From NCBI GenBank assembly GCA_001636495.1, contig KV440964.1, positions 450,666 to 514,665 on the forward strand: a stretch of DNA of 64,000 bases, written 5' to 3'. The position numbers and the translations under genes are program-made. Origin of the DNA: Sutcliffiella horikoshii (lineage in GTDB: Bacteria > Bacillota > Bacilli > Bacillales > Bacillaceae_I). The notes beneath the pieces are model-generated. The model was not told the DNA's origin, did not search any database, and saw nothing but the letters and a program-made list of their open reading frames with translations. Each line of letters begins with the position of its first letter. Positions within the stretch are counted from its first letter, which is position 1. This document shows positions 1 to 64,000 of this stretch, one piece after another.

Positions 1-1765
1 CAAGACGGGAAGTCGAATGCTTCTCCATGTACTCGGACATATCGATACGGATCATGGCATCTTCATCACCAAAGATAGATTCTGCCAAAGCTCTCGCAAG
101 CTCGGTTTTCCCGACCCCTGTCGGCCCTAGGAATATGAAGGAGCCAATTGGACGCTTCGGATCTTTCAAACCAGCACGTGCACGACGAACGGCTTTAGAT
201 ACCGCCTTGACCGCTTCATCCTGCCCGATAACACGGGAGTGCAATAAAGATTCCATGTTTAACAGTTTATCTGTTTCCGTTTGCGCAAGCTTGGATACCG
301 GAATTCCGGTCCAGCTCGATACAACCATTGCAATATCTTCCACTGTCACCTCGGAATTCTCCTGGCCCTGCTTTTCTTTCCATGTTTTCTTCGTTTCTTC
401 TAGTTGCTCGCGCAGGCGCTGCTCTGTATCTCTTAAAGAAGCTGCCTTTTCAAACTCTTGGCTTTGAACGGCCGCATCCTTCTCATTACGAACAGACTCT
501 AGCTTCACCTCTAACTCTTTCAAATTAGGAGGTGTTGTAAAGGAACGAAGTCGCACTTTCGATCCGGCTTCGTCAATTAAGTCGATCGCTTTATCCGGAA
601 GGAAGCGGTCGGAAATGTAACGGTCGGAAAGCTTAACCGCCTGCTCAATCGCTTCATCCGTAATGGATACTCTGTGATGCGCTTCATAACGATCGCGAAG
701 TCCAGTTAGAATCTGAATGGATTCCGCGGCTGTCGGCTCATCCACCTGGATTGGCTGGAAGCGTCGCTCAAGTGCAGCATCCTTTTCGATATATTTACGG
801 TACTCATCCAATGTTGTCGCACCGATACATTGCAATTCCCCACGTGCCAAGGACGGTTTCAGGATATTGGACGCATCAATCGCACCCTCTGCCCCACCTG
901 CACCAATTAACGTATGCAGCTCGTCAATGAACAGGATGATGTTACCCGCTTGGCGGATCTCATCCATTACTTTCTTTAAACGGTCCTCAAACTCCCCGCG
1001 GTATTTCGTCCCAGCTACTACCGTACCCATATCCAAGGTCATAACACGTTTGTCACGCAGGATCTCTGGTACTTCATTGTTCACGATTTGCTGGGCAAGG
1101 CCTTCCGCGATAGCCGTTTTACCTACCCCTGGCTCCCCGATAAGCACTGGGTTATTTTTCGTTCTACGGCTCAGTACTTCAATCACACGCTGGATTTCTT
1201 TGCTTCGTCCGATAACGGGATCCAAGCTTCCTTCGCGAGCCACTGCCGTCAAATCTCTTGCCAGACTATCAAGAGTAGGAGTATTTACATTGGCAGATGC
1301 TCCGCCTTGATGACCTCCTGAGGACTCATTGCTTCCAAGCAGCTGTAGCACTTGCTGACGCGCTTTGTTCAAGCTTACTCCCAAGTTGTTCAGTACACGT
1401 GCAGCAACGCCTTCCCCCTCACGGATCAGACCAAGCAGGACATGCTCTGTTCCCACATAAGAGTGTCCCAGTTTACGTGCTTCATCCATAGAAAGCTCAA
1501 TCACCTTTTTCGCTCTTGGTGTGTAGTGAGGAATGGACTGTCCACTGTCCTGTCCTCTGCCAATCAAGTTTTCCACTTCCTTCTGGATCTTTTCAGGTCC
1601 TAGACCAAGGGCAATCAGCGCTTTTGCGGCAATACCCTCCCCTTCTCTGACCAATCCAAGCAGGATATGCTCTGTTCCAATATTATTATGGCTTAGGCGC
1701 AACGCCTCTTCCTGTGCTAGTGCCAATACTTTTTGCGCTCTTTCCGTAAATCGACCAAACATCAT
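1..1765 (-). CDS. clpC: ATP-dependent Clp protease ATPase subunit ClpC (partial, C-terminus outside window)
   Basis: Hsp100/AAA+ unfoldase that, with McsB and MecA-type adaptors, feeds proteins to ClpP in the cytoplasm. The reading frame starts at an ATG-ATG pair ([10 protein letters not shown]) 8 nt after a GGGAGGC ribosome site at 1774-1780 and stays open to the window edge, about 588 of the usual ~810 codons. Two N-terminal Clp repeats are followed by a first Walker A (GEPGVGKT, coded near 1110-1140) and the second-ring Walker A (GPTGVGKT, near 105-130), so both AAA+ modules are present and only the extreme C-terminus is missing. It is the last gene of the ctsR operon and begins 22 nt after mcsB. 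The truncation comes from the window edge, not mutation. Confidence 0.97.
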
Positions 1766-1787
1766 ATCCAATCGCCTCCCGAATAAT

Positions 1788-2852
1788 TTATCTCTTCAAT
1801 CGCATTCTTTCCCGAATCAAGCTCGCCCTGCGAACATCTCGTTCATTTGGCTTTAATGGTCCCCCTGCATATTGCTGCAGGAAGCCTGGTTGGGTCAATA
1901 TCATCAATTCATTTAAAATCGACCTGGAAATGTCAGTGATGTAGCCTAAATCAATACCAAGCCGGACATTCGATAAACACTTTGCCGCCTCTTTCGTTTC
2001 CATTACCCGGCTATGTGCCAGCAACCCGTATGAGCGAAATACCCTATCTTCTAATTGTATGTTCGAAGTTTTAACTAATGCTTCCCGAGCAGAGCGCTCT
2101 TGTGTAATAAGTTGCTGCACAACACTCATAAGGTCCTGGACGATATCCTTTTCCGATTTCCCCAGAGTCATCTGGTTGGAGACCTGAAAGATGTTCCCTA
2201 AAGCTTCGCTGCCTTCTCCGTAAATTCCTCTAACAACTAATCCCAATTGATTAATTGCCGGAACAATCCGGTTCATTTGCTGAGTCAGCACCAACGCTGG
2301 AAGGTGCATCATGACGGAAGCCCGTAGCCCAGTACCCACATTTGTCGGGCAACTTGTTAAGTATCCTCGTTTTTCATCAAACGCATAATCAATCTTCTCT
2401 TCTATCCAATCATCCAATGAATTGGCCATCTGCAATGATTCATTCAGCTGCAGACCCGGAAACAAGCATTGAATCCTTATATGGTCCTCCTCATTTATCA
2501 TAATGCTCACTTCTTCATTAGGTGATAACAAACATGCACCAAATGCAGAATCCTCTGCCAGTTGTGGACTGATAAGGTGCTTTTCTACCAGAACCCTTTT
2601 CTCAAGAGGGTTCAATTCATTAATGAGGAGGAACTCCAGTTCACCAAGATCCTGAAATGTTTTCTCACCGAAATGCTGCTTCATCACGTCCACAATTTTT
2701 TGAGCCTCTTCATTACTCGCCACAGTCGGGAACTGCATCTTTTCCAAGTTTCTCGCAAGTCTCACCCGGCTACTAAGTACGATATCCGAATCCGGCCCCT
2801 CCTGCTTCATCCATGAACTGACAGCATTTTTCAAAAAGTGTTCAAGAGACAT
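1788..2852 (-). CDS. mcsB: protein-arginine kinase McsB
   Basis: Phosphorylates arginines on CtsR and misfolded proteins, marking them for ClpCP. At 354 residues it has the usual length. It carries guanido-kinase signatures: SSRVRLARN at 27-35 for the nucleotide phosphates and a [10 protein letters not shown] loop with the conserved cysteine at 168. The ATG follows the mcsA TAG stop with no gap, so translation is probably coupled. McsA activates the kinase in the known system, and the ctsR-mcsA-mcsB-clpC order matches that pathway. Confidence 0.97.
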
Positions 2853-3401
2853 CTACTGCTCCCCCTCTCTTTTTTCACTCAGTTGTCTTTCCAACTCTCT
2901 GATTCTATCTCTAGTATTCGCCGCGCTTTCGAATTCTTCCTGTAAAATAAGTTCCTGTAATTCTTCTTTCAGCGAATCAATTTCTTTCCGCACATGCATG
3001 CTGCCACCGATTCTTCTCGGAATTTTCCCGGCATGCACCGTGTTCCCACTGTGCAGCCTCTTTAGAATCGGCTGCATTTTATCAGAAAAAGTATGATAGC
3101 ATTCTGAACAGCCAAACCGGCCAATCTTCGTAAACTGTGGAAATGTCATCTTACAACGCTCACACTGCAGCACCTTCCTAGGCTCAAGGTCCTCCTGCTT
3201 CGGATTAGGGATCGCCTGTTCCGTATTCAACAATCCGGCAATCAAATTGTTGATCGAAAAACCGGATCCACCGGTAAACATCGACATGCTTCCCTTTTCC
3301 TGTGCGCACTGCTCACAAATATGAATCTCTGATTTTTCACCATTAATGATTTTTGTAAAAGGCAAGGCAGCTGGACGCTCATTACATTCTTGACATACCA
3401 T
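2853..3401 (-). CDS. mcsA: McsA, zinc-binding activator of the arginine kinase McsB
   Basis: Small (182 residues) metal-binding partner that stimulates McsB and modulates CtsR. Cysteine pairs are visible at C3/C6, C29/C32, C80/C83 and C98/C101, fitting two zinc sites. Residues about 143-172 form a charged helical UvrB/UvrC-type (UVR) motif thought to contact the Clp machinery. It lies 11 nt after ctsR and directly abuts mcsB. Co-regulation by CtsR is inferred from the operon structure. Confidence 0.95.
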   Translation of the reverse strand: MVCQECNERPAALPFTKIINGEKSEIHICEQCAQEKGSMSMFTGGSGFSINNLIAGLLNTEQAIPNPKQEDLEPRKVLQCERCKMTFPQFTKIGRFGCSECYHTFSDKMQPILKRLHSGNTVHAGKIPRRIGGSMHVRKEIDSLKEELQELILQEEFESAANTRDRIRELERQLSEKREGEQ

Positions 3402-3412
3402 TTATATCCCCC

Positions 3413-3874
3413 CTACCGGTACTTCAGAGTGGTCAGCATCGCGGTTAACATTCTCGCCCGCAATTCATCTCTTTCAGGTAATCCCAAATACAAGACAGAT
3501 CGATCCATCACACTTACCATAATCTTCGCTTCCCGGGTGGAAATCACCTTCTCCTCCACCAAGCGATAGATAACATCCTCCGCACTTGCCTGTGAAACTC
3601 TCACATCTATTAGCTCCATAATTTGATCAATCAATTGCAAATGGTCATGCGGCTTAATCTTAATGATCCGAATATAGCCGCCGCCCCCACGCTTGCTCTC
3701 CACCAAATATCCTCGTTCAATCGTAAATCTCGTATTTATCACGTAATTGATTTGAGAAGGCACACATTCAAACTTATCTGCAATCTCACTTCTTTTGATC
3801 TCCGCAGAATTCTCCCTGCTCCGTTCCAACACCTGTTTCAAGTATTGTTCAATGACATCAGATATGTTTCTCAT
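3413..3874 (-). CDS. ctsR: transcriptional repressor of class III heat-shock genes CtsR
   Basis: A 153-residue DNA-binding repressor of clp genes. The N-terminal third holds the winged helix-turn-helix with the glycine-rich wing tip (SKRGGGGYIRI) used for DNA contact and heat sensing. The C-terminal half is the dimerisation and McsB-target domain. The ATG at 3874 is preceded by AGGAGG at 3880-3885. A CtsR heptad repeat lies directly upstream, so autoregulation is likely. First gene of the ctsR-mcsA-mcsB-clpC operon. Confidence 0.97.
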   Translation of the reverse strand: MRNISDVIEQYLKQVLERSRENSAEIKRSEIADKFECVPSQINYVINTRFTIERGYLVESKRGGGGYIRIIKIKPHDHLQLIDQIMELIDVRVSQASAEDVIYRLVEEKVISTREAKIMVSVMDRSVLYLGLPERDELRARMLTAMLTTLKYR

Positions 3875-3892
3875 GCTATCCTCCTATCTGAC

Positions 3893-3946
3893 CTTGACTA
3901 TCTTTGACTATAAGTAAAATATATAAGACCTTGAAAAAAAATTCAA
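3893..3946 (-). promoter_or_regulatory. ctsR operon SigA promoter with CtsR operator
   Basis: Reading the minus strand: a -35 TTGAAT (3941-3946), 17 nt, and a -10 TATATT (3918-3923). Just downstream, over the expected start point, are two heptads AGTCAAA and AGTCAAG separated by GAT (3893-3909), close to the known CtsR direct repeat GGTCAAA-NAN-GGTCAAA. Position over +1 fits repression. Confidence 0.8.
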
Positions 3947-4560
3947 TAGATAACCTTTCGCTAAAAACTGTCACTCTATTCGGTTTGGAGCATCTGTTCA
4001 TCTTTTATGTATGTATAAGAAGAAACGGAAGCCTCTTCAAAAACTAACTCTCCCAAACAGAATTCCACTTTTGTGATGTCTCTAAACGTCAATTGGTCAA
4101 AATTGTTCAAATGATATTTTAGATGGGGGAATTTCGGGGAATTTGAGGGGGGTGGTTATGTTGAGGGGGGTGATAAAGGCATTTACGAGGGGGATTTTTG
4201 GGCCGAAGTGCTTTCATTGGGTGTGTGAAGACATTATGATCGGAAAAATTGCCTTTAAAGTGTTCTCATCTGCTGCATGATAACATTTTCAGCGAAAATA
4301 TATCCTCCAACGTGTCTTCAGGGTTCGTTTGCGCCCCATTTTCACAATAAATCATAGGATCGAGCTGACAGGTTTTGGTTTTAGGAGACGCGTTTTAAAT
4401 TTACAGTCCAACTTTTTGTTTTATCCGCCAACTTTTCGATTTATCCACCAACTTTTTGTTTTATCCGCCAACTTTTCAATTTATCCGCTAAGTCGGACGA
4501 TATAACCGTCATTCGACACATACAGACATATAAAAATATCACCATACATCCACGAAAACA
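3947..4560. other. non-coding stretch between the rRNA operon and ctsR
   Basis: No open reading frame with a ribosome site is visible on either strand. It contains five G-tracts at 4125-4193 and a 20-bp tandem repeat at 4408-4487. The remainder is unremarkable AT-rich sequence. Confidence 0.7.
4408..4487. repeat. tandem repeat, four units of 20 bp
   Basis: Four uninterrupted units beginning CCAACTTTT and ending TTATCCG or TTATCCA: 4408-4427, 4428-4447, 4448-4467, 4468-4487. Units 1 and 3 are identical (TTTTTGTTTTATCCG type); units 2 and 4 are the TTTTCGA/TTTTCAA type, so the array alternates in an A-B-A-B' pattern. The period is not a multiple of three and no gene covers it. Confidence 0.9.
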
Positions 4561-4561
4561 C

Positions 4562-4598
4562 AAAAAAACCAGCGCCTAATTTAATAAGCACTGGTTTC
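4562..4598 (-). terminator. rho-independent terminator of the rRNA operon
   Basis: Minus strand: AAACCAGTGC, short AT-rich loop, GCGCTGGTTT followed by a T-run, about 10 nt past the 5S 3' end. Confidence 0.85.
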
Positions 4599-4608
4599 CC
4601 TTAAATTT

Positions 4609-4725
4609 GCCTGGCAACGTCCTACTCTCACAGGGGGAGATCCCCCAACTACCATCGGCGCTGAAGAGCTTAACTTCCGTGTTCGGTATGGGAACGGGTG
4701 TGGCCTCTTCGCCATCATTACCAGA
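4609..4725 (-). rRNA. rrf: 5S ribosomal RNA
   Basis: About 117 nt matching Bacillus 5S, including the CACACCCGTTCCCATACCGA and GTGAGAGTAGGACG segments. Terminal stem TCTGG/CCAGG. Last gene of the rRNA operon. Ends set from the terminal stem, uncertain by a few bases. Confidence 0.95.
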
Positions 4726-4748
4726 CATATTCAGTTGAAGGTTGATCC

Positions 4749-4792
4749 TTCAAAACTAGATAATGTGTTCATATCAAGAATTCATATCGTTC
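4749..4792 (-). other. 23S rRNA processing stem, 3' strand
   Basis: This stretch just 3' of 23S is largely complementary to 7804-7859 just 5' of 23S (for example ACTAGATAATGT against ACATTATCTAGT). The two arms enclose 23S and would form the long stalk cut by RNase III/Mini-III-type enzymes. Confidence 0.75.
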
Positions 4793-4814
4793 ACTTATTT
4801 CAATACTTATTTGG

Positions 4815-7743
<2,929 letters not shown>

Positions 7744-7803
7744 GTTGACCAAAAGGTCATGTGTCGATATCAGCGATGATATCTATAAAGAAAATTACTA
7801 AGA

Positions 7804-7859
7804 TGAACGATATTCTGTGAATATCTTGATATTAGTTACATTATCTAGTTTTCAAGGAA
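7804..7859 (-). other. 23S rRNA processing stem, 5' strand
   Basis: Partner arm of 4749-4792, lying in the 16S-23S spacer. See that entry. Confidence 0.75.
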
Positions 7860-7904
7860 CAACTAAGACAAATCGTCAGATTTGTCATGAGAGAATGCTC
7901 TCTC

Positions 7905-7927
7905 AAAACTAAACAAAACAACAAGCG
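7905..7927 (-). other. 16S rRNA processing stem, 3' strand
   Basis: Complementary to 9573-9594 in the rRNA leader: AAAACTAAACAAAACAACA on one side pairs with TGTTGTTTTGTTTAGTTTT on the other. It brackets 16S as expected for RNase III processing. Confidence 0.8.
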
Positions 7928-7934
7928 TACATTT

Positions 7935-9493
<1,559 letters not shown>

Positions 9494-9572
9494 GAGTCTG
9501 AGCTTTTGCTCAAAATTTGCTAGCTTGTATTACTTAAATCATTTTGCCGATTCCATAGAACCGACGTTATGA

Positions 9573-9594
9573 CGCTGTTGTTTTGTTTAGTTTT
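9573..9594 (-). other. 16S rRNA processing stem, 5' strand
   Basis: Leader arm of the processing stalk, complementary to 7905-7927. Confidence 0.8.
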
Positions 9595-9637
9595 CAAAGA
9601 TCATTTGCTCTGCCGTCTCTCTCAAGGCGACTTTATT

Positions 9638-9666
9638 ATCTTACCAAATCTATCAATTCGTGTCAA
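9638..9666 (-). promoter_or_regulatory. rRNA operon promoter P2
   Basis: Perfect -35 TTGACA (9661-9666), 17 nt, -10 TAAGAT (9638-9643), the promoter proximal to 16S. Confidence 0.9.
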
Positions 9667-9722
9667 CAACTTTTTTCATTTCTTTTTTTGGAGAAGCGAA
9701 GTCGTTTGTGACAACGAATATT

Positions 9723-9751
9723 AATATACCATCGCTAGAATACAAAGGCAA
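9723..9751 (-). promoter_or_regulatory. rRNA operon promoter P1
   Basis: -35 TTGCCT (9746-9751), 17 nt, -10 TATATT (9723-9728), about 85 bp upstream of P2: the usual tandem arrangement of Bacillus rrn operons. Confidence 0.85.
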
Positions 9752-9831
9752 TAGGTTTTTTCGATTATTTTCTCGAAATGATAATGTTGTAATAGTCTCA
9801 TTATTCTAAGTTGATAATTAGGAGGATAAGA

Positions 9832-9872
9832 ATAAAAAAACGCCACCCTCCTAATAGAAGAAGAGTGGCGCA
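9832..9872 (-). terminator. lysS terminator
   Basis: Minus strand GCGCCACTCT, loop, AGGGTGGCGT followed by a seven-T run. It separates lysS from the rRNA promoters. Confidence 0.9.
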
Positions 9873-9882
9873 GCACTATGTT

Positions 9883-11388
<1,506 letters not shown>

Positions 11389-11465
11389 CTAGTAATTTAT
11401 CTACTCATTTATGTAGCAGCTTTTCTTTTATCTATCATATAGACTTTCCAACTATAAATAAAGCT

Positions 11466-11497
11466 AAAACTGCCAGTAACAACTTACTGGCAGTTTA
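11466..11497 (-). terminator. hairpin after dusB
   Basis: AAACTGCCAGTAA-GTTG-TTACTGGCAGTTT is a perfect 13-bp stem lying between dusB and lysS. The following T-rich tract is interrupted, so termination may be partial. It would end the folate/dusB operon. Confidence 0.7.
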
Positions 11498-11533
11498 TAT
11501 ATGTTCTCAGGGGTACAATCGCTCACCTAATCT

Positions 11534-12535
11534 TTAGATCACCTGTGTACTCAAGGCTTCTTTTTCCTCGGATTCTTCCACAAGGTTGTCTATCAGGCTA
11601 ACAAGATCCATTCTTGTGTTGCATTCATTGATAGAGTTCCGTACTATCGCGTTACCACGTATGCCTTTTAGGTACCATGCTGCATGTTTACGCATTTCAC
11701 GGACTGCTGTATTTTCCCCTTTGAGGTCGATGAGACGGTCGAGGTGCAGCTTGCATACATCCATTTTCTCACGAACAGATGGTTCTCCGACAAGCTTTCC
11801 TGTTTCCAGGTATTGTACAGTACTGTAAATCATCCAAGGGTTTCCGAGTGCCGCGCGGCCGATCATGACACCGTCGACTCCAGTTTCCTCAAGCATTCTT
11901 TTGGCATCCTGCGGAGTTTGAACATCACCGTTTCCAATGACAGGGATGTTTACAGATTCTTTTACTTGCTTGATGATGTCCCAGTCTGCATGACCCTCAT
12001 ACATTTGGACTCTAGTACGGCCGTGGACCGCCACCGCCTGCCCGCCTGCGCGTTCAATGGCACGGGCATTTTCAATGGCATAGATATGCTCCTCGTCCCA
12101 ACCTGTACGCATTTTTACCGTAACCGGCTTGTCGACAGCATCTACTACAGCTGAGACCATTTCATAGATTTTGTTTGGATCAAGCAACCATCTAGCACCT
12201 GCGTCACATTTGACGATTTTCGGTACCGGGCATCCCATATTAATATCAATGATGTCAGCTGTGGTGTTTTTGTCCACAAATTTCGCTGCTTCAACCAGTG
12301 TATCTTTCTCGCCCCCGAAGATTTGAAGGCTTAGAGGTTTTTCACGTTCGTCAATATAAAGCATGCCCATTGTTTTGGCATTTTTATAGAGGATCGCTTT
12401 GTCACTTACCATTTCGGCACACACAAGGCCCGCTCCGAATTCTTTAACCGTCAGACGGAACGCGGCATTACATACGCCAGCCATCGGCGCCAAGACCACT
12501 TGGTTATTCATGGTGATATCGCCAATTTTCAACAT
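11534..12535 (-). CDS. dusB: tRNA-dihydrouridine synthase DusB
   Basis: FMN enzyme that reduces uridines in the tRNA D-loop. The 333 residues equal the B. subtilis YacF length. The flavin barrel starts at VVLAPMAGVCN, and the catalytic cysteine is C102 in NMGCPVPK. GNGDV and IGRAALGNPW phosphate-binding loops follow. The ATG overlaps the yazB stop (TAATG), indicating coupling. It ends the pab/sul/folK operon. Confidence 0.96.
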   Translation of the reverse strand: MLKIGDITMNNQVVLAPMAGVCNAAFRLTVKEFGAGLVCAEMVSDKAILYKNAKTMGMLYIDEREKPLSLQIFGGEKDTLVEAAKFVDKNTTADIIDINMGCPVPKIVKCDAGARWLLDPNKIYEMVSAVVDAVDKPVTVKMRTGWDEEHIYAIENARAIERAGGQAVAVHGRTRVQMYEGHADWDIIKQVKESVNIPVIGNGDVQTPQDAKRMLEETGVDGVMIGRAALGNPWMIYSTVQYLETGKLVGEPSVREKMDVCKLHLDRLIDLKGENTAVREMRKHAAWYLKGIRGNAIVRNSINECNTRMDLVSLIDNLVEESEEKEALSTQVI

Positions 12536-12765
12536 TAGTTATTGACCTCCTCTCTTGTTAATTCCGGTGGGGTGAGTTCCTCAACCGTAATGTTCAATTC
12601 TTGTGCAATCGACTGAACCAGGTCCTTTGAAGGAACGCGGTTACCCCGTTCTACCTCTCCTAAAACAGAGACCGATATATGAAGATTTTTTGCAAATGAT
12701 TCTTGGGTATATCCCTTCAGCTTTCGGTAAGCCCGGATACGTCTCCCCCACTTTTCGGCTTCCAT
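12535..12765 (-). CDS. yazB: small XRE-family helix-turn-helix protein YazB
   Basis: A 76-residue protein that is almost all a Cro/CI-type helix-turn-helix: RIRAYRKLKGYTQESFAKNL followed by the recognition-helix segment SVLGEVERGNRVPS. Its targets are unknown. It overlaps the end of folK by 49 nt in another frame and the start of dusB by one base. The conserved yazB position between folK and dusB supports a real gene. Confidence 0.85.
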   Translation of the reverse strand: MEAEKWGRRIRAYRKLKGYTQESFAKNLHISVSVLGEVERGNRVPSKDLVQSIAQELNITVEELTPPELTREEVNN

Positions 12766-13238
12766 ACGTGTACCCCTTCTCTATCTTGTCGTGCAAGAAG
12801 TTCTTTTCTATTTATCTCTACGGGCAGATCTTTACTTTCTGCGATCTCGATTAAAGGAATAAAAACAAAAGCTCTTTCCCACATTCTCGGATGAGGAATA
12901 ATAAGCTCTTCTGTTTCAATATTTTCTTGGTTATACAATAAAATGTCAAGGTCTAAAGTTCGCGGACCCCAGCGGATCTCTCTTTTCCTTCCAAAAAAAT
13001 ATTCAAACTCCTGCAATACTTTTAATAGATCGGCAGGGGCCAACTGTGTGTTTACTTTAATTACCATGTTCAAAAATTTATCCTGTTCGGTGTATCCGAC
13101 TGGATCTGTTTCATAGATGGAAGACTCTTTTTCGACCATGATTTGTTCGTGACGGCCGATTTCTTCCACTGCCTCTTGAAGATACCCGGCCCGGTCTCCT
13201 TGATTGGAACCCAGGGCAATATATACTATATTCATCAT
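12717..13238 (-). CDS. folK: 2-amino-4-hydroxy-6-hydroxymethyldihydropteridine pyrophosphokinase
   Basis: Transfers pyrophosphate from ATP to the pterin, the step before dihydropteroate synthase. The 173 residues include the N-terminal IALGSNQGDR nucleotide loop and the signature RWGPRTLDLDILLY (89-102). ATG-ATG starts at 13238/13235 overlap the folB stop. The C-terminal tail (VWKPKSGGD) resembles the B. subtilis end, so the 49-nt overlap with yazB looks genuine rather than a lost stop codon. Confidence 0.95.
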   Translation of the reverse strand: MMNIVYIALGSNQGDRAGYLQEAVEEIGRHEQIMVEKESSIYETDPVGYTEQDKFLNMVIKVNTQLAPADLLKVLQEFEYFFGRKREIRWGPRTLDLDILLYNQENIETEELIIPHPRMWERAFVFIPLIEIAESKDLPVEINRKELLARQDREGVHVWKPKSGGDVSGLTES

Positions 13239-13627
13239 GCCCTGCCCCTTGTAATCTCCACCGCTACGGAATCGTAGTGTCCAGGGATGGGCGGGTCCGG
13301 CTTGATCGCTTTGACCGTACAGCGTTCAATCTGTTCAAAAGAAGCCAAAATCTCCTCTGCAATCCTCTCGGCTACTGTTTCCACCAACTTATGCGTTTCT
13401 CCCTCGACTACTTTTTTACACGTATTATAAAGATCCGCATAGTTCACAGATTGTGAGAGGTCATCAGATTTACCTGCTTTGGAAAGGTCCAGTTCCACTG
13501 TCAGGTCCACTGTAAACCGTTGCCCAAGCTTCGTTTCTTCCGGGAACACCCCATGATAGCCGTAGAATTTCATCTGATTCACATATATTTTATCGATAAG
13601 TAAGCCCTCCCTCTGACAGCATGGCAT
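13235..13627 (-). CDS. folB: dihydroneopterin aldolase
   Basis: Cleaves dihydroneopterin to the hydroxymethyl-pterin used by FolK. The FYGYHGVFPEE substrate motif, the RFTVDLTVELDLS strand and the C-terminal IKPDPPIPGHYDSVAVEI are typical. The start is uncertain. The ATG at 13627 lies 38 nt inside sul and adds ten residues not seen in the 120-residue B. subtilis protein. The codon aligned with that protein's start is ATC at 13597, eight bases after AGGGAGG. A GTG at 13582 would remove five conserved residues. The coordinate given uses the only canonical start that keeps the whole domain. Confidence 0.93.
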   Translation of the reverse strand: MPCCQREGLLIDKIYVNQMKFYGYHGVFPEETKLGQRFTVDLTVELDLSKAGKSDDLSQSVNYADLYNTCKKVVEGETHKLVETVAERIAEEILASFEQIERCTVKAIKPDPPIPGHYDSVAVEITRGRA

Positions 13628-14444
13628 CCATCATTTTTGCCATACGCGCAATCTCTTTTACATCGTGTACACGGACAATCTGGCAACCTTTCTGTATCCC
13701 AAGGCAAACAGTGGCTCCCGTTCCTTCCATTCTCTCCTCCGCAGGAAGATCTAAGACATGTCCGATGAACCTTTTTCTCGAGGTTCCCAGGAGCAAGGGG
13801 TATCCAAGCGTATGGAAGTGATCGAGTTGCTGCATCACTTTCATATTATCTTCAAACGTTTTGGCAAACCCTATCCCCGGGTCCAGGATGATGTTCTCGT
13901 CCTTCACCCCGGCACGCTTGACCATTGAAATGCTTTCAAACAAATCACTGATCATATCCGGAATCAATTGCTGGTAGTCCCGCTCTTTTCTGTTTTGCAT
14001 CAGGATGATCGGCACCTGAAGCTCGGCTGCAACAGCGGGCATGGAAGGGTCCGCTTTCGCCCCCCAGACATCATTGATGATATGGGCACCTGCCTGGATT
14101 GCCTGCCTTGCGACTTCCGCCTTATAGGTGTCGATGGAAATGGGCACCTGCACTTCTTTTGAAATGGCTTGGATAACCGGAATGACCCGCTCAAGCTCCT
14201 GCTCTAGGCTCACTTTCTCCGCCCCGGGTCTCGTCGATTCCCCGCCGATATCAAGGATGTCCGCTCCCTGCTCCACCAATTCCTTGGCACGCATGACAGC
14301 CAGGTTCACCTCGTTGTACTTTCCACCGTCGGAAAAAGAATCTGGCGTGGCGTTCAAGATCCCCATGATCAAGGTTTTTTCCCCTATCGGCAATTCATAT
14401 GGTCCACATGTCAGCTTAGTCTGATATAAGTTCGTATTTCCCAT
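13590..14444 (-). CDS. sul: dihydropteroate synthase
   Basis: Condenses p-aminobenzoate with the pterin pyrophosphate; this is the sulfonamide target. The 284-residue TIM barrel has both signatures: NATPDSFSDGG at 31-41 and DIGGESTRPGA at 65-75. It overlaps pabC by 29 nt and the possible folB starts by 8-38 nt, so the operon is tightly packed. PabABC supply its PABA and FolB/FolK its pterin. Confidence 0.97.
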   Translation of the reverse strand: MGNTNLYQTKLTCGPYELPIGEKTLIMGILNATPDSFSDGGKYNEVNLAVMRAKELVEQGADILDIGGESTRPGAEKVSLEQELERVIPVIQAISKEVQVPISIDTYKAEVARQAIQAGAHIINDVWGAKADPSMPAVAAELQVPIILMQNRKERDYQQLIPDMISDLFESISMVKRAGVKDENIILDPGIGFAKTFEDNMKVMQQLDHFHTLGYPLLLGTSRKRFIGHVLDLPAEERMEGTGATVCLGIQKGCQIVRVHDVKEIARMAKMMDAMLSEGGLTYR

Positions 14445-15318
14445 TTTTCACTTCAACCTTCTTTACTTGTTGATAGGACAACAGCTGCTGTTCTGTACTT
14501 ATTTTATATAATTCCTTCAGATAGGAGAGCCAAGCGGATCCCCCCTCTGGAAAAACTTTTCCATCCAGCTGATCGATTCGCACGATTTCCTGGGTAGAGT
14601 TCGTGATGAAGACCTCATCTCCTTGAAGAATCTCTTCAGGGGTAAACGTGCCTTCTTTCACCTCCAGCCCGATAAGTGCGCTAAGGTGCAAAATGAACTT
14701 CCTTGTTACTCCGTTCAAAATTCCCGTCGAAATGCTCGGGGTATAAATGGTGTCGCCTATTATCCAGAAGATATTCGAGACAAGCCCTTCTGCCACATAG
14801 CCTTCCTTCGTCAGAAAGACTCCCTCTACATCCGTTCTAGCTCCAAGCTCCCTTTTGCCTAAAAGATTATTCAAATAGTGATGCGACTTCAACCGCGTGT
14901 CACCTTCCGGGGTGTTGCGCCTTAGTTCCAAAAACACCGCACCTTTGCTTTCTGTTGCCACGGGCGGAACGGGCCTCGTAAATAAAAGCAGGGACGGGGC
15001 ATGGTAGGTATCAGTCGGAAGGCCCCAGTTACTAATGCCCGCTGTGACATTCAAACGGATTACGCCATCTGTCACCTCATTTTTCTTCAAGGCATCTGTC
15101 ACCAGCTCCTCCAGATGCTCATCTGATTCCTGCCAGTCGATATAGACGGATTCAAGCCCTTCCCTCAAACGGGTCAGGTGATCGTGGAACAAAAAGGGCA
15201 CTCCATTATACGTACGGAACGTTTCAAACAGTCCCACTCCATATAAAAAGCCATGGTCCATGACCGAGACGTTCGTTTCCTCTATCGGCTGCCAGCTTCC
15301 ATCCTTATAGACGATCAT
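14416..15318 (-). CDS. pabC: 4-amino-4-deoxychorismate lyase
   Basis: Class IV PLP enzyme releasing p-aminobenzoate and pyruvate from aminodeoxychorismate. The 300 residues carry the N-terminal DHGFLYGVGLFETFR segment and the PLP lysine K144 in LKSHHYLN. The phosphate-binding ITNSTQE loop follows near the C-terminus. The ATG is one base after the pabA stop. Branched-chain or D-amino-acid aminotransferases share this fold, but the pabB-pabA-pabC-sul context settles the role. Confidence 0.94.
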   Translation of the reverse strand: MIVYKDGSWQPIEETNVSVMDHGFLYGVGLFETFRTYNGVPFLFHDHLTRLREGLESVYIDWQESDEHLEELVTDALKKNEVTDGVIRLNVTAGISNWGLPTDTYHAPSLLLFTRPVPPVATESKGAVFLELRRNTPEGDTRLKSHHYLNNLLGKRELGARTDVEGVFLTKEGYVAEGLVSNIFWIIGDTIYTPSISTGILNGVTRKFILHLSALIGLEVKEGTFTPEEILQGDEVFITNSTQEIVRIDQLDGKVFPEGGSAWLSYLKELYKISTEQQLLSYQQVKKVEVKNGKYELISD

Positions 15319-15319
15319 G

Positions 15320-15901
15320 CTACACCTTTTTCGTAGAGTAGCTATCGATAAAGTTCCGCAGCAACTCTTTTCCTACTGAGGTCATAATGGATTCCGGGTG
15401 GAATTGCACCCCTTCAATCGGCAGCTCCTTGTGGCGAATAGCCATGATTTCATCCTGATCTGTCCAAGCTGTAATTTCAAAGCAATCCGGCAACGTTTCC
15501 TTTTTGACAATCAAGGAATGGTACCTCGTTGCCACAAAAGGATTGTCCAATGTTTTAAAAATTGTTTTCTCATCATGATGCATTTCGGACGTTTTTCCGT
15601 GCATCAGCCTTTCCGCCTGCACAACGTCCCCTCCGAATACCTGGGCAATGGACTGGTGTCCTAGGCATACCCCAAATATCGGTTTCTTACCTGCAAAATG
15701 CCTGATTACATCTAAACTAATTCCCGCCTCATTCGGAGAACAAGGACCGGGAGATATCATTAAAAATTCGGGATCGAGCGCTTCTATTTCCTCAATGGTA
15801 ATTTCATCGTTCCGTTTTACCACCAATTCCTCTCCAAGCTCCCCTAAATATTGCACCAAGTTGTACGTAAATGAATCATAGTTATCAATCATCAAAATCA
15901 T
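15320..15901 (-). CDS. pabA: aminodeoxychorismate/anthranilate synthase glutamine amidotransferase
   Basis: Class I glutaminase delivering ammonia to PabB, and in B. subtilis also to TrpE. The 193 residues contain the catalytic triad: C79 in GVCLGHQ, and H168 and E170 in FHPES. The oxyanion strand [11 protein letters not shown] is at 50-60. It overlaps pabB by four bases (ATGA). Confidence 0.95.
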
Positions 15902-17328
15902 ATTCTCACCTCTGCTCGTTTTTTTTGCTCCTCTTCACTCAGCTCTTTTGCTTTCCATAGGGCCGCGGCCTTCTTCAAGGATTCCTTGTATTCCCGCATC
16001 GGCACCGAATCAATGACCACTCCGGCACCAGCCTGCACATAGGCCATACCGTCTTTAGCGATCATCGTCCGGATGGAGATGTTCAGTTCCATCTCCCCAT
16101 CATAGCCGATCCACCCTATGGAACCAGTATATACAGAACGCCTTACCGGCTCAAGCTCTTCAATGATCTCCATCGTCCTTACCTTTGGAGCGCCGGTGAT
16201 CGTGCCGCCCGGAAAGGTCGCTTCAATAATATCCGAAATATTTTTGTCCTCCGCCAGGACACCTTGGACGTTCGAGACAATATGCATCACATGGGAATAT
16301 TTCTCGATGGCCATAAACTCATTCACTTCCACCGTACCGTACTTGCAGACCCGGCCCAGGTCGTTCCGCTCCAGGTCCACGAGCATCACATGCTCTGCGC
16401 GCTCTTTTTCATTATCAATCAGCTCTTGCGCAAGCTGACGGTCCTCTTCATCTGTCCTACCCCGGGACCTTGTACCTGCGATTGGTCGAGTACTTACTAT
16501 ATCGCCTTTTTTCTTTACTAAAAGTTCCGGGGAACCGCTGACCAGCTGGAAGTCCGGGAACTGTAGGTATCCCATGTATGGAGAAGGGTTTATTTCTCTC
16601 AGGGCCGTATAAACTTCCATAGGATGGGTCTTGAGTGGTTCTGCCTGTCTGACAGAAAGGTTGACCTGGAACACATCTCCTTGTGCAATATAAGATTGCA
16701 CTTTCTTAACAGCTTCCATAAAGTCCGTTTCTGTAAAAGAAACTTCCCTTTCGGACAAAGCTTGTCTTTCCGCCGTGTAAGGATAGACCACGTCCTCGCT
16801 TTCACCTTCCCATTGCTTGCGGGATTGCTCCAGACGTTTCATTGCCGACTCTTCCTCCCCTTCAGGCGAATGAGTGATTAAAAAAAGCTCTTTTTCTTCT
16901 TTGTCATATACGAACACATCATCAAATAACAAGAAATATAAATCAGGCAATGCGAGGTCATCCGCAGCAGTTTCCGGAAGTCGCTCAATATAACGCACGC
17001 AGTCATATGTCAAATAGCCGATTGCTCCGCCTGTAAAATCAGGAAACCCCTTCAACTTCCTAATGGACCGTTCGGAGATGACTTCTTGTAATAACAATAG
17101 CGGATTCCCACTTCTCTTTTGCTTTTTTCCATCCAGGTGATCTATTTGCAGCTCGTTCCCTTTTCCCTTAATAGATGCTACAGGATCCAGCCCGATGATA
17201 TGGTATCTGCCTCCGCGTCCACTCTCCAACAAGACATGGTACGGCTTGTCCTTGGCAAGTGTTTTATATGTGGCAAACCATTTATTTTCTTCCAACTTTA
17301 TCTTAAGACCTACAGGTACCTTTTGCAT
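15898..17328 (-). CDS. pabB: aminodeoxychorismate synthase component I
   Basis: Amidates chorismate using ammonia from PabA, opening the PABA branch of folate synthesis. The chorismate-binding C-terminal half shows PIAGTRSRG, the [16 protein letters not shown] segment, [11 protein letters not shown] and the GAGVVIDS end. The PIAGT motif (rather than PVAGT) fits the PabB type. The ATG at 17328 gives 476 residues and an N-terminus aligning with B. subtilis PabB; AGGAG lies 13 nt upstream. An ATG at 17355 without a ribosome site is less likely. First gene of the folate operon. Confidence 0.95.
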
Positions 17329-17395
17329 TCTTGCTGTCACGCTCCTAAATTGCATACTATCTTTATATTACATGAAATTTACATCATGGTGCACG

Positions 17396-17437
17396 AAAAA
17401 AAGAAAAGGGAAACAGCTCAACAGAGTGTTTCCCTTT
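17396..17437 (-). terminator. cysK terminator
   Basis: Minus strand GGGAAACA, 11-nt loop, TGTTTCCC followed by TTTTCTTTTTTT. It separates cysK from the pabB operon. Confidence 0.88.
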
Positions 17438-17445
17438 AAGATAAC

Positions 17446-18372
17446 CTATTCTTCAAATTGGTATAATGGTGTGCTTAAATAGCGTTCCCCGTTACTCGGT
17501 ATCACCGCAAGGACCTTCTTGCCTTTTCCAAGCTCCTTCGCCACTTGCAGAGCAGCCGAAATGGCAGCTCCTGATGAAATACCACCAAGTATCCCTTCCT
17601 GCTTCGCCGCAAGTCGTGCATACTCAAACGCCTCTTCATTTTTTATCGTAATGATCTGATCGTAAATTTTTGTATCCAAGATGGACGGAACAAAGCCTGC
17701 ACCAATTCCTTGTATCTTATGTGGCCCTGGTTTCCCACCGGAAAGTACCGGGGAATCTGCTGGCTCCACTGCTACAATTTTAATGCCAGGGAAGTTTTCT
17801 CTCAAGACCTCTCCTGCACCTGTAATCGTGCCGCCGGTTCCGATACCGGAAACAAAAGCATCCAACCCGTCACCAAACTGTTCTACAATCTCTTTTCCTG
17901 TCGTTCTTTTATGAATGTCAGGGTTCGCAGGATTATTGAACTGTTGTGGCATAAACAGATTTTTTTCTTTAGCAAGTTCTTCCGCTTTACGGATCGCCCC
18001 ACCCATCCCTTCAGGTCCAGGTGTCAGCACCAGTTCTGCTCCATATGCTCGAAGAAGGTTTCTTCTTTCCAGACTCATTGTTTCAGGCATAACCAGAATT
18101 GCTTTCAATCCTTTTGCTGCAGCGATCATCGCCAGGCCAATACCAGTGTTCCCACTAGTAGGTTCGATAATCGTGTCGCCTTCTTTCAGTTTACCTTCTT
18201 CCATAGCAGCATCAATCATCGCCAGTGCAATACGGTCCTTTACGCTGCTGCCGGGATTCATGAATTCCAGTTTTAGATACACATCAGCCATGTCTTCTTC
18301 TACAATTCGATTCAGCTTTACGACGGGAGTCTTCCCGACTAACTCATCAATAGAATTTGCTACTCGTACCAT
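17446..18372 (-). CDS. cysK: cysteine synthase A (O-acetylserine sulfhydrylase)
   Basis: PLP enzyme making cysteine from O-acetylserine and sulfide. The 308 residues show the PLP lysine K45 in PGSSVKDR and the SGNTG loop (73-77) for the substrate. The GTGGTITG phosphate cup is in the middle. It stands alone between its own promoter and terminator. CymR control is known in B. subtilis, but I cannot identify a clear CymR box here. Confidence 0.96.
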
Positions 18373-18421
18373 TATTTTTCCCCCTGTCTTTAAAACTTAG
18401 TGTTTTTGTCGGATTAATCCC

Positions 18422-18450
18422 ATTTAACACCATTAAATCTGAATTGTCAA
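18422..18450 (-). promoter_or_regulatory. cysK SigA promoter
   Basis: -35 TTGACA (18445-18450), 17 nt, -10 TTAAAT (18422-18427). A GGATTAATCC palindrome lies about ten bases downstream and could bind a regulator. Confidence 0.6.
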
Positions 18451-18465
18451 TTTATTTGGTTCGAC

Positions 18466-19395
18466 CTATTGTGCAGTTGGAAGGTTCCATTCCACCCCGA
18501 CCTCGTCCCAGAAAATCGAAGCGTCCACGGAACCGTCCATGTTTTCCATCGCCAGGTGTCTACGAATTTGATCTTTTACATCTTCAAAAGAATATGTAAC
18601 TCCGTCGATTTTTTCATGCAGATAGATTACCGCATACTTGCCATCAACAGAAATCGGTTCACTCCACGATTTCTCTTTCAGCTTTGCAGCCTCCGTCATA
18701 TATGCAGGTGGATAGACTTGAGATTCATGTGTAAGAAAACCAAGGTCGCCTCCTTGATTTGCCGTCAATTCATCCGTTGAGACTTCCATCGCAAGCGAGG
18801 TGAAATTGGAGCCTTCCTCCAATTCCTTTACTACTGCGTCCGCCTCTTCTTTTGTTTCTAATGTGATATGGGAAAGATGAAAAGAGTCTTCCATTGTATA
18901 GAGCTGCTTATTTTCTTGATAAAAACTTTCAAGCTCTGACTCGGGAATCGTTACATCCTTTACAAGAAGTTCTTCGAGCAATAAGCTAGAACGGATCTGT
19001 TCTTTGACCAGTTCCTCGGAAGAATTGGCATGCAAAGGAGAACGGCTATACATTGTTTTAATCATTTTCCATTCACGGTCCACGGACTGCTCGGAAACGG
19101 TAACATTGTATTTCTTGGCAATCTGTTTGACCACTTCTTTATTGACCATTTTCGTAAGCATTTCCTGGCCGTACATGCCTTCAAGTTCTTCGAGCATATC
19201 TTTTCTTGTAATGACGGCATCCCCCACCGTCGCCACGATATTCGCCTGTCCATTAACAAAAGCGCTTGCGTCCGCAGCCTCTTTTAAAGAAAAGGTTTGT
19301 TTCACCACTACAGCTAATGTGAGGCAATTAATAATCACTAGACCAAAAATGATATTCCATACCCACTTCTGCTTTAATCTCCGCTTTTGGTTCAT
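18466..19395 (-). CDS. yacD: membrane-anchored PrsA-like peptidyl-prolyl isomerase YacD
   Basis: Predicted extracytoplasmic foldase with parvulin (PPIC) fold. The 309 residues start with basic residues and one hydrophobic helix (13-31), a signal anchor without a visible lipobox cysteine. A SurA-N-like helical region follows (about 50-150), then the parvulin domain (about 160-255) with HLSHITLETKEEA and the GGDLGFL segment. Its clients are unknown. It lies between cysK and hslO, as in B. subtilis. Confidence 0.85.
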   Translation of the reverse strand: MNQKRRLKQKWVWNIIFGLVIINCLTLAVVVKQTFSLKEAADASAFVNGQANIVATVGDAVITRKDMLEELEGMYGQEMLTKMVNKEVVKQIAKKYNVTVSEQSVDREWKMIKTMYSRSPLHANSSEELVKEQIRSSLLLEELLVKDVTIPESELESFYQENKQLYTMEDSFHLSHITLETKEEADAVVKELEEGSNFTSLAMEVSTDELTANQGGDLGFLTHESQVYPPAYMTEAAKLKEKSWSEPISVDGKYAVIYLHEKIDGVTYSFEDVKDQIRRHLAMENMDGSVDASIFWDEVGVEWNLPTAQ

Positions 19396-19404
19396 ATTTG
19401 CCCC

Positions 19405-20286
19405 CTAGCCCCTTACTTGCTCCCTCATAGCTTCAAGTTCCTCTTTGCTGAAGAGATACTTTGCATTACAGAAATGACAGTGCGTTTCGGCTTGTCCGTC
19501 TTCCTCGATGATTTCGGTGATATCTTTTTCACCCAAGGATATGATGGCTTTTTCAAAGCGCTCCTTGGAGCACGTACACTTGAACTCGATCGGCATGGTT
19601 TCAAGGAATTTAATATTTCCTTCTCCAAGAATTTCTGTTAAAAGCTCTTCAGGGGTCAACCCCTTTTCTATTAACTTGGAAACAGGAGTCATATTATTTA
19701 TTTTTTCTTCAATTACTGTGATGGTTTCTTCTGAAGTACCAGGTAAAAGTTGAATGATAAAGCCACCCGCAGCAAGAATCGTGTTGTCAGGATTGACTAA
19801 AACCCCCACTCCTACGGCAGAAGGAACCTGCTCAGATGATACAAGGTAGTATGTAAAGTCTTCCCCAAGCTCTCCTGATATCAATTCTGTCTGACCGGAG
19901 AAGTGCTCCCTTAACCCTAAATCCTTCACAACGGACAGTGTTCCATTTGTTCCAACCGCACGCGCTACATCAAGTTTTCCGTGCTGGTTCAAATCAAAAT
20001 GCGTTTGCGGGTTTGTGACATATCCTCGCACCTGTCCTTTTGCATTGCTATCGACAAGGATTGCTCCGATTGGTCCACCACCATCAATTTTGACAGTAAG
20101 TTTATTTTCGCCTTTCAACATGGCGCCAAGCATAACAGAAGCAGTCATTGCCCGTCCCAATGCAGCGGAAGCGGTCGGCCATGTCTGATGGCGTTTTTGT
20201 GCCTCTCCCACGGTATCTGTTGTTCTAATTCCATATGCACGTACTTGGCCCTCAAAAGCCAACGCTTTTACGAGATAGTCTGACAT
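19405..20286 (-). CDS. hslO: redox-regulated holdase chaperonin Hsp33
   Basis: Cytoplasmic chaperone activated by oxidation and unfolding of its zinc module. The 293 residues end in the switch domain with CxC (C237, C239) and CxxC (C270, C273). The N-terminal core has the [16 protein letters not shown] segment. It sits between coaX and yacD in the conserved order. The 22-nt gap from coaX suggests cotranscription. Confidence 0.95.
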
Positions 20287-20308
20287 GTTAGTTTGCCCCT
20301 TTCACAGT

Positions 20309-21082
20309 TCAATCTTCCTTAGTATTCTTCATGTAAATTAGATGCAGCCCTTTTAACGTCAAGAAAGGATCTACAATATCGATAACCTCTGATTCATTTC
20401 CGATAAGTGCAGCGAGCCCTCCTGTTGCTATAACTTTCGGCATCACATCACTTTGCTTCTTCATACGGTTTACAATGCCCTCAACCTGCCCAACATAGCC
20501 AAAAAGAATTCCTGCCTGCATCGCACTTACAGTGTTTTTCCCGATAACATCGTCAGGACGTGCTATTTCAATTCTTGGAAGCTTTGATGCCCTAGAATAG
20601 AGCGCTTCTGTGGAAATACTGATACCAGGAGCAATGGCTCCTCCCATGTATTGCTTGTGTTCATTAATATAGCAATAGGTTGTTGCAGTACCAAAATCGA
20701 CAATTACCAACGGGCTTCCGTATAAATGGATACCCGCTACAGCGTTGACGATTCTGTCTGCTCCCACTTCTCTTGGGTTTTCATATTTTATATTTAATCC
20801 TGTTTTGATGCCAGGTCCCACAATCAGCGGTTTCAAATGAAAATATTTTTGGCACATTCTCTCTAGGGAGAACATGATTGGCGGTACAACCGAAGAGATG
20901 ATAATCCCTTCAAAGTCTTTAAAACGTAAGCCTACATGTTCAAGGAGGGATTTGAAGATCATCCCGAATTCGTCTTCTGTCTTATTGCGGCTTGTCTCGA
21001 CACGCCAGTGATGTTTTAATTCTTCTCCGTCATATACACCAATTACGGTATTGGTATTCCCAACATCCAACACAAATAACAT
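20309..21082 (-). CDS. coaX: type III pantothenate kinase
   Basis: Catalyses the first step of coenzyme A synthesis. The 257 residues have an acetate-kinase/hsp70-like fold: phosphate-1 motif [10 protein letters not shown] at 6-15, the VGADRIVNA substrate segment, and VDFGTATT for the second phosphate loop. A TATAAT-like -10 at 21115-21120 lies upstream, with only a weak -35. Confidence 0.95.
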
Positions 21083-21279
21083 TTATATCCCCACCATGCT
21101 TTAAAATTAGTTTCATTATACTATATGGTAACCTAACTGACCCAATAGAAATAATTATTCCTTGGGAAATCATGATTCGACAGAATTCTTGTGTTTGCGT
21201 TAACTTCCTGTTTCCTTCCGTTTCGGGGTTCGCTTATCCAGAGGGCGTGTGCTTGATCCCCCTCACTTCTAGGTCTCCG

Positions 21280-21416
21280 TTAAACACCGCTGTTGATTTC
21301 CGCAAACGGCTTCGCTTTCCGCGGGGCGACCTTGAGCCTCCTCACTTCGTTGCGGGGTCTCAAGATTGTCGCTACTCCCCCGCTGGAGTCTTCGCCTTTT
21401 GCTCCAATCAACAGCT
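21280..21416 (+). repeat. palindromic intergenic repeat, copy A
   Basis: Starts TTAAACACCG, then inverted termini CTGTTGATT (21290-21298) and AATCAACAG (21406-21414). The inner arm GCGACCTTGAG pairs with CTCAAGATTGTCGC across a CCTCCTC...GGGGTC cap. It lies in the coaX-ftsH gap. It is one of eight related elements in the window. Confidence 0.9.
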
Positions 21417-21481
21417 ATAAACTATTAGAACATTACTTATTCTATTGACTGCAGGTTTGAAACACAAAGCCCAAATCACAT

Positions 21482-21517
21482 AAAAAAGGTGCCTGAATTT
21501 TACTCCAGGCACCTTTT
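21482..21517 (-). terminator. ftsH terminator
   Basis: Minus strand AAAAGGTGCCTG, 10-nt loop, CAGGCACCTTTTTT, starting two bases past the ftsH stop. Confidence 0.92.
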
Positions 21518-21519
21518 GT

Positions 21520-23454
21520 TTATTCAGGCTTGTTTTCGTCTGTAGATTCCGTTTTGTCTGCATCTTTTTTAGAGTTGATGTTCACTTTTACATCTTCGCC
21601 ACCATCAACTTTTAGAGGGAGTTCTGGAAGCTTCCCTTTTTCATATAGGTGTTTGATCTGAGCTGCATCAAGTGTTTCAACCTCTAATAGTGTTTGAGCT
21701 ACGAGCTCTAGCTTATCACGGTTTTCCGTAAGAATCTGCTTGGCTCTCGCATAACACTCTTTGATGAAGCGTTGAATCTCCATATCGATGTCGTGTGCAA
21801 TCGCATCACTGTAGTTTTGCTCATTTTGGATATCACGTCCAAGGAAGACTTGCCCCCCTGAAGCTTGACCAAATTGTAACGGTCCAAGCTTTTCGCTCAT
21901 TCCGTATTCGGTAACCATTTTACGGGCTATTCCTGTTGCACGTTGGAAGTCATTATGGGCACCAGTACTTGCTTCGCCAAATGTGATTTCCTCTGCAACA
22001 CGACCGCCCAGTAGTCCGGTAATCTTATCTAAGAGCTCTGGTTTTGTCATAAAGTAACGATCTTCTTTTGGAAGCATAACCGCATAACCGCCAGCCTGTC
22101 CTCGAGGTACGATTGTCACTTTATGTACCGTATCCGCTTCATCCAATACCACACCGATGATCGTATGACCCGCTTCGTGGTAAGCAACAATATTGCGCTC
22201 TTTTTGGGAAATTACCCTGCTCTTTTTGGCAGGTCCCGCGATAACTCTATCAATTGCTTCATCAACATCCAACATATCGATTTGTTTCTTGTCTCGTCTA
22301 GCAGCAACAAGCGCAGCTTCGTTCAGCAAGTTTTCAAGATCTGCACCCGAGAATCCAGGGGTACGCATCGCAATTGTCTTCATATTGATACTATCATCGA
22401 TAGGTTTATTTCTTGCATGAACTTTCAGTACCGCTTCACGGCCCTTCAAGTCTGGGCGGTCTACAGTAATCTGACGGTCAAAACGACCAGGTCTCAATAA
22501 TGCCGGGTCAAGTATGTCCGGTCTGTTCGTAGCTGCAACGATGATGATACCTTCGTTCGCTCCGAAACCGTCCATTTCCACTAGCAACTGGTTCAAGGTT
22601 TGCTCACGCTCATCGTGACCTCCACCTAGACCCGCTCCACGTTGACGTCCTACTGCATCAATTTCATCGATGAAAATGATACATGGAGCATTTTTCTTCG
22701 CATTTTCAAAAAGGTCACGTACACGGGATGCACCTACCCCAACGAACATTTCCACAAAGTCAGAACCACTGATTGAGAAGAACGGAACGCCCGCTTCCCC
22801 AGCAACAGCTCTTGCAAGTAACGTTTTACCTGTACCTGGAGGTCCCACAAGGAGTACCCCTTTAGGAATTCGCGCACCAAGCTCAGAGAATTTACGTGGA
22901 TCTTTCAAGAATTCCACAACCTCGACAAGCTCCTGCTTTTCCTCATCCGCACCGGCAACGTCTTTGAATTTAACCTTTTTCTTCTCTTCACTGTATAACT
23001 TCGCCTTACTCTTACCAAAGTTCATCACACGACTTCCGCCGCCCTGCGCCTGATTAAGTAAGAAGAAGAATAAAATAAAGATGATGACAAAAGGAATGAT
23101 GGAAGTAAAGAAGGTTACCCAACCGCTCGTTTCTTCCGCCGGGTCAACTGTCATTTGAATGTTCTGCTCTTCTGCAATGGTTTCCACGCGATCTAGAGCA
23201 CTGGCACTGTTAGGGAACACCGTTACAAACGTTTCTCCTTCAGCAGCACCTTCTAATTTACCACGCGCTTCATAGACGGAACGCGTTGGTTGGATGGTGA
23301 ATTCCTTCACCTTATTTTCTTCAAGATTCTGGATGAATGTATTATAGGTGATCGGTTTCTCGCTCGTGTTAGGGCTATTGAAAAAGCTCACAACACCAAT
23401 GACCACTAAAAATATTAATAAATAAAAGATGGTATTACGAAATATTCTGTTCAT
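21520..23454 (-). CDS. ftsH: ATP-dependent membrane zinc metalloprotease FtsH
   Basis: Hexameric AAA+ protease that extracts and degrades membrane and regulatory proteins. The 644 residues hold two membrane helices (about 7-25 and 113-133) flanking an extracytoplasmic loop. Then come Walker A GPPGTGKT (204-211), Walker B IIFIDEID (259-266), the RPGRFDRQI sensor region and the zinc site HEAGH (426-430). The tail is acidic. In B. subtilis it is stress-induced and needed for sporulation. Confidence 0.98.
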
Positions 23455-23489
23455 CCCTTACCTCCTCCCACGATAGCCAAACTAAACCA

Positions 23490-23519
23490 ATAGTAACATA
23501 GTAAATTAATCCAATTCAA
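23490..23519 (-). promoter_or_regulatory. ftsH promoter
   Basis: -35 TTGAAT (23514-23519), 18 nt, extended -10 TGTTACTAT ending at 23490. It lies between hprT and ftsH, allowing separate expression. Confidence 0.6.
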
Positions 23520-23539
23520 GGAATCTGTATTGGGATAGC

Positions 23540-24088
23540 TTATTCTTCTACGTTAGAATAAATTGCAGGTTTTAATACTCCGATATACGGAAGGTTACGA
23601 TATTTTTCTGCGTAATCAAGACCATATCCTACAACAAATTCATCTGGTACGATGAATCCAACATAGTCAGCTTTAATATCTGCTTTTCTTCCACTTGGTT
23701 TGTCAAGTAGTGTCACAATCTTGATGGATTTCGCTTTACGATAGCGGAATAGTTCCACCAGGTAGCTTAGAGTCAAGCCGCTGTCGATGATGTCCTCGAT
23801 GATCAGGATATCCCTTCCTTCAACGGAAGTGTCCAAATCTTTCAGGATTTTCACTTCACCGGAAGAAACAGTGGAGTTTCCGTAGCTTGATACGTCCATG
23901 AAATCCATTTCCAAATATGTATCCATGCGTTTGATAAGGTCTCCCATGAATGGCATGGCGCCTTTTAGCACTCCAATTGCCAAAGGAAAACGATCACTGT
24001 AATCCTCTGTTAATTGTGCACCTAATTCTCTTACTTTTACTTGAAGCTCTTCTTCGCTAAAGAGTACTTTTTCGATATCTTTGTTCAT
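23540..24088 (-). CDS. hprT: hypoxanthine-guanine phosphoribosyltransferase
   Basis: Purine salvage enzyme. The 182 residues contain the PRPP loop [15 protein letters not shown] and the purine-contact segment near [20 protein letters not shown] at 24088 is chosen: it overlaps the tilS stop as ATGA, has GGGAGG upstream, and begins like the B. subtilis enzyme (MNKDIEKVL). The TTG at 24106 is part of the ribosome site. B. subtilis TilS-HprT are reported to interact and activate ftsH; the adjacency fits. Confidence 0.96.
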
Positions 24089-25506
24089 TTCTTTGTTGCC
24101 TCCCAAACTTTTTGACTCGTCTTGCAGGTTAATACTAAAACAGGACCCATCGTTTCCTCTGTTGCTTCAAAAGTAGAACGTTTAAGCATAGGCATCCACA
24201 AAATTTCATCGTTGGCATCCACAATCAAAGGCCATGTGTTTCGTTGCTGTATAGGTATTTTACCTTCGATGAAAATGCTTTTGATTTTTTTGGAGCCGTT
24301 CATCCCCTTCAGTCTAATTCGATCTCCGTCCAAACGGGTTCTCGCATGAAGCGGAAGTGCAACCTTGGATAAATCAATGACAGCTTGATTTTCTTTGACA
24401 ACTGTTTGTTTATAATGTGTCCAAATCTCGCTTGTGATGATTTTATCGTTTGGCAGCGTCGCATTGCCCGGGACTTCAAGCATACACTTGTACGCATGAT
24501 CGGATTCATCCTTATTAAATGTCAATGTGCATTCATTGTAGGATTTAATAACCTGTAAGCCATTAGGGAAATGCAGCCTTCCAGAAGGGTGTTCACTTTC
24601 CAATAAGGATAATAAATTATCAATATGTATAGAGGAAAGAGATGGAGGAATTTCATTGTTATAGAGATAGTTTAATATTAGTTGAATCCCTCGCCTTTGT
24701 AAAGGTTTAGCCATCAAAAGCACAGGTTTTCTACTCAATACCACTCTATCTTTTGCTTTGCTTCTAATAACGTTATTCCATTCCTTTTTCATTAATGCCT
24801 CTATGTATTGCTCATTCTCCTGTAACTGCTCACTGAATGCCTGGAACTTCTCATGAATATTGGGGAATTCCTCTTTCAGTAAGGGTAAGACATGATGACG
24901 CAAACGATTTCTTCGATAGGCATCCTTGTCATTGCTGGGGTCATGCCTAAATGGAATTTCATGTTGCTTTAGATACTCCATGATTTCCACTTTTGTAATG
25001 GCTAGAAACGGACGGACAATCACTCCATTCCCAAATGCTCGTTTAGGAAGAATTCCGGCGTACCCGGCCATGGATGACCCTCTTCCAAGCCTCATCAGGA
25101 TCGTTTCCACCTGATCATCTCCATGGTGAGCAAGTGCCAATACTTGTGCGCCATGCTTGGCCATCACTCTTTCATAAAAAGCATACCTGCATTGCCTTGC
25201 TGCCATTTGGGGACTGAGCTTCTTTTCACTTTGGTAGGCTGCTACATCGATCTGTTCGGCTTCAAACAGCAGGTTCCTCCATTCACATTGTTGCTGGACA
25301 AACCTCAAATCCTCTTCGGATTCCCGCCCCCGAAACATATGATCCACGTGCGCCACTACTAATTTCAGGCTCTTGGCCTCCTTGATGGAATCCAAATAAT
25401 GAAGCAATCCCATGGAATCTGCTCCACCACTAACGCCAACCACCACAGTCGAATTGCTTGGCAGCATGTCATTTTCATCTATGAAAGTCGAGACAGTTTT
25501 CCACAT
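24085..25506 (-). CDS. tilS: tRNA(Ile)-lysidine synthetase
   Basis: Modifies C34 of the CAU-anticodon tRNA-Ile to lysidine so it reads AUA. The 473 residues have the PP-loop SGGADS at 26-31 and an HVDHMFRG segment, then the [10 protein letters not shown] substrate helix and TilS C-terminal domains. It overlaps hprT by four bases. Essential in B. subtilis. Confidence 0.95.
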
Positions 25507-25648
25507 ACAGTGTACCCATTCCTTTAATCTACGCGTATAATTTCTATTTTATCCTACCATTTGACTTCTTCTCCTGCAAAAATAGATGCTTATCCAAAAA
25601 CATCCATACTGCTTTATACCCCCAAACACAGCCATAAAACGCTATAAA

Positions 25649-26683
25649 CTACATTATCTGACCGTATAAGTAAAAGAAATATGCAAAAAGTATGACGGAT
25701 AAAAGTACAGCGGTCTCCATCCACCCTTTGCTTGTGGTTTTCTGAGGAGCAGATGTTACAGCAGCCCCACCTCGTGCAGTTGCCACTCTGCTTGTTCTTG
25801 TGGAAGAGCTGTTATTGGCCCGCTGACCTCTGTGTTGCTGCGCTGTATCCTGTGAAGCTGGCAAAGTCCGCTGGCTCATGACAGCAAGCATACCGTCTTT
25901 CATCTCTTTTGCAGATTGATATTCTCCTGACAGCGCTCGCGTCAAGACACTCTTATATTTTTTCAACCAAGCATTCTTATCAATATGACCCTCGAGCTGC
26001 TTTAGCCCTCCTTCTCCGTTTTTTTGGAACTGCTTCGGGTAACAAATGTGAATCATGATCATCGCCACAGCGAAAAGGTCATAAGAGGCCTCGGCCCTTC
26101 TGGATCCAAGCCCCCAGTACCCCCTATCAAAAAATTCCGTGAACTCTTTGATGGCCCGGCCCTTGATGGTGGTACCCCCTACATCCAGAAGCCGTACCTT
26201 AGGAGGACTTGCCGTTACAATCAAATTATCCGGCTTCAAATCCCCGAACACCCATCCCTCTTTATGGAGGGTCTCAAGATCTGTCAGTAATTGGAGGGTC
26301 AGAATACCGGCCCACTCCATCCCTCTCTTCTGAACAAAAGAGAGAAGGGGCTCCCCTTCCAGGTATTCCATGACATAGAAGGAGAAAGATTGTTTTCCCC
26401 TCAACTGCTCCCAATCGTCGACATCTAACAAAGAAGGCCCCAGGGAGAACCCTCGGACCTTCGAAAAATGACGCAGGACATTAACCTCAGAAGTAATGGA
26501 CATGCTGTTTTCACTTATTTTCAATGCAGCTAAGCCCTTGGAACTCCTTGTTAGATATACATACCCCGTCGCACCGTAACCGAGCGTTCTGACAATGGTA
26601 TAGCTCTCTTTATGCCATTTTCCGATAATGGTCGTCCCTTGAGGCAGATTACCTACCGGATTCTTCATAGTATTGTTCATCAT
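25649..26683 (-). CDS. yabT: membrane-anchored Ser/Thr protein kinase YabT
   Basis: Hanks-type kinase; in B. subtilis it is made in the forespore, binds DNA and phosphorylates RecA and AbrB. The 344 residues include a glycine loop GYGATGYVYL, the lysine in ALK (K55) and the catalytic loop GDLKPDN (D148, K150, N153) with F where HRD has H-R. The DFG position reads DVGG (D167). The C-terminus is one membrane helix (about 322-342), so the kinase should face the cytoplasm. It overlaps yabS by 35 nt. AbrB is encoded in the same window. Confidence 0.93.
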   Translation of the reverse strand: MMNNTMKNPVGNLPQGTTIIGKWHKESYTIVRTLGYGATGYVYLTRSSKGLAALKISENSMSITSEVNVLRHFSKVRGFSLGPSLLDVDDWEQLRGKQSFSFYVMEYLEGEPLLSFVQKRGMEWAGILTLQLLTDLETLHKEGWVFGDLKPDNLIVTASPPKVRLLDVGGTTIKGRAIKEFTEFFDRGYWGLGSRRAEASYDLFAVAMIMIHICYPKQFQKNGEGGLKQLEGHIDKNAWLKKYKSVLTRALSGEYQSAKEMKDGMLAVMSQRTLPASQDTAQQHRGQRANNSSSTRTSRVATARGGAAVTSAPQKTTSKGWMETAVLLSVILFAYFFYLYGQIM

Positions 26684-27386
26684 CGGAAATCAAGCTCCTT
26701 AGGTTACGCGTTTCTTTAAAATAAGGAATGGCTTCTTGAATGGCAGGACCCGTCGGTGTGATCCCACCTGTCGATAGTTTTGGAAAAATGGTGGACAGCG
26801 ATTCCAGTTTCGGTGTCCAATCCAGGATTTTCTCCACTTCTTGTCGTTTTCCCGGGAAAACAAAGGCTGAAAACTGGTTATCACCAATTCTTGCATTCAA
26901 ACTTAGTGCTAAATCCAAAAGTGCTTCCTTGACGGTTGGAAGCTTGGATTTCATGCTAGCACTAGTATCAACTAGAATCAGCACCTGCAGGGAAACCGTT
27001 TCACCTAATTCATCGACGACTTCCATCACTTCTCCCCGTTTTTCTGGCGGAAGGTCTTCCATGAAAGTGTCAGATCCCAAGATTTGTTGAAGCTCCTTAT
27101 TAATAACCCCCTGTAATGTTTGGGTCATCGCTTTTCTGGTCACCATCTGGACTGTCTGAGATAAGTTCTTAGCATACACAATCTGGCTGACTCCACCACC
27201 AGACATTGCGATTCCCTCTATCTCTTGCATCCCTCTTTCATCTATCGTATCCTCATCCATCACCCCAATAACATTCACTGTAATACCCTGCTCCTTCGCA
27301 AGGGCTGCCATGGCAATTGGGTCGTCCCCTGAATTTGAGCATCCATCTGTAATTAGTAGAATTTGTTTTAACGTTCCTTTATACAC
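26649..27386 (-). CDS. yabS: von Willebrand factor A-type protein YabS
   Basis: Predicted cytoplasmic protein of 245 residues with two VWA-like segments: LLITDGCSNSGDD near the N-terminus and LVDTSASMKS (DTSAS metal-site motif, 140-144). Function is unknown. The pairing with yabT is conserved in Bacillus, and a sporulation role is inferred. It starts at GTG (27386) seven bases after an AGGAGGGG site. Confidence 0.88.
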   Translation of the reverse strand: MYKGTLKQILLITDGCSNSGDDPIAMAALAKEQGITVNVIGVMDEDTIDERGMQEIEGIAMSGGGVSQIVYAKNLSQTVQMVTRKAMTQTLQGVINKELQQILGSDTFMEDLPPEKRGEVMEVVDELGETVSLQVLILVDTSASMKSKLPTVKEALLDLALSLNARIGDNQFSAFVFPGKRQEVEKILDWTPKLESLSTIFPKLSTGGITPTGPAIQEAIPYFKETRNLRSLISDDEQYYEESGR

Positions 27387-27474
27387 GTTTCGTCCCCTCC
27401 TAATGCGTATAATTTACATTAGCCATCATGGACGAGACGGGCTTATTTTATACCTTGTATGCGCAATTTACCTT

Positions 27475-27918
27475 CTAAGATGTATTCACCCAAACCACTT
27501 CCTTTTTGCTAGAAAGAGATAGAGCAAACTTGTATTCTGCCAGTAAATCAATTGGTAATTGTACTAGTTGTCTTATTCGTTCTTTCCCTCCCACTGCTTG
27601 ATTTGGCATCGGTGAAAGCACCTTTTCTTTTCTATTCACACTCATTTCTTTCTTACCTAGTAACAAGTTAACTTGTTTTGCGAGTTTGACGAACATTCTC
27701 CTCATCAAGTCCGGGGCATCGCCTGATTCAATGGTCCCTCTCCCCACCACGATTCCAACATCTTTTTCCATTCTCATCGCTTGTCTCTCCGCCTTGAATA
27801 CCGGACTCGTTGCAAGCACACCCACTTGATTGCATTCCGTTTCGTTCTCCTCGATCACACGACGGACACCCATTTCTTTCACAAGACCAGTTACCATTTT
27901 AGATAAAATTTTCAACAA
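27475..27918 (-). CDS. unrecognised 147-residue protein translationally coupled to spoIIE
   Basis: I do not recognise this gene, and B. subtilis as I recall it has none here. The frame starts TTG-TTG directly after the spoIIE TAA, eight bases downstream of a perfect AAGGAGG inside the spoIIE C-terminal codons, so reinitiation is likely. The protein is mixed charged/hydrophobic with no signal peptide or membrane helix. A central VGIVVGRGTIESGDAP stretch could form strand-turn-helix, and one Cys (C29) is present. Codon use resembles the neighbours. It ends 88 nt before yabS. Sporulation expression is inferred from context only. Confidence 0.65.
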   Translation of the reverse strand: MLKILSKMVTGLVKEMGVRRVIEENETECNQVGVLATSPVFKAERQAMRMEKDVGIVVGRGTIESGDAPDLMRRMFVKLAKQVNLLLGKKEMSVNRKEKVLSPMPNQAVGGKERIRQLVQLPIDLLAEYKFALSLSSKKEVVWVNTS

Positions 27919-30405
27919 TTAAAGCGCCTCCTTCATCCCTTGGTTTTTGGATAAATAGTGATAGGCAGGAATGGCTGCCCATTTCGGAATATTCCTCTCT
28001 ATCTTTGCTACCACAACCGTCATATCGTCCTGGATTTGCCCTGATCTTGTGCGGATAACCTCCTCCATAATGATATCTGCCACCTCTTGCGGATCATCCG
28101 TCCTGATTTCGGATACCTTCCGCTTCATCCATAAATCATAGTTTTCTACATGCTTTGGTCCTTCAAAAATTCCGTCGCTCATCATAATCAGCAAGTCACC
28201 AGCTTTCAACTGGGAACTAACGACGTCCACATCGAATTCTTCAATGATTCCCATCGGTAGATTACTTGCTTCAATTTTGATTACCTTATCTCCCCTTTTC
28301 ACAAAACTTGGAGTCGAACCGACTTTTAAAAACTTTGCAGAAGCATCTTGCAGATCGATCATCGCTAGATCGAGTGTTGTGAAAATCTCATCGGTCGTCC
28401 TTAATGATAGGACCGAATTGACCGACTTGATTGCCACCTTCTCCTTAATTCCGGATTGTAAAATCTCTTGAAGCAGCTTTAATGTTTCTTTGCTTTCATA
28501 GTGCGCGCGCTCGCCATTTCCCATTCCGTCACTGATGGCAATGGCGTATTTCCCATGACCTAACTCTATGGTGGAATAACTATCTCCTGATATCAGTCCC
28601 CCTCCTTTTGCGGCATGTGCAACGCCTGTGTCGACTACAAACGCTTTTGCTGAGCCGAAAGATACATGACAGTAACCATTATTATCAACATTGCATTCTT
28701 CCTTTTTCACGATGATGTTCTCATGCAATATATCTGAAAGCATCGGGGCAATGAGTTTCTCGCACTCACCACGCCCTTCACAGTAAGGAACGGTCATTTC
28801 AATATCGACATTCCCCTGCTCGACGCTGTATATTTCCACTTGTTCTATTTCAATCCCGAATGCTTGGAGGGCGTCCAAAATCTGATCTTCTTGAACATAG
28901 TGATTCTCCCTCTCCCGCTGAATCTCTCTTGCAAAATCCTCCATTACCTGTGAAACTCCCATTAATTGATCAGCTACCAGCCTCCTACTCTCCATTAATT
29001 GTTTTTTCAGCTTTTCACTCGCGTGGAACTGGGCTAGCTCGTTTTTGATCACGGTTTTTACCTTTTCCGATTTTACGCAATGGCGATCCCACTCCTTCTG
29101 TAGTTTGACATTCAAGCTGATGGTCCCTTCCTCTGTATCCTCCATTAAATGAGTCATATAATCATATGTTTTCTGGAAATTTTGTGTCCAGCACTGCTCC
29201 TTCTTAAAGCAATTTTGACACGTCTTCTCTGTTACATTGCTCAAGAAAAGATCCACTTCCTTTTCTGAGCTGGGATGTTCAAACTGGAACTTCGAGAAAC
29301 TATTAGAAAGCGCCTGGAAAACGTGTGAAAATTGTTCCACTCTATTTGCTGTAACATCACGAATCTTCCGCATATATTGCTGCTGCTCCGCTGTATATTC
29401 GGCTGTTCCTGGAATGGACTTAGCCAGGTTGGCTATCGCTTTTTGCGGTGTCAGTAAAAGAAGGGCAACAGCGATCAAAGATTCCATAATGGTAGGTACA
29501 AGCAGCGTCATCCCCTCCCCATAAATGCCGATAAGTAATGTGCCTAGAAGCAGTCCCACCGATACGCCAAGCTTGTTCCCTTCCCGCAGTAGCCCTCCCA
29601 ACAGACCCGCAAATGCCAGCAAGCTCATCTGATATAAATTGGAAACAGTCGCCAAGCTTAAAATAAGTCCTGTCACCACTCCAACGGTAGATCCGATCGT
29701 CGCCCCCGCCACAAATGCGAAAATCAACACGAGATAACGCGATAATATATGCTCAATAGAGAGATCATAAGCTGTCCAACCTATGGTTCCGGTCAGTACA
29801 GATGCTAGCAAGATAATGAGGCAGATGATTTCTTCCGTTTTAAAAGCATGTCTCTTTTTTCTCATGGTAATAAGCGGAAGGCTCTGGAAGAAGATGAGCG
29901 TCAGGATGAATCCAAGCCCTGCCTCCACACCGATCATCAGCCAATCATAGGTGACAATGCCAGTTGTAAAATACATCATCGTCGTCTTCGACAGAAAGGC
30001 CGATGCAAATACCAGAAACGGTATCGATTTTAGCGGCTCTATTTTTAGTGCCCTCGCCCATTTGAAAAGAAGAACAAACAGTATCATCCCGCCTAGTACG
30101 TATGCTGCCGTTAAAGCGGATATGGTCGCCGATCCGATCATTAAGGCCAACAGCGTAAGACCCGCCCGATTCTTTTTCATGAAATATACGGCTGCGAAAA
30201 ACGGTAACGCAAAAGGTGTTATCTCATTCAGGATCAAAGCTCGTCCAAGCAAAAATCCGATAAAGACTAAAAGAAATCCTTGGTGAAAAAGTATCATCGT
30301 AAGCTTTGTCTTAGTCGAGTGAATCGACTTCATGAACGTTGTTCTGAGTTTTCCCAACTGAACATTGGAAACCGGCTCCCCCATATCCCTTTCTAGTCCC
30401 TGCAT
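27919..30405 (-). CDS. spoIIE: stage II sporulation protein E, membrane phosphatase
   Basis: PP2C phosphatase at the polar septum that dephosphorylates SpoIIAA to release SigF in the forespore and contacts FtsZ. The 828 residues comprise about ten N-terminal membrane helices (to ~330), a central regulatory helical region with CQNC (C...KEQC) cysteines, and the C-terminal phosphatase with GGLISGDSYS, ISDGMGNGERA and MMSDGIFEGP metal-site motifs. ATG at 30405 follows GGGAG by eight bases; the ATG at 30420 lacks a ribosome site. Confidence 0.97.
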   Translation of the reverse strand: MQGLERDMGEPVSNVQLGKLRTTFMKSIHSTKTKLTMILFHQGFLLVFIGFLLGRALILNEITPFALPFFAAVYFMKKNRAGLTLLALMIGSATISALTAAYVLGGMILFVLLFKWARALKIEPLKSIPFLVFASAFLSKTTMMYFTTGIVTYDWLMIGVEAGLGFILTLIFFQSLPLITMRKKRHAFKTEEIICLIILLASVLTGTIGWTAYDLSIEHILSRYLVLIFAFVAGATIGSTVGVVTGLILSLATVSNLYQMSLLAFAGLLGGLLREGNKLGVSVGLLLGTLLIGIYGEGMTLLVPTIMESLIAVALLLLTPQKAIANLAKSIPGTAEYTAEQQQYMRKIRDVTANRVEQFSHVFQALSNSFSKFQFEHPSSEKEVDLFLSNVTEKTCQNCFKKEQCWTQNFQKTYDYMTHLMEDTEEGTISLNVKLQKEWDRHCVKSEKVKTVIKNELAQFHASEKLKKQLMESRRLVADQLMGVSQVMEDFAREIQRERENHYVQEDQILDALQAFGIEIEQVEIYSVEQGNVDIEMTVPYCEGRGECEKLIAPMLSDILHENIIVKKEECNVDNNGYCHVSFGSAKAFVVDTGVAHAAKGGGLISGDSYSTIELGHGKYAIAISDGMGNGERAHYESKETLKLLQEILQSGIKEKVAIKSVNSVLSLRTTDEIFTTLDLAMIDLQDASAKFLKVGSTPSFVKRGDKVIKIEASNLPMGIIEEFDVDVVSSQLKAGDLLIMMSDGIFEGPKHVENYDLWMKRKVSEIRTDDPQEVADIIMEEVIRTRSGQIQDDMTVVVAKIERNIPKWAAIPAYHYLSKNQGMKEAL

Positions 30406-30438
30406 GATATCCACTCCCATATTTTATCTATTGGGGTC

Positions 30439-30504
30439 ATTATACAAGCTGAAAAGGAAAAGATTTGTCAAACGAACCCATCTGAAGAGGAGAAAAGTTC
30501 GACT
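30439..30504 (-). promoter_or_regulatory. spoIIE Spo0A-dependent SigA promoter
   Basis: Perfect -35 TTGACA (30466-30471) and perfect -10 TATAAT (30439-30444) separated by 21 bp, the over-long spacing known for Spo0A-activated spoIIE and spoIIG promoters. A 0A-box-like TTTGACA overlaps the -35, and AGTCGAA (30498-30504, 6/7 to TGTCGAA) lies upstream. Confidence 0.88.
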
Positions 30505-30634
30505 TATTACAAGGAAAAGAGGGAAAAGCTGTCACGAAATCATCCCATTTGCTAATCCCTCTCATCAGTTTTTGTAAATTCTAAAGGTAATACCGAGGAT
30601 AATGTTCTAATTTTTCTTACATTTTTAAAATGTA

Positions 30635-30663
30635 TTGACATATGTTTGATAAGTTAGTATGAT
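30635..30663 (+). promoter_or_regulatory. promoter of the tRNA-Met/tRNA-Glu unit
   Basis: TTGACA (30635-30640), 17 nt, TATGAT (30658-30663) on the plus strand, divergent from spoIIE. Confidence 0.88.
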
Positions 30664-30669
30664 AACTCT

Positions 30670-30839
30670 TGTGTCTTGTGAGAGACTTTATAATTTTGGC
30701 GGTGTAGCGACGAGCGACACTTCCACGAAATTACTACTAGTTGTCCCGACGAATTCACTTCCTGGTTTTACTTGCAGAGGAAGGGACACGGACCAGTAAC
30801 ACTGGTGCCTGTGAATCTTATGAAATACTTATAACTTAT
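30670..30839 (+). other. long structured leader of the tRNA transcript
   Basis: About 170 nt between promoter and first tRNA. It contains an 11-nt copy of the tRNA-Met 5' end (GGCGGTGTAGC, 30696-30706 region), a GTCCC/GGGAC plus CTTCC/GGAAG pairing, and an ACCAGT-AAC-ACTGGT hairpin near 30792-30806. No reading frame with a ribosome site is seen. Confidence 0.6.
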
Positions 30840-30916
30840 GGCGGTGTAGCTCAGCTGGCTAGAGCGTACGGTTCATACCCGTGAGGTCGTGGGTTCGACT
30901 CCCTCCGCCGCTACCA
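30840..30916 (+). tRNA. tRNA-Met (CAT)
   Basis: A 77-nt cloverleaf: acceptor GGCGGTG/CGCCGCT, D-arm GCTCAGCTGGCTAGAGC, anticodon stem around CGGTTCATACCCG, T-arm GTGGGTTCGACTCCC, encoded ACCA end. The first pair is G-U rather than the unpaired position typical of initiators, and the context is that of B. subtilis trnSL-Met2. Confidence 0.95.
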
Positions 30917-30925
30917 ACTTTATAA

Positions 30926-30997
30926 GGCCCATTGGTCAAGCGGTTAAGACACCGCCCTTTCACGGCGGTAACACGGGTTCGAATCCCGTATGGGTCA
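30926..30997 (+). tRNA. tRNA-Glu (TTC)
   Basis: A 72-nt cloverleaf: acceptor GGCCCAT/ATGGGTC, anticodon stem around CCCTTTCACGG, T-arm ACGGGTTCGAATCCCGT. CCA is not encoded (A73 is followed by TAA), so CCA addition is required. It lies nine bases after tRNA-Met. Confidence 0.95.
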
Positions 30998-31007
30998 TAA
31001 TAATAAT

Positions 31008-31056
31008 AAAAGCTGTCACAGCTTCAGGAAATACCTGATTCTGTGGCAGCTTTTTT
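31008..31056 (+). terminator. tRNA unit terminator
   Basis: AAGCTGTCACAG, loop, CTGTGGCAGCTTTTTT on the plus strand just after tRNA-Glu. Confidence 0.92.
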
Positions 31057-31103
31057 GTGTTGTGATTTCTTTTAAAGGATGTGTTTATGCTAGAAAGTCT
31101 TCT

Positions 31104-31240
31104 AGATGTTGATTGGAGCAAAAGGCGAAGACTCCAGCGGGGGAGTAGCGACAATCTTGAGACCCCGCAACGAAGTGAGGAGGCTCAAGGTCGCCCCGCG
31201 GAAAGCGAAGCCATTTGCGGAAAGCAACATCGGTGCTTAA
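31104..31240 (-). repeat. palindromic intergenic repeat, copy B (inverted orientation)
   Basis: Same element as copy A but on the other strand. Read on the minus strand it starts TTAAGCACCG, with termini ATGTTG and CAACAT. Both sides changed relative to copy A, so pairing is kept. The core is nearly identical to copy A. It lies between the tRNA terminator and the yabR terminator. Confidence 0.9.
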
Positions 31241-31252
31241 CCAATCCAAAAG

Positions 31253-31287
31253 TTAAAAAAACACGCCCCACAAAAAGGGCGTGTTCA
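31253..31287 (-). terminator. yabR terminator
   Basis: Minus strand GAACACGCCC, 8-nt loop, GGGCGTGTTTTTTT, about 40 bases past yabR. Confidence 0.9.
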
Positions 31288-31324
31288 AACGTAACGTTTT
31301 ATATATGAGATTTTCAGCAGCAAG

Positions 31325-31789
31325 TTACTTTCTACTTGCTCCACGACCTCCACGTTTTGATTCCGTGCTGCGCTTCAGGGTAGATAAACGATCTTCGCTA
31401 TCTTTCAAGAATCTAGCCATCTTCTGTTCGAAGTTTTCCTTTGGTTTGAATTCTTCTCTTCTTCCTCGTGGCGGACGTTGATTTGAGCGTTGTTGGTTGT
31501 TGTTGCTCGGACGTTGTGATGGTGCAGCAGAACGTGGTTGTGGCTCACGATACGTGTCGCTTGCCTTTTTGATGGATAGGCCAATTTTGCCATCCTTCTC
31601 CACGTTGATCACTTTCACCTGTACTTCGTCATTAACTTTTAGATGGTCATTAATATCCTTCACATAGTTGTCTGCAACTTCACTGATGTGAACAAGACCA
31701 GTAGCTCCTCCTGGCAACTCAACGAACGCGCCAAAATTAGTTATACCTGTTACCTTACCCTGTAACTTGCTGCCTACTTCGATTGACAT
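31325..31789 (-). CDS. yabR: S1-domain RNA-binding protein YabR
   Basis: A 154-residue protein: an S1 OB-fold (residues 1-73; GSKLQGKVTGITNFGAFVEL, HISEVADNYV, GKIGLSIKKA), then a Q/N/R/P-rich disordered linker and a basic tail. B. subtilis YabR is nearer 128 residues; the extra length is in the linker. ATG at 31789 follows AGGAGGAGC; the upstream ATG at 31816 would read through the ribosome site. Likely ribosome- or RNA-associated; exact role unknown. Confidence 0.93.
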   Translation of the reverse strand: MSIEVGSKLQGKVTGITNFGAFVELPGGATGLVHISEVADNYVKDINDHLKVNDEVQVKVINVEKDGKIGLSIKKASDTYREPQPRSAAPSQRPSNNNQQRSNQRPPRGRREEFKPKENFEQKMARFLKDSEDRLSTLKRSTESKRGGRGASRK

Positions 31790-31877
31790 AAAAAAAATGC
31801 TCCTCCTTAAAATCATAAAAATAAATCACTTTACCTACCATTATACCTAGAGCAAAATTGAGGTGTCAATATGACGA

Positions 31878-32261
31878 CTAATCTGAGGACGAATCGTCTG
31901 GTATATTGAAGATGATTTCATCCTCTTCTGACATGAAATAATCCCTACGTGCGATCTTCGCAATATAATCATCATCGTTCAGTTTTACAATTTCCTCTTC
32001 CAAACGCTGCTGTTCTTTTTCCAATTTTGCCAGCTCTTGTTCGACGACTTCTTTTCTATCCTCTTTTTCCTGGAGAATAGCACGTTGATCCAAAAGTGTT
32101 TTCCCCATTAGTATTCCAAAGACTAATGCTAAACAAAAGAATAATGATAATCGGCGATAAAGTCCACGGCGTCTTTTCTGTTGTTTCAACTGCTGGTCCT
32201 GTTTTTGCTTGGAATAGTCGGAGTGGATTTTTGCCACCTTTTCATTTTTTGCCGCGCTCAT
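31878..32261 (-). CDS. divIC: cell-division protein DivIC (FtsB-like)
   Basis: Bitopic septal protein that binds FtsL and DivIB. The 127 residues have a lysine/glutamine-rich cytoplasmic N-terminus, one membrane helix (about 37-58), and an extracellular leucine-zipper coiled coil (ILQEKEDRKEVVEQELAKLE...). A conserved C-terminal FtsB-type segment DDDYIAKIARRDYFMSEEDE follows. Essential in B. subtilis. Confidence 0.96.
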   Translation of the reverse strand: MSAAKNEKVAKIHSDYSKQKQDQQLKQQKRRRGLYRRLSLFFCLALVFGILMGKTLLDQRAILQEKEDRKEVVEQELAKLEKEQQRLEEEIVKLNDDDYIAKIARRDYFMSEEDEIIFNIPDDSSSD

Positions 32262-32276
32262 CTTATCATTCCTCTC

Positions 32277-32915
32277 CTAGCGCTTTTTCCAAAAGTTCTT
32301 TACTCTATTCATTATACTATGTTTCCTATTCTTTACTAGTGTTAAAAATCCTTCAAGTTTTTTGAAAAGTATGTGTAAATATTTTTTTACAACATTCGGG
32401 ACCAGCTTCCATCCTAGCATGCCAATCCATTTGAAGGGTAATGCACAAATCTTTATAATGCGCCAAATCACAAGGAGCAGAAGGCGCAATGTGGAATGGA
32501 CGAACTTCCAAATACCTAACAAAATAATGATAAGGGCTTGTACCAATAATTGAATTGGCTTGATCACCAGCATTCTCACAACTTTTTCCAGAAAGCGGTA
32601 TAGATTGATGACAAGCTGAATGATAGTTTCAAGCAAGCTCAGGTAGAAATAGCGGAATATGCTCTGATAGGCGGCAAAGCCACATACGAGTGCGATGAGG
32701 ATATAGAAGCGAAGTTCCCCTTCATTTACCAGCAGTAGGACATAGAAGGCGATAAGGCCTTGCAAGAGCCAAAAGAGGATGTCGTGAATGAAGACCATCC
32801 ATTTGGCCCTTTTTTCCCGCTTCAGAAATCGTCCATACGTATCGATGGCCGCTCCTAGCCATGCCCCCACACCGATCATGGCAAGCATTGTGTAAAGCTG
32901 GGTACTTAGTGTCAT
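32277..32915 (-). CDS. yabQ: spore cortex biosynthesis membrane protein YabQ
   Basis: Polytopic membrane protein of 212 residues with about five hydrophobic segments (around 8-25, 43-62, 66-85, 118-140, 140-160) and a very basic C-terminus. In B. subtilis it is a SigE product needed for cortex formation. It overlaps yabP by four bases and lies before divIC. Confidence 0.92.
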   Translation of the reverse strand: MTLSTQLYTMLAMIGVGAWLGAAIDTYGRFLKREKRAKWMVFIHDILFWLLQGLIAFYVLLLVNEGELRFYILIALVCGFAAYQSIFRYFYLSLLETIIQLVINLYRFLEKVVRMLVIKPIQLLVQALIIILLGIWKFVHSTLRLLLLVIWRIIKICALPFKWIGMLGWKLVPNVVKKYLHILFKKLEGFLTLVKNRKHSIMNRVKNFWKKR

Positions 32916-33217
32916 TTGAACAACTTACTAAAGAACCCTTTAGCTTTCTCCGCCTGTTGATCGTCAAGATAAATGATCTCCATGATCTTCCCTTTGATAG
33001 AGACGACACCCTTTTCCACATCAAGATTTTTCATCTGGAGATTTTGCCCCCTCACAGATAGAAAACCCATGACGGTCTCTAGCAGAAATTCCTCGTTATC
33101 GAAACTTTCCACTTGCTTTACACCTGAGATATCCAACATCCTGCGGCTTCTCATCACGATGTCTTGCTCTTGGACAGTCTGCTTATTTCCTTGATTCGGA
33201 TCATAGTATTGATTCAT
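32912..33217 (-). CDS. yabP: sporulation protein YabP
   Basis: A 101-residue soluble protein with a YabP/YqfC-type fold (QDIVMRSRRMLDISGVKQVESF...). In B. subtilis it is a SigE-controlled spore-cortex gene. ATG at 33217 is chosen because GTGAGG sits seven bases upstream; the ATG at 33223 is too close to it. The function is unknown at the molecular level. I see no clean SigE box in the 70-nt upstream gap. Confidence 0.92.
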   Translation of the reverse strand: MNQYYDPNQGNKQTVQEQDIVMRSRRMLDISGVKQVESFDNEEFLLETVMGFLSVRGQNLQMKNLDVEKGVVSIKGKIMEIIYLDDQQAEKAKGFFSKLFK

Positions 33218-33295
33218 ATTCATCCCTCACCTATCCATTACTTGAAGATAGTACATGTATATGAGAGGGATATATTTTTAGAACAAGCCTGCCGT

Positions 33296-33565
33296 CTACT
33301 CTTCTGTTTGTTCCACTCTTTCTTCTTTTACGATTGTGTACATCATCGCCGCGTCCTCTTTTTTGGCATTTTCCTGAATGTTATCAATCGATGCGGTAAC
33401 AATTTTTTGGCCAAAATGAATTTTTAATTCGTCTCCTGCCTTCACGTTGCTGCTGGCCTTCGCTTGTACGTTGTTGATATAGATTCGACCCTGCTCAGCC
33501 ACTTCCTTGGCAAGTGTGCGACGCTTAATGATTCTTGATACTTTTAAAAATTTATCTAAACGCAT
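33296..33565 (-). CDS. rqcP: S4-domain protein RqcP (YabO)
   Basis: An 89-residue RNA-binding protein. S4 motif spans the N-terminal two-thirds (MRLDKFLKVSRIIKRRTLAKE, INNVQAKASSNVKAGDEL). In B. subtilis RqcP binds stalled 50S subunits with RqcH and supports alanine-tailing. ATG follows GGGGGAG by seven bases. It starts the yabO-yabP-yabQ-divIC run. Confidence 0.94.
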   Translation of the reverse strand: MRLDKFLKVSRIIKRRTLAKEVAEQGRIYINNVQAKASSNVKAGDELKIHFGQKIVTASIDNIQENAKKEDAAMMYTIVKEERVEQTEE

Positions 33566-33594
33566 AGTCTTACTCCCCCTATATTATCTGTCTG

Positions 33595-33731
33595 TTAAAC
33601 ACCGCTGGTGATTTCCGCACTAGGCTTCGCTTTCCACGGGGCACTTGCGGAGCCTCCTCGGCAAGCCTGCGGGGTCTCCGCTAAGTGCTACCTCCCGTAG
33701 GAGTCTTCGCCATGTGCTTCAACCACCAGCT
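33595..33731 (+). repeat. palindromic intergenic repeat, copy C (divergent core)
   Basis: TTAAACACCG start; termini CTGGTG/CACCAG, compensated relative to copy A. The core arms GCACTTGCGGAG and CTCCGCTAAGTGC differ from copy A on both sides but still pair, and the apex GGCAAGCC is also self-complementary. It lies between yabN and rqcP. Confidence 0.9.
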
Positions 33732-33767
33732 GGGTTATCTGAATATTGACAGAGAACCTTCATACAT

Positions 33768-35234
33768 TTATAAACCGTTCTTTTTTGCTTCTTCCCAAAT
33801 GCTATCCAATTGCTCTAATGATAGATTCTCGAAAGACTGCCCTAATTCCTTTACCTTCTTTTCGATAAAGGTAAACCTGCGGTAAAATTTCCGGTTGGTT
33901 AGTGCCACCGCTTCTTCCGGGTCGATCTTATAATATCTCGCAATGTTGACGAGTGCAAAAAGTACGTCCCCATATTCTGCCGCCACACGATCAGATGTTG
34001 CATCTTGATCAAGCTCTTCCTGCAACTCCTGTAGTTCTTCTTTCACCTTTTCCCACATTGGGGCCACATCGTTCCAGTCAAACCCAACCTTGCCTGCTTT
34101 TTTCTGATATTGATAAGCTTTTGTCAGATTAGGAAGCCCTTTTGCCACCGAGTCGAGAATGGACTGCTCTGCCCTTTCTCCTTTTTCTTCGGCTTTAATT
34201 GCTTCCCAATTAGTGATGACATCTTCTGCATCCTCTACGGAAGTGTCGGCAAACACATGGGGATGTCTGCGGATCATCTTCTCATTGATCCCTTCGATTA
34301 CATCCTCTATGCTGAAGTACCCCTCATCCTCGCCGATCTGGGCATGGAGCAACACCTGCAACAGGACATCTCCCAACTCCTCGATGATCCCATCCGTGTC
34401 TTCTTCATCTATGGCATCGAGCAGTTCATATGCTTCTTCTATCAGATACTTTTTCAAGGATTCGTGGGTCTGTTTCTGATCCCATGGACAGCCGCCAGGG
34501 CCCCTTAAGGTTGCAATGGTCTTGCGGAAGGAGGAGAACTGTTTATAGAGCATTTCTTCCTCTTTCACGGCAGGAACATAGACGCTCGTTAGATTGTTGA
34601 TTTCTGCCACTCGGTCCAGTTCATACAACGGCACCTCTGTGATCTGCTCCATGGAGGATCCAGCTGCCGTTACAATCGTTACTGGGTAATCATCAGGAAG
34701 GATTTCCATCAAGGTAAGCTTCACTTCGGATGCAATGAAGGCATCATACACCTGACAGAATATCATCGCCTGTGTCGGTTCGATTGCCTCCTTCACAAGC
34801 GCTGTTGCATCGTGGAACTGGAAACCATCGATGGGGTCAAGCCCCACGGCCGTGAACATCGGATCAAGGAAGCTTTGCCCACCTTTAATGTCGAGCTTGA
34901 TGATGCCTTCTTTTTCTTTATCCAATAAGATCTGGACGGTTTTTTCCGCCACCAGCGGATGACCGGGAACGGCGTACACAATTTCTTGTTGCTGTTCGCT
35001 AAGCGCAATTAGCTCTTCTGCAATTCTTTCGTAGACCGTGCCGAATGTACCCTCTTGCTCATAGATGGCATCGAATGATTCGTATGCTAGACCTTCTTTT
35101 TCCAGTTCCGCAATTACAGGGTGTTCTTTTGTGCGGAGGTAAAGGTGTTCAGCCTGCATTAATTGCTTATATACTCCCATCGGAAGCTGTTCGAGGTCAC
35201 CGGCACCGAGGCCTAGAATCTTTATTATATTCAT
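33768..35234 (-). CDS. yabN: YabN: tetrapyrrole methylase-like domain fused to MazG NTP pyrophosphohydrolase
   Basis: A 488-residue two-domain protein. The N-terminal SAM-dependent methylase fold (about 1-225; ILGLGAGDLEQLPMG, AVPGHPLVAEKTVQ) is followed by two MazG-type helical modules: GGCPWDQKQTHESL, EEAYELLDAI, EELGDVLLQVLLHA, then a second EYGDVLFALVNIARY. The MazG part hydrolyses nucleoside triphosphates; the methylase substrate is unknown. Confidence 0.94.
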   Translation of the reverse strand: MNIIKILGLGAGDLEQLPMGVYKQLMQAEHLYLRTKEHPVIAELEKEGLAYESFDAIYEQEGTFGTVYERIAEELIALSEQQQEIVYAVPGHPLVAEKTVQILLDKEKEGIIKLDIKGGQSFLDPMFTAVGLDPIDGFQFHDATALVKEAIEPTQAMIFCQVYDAFIASEVKLTLMEILPDDYPVTIVTAAGSSMEQITEVPLYELDRVAEINNLTSVYVPAVKEEEMLYKQFSSFRKTIATLRGPGGCPWDQKQTHESLKKYLIEEAYELLDAIDEEDTDGIIEELGDVLLQVLLHAQIGEDEGYFSIEDVIEGINEKMIRRHPHVFADTSVEDAEDVITNWEAIKAEEKGERAEQSILDSVAKGLPNLTKAYQYQKKAGKVGFDWNDVAPMWEKVKEELQELQEELDQDATSDRVAAEYGDVLFALVNIARYYKIDPEEAVALTNRKFYRRFTFIEKKVKELGQSFENLSLEQLDSIWEEAKKNGL

Positions 35235-35257
35235 ATATGGACACCAACTTTTTGTTA

Positions 35258-36850
35258 TTATTTGAGCTTTACTAGCTTCACTAATTTTTTTCCTAAAGGG
35301 AGAATATGTAGTTCTTCTCTAGTAAAAAAGTTATTTTTTATCAGAATTAATAGGTAGACGGTTCCGCCGATTGCCACTCCGAGAATGCTCTGGATGGTGG
35401 CCAGTGTCCGGCTGTCTCCTATAAGTGCGTTCGTGAGTAACAGATAGAGTCCCAATACGGCTGACATCATGGCAATACTCACAAGTAAGGGAATGGTCGG
35501 CATTCTCTCGAATATGGAGGTTCCCGTCTTCTTTTTCAGTGCCAGAACCATCATGAAGGCTACCGAAGCGAACGCGATTAATGTACCTATTGCTGCTCCC
35601 AAAGTTGAAAGTGGAGGGATCAAGATGACATTGAGCGCATATTTCAGTCCTATTCCGATTCCCACGAAAAGAGCCGGAAGATATGGGTTGCCGAGTCCCT
35701 GTAAAATGGCAGCTGCCGTCAGGGCAATACTGCAGAAGAGAATCGACAATCCTAGCACCAATAGGACGTTGTAGCCATTTTCATTGGAGAAAAGCATTAC
35801 ATTTACTGGTTTGATAAGCCAGGCAAGTCCTACAGCGGCTCCTGCGCCCACCGCAATGCTCACCCGAATCGAAAGGCTAATCTTCTCTTTTGCTTCTTCT
35901 TTCCCCTTTGTGAGAATGATATACGGCACTAGGGAAAGGGAAAATGCCGTTGCCACCACGGTTCCAAGCTGTATGAGGGGCTGTCCCCTGTCATACACCC
36001 CTTTTAGCTCTTTGGCGCTTTGTTCGCCAATCCCCGCCTCCAATAGCCAAGCATAGATGGTAAACGCGTCTACCATTTGAAAAAGGATCATCAATAGAGA
36101 GCTGATACAAATAGTAAAGCCTTGAAGCACGAGGACTTTTATAATAGATTTCGAAGAGGGAAGCAAATTAGAAGGTACTACCTTCTGTTTCTGTCCCTTT
36201 TTTGTCTTTTGATAAAAAGCCAGCAGCACTAAAACTGCAGCAAATCCTCCAGCAACGGAGCCGAATATTGCACCTGCTCCCACTTCATATAGAGAAAAGC
36301 CTGCGTTTACCATGAAATAGGCCAGAATCAGTATCGTTCCTACTCTGATCAACTGTTCGCTTACTTGGGAAACTGCTGTCGGGGTCATCTCTCCAAGTCC
36401 TTGGAAACTCCCCCGCCAAACGGAGACCAGCGGTAACAACAGAAAAGAAAACGCAACTATTTTGATCAAAACGGCAAGCTCCGTGTCTCCCATAAAGGCA
36501 GCCACAAGCGGGGCCCCAAAATAAAGAAGGAAGAAAAAGATCAACCCGAGCAGCGTTAGAAAAAAGAAGGATACCCAACGTATTTTACTTGCCGCCTGTT
36601 CCCTGGTCTCTCCCGGATGTTCTGCAATGATTTTGGAAATGACGACCGGAAAACCATATGTAGATAAAATAATGGCCACCCCAAAGAAGGGATATACTTG
36701 CTGATAAATATAAAAGCCGACATCTCCTACGATATTCTGGAAGGGAACCCGATATGCTGCACTGAGGATTTTCGTGAGGATTCCTGCAATGGTTAAAATC
36801 ATTGCGCCCTTCCAGACCTTTTGATAGGAGTGTGGTGATCGTTCGTTCAT
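35258..36850 (-). CDS. yabM: polysaccharide/lipid flippase-like membrane protein YabM (MOP superfamily)
   Basis: A 530-residue polytopic membrane protein with about 14 helices and the SpoVB/MurJ-like N-terminus (KGAMILTIAGILTKILSAAYR). Family members flip lipid-linked sugars. B. subtilis YabM is linked to SpoVB and YkvU paralogues, so a spore or cell-envelope role is inferred; the substrate is unknown. It lies between spoVT and yabN. Confidence 0.92.
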   Translation of the reverse strand: MNERSPHSYQKVWKGAMILTIAGILTKILSAAYRVPFQNIVGDVGFYIYQQVYPFFGVAIILSTYGFPVVISKIIAEHPGETREQAASKIRWVSFFFLTLLGLIFFFLLYFGAPLVAAFMGDTELAVLIKIVAFSFLLLPLVSVWRGSFQGLGEMTPTAVSQVSEQLIRVGTILILAYFMVNAGFSLYEVGAGAIFGSVAGGFAAVLVLLAFYQKTKKGQKQKVVPSNLLPSSKSIIKVLVLQGFTICISSLLMILFQMVDAFTIYAWLLEAGIGEQSAKELKGVYDRGQPLIQLGTVVATAFSLSLVPYIILTKGKEEAKEKISLSIRVSIAVGAGAAVGLAWLIKPVNVMLFSNENGYNVLLVLGLSILFCSIALTAAAILQGLGNPYLPALFVGIGIGLKYALNVILIPPLSTLGAAIGTLIAFASVAFMMVLALKKKTGTSIFERMPTIPLLVSIAMMSAVLGLYLLLTNALIGDSRTLATIQSILGVAIGGTVYLLILIKNNFFTREELHILPLGKKLVKLVKLK

Positions 36851-36921
36851 AAAAAGCCCGCCTTAAAGGTATTCGTACAATTGTATAATTATAGCATATT
36901 TTTCACTAAGAAGGCCTGTAC

Positions 36922-36960
36922 CAAAAGAAAAGAAGCAACAGACACGAGTGTCTGCTGCTC
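36922..36960 (-). terminator. spoVT terminator
   Basis: GCAGCAGACAC-TCG-TGTCTGTTGC followed by TTCTTTTCTTTT on the minus strand. Confidence 0.88.
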
Positions 36961-36970
36961 CCACTAGATA

Positions 36971-37507
36971 TTATTGCTCCATCTGTCTTGCAAGGAAGCC
37001 GGCAGCTGTTTCCACAGCTTTCTGTTCCACTTCACCAAGCGCCTTATCTTTGGACATGATAACGACTGCCCCAATCGGATCTCCGTTTGCCACGATAGGC
37101 CCAATGGTATAGGATGCAAGCGTTTCTGTGTGTCCATCGACAATAGCCATTTGCTGTTCTTCCGTTTTCAATACGGAATTGCGGTCTTCCATGGATTTCT
37201 CCACTATCTCGCTGATGCTTTTGCTCAGATATTCCTTCTTGGAGCTGCCAGCGACTGCAATAAACGTATCGCGATCACAAATCAATACAGGGTGTCCAAG
37301 GCTATCATAGAGAGCTTCTGCATATTCTTTGGCGAAATCACTAAGCTCACTAATAGGAGAGTACTTCTTCAAGATTACCTCTCCATCCCGATCGACGAAA
37401 ATCTCAAGCGGGTCACCCTCGCGAATACGCAGGGTTCTTCTTATTTCTTTAGGAATTACAACGCGACCGAGGTCATCAATACGACGAACAATACCAGTTG
37501 CTTTCAT
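36971..37507 (-). CDS. spoVT: stage V sporulation regulator SpoVT (AbrB family with GAF domain)
   Basis: Forespore transcription factor tuning SigG genes. The 178 residues have an AbrB swapped-hairpin DNA-binding domain (1-53; GIVRRIDDLGRVVIPKEIRR) followed by a GAF-like sensor (about 58-178). ATG follows AAGGAGG. A SigG-type promoter is visible upstream, as expected for late forespore expression. Confidence 0.97.
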   Translation of the reverse strand: MKATGIVRRIDDLGRVVIPKEIRRTLRIREGDPLEIFVDRDGEVILKKYSPISELSDFAKEYAEALYDSLGHPVLICDRDTFIAVAGSSKKEYLSKSISEIVEKSMEDRNSVLKTEEQQMAIVDGHTETLASYTIGPIVANGDPIGAVVIMSKDKALGEVEQKAVETAAGFLARQMEQ

Positions 37508-37609
37508 TTCTTAGGTTGCCTCCTTCATCCGATGATAAAAAGAGATGAGTTAAATTGGTGGAATTGATCAAGATGTCCTGCTTTTGAAGAATTCACCATT
37601 CGTTGAAGT

Positions 37610-37639
37610 TAGTATCCTACACTCAGGGAGTTATATACA
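37610..37639 (-). promoter_or_regulatory. spoVT SigG/SigF-type promoter
   Basis: -35 TGTATA (37634-37639), 17 nt, -10 GATACTA (37610-37616), against the SigG pattern TGNATA-N17/18-CATACTA. Confidence 0.75.
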
Positions 37640-37713
37640 TGTTGGAAAAGTTTTTTTCTGATAGTAAATTCCCCCAGTATTTATATAGACGTTTCTTCAC
37701 AAACTCAAACCTT

Positions 37714-40700
37714 TTAGGAAGCATTCACGCTTTCTTTTTTCACTTTTTCTAGTCCTTTTATCATAGAAATGGCAACCCCGATCCACTCTTCTGTTGCTGT
37801 ACGCTTCGTCTGAATCACGATCTTCAGCTTCTTTCCTTCCATTCCAAGGCTGACCATCCTGCCAAACTCATTTCCAAGTTGGAACAGCTTTTGCCCATCT
37901 ACTACTTCACTTGCTTCCTCTGAAAGAAGGATCACAAGCTCCTGCTTTGTTTGCTTGATGGAATCGACCTTCTCTTTAAGGCCGTACACCCTCATTTCCG
38001 ATACCTGGAATAAATAATCGACCTCTTTCGGATAGTTGCCAAAACGGTCCTTCATCTCATCCTGAAGTTCCACTAGATCCTCTTTTGTCTCAAGTCCCCT
38101 AAAACGCTTATACATGTCGATCTTTTGCTTGCTATCCGGGATGTAGGACTCTGGAATGTATGCGTCCAGCTCCACATCAATGGAGATCTCATGCGCCTTT
38201 TTCGCGTCTTTCGGTCCTTGGCGCTGCTCGATCGCCTCTTTTAACATCTGGGAATACATATCAAATCCGACTGAGTCGATAAACCCGTGCTGCTGGGCGC
38301 CAAGCAGGTTGCCCGCTCCACGGATGGAAAGGTCACGCATCGCAATTTTGAATCCAGATCCGAGCTCTGTGAACTCTTTGATGGACTGCAAGCGTTTCTC
38401 GGCCACTTCCGTCAGCACTTTATCTTTTCGATAAGTAAAGTAGGCATACGCCACACGATTGGATCTGCCTACACGTCCTCTTAGCTGATAAAGCTGGGAT
38501 AATCCCATTCGGTCAGCATCAAAGACAATCAAGGTATTTACATTCGGAATGTCCACACCTGTCTCGATGATAGTCGTACTGACAAGCACTTCCGCTTCTC
38601 CCTCAAGGAATTGGATCATCACAGATTCCAATTCATTTTCGGTCATCTTGCCATGAGCATACGTAACACGCGCATCCGGAACAAGCATGGAGATCTCATC
38701 CGCTTTTCGCTCGATATCCTCCACCCTGTTGTATAAGAAATACACCTGACCTCCGCGTGCCAGCTCCCGTTCAATCGATTCCTTCACCAAATTCCCGTTA
38801 TACTCCATCACATAGGTTTGGACAGGGAAGCGGTTTTCCGGCGGTGTTTCGATGACGGACAGGTCTCGCACACCAAGCATGGACATATGAAGTGTTCGCG
38901 GGATTGGAGTTGCCGTCAATGTAAGGACATCAATATTTGCTTTGAGCTGTTTTATTTTTTCCTTATGGGTAACACCAAAACGCTGCTCCTCATCAATAAT
39001 CAGTAATCCAAGATCTTTGTATTTAATATCCTTTGATAATAATCGATGGGTCCCTATGACGATATCAACTGTTCCATTTCCAAGCCCCTTCATCGTTTCC
39101 GTCTGTTGCTTTCTAGAACGGAAGCGGCTCATCAGGCCGATATTGATCGGGTATTCTTGGAATCTTTCCCGGATGGTTTCATAGTGCTGTTGTGCCAGAA
39201 TGGTCGTTGGCACCAGGATGGCCACTTGCTTGCCATCTGTTATCGCCTTAAAAGCAGCCCTGATGGCCACCTCTGTTTTTCCATAGCCCACATCCCCGCA
39301 TAGCAGGCGGTCCATAGGACGGGTTCTTTCCATGTCGAGTTTGATTTCGTGAATAGAACGCAACTGATCTTCTGTTTCCTGATAAGGGAAGGTCGCTTCA
39401 AACTCCCGTTGCATCTCTCCGTCCGGTGAAAAGGCATGCCCGACACTTGCCTCCCTTTCGGCATATAGCTTGATAAGGTCGTCAGCAATATCCTGAACAG
39501 ATGATTCCACCTTGCTCTTAACCTTTTTCCAGTCCGTTCCGCCCAGTTTATAGACTTTGGGCTCTTTTCCTTCTGATCCCACATACTTCTGGACCTGGTC
39601 TATCTGCTCAACAGGTACATAGAGCTTGTCGGAGCCTTGATATTTAATATGAATATAATCCTTATGAAGGCCATTAATATCGAGCGTTTCAATTCCAAGG
39701 TACTTTCCGATCCCGTGGTTGATATGAACCACATAGTCGCCAACATTCAATTCCGTATAGTTCTTAATCCGCTCTGCATTAGAGAGCTTCTGCCTGTTCT
39801 TCGGCTTCTTCGCTTTCTTTTTGAAGAGCTCTTCTTCTGTGATGACTGCAAGCTTTTGCATCGGCAACTCAAAACCGGATTGCAGATCCCCTTCTACAAG
39901 CTGAACCTCTCCATGGGCAAATGCGGACCCTTTCGAAAGCTTTCGGATATCCATTTCATAGTCTTCAAAAACGGTCTCAAGCTTCTCTATCCTCTCTTGG
40001 TTGGACCCAAGTACCACTATGGCATAATTCGCCTTTCTCCAACGCTCAATTTCGGATTTTAACAGATGCATCTGTCCGTGGAAGTGCTGCATGCTCTTTG
40101 ATGACATACTGATCAGGTTTTCCGGATGTGTATGGGGTACCGCCCGTAAGAAAAGAGATAGATAAAGGAACGGTTGCTTTTTGCTATGTACAATCTGGGC
40201 AAAAGAATGCGAGAACGACAGATCATGTACCGCTTTCCCTTCTGCCAAAAGCTCCACAAGCCATTCTGCTTCCTCTTTATCCAAACTCTCGGCCGTTTCA
40301 TGGATACGACTGATCTCATCCATGATGACTAAGCCACCCTCTGGAAGATAATCTAGTAAACTAGCTGGCTTACTATAAAAGAAAGAAAGATATTTATACA
40401 ATTCGGAAAACACTTGTCCATTGCGTACCTGTTCTATTTCATACGAAATATTCTCAGTTAACAGCTGTTTTACTTTCTCATTTTTCACTTTTTTAATAGT
40501 TTTCGCCAATTCTCTTTCCAGGGTTTCCCGGCCATTTTCTAGCTCTTGGTCAGTAAGGAGCATTTCAGTGGCTGGTCCGATTGTCACTTTATCCAAACTC
40601 TTTTGCGAGCGTTGATCCTCCACTGTAAAATAGCGGATGGACTCCACCTCATCATCAAAAAGCTCAATTCGTACCGCATACTCTTCTGTGATAGGGTAAA

Positions 40701-41247
40701 TGTCAATAATTCCCCCTCTGATGCTGAAGTCTCCCGGGGTTGCCACCATTCCCACACGCTGATAACCGAATCTTACTAGGCGTTCTGCCAGGTTATCGAG
40801 TTCTAACGTCTTTTCCACTTCAATGGTCAGCATGGTTTGATGCCATTTTTCTTTTGAAGGAAGGATACGCTTCAACCCCGCTATAGGTGCGATGACAATT
40901 CCACTTTTTTTAGATGACCAGTGATTAAGAGCTTCCACTCGCTGGGCTTTAAGTTCCGGGCTCGCAATGCCGATTTCGGCTGCCAATACATCGTTTACCG
41001 GATACAAGTACAGTTCATCTTCAGGCAAAAAGCTCGCAAGGTCATCGTATACCTTTTGTGCATGATACAGGTTATGAGTGATGAGCAGGATCGGCGCTTT
41101 TCTCTCTTCATACAACGCCGCTATCAAAACAGATCGTGCGGAATTGGATATTCCTGAAACCAATTGTTCCTGTAAACCTTCCTGCAAGCCTACCAGAACC
41201 GATTGGAAATCGTCATTTTCACTGAAGTATGGAATAAATCCTTTCAT
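37714..41247 (-). CDS. mfd: transcription-repair coupling factor Mfd
   Basis: Superfamily 2 translocase that removes stalled RNA polymerase and recruits UvrAB. The 1177 residues match B. subtilis in length. In order: a UvrB-like degenerate helicase module, the RNA-polymerase-interaction domain (NVGDYVVHINHGIGKYLGIE), the RecG-like motor with Walker A GDVGYGKTE, DEEQRFGV box and TATPIPRTL, and the C-terminal TRCF domain. ATG at 41247 follows GAGGAGG by eight bases; an upstream ATG at 41307 falls in the fin terminator. Confidence 0.97.
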   Translation of the reverse strand: MKGFIPYFSENDDFQSVLVGLQEGLQEQLVSGISNSARSVLIAALYEERKAPILLITHNLYHAQKVYDDLASFLPEDELYLYPVNDVLAAEIGIASPELKAQRVEALNHWSSKKSGIVIAPIAGLKRILPSKEKWHQTMLTIEVEKTLELDNLAERLVRFGYQRVGMVATPGDFSIRGGIIDIYPITEEYAVRIELFDDEVESIRYFTVEDQRSQKSLDKVTIGPATEMLLTDQELENGRETLERELAKTIKKVKNEKVKQLLTENISYEIEQVRNGQVFSELYKYLSFFYSKPASLLDYLPEGGLVIMDEISRIHETAESLDKEEAEWLVELLAEGKAVHDLSFSHSFAQIVHSKKQPFLYLSLFLRAVPHTHPENLISMSSKSMQHFHGQMHLLKSEIERWRKANYAIVVLGSNQERIEKLETVFEDYEMDIRKLSKGSAFAHGEVQLVEGDLQSGFELPMQKLAVITEEELFKKKAKKPKNRQKLSNAERIKNYTELNVGDYVVHINHGIGKYLGIETLDINGLHKDYIHIKYQGSDKLYVPVEQIDQVQKYVGSEGKEPKVYKLGGTDWKKVKSKVESSVQDIADDLIKLYAEREASVGHAFSPDGEMQREFEATFPYQETEDQLRSIHEIKLDMERTRPMDRLLCGDVGYGKTEVAIRAAFKAITDGKQVAILVPTTILAQQHYETIRERFQEYPINIGLMSRFRSRKQQTETMKGLGNGTVDIVIGTHRLLSKDIKYKDLGLLIIDEEQRFGVTHKEKIKQLKANIDVLTLTATPIPRTLHMSMLGVRDLSVIETPPENRFPVQTYVMEYNGNLVKESIERELARGGQVYFLYNRVEDIERKADEISMLVPDARVTYAHGKMTENELESVMIQFLEGEAEVLVSTTIIETGVDIPNVNTLIVFDADRMGLSQLYQLRGRVGRSNRVAYAYFTYRKDKVLTEVAEKRLQSIKEFTELGSGFKIAMRDLSIRGAGNLLGAQQHGFIDSVGFDMYSQMLKEAIEQRQGPKDAKKAHEISIDVELDAYIPESYIPDSKQKIDMYKRFRGLETKEDLVELQDEMKDRFGNYPKEVDYLFQVSEMRVYGLKEKVDSIKQTKQELVILLSEEASEVVDGQKLFQLGNEFGRMVSLGMEGKKLKIVIQTKRTATEEWIGVAISMIKGLEKVKKESVNAS

Positions 41248-41305
41248 ACCAGCACCCTCCTCTCTTGTTTGTTTCACTAAATTTATCTTCTCGTTCCTTA
41301 GACGC

Positions 41306-41332
41306 AAAAAGGCTTTGGTATCCCACCAAAGC
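41306..41332 (-). terminator. fin terminator
   Basis: GCTTTGGT-loop-ACCAAAGC followed by CTTTTTG, just after the fin stop. Confidence 0.78.
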
Positions 41333-41336
41333 TAAT

Positions 41337-41567
41337 CTATTGTATGAACCGTTCTTGTTCATGCCAGTCAGGGTTTCGATCAAGCGCCTCCTGGCAATCC
41401 TCGCAAATCGTTTTAACATGTACATCACCATTTTGTTGATATGCTATCATTTCATGTCTTTCCGTATCCGACAATTGATGAAATCCCAATTCTTCTGTGA
41501 ACACCGATTTGGAATCGATGGTGCCGACTTTATAGTCGCAGTGTCTGCAATGATAATGGATAGCCAT
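41337..41567 (-). CDS. fin: anti-SigF factor Fin (YabK)
   Basis: A 76-residue zinc-binding protein that, in B. subtilis, binds core RNA polymerase and helps the SigF-to-SigG switch. Two CxxC pairs are visible: CRHC near the N-terminus and CEDC near the C-terminus, plus a conserved DRNPDWHE tail. ATG at 41567 is seven bases after GGAGG; the longer frame to 41636 adds a non-homologous leader. Confidence 0.94.
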
Positions 41568-41624
41568 TTTCTTCCCTCCACTTTCCGAAGGCCCTCCCCA
41601 AGCAGGAAACGGCCCTTTTACCAA

Positions 41625-41655
41625 TAGTATGAACATAGGGAAACATAGTTATACC
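41625..41655 (-). promoter_or_regulatory. fin forespore promoter (SigF/SigG type)
   Basis: -35 GGTATA (41650-41655), 18 nt, perfect SigG -10 CATACTA (41625-41631). The known fin gene is read by SigF and SigG. Confidence 0.78.
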
Positions 41656-41704
41656 AGGTCGGATGGCTTCCGGCAAACGGCAAGAAAGCTACCTTTATAT
41701 TCTA

Positions 41705-42265
41705 TTACTGATTGAATGTATTCATTACCTGAAGGAAATCTTTAGACAGGTTTTCCTCACACGCTTCTACCGCTTTCTTTACGCTATCATCTATCGCCGT
41801 ACGTTCTTCTGAATGGAACTTTCCTAGTACATAGTCCGATATGGACGGTCCATTATTAGGGCGGTCGATGCCCATTCTGATTCGGTTGAAATTCTGTGTC
41901 TGCAGGTGTTGGATCAAGGACTTAATCCCATTGTGCCCCCCTGCACTGCCCTTCTGGCGCAAACGCAGCTTCCCAGCAGGCAAATCAAGGTCATCATAGA
42001 TTACTACCAGATCCTCTACATCAAGCTTGTAGAAGTCCAATAACGGGCGAACACACTCCCCTGACAGATTCATGTATGTAAGAGGCTTCACCAATAGTAC
42101 CTTTTCACCGTTTATTACCCCTTGTCCAAATATTCCTTTGAACTTGGATTGAGTCAATGGGATATTCAATTTGTCCGCTAGCTCATCTATCACCATAAAG
42201 CCGATGTTATGCCTTGTTTCTTCATATTGACGGCCTGGATTTCCCAGCCCAACAAAAACCTTCAT
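41705..42265 (-). CDS. pth: peptidyl-tRNA hydrolase
   Basis: Releases peptides from drop-off peptidyl-tRNA (spoVC in B. subtilis). The 186 residues carry GLGNPG, the catalytic histidine in TRHNIGF (H19), VIYDDLDLP and [15 protein letters not shown] at 42265 follows AGGAGG and aligns with the family start. A second in-frame ATG at 42325, behind its own GGGAGG, would add [13 protein letters not shown]... (20 residues). Confidence 0.95.
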
Positions 42266-42459
42266 TTTTTCTCCTCCTGAAACCTCTTCCTCTTTACCAA
42301 ATAAGGATCGCAAAAATTTTTTCATGGATACCTCCCACAAACCTATTCGCTATCTACCATTTTACTTGAACAGAAGGCGAAAAGGAAAGGAGAAAGGACG
42401 GAAATAACGAATTACCCATTTACCAGCGCTGTCCATTTATAGCAAAGCGCGTTGAACAA

Positions 42460-42488
42460 GAAAAAAGACGTAACCCATAAGGTTACGC
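42460..42488 (-). terminator. ctc terminator
   Basis: GCGTAACC-TTAT-GGGTTACGTC followed by TTTTTT, overlapping the ctc stop codon. Confidence 0.85.
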
Positions 42489-43127
42489 CTCCTCCTCTGT
42501 GCTTTCACTTTCTTCTCTGCCTTCTACAAGTTCAGGCTCACCTGGTTCCTGCTCTTCACCAGGATCAATTTCTTCCTCTTGTCGCGGAGGTAAGATGGAA
42601 GCAACCACTTCATCTTCTTCGTGATTAAAGCTATATTTTCCGGATGTGTCTAAGTCACCAATCGTGATATTTTCATTCACGTCAAGTTCCGTTACATCCA
42701 CATCGATGGATTCCGGTACGTTGTTTGGAAGTGCTTTAATGGCTACTGCATGGAGAACTTGTTGCAAGACTCCTCCATCCTTCACTCCTTTTGCATCGCC
42801 TGTAACGTGAACCGTAACATCCACATCAATCTCTGATTTAAAATCAACTACATGGAAATCCAAGTGGACGAATTCCAGACTTTTCAACGGATTGATTTGA
42901 TAATCGTAAAGCATTACTTTGCGCTTATCTGAACCAATTTCAAGCGAAATGATGCCGTTTCGTCCTGTTTCACGAATCGTTTTAATAAATTCTTTACTAT
43001 CGACAGTAATAGATTTATTTTCTGTATCATTCCCGTAAACAACCGCTGGAATTAATCCTTCTTCACGGATTTTGGTTTTTGAAGATCCTTTGAATTCTGT
43101 ACGTTCATTTGCATGTAATACTGACAT
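42483..43127 (-). CDS. ctc: general stress protein Ctc, ribosomal protein bL25 (TL5 family)
   Basis: Binds 5S rRNA in the 50S subunit. The 214 residues have an L25 beta-barrel (1-92) and the TL5 C-terminal domain (about 98-180; GVLQQVLHAVAIKALP, SFNHEEDEVVASILPP), then an acidic tail. ATG at 43127 aligns with B. subtilis Ctc; the frame upstream overlaps the promoter. A SigB-type promoter lies upstream. Confidence 0.95.
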   Translation of the reverse strand: MSVLHANERTEFKGSSKTKIREEGLIPAVVYGNDTENKSITVDSKEFIKTIRETGRNGIISLEIGSDKRKVMLYDYQINPLKSLEFVHLDFHVVDFKSEIDVDVTVHVTGDAKGVKDGGVLQQVLHAVAIKALPNNVPESIDVDVTELDVNENITIGDLDTSGKYSFNHEEDEVVASILPPRQEEEIDPGEEQEPGEPELVEGREESESTEEEA

Positions 43128-43172
43128 TCTAATCACCTTCCTGGGAAAATAAAATACTTGTCTCTCTTTCAA

Positions 43173-43198
43173 TTTCCCCAATTTACGGAAGGATAAAC
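43173..43198 (-). promoter_or_regulatory. ctc SigB-type stress promoter
   Basis: -35 GTTTAT (43193-43198), 14 nt, -10 GGGAAA (43173-43178), close to the SigB pattern GTTTAA-N12-14-GGGWAW. B. subtilis ctc is the classical SigB gene. Confidence 0.78.
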
Positions 43199-43211
43199 AC
43201 GAATCTAAAGA

Positions 43212-44162
43212 TTAATCAAATAATGTACTAACGGATTTCTCTTCATGCACACGGATAATCGCTTCTGCAATAAGCTCTGCAACGGATAGTTGGGTAATTT
43301 TTTCAATCTTTTTCTCTTCCGGTAAAGAAATAGTGTTAGTGACTACCAACTCTTTAATTTTGGAGTTTTGGATACGTTCAATTGCCGGACCTGATAATAC
43401 TGGATGTGTACAGCATGCATACACTTCCTTCGCTCCATTTTCAATCAGGGCATTAGCCGCTAATGTAATCGTACCAGCTGTATCAATCATGTCATCAATC
43501 AAAATTGCCGTTCTGCCTTCAATATGACCAACAATGTTCATGACTTCCGCAACATTCGGGCGAGGTCTGCGTTTGTCAATGATAGCGATTGGTGCCTTCA
43601 GGCGATCTGCAAGCTTTCTTGCTCTTGTTACTCCACCATGGTCAGGGGAAACGATAACAAGATCTTCTAGATCTTTGCTGTCAAAGTACTCCGCCAAAAT
43701 AGGAACACCTATTAAGTGATCAATTAAGATATCAAAGAATCCTTGAATCTGTGGCGCATGCAGATCAAGCGTAATAACGCGGTCCGCTCCAGCAGTTTCT
43801 AGAAGGTTTGCCACTAATTTTGCCGTGATTGGCTCACGAGCTCGTGCTTTACGGTCTTGTCTGCCGTAACCATAGTATGGCATCACAATGTTGATTGTTT
43901 TTGCAGAGGCACGTTTAAGTGCATCAATCATGATAAGCGTCTCCATGATATGTTCATTTACTGGCGCGCTTGTAGATTGGATAACATACACGTCACATCC
44001 GCGGATACTTTCCTCGATGTTGATTTGTACCTCTCCATCACTGAAACGGGCAACGGAACATTTTCCGATTGGAACTCCTACGTGTTGTGCAATTTCTTCT
44101 GCTAAGGCTGTATTGGAATTTAACGTAAAAATCTTTAGATTAGAATCGGCATACTTTGACAT
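43212..44162 (-). CDS. prs: ribose-phosphate pyrophosphokinase
   Basis: Makes PRPP from ribose 5-phosphate and ATP for nucleotide, His and Trp synthesis. The 316 residues have the flexible loop [10 protein letters not shown] and [15 protein letters not shown], and the PRPP loop [11 protein letters not shown]. It follows glmU after 124 nt containing a repeat remnant. Its product is the effector of PurR encoded nearby. Confidence 0.97.
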
Positions 44163-44218
44163 GATATCTTGAACCCTCCGCTAGGTTTATTTATTGGCTA
44201 CTTTAGTTGAAAACTCTG

Positions 44219-44262
44219 TAAACACCGCTGTTGATTTCCGCACTGGGCTTCAATCAACAGCT
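44219..44262 (+). repeat. palindromic intergenic repeat, copy D (internally deleted remnant)
   Basis: Keeps the TAAACACCG start, both termini CTGTTGATT and AATCAACAG, and GCACTGGGCTTC, but lacks about 95 bp of core. The junction falls at GCTTC, a pentamer present on both flanks of the missing part in full copies. It lies between prs and glmU. Confidence 0.88.
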
Positions 44263-44286
44263 GCAAAACTCTCTGAAACAGTTGAT

Positions 44287-45657
44287 TTATTTATTGTGAA
44301 GCTTGTTTACGTAGTTTTCTTTGTTTACTTGGCGAGCGCGTGCGATGGACAGTGCTTCTCCAGGTACATCTTCTGTGATGGTGGAGCCAGCTGCAACATA
44401 GGCGTTTTTGCCGATTGTCACAGGTGCCACCAAGTTAGAGTTGCAACCTACAAAGACACCATCTTCAATCTTAGTTAAATATTTATTTTTCCCATCATAG
44501 TTGACTGTAATCGAACCGCATCCGAGGTTCACATCCGCTCCAACTTCCGCATCCCCGATATAGCTGAGGTGGGAAGCCTTGCTTCCGTTTCCGAATGTCG
44601 CTTTTTTCACTTCTACAAAGTTGCCAAGCTTCACTTCATTACCAATGTTGGAATCTGGTCTGACGTGGGCAAATGGTCCGATATTTACATCATTACCAAT
44701 TGCGCTGTCATGTGCAACCGATTGGCGAATGGTTGTACGGTCCCCGATTTCGCAGTCTTTAATTTCAGAGTTTGGACCGATGATGCAATCTTCCCCAATT
44801 TTCGCAGCACCTACGATGACGGAACCAGGGTTGATGACAGTATCTCTACCAATCTCCGCATCTGCAGAAATATACGTATTATCTGGATCAATGATGCTTA
44901 CCCCATTGATCATATGTTTTTTATTGATTCTTTTCTTCATGGTTTTTTCAGCCTGTGATAGCGCTACTCTGTCATTGACTCCAAGTGTTTCATCAAAGTC
45001 CAATGTCTGATAAGCCGAAACGATATCACCTTGCTCTTTCAAGATTTCAATAACATCAGGCAGGTAGTACTCGCCTTGGACGTTATCATTGGACACATTA
45101 TTAAGCGCTGTAAAAAGTGCTTCGTTGTCAAAACAGTAAGTACCTGTATTGATTTCTGTCACTTTACGTTCTTCTTCATTCGCATCCTTGTGCTCCACAA
45201 TTTTCCCAACATGTCCTTCGCTGTTACGAATAATACGTCCATAACCTGTAGGATCTTCCGCATAAGCTGTCAGAATCGTAGCCTTCGCACCAGTGTTCTC
45301 GTGCAAATCAAGCAATTCCTGCATCGTTTCCGGTGTGATAAGTGGAGTATCTCCACAAATGACAAGGGTTACGCCTTTTTTATCTTGCAACATCGGTGCG
45401 GCTTGCATGACGGCGTGTGCCGTTCCCAGTTGCTCTGCCTGAAGGGCATATTCACTCTTCGTTCCCAGATGACTCTTTACCGTTTCCGCTCCATGTCCAA
45501 CCACTGTCACGATCTTCTCAAAGTTCAGTGCAGAAACATGGTCGACAACATGTTGTACCATCGGCTTGCCACAAACAGGGTGTAACACTTTATATAATTT
45601 TGATTTCATTCGTGTACCTTGACCAGCTGCTAATATTACGGCATATCGATTTATCAT
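44287..45657 (-). CDS. glmU: bifunctional GlcNAc-1-P uridyltransferase / GlcN-1-P acetyltransferase
   Basis: Makes UDP-GlcNAc for peptidoglycan. The 456 residues equal B. subtilis. The N-terminal nucleotidyltransferase has [11 protein letters not shown] and GDTPL. The C-terminal left-handed beta-helix shows hexapeptide repeats, the [11 protein letters not shown] acetyl-CoA region and catalytic-site segment. ATG at 45657 follows GGAGG; 45675 lies within the ribosome-site region. Confidence 0.97.
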
Positions 45658-45766
45658 AACGGCCTCCATTTTCACCTAATTATCCATTACGAATATATCC
45701 TAAAACGGTGCCCATTTCAAGGAAGTACACGAAAGTACATTTATTTGTCAAAAAAAAAAGACCAAA

Positions 45767-45797
45767 AGAAAAAACAGGCCGCATAACAGCCTGTTTC
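45767..45797 (-). terminator. spoVG terminator
   Basis: AAACAGGC, 9-nt loop, GCCTGTTTTTTC on the minus strand. Confidence 0.88.
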
Positions 45798-45809
45798 ACC
45801 TTCTATCAA

Positions 45810-46100
45810 TTAAGAAGCTCCTGCTTCTTCGTATTCTACTTCTAATTCGCCTAAGCGGTGGTACTCTGCTAGAACCGCTTCTTGGATTTTTCCACGCGTT
45901 CCGGAATTGATCGGATGCGCAATATCACGGAATTCTCCATCCGGCGTACGTTTACTTGGCATCGCAACGAACAAACCGTTGTTTCCATCAATTACACGGA
46001 TATCATGAACAACGAATTCATGATCCAACGTGATGGATGCGATAGCTCTCATGCGACCATCGGTATTTACGCGGCGTAATCTTACGTCAGTTACTTCCAT
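45810..46100 (-). CDS. spoVG: septation/regulatory protein SpoVG
   Basis: A 96-residue nucleic-acid-binding regulator. It is nearly identical to the B. subtilis protein ([20 protein letters not shown]..., [13 protein letters not shown]). ATG at 46100 follows GGTGGTG; the longer frame to 46124 crosses this site. SigH-type promoter upstream; AbrB represses it in B. subtilis. Confidence 0.97.
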
Positions 46101-46145
46101 TCTGTTCACCACCTTTTGTCCCAATAAAAAAACTTAGTATTATAA

Positions 46146-46170
46146 ATTCTCTAAATTTTCTAGAATTCCT
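46146..46170 (-). promoter_or_regulatory. spoVG SigH-type promoter
   Basis: -35 AGGAATT (46164-46170), 12 nt, -10 GAGAAT (46146-46151), matching the SigH AGGA-/GAAT pattern. Confidence 0.7.
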
Positions 46171-46174
46171 TCTT

Positions 46175-46198
46175 ATTTTCAAAAATTTTTTTGAAAAT
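46175..46198. repeat. 24-bp AT-rich palindrome upstream of spoVG
   Basis: ATTTTCAAAAA-TT-TTTTTGAAAAT, perfect arms, five bases upstream of the SigH -35. No T-run follows on the minus strand, so it is a poor terminator and may be a protein site or curved DNA. Confidence 0.8.
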
Positions 46199-46229
46199 TT
46201 TGGGCAAAATGGTGGAAAAAGAACAGATT

Positions 46230-46604
46230 CTATTTTACTAGAGCGATAACCTCAATTTCGACAAGAACATCTTTGGGCAAGCGGGCCACTTCCACGCAGG
46301 ATCTTGCGGGCTTGTGTGTATGAAAGTACTCTCCATAGACCTCGTTGATTTCCCCAAACTGATTCATATCTTTAATGAAAACGGTGGCTTTCACTACCGT
46401 GTCCAAAGAAGCGCCAGCCTCTTCCAAAACCGCTTGCAGGTTTTTAAAGACCTGATGCGTCTGTTCTTTTACATCCCCTTCAAGCAAGTCGCCGTTTGCC
46501 ATTAAAGGTATCTGACCGGAACTATAAAACAGGTTGTTGACGATAATCCCCTGGGAGTATGGACCTATTGCCTTTGGAGCAGCGTCTGTATGAACAACTT
46601 TCAT
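46230..46604 (-). CDS. yabJ: RidA-family enamine/imine deaminase YabJ
   Basis: A trimeric deaminase that clears reactive enamines. The 124 residues contain [15 protein letters not shown] and the arginine in [12 protein letters not shown] (substrate carboxylate). ATG at 46604 follows AAAGGGTG; a GTG at 46616 is too near it. It follows purR and shares its operon, as in B. subtilis where it is needed for purine control. Confidence 0.95.
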
Positions 46605-46619
46605 TTTCTTACACACCCT

Positions 46620-47462
46620 TTACTTTAACTTTATATTTTCCTTAACATGCTGTAGATAGTTACCTTGCTGCACTTCAATCTGACGGTCTCTTTCACTTAC
46701 TTTATCAAGTTTGGCCAGTGAAACATAATCATCAATTAGGCGTTCTTCAATATTTTCAGATTCCACGAGAATCCCGATTCCAGCAACATTCGCCTGGAAT
46801 TCAGCAAGCAGGTTCACCATTCCGCTGACGGTTCCTCCCGCTTTCATGAAGTCATCAATAATCAGTACATTAGACCCCGTTTCCAGGCTTCTTTTTGCCA
46901 GAACCATGGTTTGGATCCGCTTGGATGAACCGGAAACATAATTGATGCTTACAGTGGAGCCCTCCGTTACCCTGCTGTCACGTCTGACAATGACAACCGG
47001 TACGTTTAAGAAACTTGCCACGGCATGAGCTAGAGGAATGCCTTTTGTGGCCATCGTCATGACAATATCCACTTTTTTATGACTAAATGCTGTTGCAAAC
47101 ATCTTTCCCACTTTACTTAACACTTTCGGGTTCCCCAAAATATCCGTCATGTATAGGTAACCACCAGGCAGCAATCTTTCCGGCTTTGCGATCATCTCAC
47201 ATAGTTCCTCCAGATATGCTGCTGCTTCTTCATGACTTACATAAGGGATATATCGTACACCTCCAGCAGCGCCAGGTACGGTAACGAGCGTGCCTATCCC
47301 CTGCTGTTCGAACGTTTGTTTAATGATTCCTAGATCTTCGCTGATGGAAGACTTCGCGGACCCATAACGGTCTGCAAAGAAGGAAAGCGGAACCAACCCT
47401 TGTGGATGTTGCAGCAAATAATGTGTCATGTCCACAAGACGACCACTTCGACGTAATTTCAT
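46620..47462 (-). CDS. purR: purine operon repressor PurR
   Basis: PRPP-responsive repressor with an N-terminal winged helix (1-75) and a phosphoribosyltransferase-like domain. The PRPP loop VLIIDDFMKAGGT is intact. The 280 residues resemble B. subtilis throughout. ATG follows AGGAGG. Two PurBoxes overlap its promoter, so autoregulation is likely. Confidence 0.97.
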   Translation of the reverse strand: MKLRRSGRLVDMTHYLLQHPQGLVPLSFFADRYGSAKSSISEDLGIIKQTFEQQGIGTLVTVPGAAGGVRYIPYVSHEEAAAYLEELCEMIAKPERLLPGGYLYMTDILGNPKVLSKVGKMFATAFSHKKVDIVMTMATKGIPLAHAVASFLNVPVVIVRRDSRVTEGSTVSINYVSGSSKRIQTMVLAKRSLETGSNVLIIDDFMKAGGTVSGMVNLLAEFQANVAGIGILVESENIEERLIDDYVSLAKLDKVSERDRQIEVQQGNYLQHVKENIKLK

Positions 47463-47476
47463 GCTTTTTCCTCCTA

Positions 47477-47527
47477 AAATCCGAATATTCTAATGTAAAT
47501 ATAACATTAATATACGGATTTAATCAA
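47477..47527 (-). promoter_or_regulatory. purR promoter with inverted pair of PurR boxes
   Basis: PurBox 1 AAATCCGAATATT (47477-47489, plus strand; 12/13 to AWWWCCGAACWWT) faces PurBox 2 AAATCCGTATATT (47509-47521, minus strand; 11/13), 19 bp apart. A minus-strand promoter TTGATT (47522-47527)-18 nt-TATATT (47498-47503) overlaps them. Confidence 0.82.
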
Positions 47528-48389
47528 GGCTGTTCCGCTCTCCGATAATCCTGACGGCAAACACCTGGTCGCAAAATCCTCTTAAGCCATTGTAGATCCG
47601 GTGCATTCTGGAGTCATATTGGACAATTCCAAAAACAGTCGGACCGCTTCCACTCATCAATACAGCGTCTGCACCGAAGCGCTTCATCTGGTCTTTGATA
47701 TGGGACACCTCGGGATAGAGTTTTAATGTGACACTTTCCAATACATTGCCTACAAGCCCGATCATTTTTTCATAATCATTCTCATGAATCGCCTCAAGCA
47801 TCCCATCTACATCTGGATGTGTCACCTTTTCAAGATTAAGGTTGTTGTACACTTCTGCTGTTGAAACTCCGATGGTCGGTTTGGCAAGAACAATCCAGCT
47901 ATGCGGAGGTGCAGGGATATGCTTGATAATCTCCCCTCTTCCCGTTGCCAGGGCGGTACCGCCATACACACAGAAAGAAACGTCCGAACCAATTTCCGCT
48001 CCAATCTCTGCAAGCTCATCGAGGGAAAGTCCCAATTTCCATAGTCTGTTCAAGCCTCGAAGCGTAGCGGCAGCATCACTGCTTCCGCCTGCCAATCCTG
48101 CCGCTACAGGTATGACTTTTGTAATGGCAATGGATACTCCTTTTGGCACGTTATACCTTTCTTTCAAAAGAGAGGCAGCCTGATAAGCCAAATTTCGATT
48201 GTCGTCCGGCACATAGCGATTGTGGGAAATGATACTAATCTGCCCATCCTTACGTTCTGATAGCTCAATTCGATCTGCCAGGTCGATGGTGGTCATGATC
48301 ATTCTCACTTCATGAAATCCGTCTGGACGCTTATGTAGCACATCTAGCGACAAATTGATTTTCGCTGGTGCTTTTTCTAACAGTCTCAC
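47520..48389 (-). CDS. ispE: 4-diphosphocytidyl-2-C-methyl-D-erythritol kinase
   Basis: MEP-pathway isoprenoid enzyme of the GHMP kinase family. The 289 residues equal B. subtilis. [12 protein letters not shown] starts the protein, the ATP loop is [14 protein letters not shown], and [10 protein letters not shown] is motif III. The start is GTG at 48389, six bases after TAGGTG; GTG at 48398 overlaps the ribosome site. An extended -10 TGGTACAAT is at 48428-48436. Confidence 0.95.
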
Positions 48390-48509
48390 TTTCTTCACCT
48401 ACTTTATTCGTCTCCAATTATCTATGTATTGTACCATATTCCCGGTAAGAAATATCTCCATGAATGGGAAATATTATGTCCCCTGGGCATTAAATAGGTG
48501 CGCCTTTGC

Positions 48510-48541
48510 CAAAAAACCGAAGCGGCATGCACTTCGGTTTT
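48510..48541 (-). terminator. sspF terminator
   Basis: AAACCGAAGTG-CAT-GCCGCTTCGGTTTTTT on the minus strand, ten bases past the stop. Confidence 0.9.
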
Positions 48542-48551
48542 GAATTCGCCA

Positions 48552-48734
48552 TTATTTTTGCTGATTCTGGACAAGTTGTCGCTCTGCTAGTTCTATTGCA
48601 CGTTTGACCATATTTCCGGCATCCTTCGCCTTTATTCCGCCCCAGCCTTCACTTTGGACCACATCATAAAAGCCAAGCTCTTTTGCCAGTTCTTCTTTCA
48701 GCTGATGAGACATTACACGTCTTCGTCTGCTCAT
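48552..48734 (-). CDS. sspF: small acid-soluble spore protein SspF (alpha/beta-type)
   Basis: A 60-residue DNA-binding spore protein. It shows the alpha/beta SASP pattern: [42 protein letters not shown] at 48734 follows GGGGG by eight bases; the longer frame to 48776 crosses the promoter. A SigG-like promoter lies upstream. Confidence 0.95.
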
Positions 48735-48776
48735 GATAAAAGCCCCCTTCATAATGATCAATATTGGCGACATCAT

Positions 48777-48807
48777 TAGTATTGGGAGGCTTTTGTGATT
48801 TTATAAG
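48777..48807 (-). promoter_or_regulatory. sspF SigG-type promoter (probable)
   Basis: -10 AATACTA (48777-48783), 18 nt, -35 CTTATA (48802-48807), a fair match to TGNATA/CATACTA. Confidence 0.55.
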
Positions 48808-48832
48808 CGGTTATATATGTATTTCTATCGCT

Positions 48833-48973
48833 TTAAGCACCGCTGTTGATTTCCACAAAAGGCTGCGCTTTCCGCGGGGCGACCTTGAGCCTCCTCGGGC
48901 TGCGCCCTGCGGGGTCTCAAGATTGTCGCTACCTCCCCGCAGGAGTCTTCGCCTTTTGCTCCAATCACCAGCT
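48833..48973 (+). repeat. palindromic intergenic repeat, copy E
   Basis: TTAAGCACCG start; termini CTGTTGATT and ATCACCAG with one unpaired position. Core as in copy A (GCGACCTTGAG/CTCAAGATTGTCGC) but the apex is GGGC-TGC-GCCC, a different yet perfect small hairpin. It lies between sspF and veg. Confidence 0.9.
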
Positions 48974-49014
48974 GGGATATTTTTAGGCAAAATAAAAAGC
49001 AGCAAACAAATTGT

Positions 49015-49278
49015 CTACTGCCCACTAATGGCCATATTTCCTTCTTCAAAAAATGTAAGTTGTACCGTCTCTGTGAGGACATCTGCATAGCTGTAGGATA
49101 CACGTTCAAAAGCATTTTCGTCTTGATCTAGTTCTATTACAAATACTGATGGATAAGTTTCTGCTAATATCCCAATGCGCTCAATTGTCTTTCTACGACC
49201 ACCGTTAGCACGAAGAGTTAACTTTTTACCTAAATTAGAATCTAACGTTCTTTTGATATCTACTAACGTTTTTCCCAT
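49015..49278 (-). CDS. veg: Veg protein
   Basis: A highly expressed 87-residue protein that in B. subtilis stimulates biofilm matrix genes through SinR/SlrR. The [30 protein letters not shown] and [14 protein letters not shown] segments are near-identical. ATG at 49278 follows GAGGTGGAG. Two SigA promoters are visible upstream. Confidence 0.95.
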
Positions 49279-49305
49279 TTTACTCCACCTCACTATACTA
49301 TATCT

Positions 49306-49334
49306 AGTGTAACACATTTTCAACTAAAAATCAA
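49306..49334 (-). promoter_or_regulatory. possible second veg promoter
   Basis: TTGATT (49329-49334), 17 nt, TACACT (49306-49311), downstream of the stronger promoter. Confidence 0.4.
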
Positions 49335-49346
49335 ATAAAACTTAAA

Positions 49347-49376
49347 ATTATAACAACCCCTAAAGCAACCTGTCAA
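49347..49376 (-). promoter_or_regulatory. strong veg SigA promoter
   Basis: Perfect TTGACA (49371-49376) and TATAAT (49347-49352), 18 nt apart. Confidence 0.88.
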
Positions 49377-49507
49377 TATATTTCATTCAACAATTATCAT
49401 CATATGTCTACATTTACTTTGTACAATAATCGGAATAATTATGTATAAAATTTAAAAACGGTCTAAAATCCGTATAAATAAAGGATTTGAACAGGTCTGT
49501 GAATACG

Positions 49508-49545
49508 ACAAAAAAACCCTTAACTTTTCATCGCTAAGAGTTTTC
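49508..49545 (-). terminator. yabG terminator (weak stem)
   Basis: ACTCTTA, loop, TTAAGGGT followed by TTTTTT, overlapping the yabG stop. Confidence 0.6.
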
Positions 49546-50433
49546 GTCTTCCTCATCTTCCTTATATGGCCTGAACGGCATTCCAGTTCGCAGCACGCCT
49601 CTTGTTTCTATTCCACCCAACCCTTTATCGCCTGTTAATGTATTTCGCAATAGATCCCAAACGTTCACTCTTTCCATAAAAGGGGTGAAGCAGATCCGCC
49701 CAACAATATATACCGGGTCCAAAGCATGGATGTTTACACGCGATGGGGAGCTTGCAAAATTTGCGCCGGCCTGTATTAGTGATTCGAAATGGGATTGGCA
49801 AGCTCCTGCAAAGATGACCAACTGATCCAAATTCGGTTGAATCCTCCGTGCTTCTTTTACCGTCTGTACAAAGTGCCATGAATGCCGATAAGCTTTGATA
49901 TCTGAGACTTTCCCCTTACTTTTGGAATAAGCATCATGCCCTGTGACAACCAGAATATCAGGTCGGTATCTTTCCATCAGCTCGGTGATTTTAAGAGGCA
50001 TTTCCTTCTCATTCGCATGCACCCCATGGACTGGCACTCCAATTCTCTCGTAAAGCTCCAGGCACTTTTTCAGATACAGTGGATCTCCATCCAAATGAAG
50101 GACCTTTCCAGGTACTTGAAAATAGTTCTGATCGGTACTATAGCCACCTGTTGCCTCGTATTCATTCTTTTCACGAATAAGCTGGTAGTCCTGTTGCAAT
50201 AGCTGCAGTGACCTGTTTACCTTGGACTCTGCCCTTTGCTTTCTGGTCATGTGCTCTTTTCCATCCACCACTTTCAGGTCTTCGTAAGGGGCATCGGCCA
50301 TCAGCCTGACATCTTCCCCATATAATAAAACAACACGCTGTTTTAATTCATTCTCATGTATATCCATCACACGAAATAATAGATCATAGTTATAGGACTT
50401 TCGCGCAACAATGTCTCCAATTTTCAGCATCAT
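49534..50433 (-). CDS. yabG: sporulation-specific protease YabG
   Basis: Mother-cell protease that trims spore-coat proteins. The 299 residues start with a Tudor/SH3-like strand segment (MMLKIGDIVARKSYNYDLLFRV) and contain the VLHLDGDPLYLKKCLELYERI, VVTGHDAY and VIFAGACQSHFESL segments; the last two hold plausible His and Cys catalytic residues (clan CD-like order, inferred). SigK control is known in B. subtilis. Confidence 0.94.
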   Translation of the reverse strand: MMLKIGDIVARKSYNYDLLFRVMDIHENELKQRVVLLYGEDVRLMADAPYEDLKVVDGKEHMTRKQRAESKVNRSLQLLQQDYQLIREKNEYEATGGYSTDQNYFQVPGKVLHLDGDPLYLKKCLELYERIGVPVHGVHANEKEMPLKITELMERYRPDILVVTGHDAYSKSKGKVSDIKAYRHSWHFVQTVKEARRIQPNLDQLVIFAGACQSHFESLIQAGANFASSPSRVNIHALDPVYIVGRICFTPFMERVNVWDLLRNTLTGDKGLGGIETRGVLRTGMPFRPYKEDEEDENS

Positions 50434-50562
50434 CTTTTTCCCTCCAACTGGGAGAAGGCATTTACCCCAACGGTCTATCTAACCTAGAGTATGCAGGATG
50501 TTTGAGGTGTGTGAGCATTTTCCATTGGCTAGAGAAGGTTGATATGCTATAAGAAAAACCGG

Positions 50563-50600
50563 GCAAAAAACCTAATAATTTTAGTTGTTAGGTTTTTTGC
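50563..50600. terminator. bidirectional terminator-like hairpin
   Basis: GCAAAAAACCTAA-12 nt-TTAGGTTTTTTGC, a perfect 13-bp inverted repeat with T-runs on both strands, directly against repeat copy F. Confidence 0.8.
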
Positions 50601-50601
50601 C

Positions 50602-50728
50602 GCTGTTGATTTCCACAAACGGCTTCGCTTTCCGCGGGAGGAAGGGACAGGTGAGACCCCTGAAGCGGTGTGAGGAGGCTCACGGACCGCCCGCAGGCAA
50701 GCGAAGCGCCTGGAACGGAAATCAACAG
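50602..50728. repeat. palindromic intergenic repeat, copy F (variant subtype)
   Basis: Same termini (CTGTTGATTTCC at the left, GGAAATCAACAG at the right, a perfect 12-bp pair) and the GGCTTCGCTTTCCGCGGG arm. The middle is in the opposite sense: GTGAGACCCC...GGAGGCTCAC. It lies between two terminators downstream of ksgA. Confidence 0.88.
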
Positions 50729-50742
50729 AATCATAAATCATA

Positions 50743-51653
<911 letters not shown>

Positions 51654-52208
51654 TTATTGCTCCTCCTGGTCTATTTTCGTCAATGCGTGTTTTAATCGCT
51701 CCAAGGAGATATGGAACATCTGCAGCCTTTTTTGCAACTGCTTGCCGTTTGTATAGCCAATGTTCAACTCCATGCCTAATCGCTCTCTTCTTGCCTTGGA
51801 TTTAGGACCGGCAACCAGTCCATAGTAAACAAGCGCTTCAAACGGGATTTCTTCCGTTTCCTGTTCATATTCCTGATGCAATCCTTCGAGTGCCTGTTGA
51901 ATATCTTTTACTGAAGCATGCTCCACGCCGATTCCTTTTCCGTTTTTGCCACGGGCCTTATCCTTTGGCAAAAAGGCATGCTTGCAACCAGGAACAGCTT
52001 GTCTGATGGTATGACGGATCTTTTCACCGGGATAGTCCGGGTCTGTGAATACAATGACCCCTCTTGTATCCTGCGCATGCTTGATCCGGCTCAGGATCTC
52101 TTCATTGATGGCAGAACCACCTGTTTCAATGGTATCTGCGTCCACTGCCCGTTTTATGGCGACTGTATCATCTTTTCCTTCCACCACGATAATTTCTTTT
52201 ATTTTCAT
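51654..52208 (-). CDS. rnmV: ribonuclease M5
   Basis: Matures 5S rRNA. The 184 residues start with a Toprim domain (VVEGKDD with catalytic Glu, TDPDYPGEK) and have a C-terminal 5S/ L18-recognition region. ATG at 52208 is used; the TTG at 52220 is within TTGGAGG, its ribosome site. It pairs with ksgA in the conserved order. Confidence 0.95.
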   Translation of the reverse strand: MKIKEIIVVEGKDDTVAIKRAVDADTIETGGSAINEEILSRIKHAQDTRGVIVFTDPDYPGEKIRHTIRQAVPGCKHAFLPKDKARGKNGKGIGVEHASVKDIQQALEGLHQEYEQETEEIPFEALVYYGLVAGPKSKARRERLGMELNIGYTNGKQLQKRLQMFHISLERLKHALTKIDQEEQ

Positions 52209-52343
52209 TTTTTCCTCCAAAAAGGTGAAACTTTTCTTCTATGATAAACGTCTAATTGTTGAAAAGAAAATCAAAAAACAAACAATAGTATGTATTCTAC
52301 TTTATTTTGTCTTTCTTGACTAATATTTATTTTATTTTAACAG

Positions 52344-52373
52344 AAAAAAGCAGAGGCTAAAAACCCCTGCTAA
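52344..52373 (-). terminator. yabE terminator
   Basis: AGCAGGGG-loop-CCTCTGCT followed by TTTTTTC. Confidence 0.9.
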
Positions 52374-52386
52374 GTCAACTATCAAT

Positions 52387-53607
52387 TTAGTCTAGAATCT
52401 TGATTTTCACTTTTTTCCTTCCCCAACGATAAGCAGCGTCCTTATCTGAGAAGAATACATCAATCTTGTGCCCTTTGATGGCACCACCGGTATCTCCAGC
52501 AACAGCATAGCCATAGCCTTCCACATATACTTTTGTTCCTAAAGGAATGACACTAGGGTCTACTGCAATTACTTTTGCTCCAGGATTAGATCGTAAATCA
52601 ATTCCCGTACTCGTCACACCACTGCATCCATTACAGTAAGCTGTGTATGCCGTAGAGGAAACATAGAATTCCTTGGAGCTTGATTCCGTACTACGTGACA
52701 CGACCTGTTGAGGTTGTGGTGTAGGTTGTGGTGGTGGCGGAGCTTTTGTTCCGACAGCAACGATGCGATCTAAGGATTCTTTCACCGTCTCTGTTTTCAC
52801 CAATTCACGAGATACTTCTTTGCCGTTCTCTAAGATAACTTCATAATGATTGGCAACGGTCCCTTCTTGACCTTGCTGGACCACTTGCTCCTTCCCTTTG
52901 TCGAGGGAATCATCATTTTTTGTTACAACACCAAATTCAATAGGCTCTTCCACTACATCGGTGACTTTTTCAACTCTAGTAATATTTACTACAGAATCTT
53001 TTGCTACCAATTCTTCTAAACTAGGCTCCACTCGGTCAAGATCATTTACTGTGATATCGTGCTGTTCTAAAAAGTCAGCGACCGTAGTCGAAGTAGACCA
53101 TACTTGTTGCTTTTTCCCACCTACCTTCAAGGTAACTTCAAATGCCTTCTTGATGGCAATGATTAAATCATCCTTGATTGGGGTATTTAAACTTTGACTT
53201 ACCTTATCGTGCTCTTGTATATCTATATCTTCTTCTGCTAAGAATTCTTGTACTGTCTCTGCTGTCGTAAAGATGGAGCGCTCCTTATCATCAATGACAA
53301 GTTTCACTTCTTTCGCCGGATCCCAGACAATCTGCATGGCGTCACTGACCACGGTATCCTTTGAAGGTTCCAATCGATCCTCAGGATGGACTTTAATGTC
53401 CAGCTCTTTCAGAATATCCGCTACAGTTTTTGCGTGCGTGCGCACCGTGACTTCCTCACCGTCCACATTCACTGTTACAGCAGCCTTTGTGCCATGGAAG
53501 ACACCAAAGCCAAGTATAGTTGAAAAGACTATGAAACTAGTAATAACCATCGCCAGTTTCGTCTTGCTCAACGAACCAGAAAACAGTTTTTTCATGCTAT
53601 CTAACAT
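52387..53607 (-). CDS. yabE: cell-wall protein YabE (Rpf-like; DUF348, G5 and 3D domains)
   Basis: Predicted secreted or membrane-anchored cell-wall hydrolase related to resuscitation-promoting factors. The 406 residues have an N-terminal signal/anchor (about 13-33), three DUF348 repeats (VNVDGEEVTVRTHAKTVADI type), a G5 domain (VVTKNDDSLDKGKEQVVQQG) and a C-terminal 3D domain with DPSVIPLGT, GDTGGAIKG and DVFF. ATG at 53607 follows AAGGAGG; the track to 53715 is non-homologous. Confidence 0.94.
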   Translation of the reverse strand: MLDSMKKLFSGSLSKTKLAMVITSFIVFSTILGFGVFHGTKAAVTVNVDGEEVTVRTHAKTVADILKELDIKVHPEDRLEPSKDTVVSDAMQIVWDPAKEVKLVIDDKERSIFTTAETVQEFLAEEDIDIQEHDKVSQSLNTPIKDDLIIAIKKAFEVTLKVGGKKQQVWSTSTTVADFLEQHDITVNDLDRVEPSLEELVAKDSVVNITRVEKVTDVVEEPIEFGVVTKNDDSLDKGKEQVVQQGQEGTVANHYEVILENGKEVSRELVKTETVKESLDRIVAVGTKAPPPPQPTPQPQQVVSRSTESSSKEFYVSSTAYTAYCNGCSGVTSTGIDLRSNPGAKVIAVDPSVIPLGTKVYVEGYGYAVAGDTGGAIKGHKIDVFFSDKDAAYRWGRKKVKIKILD

Positions 53608-53831
53608 GTAAAAAAACGCCTCCTTCTCCTCGAATGGATTATATAGACAGTTATGTAACTTGTCAACCCTTTCCATCAGCTTGACCGTAATGTCTATTAT
53701 GCAGAAAATTCTCACAAAAGGGAAGTGAAAACTATCGACACGATTATCCTATGAAGAGAAGAAGATAGGTAGAACTTATTTGTTTTCACTCGAATTTGGA
53801 CAAGTATCAGCGATTTTTGACATATTTCTTG

Positions 53832-54599
53832 TCAGTTTATGCCGAATAATTTCTTGGCATTTGCTGTTGTTTTTTCTGCTATTTCCTCTACCGTTACATT
53901 TTTCAATTCCGCCACCTGTTCCGCCACGAGCCGTACATATGCCGGTTCATTTCTTTTTCCACGATATGGATGTGGAGTCAAGTACGGGCAGTCCGTTTCT
54001 ATAAGAAGCATGTCCATCGGAATCTCCTTCACCACTTCTTTCGGCTTTTTAGCATTCTTGAAGGTGACCGGTCCTCCGAACGAAATGTAGAAGTTCATCT
54101 CCATACATTCCTTTGCCACTTCCAAACTTCCCGTGAAGCAATGCATGATGCCTCCTACTTCCTTAGCGTCTTCTTCCTTAAGGATTTCCACCACATCAGC
54201 CGTCGCGTCCCTGTTATGAATGACGATTGGTAGCTTCACCTTTTTCGCCAATCGGATTTGCTTACGGAATACCTCTTTTTGCACATCTTTCGGGGATTTA
54301 TCCCAATGATAATCAAGGCCCATCTCCCCGATTGCCACGACCTTCTCATGAGAAGCAAGGTCTTCAATCCAAGCTAAATCCTCATCTGTCATGTCAATCG
54401 CATCTACTGGATGCCAGCCTACCGCAGCATAAAGAAAATCATATTTCTCCACAAGTTCCATTGCCCGGTTTATCGTTTTACGGTCAAATCCTACTACTAC
54501 CATGTTGTCTACTTTATCCTTACGAGCCCTATCAATTACTTCTTCGAGATCTTCCTCATACTGATCCGCATTCAAATGGACGTGTGTATCAAATAACAT
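53832..54599 (-). CDS. yabD: TatD-family metal-dependent DNase YabD
   Basis: A 255-residue TIM-barrel nuclease with metal ligands H6 and H8 in DTHVHLN, GEMGLDYHW, the HNRDA histidine, HCFTGS and ETDCPYL. The length equals B. subtilis. ATG at 54599 follows AGGAG by eight bases. It lies between metG and yabE. Confidence 0.95.
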   Translation of the reverse strand: MLFDTHVHLNADQYEEDLEEVIDRARKDKVDNMVVVGFDRKTINRAMELVEKYDFLYAAVGWHPVDAIDMTDEDLAWIEDLASHEKVVAIGEMGLDYHWDKSPKDVQKEVFRKQIRLAKKVKLPIVIHNRDATADVVEILKEEDAKEVGGIMHCFTGSLEVAKECMEMNFYISFGGPVTFKNAKKPKEVVKEIPMDMLLIETDCPYLTPHPYRGKRNEPAYVRLVAEQVAELKNVTVEEIAEKTTANAKKLFGIN

Positions 54600-54685
54600 A
54601 TGTAACACTCCTAAAAAATTTTTTAAAATATATCTCCTTGTAATCCTTTTCTTAAAATAATATAAACAAATAATATATTGATAAA

Positions 54686-54732
54686 GAAACAAAGAGGTGC
54701 AACCCGTTGTTACACGTGAAACACCTCTTTTA
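54686..54732 (-). terminator. metG terminator
   Basis: AAAGAGGTG...CACCTCTTTG with a long CACGTG-containing loop and a T-rich tail. Confidence 0.8.
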
Positions 54733-54760
54733 TTATAAAATTATTTTATCCATAAACTAA

Positions 54761-56758
<1,998 letters not shown>

Positions 56759-56790
56759 TTACCTCCCTATAATCGAAACATATAAAAGTA

Positions 56791-56816
56791 GAAAACTCCC
56801 GCCCGATGGACGAGAG
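56791..56816 (-). other. attenuator-like hairpin in the metG leader
   Basis: Minus strand CTCTCGTCC-ATC-GGGCGGGAG followed by TTTTC, a 9-bp stem inside the 5' leader. No T-box motif (AGGGTGGNACCGCG) or SAM-box is visible. Confidence 0.55.
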
Positions 56817-56874
56817 CGATGAGCGTTTACCTTCTAAATATATATATGAACATCATAACCTATTTTTTATAACT

Positions 56875-56904
56875 ATTATACATGGTTTGGCCCGGTATTG
56901 TTAA
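56875..56904 (-). promoter_or_regulatory. metG promoter
   Basis: -35 TTAACA (56899-56904), 18 nt, -10 TATAAT (56875-56880), giving a leader of about 115 nt. Confidence 0.68.
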
Positions 56905-56980
56905 GGATTGAACAAAAACTTTTTCTCTTCTCCTATGAATTCCATTCTCCATCCATTCCACCATCCTTCCAATCGACATT

Positions 56981-57034
56981 TGTCGAAAAATATGTCGAAT
57001 AAACAGTTGAAATTTGTCGAATTATGATTATAAT
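56981..57034 (+). promoter_or_regulatory. upstream abrB promoter with three Spo0A boxes
   Basis: Three perfect TGTCGAA boxes (56981-56987, 56993-56999, 57015-57021). The third falls between TTGAAA (57007-57012) and TATAAT (57029-57034), 16 nt apart, so Spo0A binding would block this promoter. Confidence 0.7.
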
Positions 57035-57177
57035 TAGACTTGTATTCTATTGAAAATTAGTAATTTATTGTAAATGTTAACCAGATACCAATTCCGGTAA
57101 ACCCTTATTACAAAGCAGTTTCTCCGCTTTTGGAATACATTTTTTAAAAGAAATACAAATATTTTCAAACATAATTG

Positions 57178-57239
57178 TTGACGGATTTTGTAAATGTTGT
57201 TATGATTAAATCACGTTAGATTTGTCGAATAATGACGAA
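57178..57239 (+). promoter_or_regulatory. proximal abrB promoter with Spo0A boxes
   Basis: TTGACG (57178-57183), 17 nt, TATGAT (57201-57206), then TGTCGAA (57223-57229) and TGACGAA (57233-57239) downstream of the start, the arrangement known for Spo0A repression of B. subtilis abrB. Confidence 0.85.
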
Positions 57240-57294
57240 AATGATAGATTAATAATATTAAATAATTTTAATTTGAGAGAGGGGTATTTTTCTT

Positions 57295-57576
57295 ATGAAA
57301 TCTACTGGTATTGTACGTAAAGTTGACGAGTTAGGCCGCGTGGTTATTCCTATCGAGCTTCGCAGAACGTTAGGAATCGCTGAGAAAGATGCTTTAGAAA
57401 TCTACGTTGATGACGAAAAGATCATCTTGAAAAAATACAAGCCAAACATGACTTGCCAAGTTACTGGTGAAGTATCTGACCACAACCTAACACTTGCTGA
57501 TGGAAAAATCATCTTAAGCCGTGAAGGTGCAGAAAAAATCATCCAAGAGATCCAAAACAACTTGCAAGCAAAGTAA
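57295..57576 (+). CDS. abrB: transition-state regulator AbrB
   Basis: A 93-residue regulator repressing stationary-phase genes during growth. The N-terminal DNA-binding domain (MKSTGIVRKVDELGRVVIPI, ELRRTLGIAEKDALEIYVD) is near-identical to B. subtilis; a C-terminal multimerisation part follows with one Cys in MTCQVTG. It is the only protein gene on the plus strand, opposite the fork direction if synteny holds. YabT and Spo0A sites link it to sporulation. Confidence 0.98.
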   Translation: MKSTGIVRKVDELGRVVIPIELRRTLGIAEKDALEIYVDDEKIILKKYKPNMTCQVTGEVSDHNLTLADGKIILSREGAEKIIQEIQNNLQAK

Positions 57577-57587
57577 TATATGACACA

Positions 57588-57619
57588 CAAAAGAGGGTGC
57601 TGCTGCACCCTCTTTTTTA
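57588..57619 (+). terminator. abrB terminator
   Basis: AAGAGGGTGC-TGCT-GCACCCTCTTTTTT, a near-perfect stem with T-run. Confidence 0.93.
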
Positions 57620-57649
57620 TTTGCGAATTAATTTTATAGTCTCGTTCAA

Positions 57650-57783
57650 CTCCTGTAGATTTCCGTTCCAGGTATTCGCTTTCCGCGGGACGGTGGTTGA
57701 GCCTCCTCACTTCGTTCCGGGGTCTCAACCAACCGTTACTCCCCCGCTGGAGTCTCATACCTTGCACTACAATCTACAGGGAG
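57650..57783 (+). repeat. palindromic intergenic repeat, copy G
   Basis: Termini CTCCTGTAGATT and AATCTACAGGGAG: the T-to-A change in the left end (CTGTAG) is matched on the right (CTACAG). Core arms CGGTGGTTGAG/CTCAACCAACCG also change together relative to copy A. It lies between the convergent abrB and rsmI genes. Confidence 0.9.
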
Positions 57784-57793
57784 AATTTCAGTA

Positions 57794-58675
57794 CTATTCA
57801 ACGTGAAATGCTTGGTAGACTTCTCTCTTTGGTAAGTTACGCTCTTTGGAGACTAGCTTGATTGCTTCTTTGGAGGAACAGTCTTCTGACTCCATTACTT
57901 GTTGCACGTGCTCCAAAACGGTTAGGTCTTTCCACCACGTGCTTTCTTCTTCTTGCTCTTCTGAACTGTTTCCTTCTATTATAATGCAACATTCCCCTTT
58001 GATGCCTTGTTCTTCGTACAGGGCCAGTACATCAGAGATATTACCTCGTGTGAACTCTTCGAATTTTTTCGTGAGCTCTCTGCTCACTACGATGGATCTG
58101 TCACCAAGTATCTCATGCATCAAGCTGAGTGTATCCTTCAGACGGTGAGGCGATTCGTAGAGAATAAATGTATCTGTGAACTTTTTCAGTCGTTCGAGCT
58201 CTTTTTTCTTTTCTTTTTTCTGACGATCAAGAAAGCCATAGAAATAAAATGGCTGTGAGACGACTCCTGACGCAATTAATGCCGTCAATGCTGCGTTTGC
58301 TCCTGGTAAAGGAACGACATACAGCTTTTCTTGGAGCGCTTCCACCACTATTTCATAGCCAGGATCTGAGATGGAAGGCATGCCAGCATCACTTACCAGG
58401 CCAATGTCCTTGCCATCTTTTAAAAGATCGATTATTTTTCTGCCGCTCTGTTCTTTGTTGTGTTCGTGATAACTGATAAGGGGAGTAGTTATCTCAAAGT
58501 AGTTACAAAGTTTTTTGGTGTTTCGTGTATCTTCTGCTGCAATAAAGGCTACTTCTTTTAACATCCTTAGGGAACGGTAGGTGATGTCTTCTAAGTTTCC
58601 GATGGGTGTTGGAATCAGGTAAAGTCTACCTTGACTGTATGAGTCGCTAAAGCTTTTTTGTTGCCATAAATCCAT
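57794..58675 (-). CDS. rsmI: 16S rRNA (cytidine1402-2'-O)-methyltransferase
   Basis: SAM-dependent methylase (YabC in B. subtilis) of 293 residues in the tetrapyrrole-methylase fold. LIPTPIGNLEDITYRSLRML opens the domain; AEDTRNT, GLVSDAGMPSISDPG and PLPGANAALTALIASG follow. It lies directly after yabB, with yazA missing between them. Confidence 0.95.
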   Translation of the reverse strand: MDLWQQKSFSDSYSQGRLYLIPTPIGNLEDITYRSLRMLKEVAFIAAEDTRNTKKLCNYFEITTPLISYHEHNKEQSGRKIIDLLKDGKDIGLVSDAGMPSISDPGYEIVVEALQEKLYVVPLPGANAALTALIASGVVSQPFYFYGFLDRQKKEKKKELERLKKFTDTFILYESPHRLKDTLSLMHEILGDRSIVVSRELTKKFEEFTRGNISDVLALYEEQGIKGECCIIIEGNSSEEQEEESTWWKDLTVLEHVQQVMESEDCSSKEAIKLVSKERNLPKREVYQAFHVE

Positions 58676-58715
58676 ATGAATCCCTCATTTTTATTAGACT
58701 ACTTAGGTTGTTACG

Positions 58716-59477
58716 TTAACTTCCGTTGACTTCCGCAAAGAGCATCTTTCTTACTTCAGGGGTGTATTCGCCATTCTCATCATATACAAGCAGGGGCGGA
58801 AGGATTTTTAAGTCGGGGTTTCCATCCTTAATTCCTTCTATTAAAAGTGTATTGGCCGGCTTGCCGAGTTTGGAATGGACAAATTGAAGACGCTTCGGCT
58901 CAAGTCGGTATTTTCTCATCAAGGTTACAATATCCAGCAGCCTGCCCGGTCGATGTACGAATGCCACCTTCCCGCCCTGCTTTGCAACATGGCTGCTGAC
59001 ACGGACGACGTCTTCTAAAGTGCATTCTATTTCATGCCTTGCAATGGCATAGTGCATGTTACTATTTATTTTTTCTTCCTTCTCTGCTAAAGGAAAATAC
59101 GGCGGATTACATGTCACCACATCGTATTTTTTATTTCCAAGCATGGCGGGCAGGTCCTTTAAATCATCGTTCATAATACTCAAACGATCTGCCAGTCCGT
59201 TATAGTCAATGCTTCTCTGCGCCATATTAGCAAGACGCTCTTGTATTTCCACGCCAATGATGGAGCCTTTCGTTCGTTTACTTAACAATAAGGGGATAAT
59301 CCCATTGCCAGTACAGAGATCCATGATATTGCCCTTTTGTATCGGAACATAAGCAAACTGTGCTAACAGAACAGCATCTAAGGAAAAAGAAAAAACAGAT
59401 GGACTCTGTATAATCCGTAAATTCTCCGCCAATAAATAATCGAGCCGCTCATCACCGATAAGATCTACCTCTACCAT
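58716..59477 (-). CDS. yabB: TrmN6-like SAM-dependent methyltransferase YabB
   Basis: Predicted tRNA1(Val) A37-N6 methyltransferase. The 253 residues show motif I ([15 protein letters not shown]), IGVEIQE, and the N6-adenine catalytic motif NPPYF. The tRNA target is inferred from E. coli YfiC. It lies between yabA and rsmI. Confidence 0.9.
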
Positions 59478-59570
59478 CTAACAAAACCCTTTCGTACCAT
59501 AATCTTTCCCTATTATAACGCAAGTTTTATGAAAAACATAAGAGGCCAGTAAGATTATATTTAGGCTCTG

Positions 59571-59707
59571 TTAATCGCCGCTTTTGATTTACGCACTGGG
59601 CTTCGCTTTCCGCGGGGCGGTGCTTGAGCCTCCTCACTTCGTTGCGGGGTCTCAAGTCTACCGCTACCTCCCGCTGGAGTCTTCGCCCTGTGCTACAATC
59701 AAAAGCT
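59571..59707 (+). repeat. palindromic intergenic repeat, copy H
   Basis: Starts TTAATCGCCG; termini CTTTTGATT and AATCAAAAG, again changed on both sides. Core GCGGTGCTTGAG/CTCAAGTCTACCGC. It lies between yabA and yabB. Confidence 0.9.
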
Positions 59708-59751
59708 CTAGATTCTAAATCCTTTAGTTTTTGCATTAATATTTTTACCAA

Positions 59752-59791
59752 ACAAAAAGCCGCCCATCCGTTTACCGGAGAAGCGACTTTT
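59752..59791 (-). terminator. yabA terminator
   Basis: AAGTCGCTTCTCCG-GTAAA-CGGATGGGCGGCTT followed by TTTG, a 14-pair stem with G-U pairs and one mismatch. Confidence 0.8.
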
Positions 59792-60172
59792 TTACTTCTT
59801 ATTAAGGAAAGACAAGCAAAACATACAGTCCCCTTCTTTTCGCGGACTGCCGAAATTCAGGTTGCATATATGAAACCCTTCTTGGTACAGCCTGGCCAAA
59901 TTATCATAACCCTCACCCACATCGGTTTGCTTGTTTTGTTCCTGCTGTTTTTTCTTGTGCTTCTGTTTAGTGTTTGAGGCTTGCTCCTCCTCTTTTGTCA
60001 TCTGCTCGAGACGCTTACGGAGATGGCCGTTTTCCACCAGCACAGTGTTGTTCTCTTCAATAATAAGGGCAAGGTGCTCTTTTAATTCTCCAAGCTGCTT
60101 ATATAAATGTCCAATCTGTTCTTCCATATTGCTGACAGAATCAAATATTTCCTTCTTGTCCAAGTTTTCCAC
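59792..60172 (-). CDS. yabA: replication initiation control protein YabA
   Basis: Binds DnaA and the sliding clamp to limit re-initiation. The 126 residues have an N-terminal leucine-zipper coiled coil (about 1-60), a Q/K linker, and a C-terminal zinc site with H101, C103, C116 and C119 (GFHICN...GDCMFC). It starts three bases after the ricT stop. Adjacent genes holB and ricT match B. subtilis order. Confidence 0.95.
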
Positions 60173-60175
60173 CTC

Positions 60176-61003
60176 TTAATCTGTGGCTTGCGTAGAAACG
60201 GCTCCATCTTGCAGTAATTCATCCAATGAATATTCCACCACTCGGTCTTTTCCGGATAACTCCACTTGCATCACACGTTCGAGTATATTCAGCCCAACCA
60301 CGCGGCCAACTCCATTCGGTGTTTTGATCATCTCATCCAGATCCGGTAATTGCTCCTTAGCGGACTCATATTCATCATTTTCATACTTCAAACAACACAT
60401 CAGACGGCCACATAACCCAGAGATTTTGGAAGGGTTTAGCGACAGGTTCTGATCTTTCGCCATTTTAATGGATACCGGTTCGAAATCCCCCAGGAATGTC
60501 GAGCAACACAGCATCCGTCCACATGGGCCAATTCCGCCCAAGAGTTTTGCTTCATCGCGGACTCCAATTTGTCTAAGCTCAATTCTAGTACGGAATATGG
60601 AGGCCAGATCCTTTACAAGCTCCCTGAAATCTACCCGTCCATCTGCTGTGAAGTAGAAGATGATTTTATTTCGATCGAATGTATATTCCACATCCACCAG
60701 TTTCATATCCAAACCATGATCGTTCACTTTTGTAAAACAAACATCAAATGCTTCTTTGGCCGCCTTTTTATTTTCATCTACAATAAGACGATCCTTTTGG
60801 TCAGCAATACGGAGCACTTTTTTCAACGGGAGTACGACATCATTTTCGTCGACTTTCTTTTGACCGATGACAGCCTTTCCGAACTCCACGCCTCTTACCG
60901 TTTCGACAATGACAAATTCATTATCTGTTATATCAAGCCCATTCGGGTCAAAATAGTATATTTTTCCTGCTTTTTTAAAACGAACTCCCACTACTTCATA
61001 CAA
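60176..61003 (-). CDS. ricT: RicT (YaaT), Y-complex subunit
   Basis: PSP1-domain protein of the RicAFT complex that carries iron-sulfur clusters, directs RNase Y and aids sporulation and competence. The 275 residues contain the cysteine clusters C161/C166/C167 (CGRMLCC) and C198/C203/C204 (CGRLMCC). The start is TTG at 61003, eight bases after AGGAGGG and one base after the holB stop. Confidence 0.95.
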   Translation of the reverse strand: MYEVVGVRFKKAGKIYYFDPNGLDITDNEFVIVETVRGVEFGKAVIGQKKVDENDVVLPLKKVLRIADQKDRLIVDENKKAAKEAFDVCFTKVNDHGLDMKLVDVEYTFDRNKIIFYFTADGRVDFRELVKDLASIFRTRIELRQIGVRDEAKLLGGIGPCGRMLCCSTFLGDFEPVSIKMAKDQNLSLNPSKISGLCGRLMCCLKYENDEYESAKEQLPDLDEMIKTPNGVGRVVGLNILERVMQVELSGKDRVVEYSLDELLQDGAVSTQATD

Positions 61004-61004
61004 A

Positions 61005-62003
61005 CTAATATCCCTCCTGCAAGTTTAACGCTAATTGTTCCATGAGAAGGTGCGGATTCACATTCGATGCTAACCGAGACTTGCTTTGTAATATATAGGA
61101 TAAATGCTCGGTCACTCGTTGTTGAGTCGTCTGGAGAGCCGACTTCTGGATCAATTCCTTTTCGTCGACAAACACCATCTGCTCCTCTTTGGATAACTGA
61201 GCATACAGCATATCTTTATAAATAAATAGCATTAAATCTAAACCTATCTCCAGTTGCTTTCTATCTGAAAAATGGGGCATCCATTTTTCTTGTATAAACA
61301 GCAATGATGCTTGAGGGCGATTAAATATCGCTTCATACAATTTTATCACTAAATTTCTAGCCAGCGCAAACCAATCATCTCGACATAATTCTACTGCTTC
61401 CTCTAAACTGTTCGTCAAGGATGCAGCAGACTTTGCCAACGGAAGCGAAATGTCTTCTGCCATCAGTTTATTCACCAGTCCTTCTGACGTTAAGGCCCGG
61501 AAAGATAGGGGCTGGCACCTTGATATAATGGTATTCAGCATCTGATTGACGTTTTCCGTCAGCAGGAATGCGAACGTTTCCTGATTGGGCTCTTCAAGAA
61601 ACTTCAGTAGACTATTGGCAGCATTTGTGGTCATTTTATCTGCATGCTCAATAATATATATCTTTCTTTTAGACTCTAAGCCTGTTTTAGTGAATTCCTC
61701 TTGCAAAAATTGAATCTGCTGTTTTTTTATAGAATTCCCATCCGGCTCAAGAACGTGAACATCGGGGTGGTTACGGGAATCTATCCGCTTACAATTGGAA
61801 CAGGCCTGACACGGATTAACGCCATTGAGCTCTTTGCACAACAGGCTTTTTGCAAAGAGGTAGCTGACCTCTTTTTTCCCCGTACCCTTCATTCCGTCCA
61901 ATAAATAAGCATGAGCGATCCTGTTCCGCTCCAAGCTGTTTGTTACAATTCTTGCAACAGTAGGCTGGCTATGTAGATCAGACCAACTTTTTATCACCAT
62001 CAT
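61005..62003 (-). CDS. holB: DNA polymerase III subunit delta'
   Basis: Clamp-loader subunit of 332 residues. A degenerate P-loop (KGTGKKE), the zinc module CKELNGVNPCQACSNC and the arginine-finger-proximal TTNAANSLLKFLEEP and SRCQPL motifs are visible. GTG-ATG-ATG starts cluster at 62006-62000 with a weak ribosome site, so the exact start is uncertain. Confidence 0.94.
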   Translation of the reverse strand: MMVIKSWSDLHSQPTVARIVTNSLERNRIAHAYLLDGMKGTGKKEVSYLFAKSLLCKELNGVNPCQACSNCKRIDSRNHPDVHVLEPDGNSIKKQQIQFLQEEFTKTGLESKRKIYIIEHADKMTTNAANSLLKFLEEPNQETFAFLLTENVNQMLNTIISRCQPLSFRALTSEGLVNKLMAEDISLPLAKSAASLTNSLEEAVELCRDDWFALARNLVIKLYEAIFNRPQASLLFIQEKWMPHFSDRKQLEIGLDLMLFIYKDMLYAQLSKEEQMVFVDEKELIQKSALQTTQQRVTEHLSYILQSKSRLASNVNPHLLMEQLALNLQEGY

Positions 62004-62014
62004 CACTCACTAAC

Positions 62015-62455
62015 TTACATATATAAATTGATGAGCAGTCCTTTTATCTCACCGATACTGCTCAATATGTTTATTCTTGATTCCTCTTGATTCATCACCT
62101 TATCAGTAAGACCGATAAGCGCTTCATCGATCTGCTTCACCATATGAAGATGTCTGGATTGTCCATCATGTGTCCAATGGTGGGATTGGTTCAACTCCAT
62201 CCCGAACTCGACCGCCTCTTCCATAAAACGTTTTACCAGTGTCTTATATTTTGCCAAGTCCTGAAAAGAACGTGAATTCCCCAGACGGTCTCCCACCATT
62301 TCAATATCCTTCATTAACCTTTGCAATTGCTCGGAATGCAATTTGTTGGAATGCTTTTGCATGACCTCTCCAAAGGCAATGGTAGAGTTGGTGCCACCTT
62401 TAGGATCCATTCTTCCCTTTTCTACACTTGTTCTGAGATCGGTTGATATTTTCAA
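62015..62455 (-). CDS. yaaR: YaaR family protein (DUF327)
   Basis: A 146-residue helical protein of unknown function. It starts at TTG (62455) behind a GGAAAGGG site and contains the family segments RSFQDLAKYKTLVKRFMEEA and HLHMVKQIDEALIGL. The position between darA and holB is conserved. Confidence 0.9.
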   Translation of the reverse strand: MKISTDLRTSVEKGRMDPKGGTNSTIAFGEVMQKHSNKLHSEQLQRLMKDIEMVGDRLGNSRSFQDLAKYKTLVKRFMEEAVEFGMELNQSHHWTHDGQSRHLHMVKQIDEALIGLTDKVMNQEESRINILSSIGEIKGLLINLYM

Positions 62456-62538
62456 TGCGGAACGTCCCTTTCCTTTGGCCTTTACTTTTGTGTATACAAC
62501 CTTCTAAAAAAGCAGCCCTTCAACCACTTTTCCAACTG

Positions 62539-62904
<366 letters not shown>

Positions 62905-62946
62905 TTACTTCATTATTTCGTATGTGGTAATAAATATTACCATCTA

Positions 62947-63585
62947 TTAAAACCCATGTTCTGCAAAATAGGAGATAAGAATATCCCTTACCTGCTCACA
63001 AACAGATTCGAAATCTTTGGATGCATCAACCACAGCAAACCTGTCACGATACTTATCCTTTACCAGATCATAGCCTTCCTTCACCTTGTAGTGGAAATCC
63101 AGCTTCTCCTGATCTAGACGATTGATTTCACGTTTATTATTCGCTGCAATTCGCTCAAGTCCTGCTTCAGGTTCAATATCAAAATAAACAGTTAAGGATG
63201 GCATCATTTTTTCCGTCGCAAATTCATTAATGCCGAGTACATCCTCTACCCCTATTCCTCTTGCATATCCTTGATAGGCCAGAGAACTGTCAATAAAACG
63301 GTCACACAAAACTATTTTATTTTCCTTTAAGGCAGGAATGACCCTCTCCACTAAATGTTGACGGCGGGCAGCTGCATACAGCAATGCCTCTGTTCTCGCA
63401 TCCATCTCTGTATTATCACAATCCAATATGACACTCCGGATCTGCTCGGCAATGGAGATGCCACCAGGCTCCCTTGTCAACAAAATCGGATACTTCCGTT
63501 CAGTCAGCTCTTTCGCTAATTTCTGGATGACAGACGTTTTTCCCGCGCCCTCTGGTCCTTCAAATGTTATAAATAATCCCTTCAC
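62947..63585 (-). CDS. tmk: thymidylate kinase
   Basis: Phosphorylates dTMP. The 212 residues equal B. subtilis. P-loop GPEGAGKT, the TREPGG motif, [16 protein letters not shown] and the lid region follow in order. The start is GTG at 63585, ten bases after AAAGGAG and eight after the yaaO stop; the longer frame to 63663 lies inside yaaO. Confidence 0.96.
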
Positions 63586-63592
63586 AAGCGTG

Positions 63593-64000
63593 TTACTCCT
63601 TTTCCTTCTTATATATATACATATAATTACTTTTAAGCCACTCGCTTCCTTGGAACCTGGCACCGTGATTCTCTAGTACCTCGATATATTCCAGTGTGGA
63701 ACGTGTAATTCTCTCCCCCTTGAATAACAGAGGGATTCCTGGTGGATAAGGAATAACAGGTTCGGCTGCAACCTCCCCAACCGCATCCTCCAAGCTGCAT
63801 TTGACCACCTCATAGTCATGTTGCTCACTGAAAGGGATGGCCAATCGGCTTATTTCTACCGGAAACGGCGGGATGATCAATCTTCCCTTTTCCTTTCCAT
63901 CCTTTGTTTGACCCAATAATGCTCGGGCTATTCTCTCTATCATATCATGTTTTTTATCATTAACCGCCAGCGGCAAAACAATTAATACATTCTGCGGGTC
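63593..64000 (-). CDS. yaaO: Orn/Lys/Arg decarboxylase-family protein YaaO (partial, N-terminus outside window)
   Basis: The last 135 codons of a PLP-dependent decarboxylase-like protein usually near 480 residues. The visible part is the C-terminal domain ([14 protein letters not shown]..., [19 protein letters not shown]). The PLP core lies beyond the window edge. The frame is open to base 64000. The tmk ribosome site overlaps its last codons. The true substrate is unproven. Confidence 0.9.

Follow-up and report, generated by a model that had tools for sequence, protein, structure and literature searches.

The palindromic intergenic repeats of the Sutcliffiella horikoshii window (the whole stretch of 64,000 nucleotides analysed here) are, as the best explanation overall, very probably decayed copies of a miniature transposon of the IS1595 type, a non-autonomous element that an IS1595-family transposase would cut and insert in trans. 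A sequence-only reading of the window had recognised a covarying intergenic family, and this stands, but it missed the miniature transposon with its ends, its target duplications and its likely IS1595-type parent. A check of the sequence placed all eight copies where that reading had put them and returned the terminal pairs as it had written them, with copy E as the sole mismatch; its count of seven full copies and one remnant becomes six full copies, the remnant D and a chimera, F. Copy A (21280..21421, plus strand) is a full folded core with flank TTAAACACCG (164.1 bits with the covariance model), and copy B (31099..31240, minus strand) is full, scores 156.3 bits and is 97% identical to A. 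The same model identifies the full copies C (33595..33736, plus strand; 0.98 over the core to its ortholog in genome G013) and E (48833..48978, plus strand), G (57643..57786, plus strand; type 2, with GATTTCCGTTCCAGG arms) and H (59571..59712, plus strand; type 1). These six score 127.6-164.1 bits, but the model was built partly from them and their scores alone are circular. Copy D (44218..44267, plus strand; 37.4 bits) is a 50-bp remnant from which the centre of the palindrome has been deleted. Copy F (50596..50738, minus strand) gives a model match on each strand, at 70.5 and 39.6 bits; read from the sequence, it fuses a type-1 left arm to a reversed type-3 copy, from which it has the core and the right arm. 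None of the window copies has both terminal repeats, and a near-perfect left end survives in H alone (GGCTCTGTTAATC, one mismatch to GGCTCTGTTAAAC; 59564..59576, plus strand, G000:C1:510229-510241). Copy C also contains a 30-nt, 87% match to 16S rRNA.

Copies elsewhere that retain both ends are 176-188 bp long and run from GGCTCTGTTAAA to TTTAACAGAGCC, with a long imperfect hairpin inside. Both ends were present at no more than two mismatches in 16 of 130 core instances, the left end in 30 and the right in 20. The target duplication is 8 bp long and A/T-rich; it is perfect in 8 of the 16 two-ended copies and agrees at 7 of 8 positions in 2 of them, against 0% and 3.5%, respectively, in a control that paired flanks of different copies. 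Eight of the two-ended copies had been retrieved through their end pattern, and four of the other eight have perfect duplications; perfect duplications span three families of the order (genomes G010/G012, G033 and G039). In an end-first sample, which comprised 13 of 26 listed GGCTYTGTTAAAGTT sites in G010, a core match (E up to 0.01) was found at 10 of the 13. The repeats thus have the terminal inverted repeats, target duplication and small size of a MITE, and no transposase of their own.

An element of 2204 bp on a Pontibacillus plasmid has the same ends as the repeats, an exact duplication (ATTCGAAA), passenger genes and a transposase of the IS1595 family (NF033547, E 7.1e-62). Because the repeats share their ends with this IS1595-family element, as an IS1595-derived MITE does, their mover is likely, judged by sequence, to be a transposase of the IS1595 type. 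Only the ends are common to the two, and the folded core is absent from the Pontibacillus element, so the repeats are not internal derivatives of it. Among seven genomes, the IS1595 domain PF12762 was found in G014 and G016 only, and not in G010, G013, G012, G009 or the Sutcliffiella genome itself (G000); since the domain was not found there, spread in the repeats' own genome may have stopped. Other candidates were rejected: the ends of the G014 IS1595 element differ (GCCTGTTTTC...), the G016 element has no GGCTCTGTTAAA-like pair nearby, and for ISL3, whose domain PF01610 occurs in two genomes of the genus, no such ends were found at the three of nine loci examined. A 1166-bp element of G009 with the right ends and a duplication is a GNAT/Nudix cassette without a transposase.

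The folded core also lies inside IS1182-family elements, between the left end and the transposase gene, and six of seven core-bearing IS1182 elements with a transposase had inserted into another copy's hairpin loop, with duplications of 8-9 bp. An IS1182-family element has thus acquired the core, and since such elements also enter the loops of other copies, the repeats serve as passenger and landing site. A pair of IS1182-type ends spanning 1943 bp in G012 encloses no transposase and has differing flanks; it represents two separate MITEs and was not counted.

The family is abundant and widespread. Its own genome holds at least 150 covariance-model matches, and a single copy used as a BLAST query found 50 there, far above chance. 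Outside this genome, 34 of 40 genomes of the order Bacillales have matches, and the repeat is present in most of the taxonomic families sampled there (17 of 23, its own not counted), many genomes related to Bacillus carrying copies by the dozen or hundred; copy A also matched five plasmid records, from Priestia, Bacillus badius and Niallia. The density of about one copy per 5 kb first proposed holds for the stretch from 21 to 60 kb, but the whole window has 8 per 64 kb, and elsewhere in the genome we found 28 in 400 kb (one cut by the edge), or about 1 per 14 kb. Gene context was taken from a purpose-made codon-bias caller, in which copies lacking a called gene on one side or on both are marked '?' (4 of 27 in the own-genome context set). 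Overlap with genes was seen for none of the eight window copies, none of 27 in the 400-kb sample and 2 of 27 among the best-scoring copies outside the window; a simpler gene caller gave 1 overlap in 35. These counts, and homologous copies at many sites, bear out the description of one family that is nearly always intergenic.

After insertion, the terminal repeats would decay while the sites persist over species divergence, with many copies within a genome closer to one another than to their orthologs. Site E is occupied in the same orientation in all nine close relatives and has no match in three of three outgroups. At site H, a match of reverse orientation is present in eight of nine relatives (weak in two), and at site D full copies are found in G001, G012 and G013 and no match in G015. 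Copies A and B match paralogs at 97-98% identity (A its three best) but orthologs at 81% at most; because paralog identity exceeds ortholog identity, copies within the genome seem from their sequences to have been homogenised, by what would be gene conversion. Old sites still retain the fold.

The matched changes in both arms are real. In alignments fitted to the structure of the model, and hence leaning towards it, pairing is held in 92.6% of cells of 117 copies (72 sources, matches at E up to 1e-9), against at most 51.5% with the arms slid, and 32 of 40 pairs show a double change; 32 distinct copies from other families are 93.8% paired, with double changes in 24 of 40 pairs. A 15-copy MAFFT alignment unfitted to the model gave double changes in 18 of 40 pairs. 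Covariation also goes beyond shared descent: placed on the tree, double changes that preserve pairing number about 90, whereas re-matched controls give 4-5, again from an alignment fitted to the model. The R-scape check that had been suggested was made in part, as an R-scape-like all-pairs test, and gave E < 0.05 for 1 of 40 pairs and 0 of 9413 others under a permutation null that is heavy-tailed and treats gaps as states. The innermost hairpin (CGCTTTCCGCGGG..GAGCCTCCTC..GGGGTCTC..GGAGTC) is nearly invariant across families of the order; the outer arms differ among copies yet pair, changing in step. Within the miniature-transposon explanation, we suppose, and are least sure of this step, that the fold is kept since a structured nucleic acid is needed. 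Its likeliest form, with the same reserve, would be an RNA hairpin co-transcribed with neighbouring genes, which makes insertion tolerable or protects transcripts.

The strongest rival, a real if minority prospect, is that the repeat is chiefly a functional structured RNA, a regulatory or stabilising element in untranslated regions whose mobility would be mere spread. Such an RNA would account for pair-keeping changes far above the re-matched controls and for an inner motif that hardly varies between families. It would also fit the antisense bias of the copies: in the own genome 32 are antisense and 11 sense (P = 0.002; three top copies that lie in the window were omitted from this set), with 24 versus 12 in four relatives with common sites and 11 versus 2 in other families (P = 0.02), the last count and that of the end-fetched set below using 32 of 34 matches of one set and 14 of 18 of another, with 9 of 32 copies marked '?'. 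Single-sided changes in the 117 copies, read on the model strand, are likewise asymmetric (A-C 64 versus G-T 27), an excess of A-C that we read as tolerance of G-U on the commonly transcribed strand, although part of it may be mutational: by a per-column estimate, unpaired columns too have a high G>A. However, orientation is reversed (0 antisense versus 8 sense) in a set from G010, G012, G014 and G015 fetched mostly by an intact end, and wobble is even in the other-family set (14 versus 15, counted as cells and not tree events); together with the high G>A in unpaired columns, these weaken the RNA reading. Two G-T pairs in the consensus speak for the opposite strand, and Rfam gave only rRNA and tRNA for the window at the gathering threshold and no match for copy A at E up to 1.

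Slightly less probable is a DNA-level cis site, a hairpin needed for transposition or seen by a transposase as a cruciform or single-stranded hairpin. The same inner core does occur in complete-ended, perfectly duplicated copies of three families, the variable outer arms still pair, and IS1182 elements target the loop. However, the putative parent transposon lacks the core, the fold is retained at sites long since settled, and DDE transposases of this sort generally require only the ends. Arm-to-arm copying by template switching in the palindrome, which would match the arms without selection, is improbable. Repair between arms had been offered as a cause of the matched changes; it would yield pair-specific double changes, and F shows that arms of different copies recombine. 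We disfavour it as the main cause because a C-T mismatch at columns 71 and 103 (99 and 100%) is retained across the 117 copies, as are the loop columns 38-43 (94-99%), which do not complement columns 137-139 (91-94%) facing them; the tree also has 187 pair breaks against 50 repairs. Ordinary intrinsic terminators or REP-type (RAYT) palindromes are very improbable: the repeats are intergenic palindromes, and terminator-like hairpins adjoin some of them (site G, by eye), but the copies are homologous at many sites as members of one family, and not the unrelated GC-rich terminators that had been considered, they have 8-bp duplications and DDE-type ends, which RAYT elements are not known to have, and by eye no T-run directly follows either palindrome end in the window copies.

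A broader proposal, put forward tentatively, is that a structured RNA or hairpin of about 75 nt forms a module found across the order: unrelated transposons (IS1595-type MITEs and an IS1182 element) would carry it as cargo, and it would be copied to intergenic sites by the hundred in each genome, homogenised among them and kept for an effect of its fold on transcripts or the chromosome, with IS1182 using the copies as safe landing sites. For the miniature transposon itself, the analysis names a likely mover, boundaries and a target duplication for a very abundant repeat of Bacillaceae and their kin, and presents one folded core common to two transposon families and targeted by one. Present by the hundred in some genomes, the repeat is a clear test case for the question of why small transposons of bacteria retain folded interiors, whether for RNA function, transposition or recombination.

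A literature search, including the core strings as letters, returned no description of the repeat family; most subscription papers were outside its scope. Bhal-1 and Bhal-2 of B. halodurans, as the accessible part of PMC2267715 describes them, are stem-loop families of a related genus with 36 and 50 copies; their length of 74-76 bp sets them apart by description, and overlap with the inner core is possible. Like REP/BIME sequences, the repeats are high-copy extragenic palindromes in which inverted pairs recur (L046, L170 and L183), but they have DDE-type terminal repeats and target duplications. Bacterial MITEs listed in the accessible part of PMC3733652 (bcr1, NEMIS, RUP and ERIC) are likewise short, non-coding, bounded by terminal inverted repeats and often next to genes, and some fold, bcr1 among them in the part of PMC2267715 available. 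Against these sources, the repeats differ in their ends (for bcr1, presumably), their presence in most sampled families, their near-invariant inner core and the sharing of that core with an IS1182 element that targets its loop. With IS1595 transposons that carry passenger genes they share the ends of the Pontibacillus element and an 8-bp duplication, but they have no transposase and carry a folded core that it lacks. Finally, IS1182-family elements here choose stem-loops, as IS1272/IS1182 elements do when they insert into inverted repeats; yet for IS1272 the accessible part of PMC5678879 reports replacement of the stem-loop with no duplication, whereas here IS1182 enters the loop with a duplication of 8-9 bp and itself carries the same palindrome.

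The palindromic repeats lie in the window at the positions listed by the sequence-only reading (A 21280, B 31104, C 33595, D 44219, E 48833, F 50602, G 57650 and H 59571), and a sequence check returned their terminal pairs unchanged. Its count of seven full copies and one remnant held for A, B, C, E, G and H, which score 127.6–164.1 bits with R1, a covariance model of the folded core (built from 15 copies, including six of the window copies that it found), and for the remnant D, but F matches R1 on both strands and is a visible chimera. A single-copy BLAST query has 50 matches in the same genome and R1 at least 150; a 400-kb sample holds 28 copies, one of them edge-cut, so the window's density is a little less than twice the genome average. 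The wider covariance-model search that the earlier reading had called for also gave R1 matches in 34 of 40 other genomes of the order (15/15 of the genus, 2/2 others of the family and 17/23 of other families), and counts per genome ran from 2 to at least 150 in the 12 of those 17 re-searched with laxer filters. The window comes from a Sutcliffiella genome, and the MetRS it encodes shares 95% identity with the S. horikoshii protein. The nearest comparison genomes have 88% DNA identity to this genome over the MetRS gene, and Rfam gave zero matches for the repeat. Elsewhere in the window, four overlapping-register copies of a TCCGCCAACTTTTTGTTTTA-like 20-bp unit lie directly downstream of a 5S rRNA gene (4404–4493), with a related stretch at 13380, and a 30-nt, 87% match around GACTCCTACGGGAGG between a 16S rRNA gene (9129–9158) and copy C (33686–33715) is probably a convergent small hairpin.

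Double changes occur at 18 of 40 pairs in a MAFFT alignment of 15 copies that was not fitted to structure. A model-guided alignment of 117 copies, which is thereby biased towards the model's structure, has 92.6% of cells paired versus 39.6–51.5% when the arms are slid, and double changes reach 32 of 40 pairs. By parsimony states on a FastTree tree, ~103 branches alter both pair partners, versus 17 expected and 14–15 for re-matched columns (maximum for a single re-matching, 35), and ~90 of these retain a standard pair versus 4–5 when re-matched (maximum 26). A stricter R-scape-like all-pairs test gave E < 0.05 in only 1 of 40 pairs, versus 0 of 9,413 other pairs. In other families, 32 distinct copies have 93.8% of cells paired and double changes at 24 of 40 pairs; their outer arms are sometimes quite unlike in sequence yet paired, and the inner core is kept. 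Repair copying between arms, previously offered as another source of matched changes, is disfavoured in its simple form by the near-fixation across copies of one mismatch and of several columns in internal loops.

In our view, selection acts on a folded nucleic acid, somewhat more likely an RNA than a DNA cis site, although conflicting results on orientation and single-sided changes keep us from claiming either as shown. Antisense copies outnumber sense copies between tandem genes of this genome (32 versus 11), in four relatives sharing many sites with it (24 versus 12) and in other families (11 versus 2), but not in a set from four comparison genomes (G010, G012, G014 and G015; 0 versus 8) that was mostly fetched by an intact end. 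Single-sided changes on the model strand favour A-C over G-T (64 versus 27), and this excess would equal G-U on the commonly transcribed strand; however, unpaired columns display part of the same bias, which was not found in other families (14 versus 15 cells).

Site E has a same-orientation copy in 9/9 close relatives, with no match found in 3/3 outgroups, and the remnant at site D corresponds to a full copy in three relatives. At site H, 8/9 relatives have an opposite-orientation match (two at only 29–35 bits) and the ninth a same-orientation match inside an IS1182-type miniature non-autonomous transposon (MITE). Among orthologs present in the alignment used, A and B are 97–98% identical to dispersed paralogs versus ≤81% to orthologous-site copies, and their best orthologs are outscored by 40 and 42 of 64 paralogs, compared with 2 (E), 1 (G) and 4 (H); C is locus-bound (0.98 to its ortholog, 0.90 to its best paralog). 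Together, identities and site occupancy indicate that the sites are old and many of the sequences young. We read this combination as gene conversion among copies; repeated insertion at the same spots would be a less likely source. At loci L046, L170:15272–15602 and L183:5333–5667, recurrent inverted pairs, in which a spacer separates a copy of arm-sequence type 1 from a reversed copy of type 3, resemble composite repeats moving or converting jointly. Copies reduced to their ends by loss of the palindrome centre (L267:2477–2534, 58 bp; L265; window D) are a sign of hairpin instability, and some copies in two genomes (L160:4363, L173:8895, L176:4999) have another small hairpin module (TCGCACGAAGAAAATGCG..CATTTTCGAGGAGTCT) in place of part of their right arm.

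Flank comparison revealed two groups with terminal repeats. One, 176–188 bp long with ends GGCTCTGTTAAA, occurs in the genus and in two genomes of other families (G033 and G039); the left end is present in 30 of 130 core instances, the right end in 20, and both ends in 16. A perfect 8-bp duplication flanks 8 of the 16 both-end copies versus 0 of 2,000 control pairings; eight of the 16 had themselves been retrieved through an end, and the remaining eight give 4/8. A search with a G009 cassette having these ends reached a 2,204-bp element on a Pontibacillus plasmid with GGCTCTGTTAAA ends, flanked by an exactly duplicated ATTCGAAA. This element encodes an IS1595-family transposase, and no core match was found in it; the ends are therefore those of IS1595-type transposons, with the core carried as cargo. 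The G009 cassette (L278:2551–3716, 1,166 bp, exact 8-bp duplication TTTCATTT) is a mobile insertion cassette without transposase, containing a GNAT-like ORF and a Nudix-like fragment, both named by eye.

The other group has ends GAGGCCACTGAAAAA, with nine pairs spanning 216–222 bp in this genome, where the IS1182-type transposase of such elements was not found. Elsewhere these ends surround an IS1182-family transposase (the family model was run on two of the seven elements): at least five in G013, each exactly 1,864 bp, and at least one each in G012 (1,875 bp) and G005 (1,687 bp). Direct repeats of 8–9 bp occur at 7/7, and when the flanks are joined a core copy spans the junction at 6/7, near-full length at five and about half at one (L217); none was found across the junction of the 1,687-bp element. 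The folded core sits between left end and transposase in the 1,864- and 1,875-bp forms and is absent there from the 1,687-bp form. At L217–L222, IS1182-family elements nest within the loop of palindromic copies and themselves bear the same palindrome, and their MITE derivatives show the same nesting (for example, L058).

IS1182-family elements selecting inverted repeats have been described (PMC5678879); in that paper's account of them, the stem-loop is replaced, without duplication. B. halodurans has stem-loop families (PMC2267715) that could overlap the present family, no description of which was found in the literature searched. A high-copy folded MITE is a known kind of element; within that literature, the family itself appears to be new, as do its IS1595-type ends, the fact that IS1182 both shares and uses it, and its order-wide spread.
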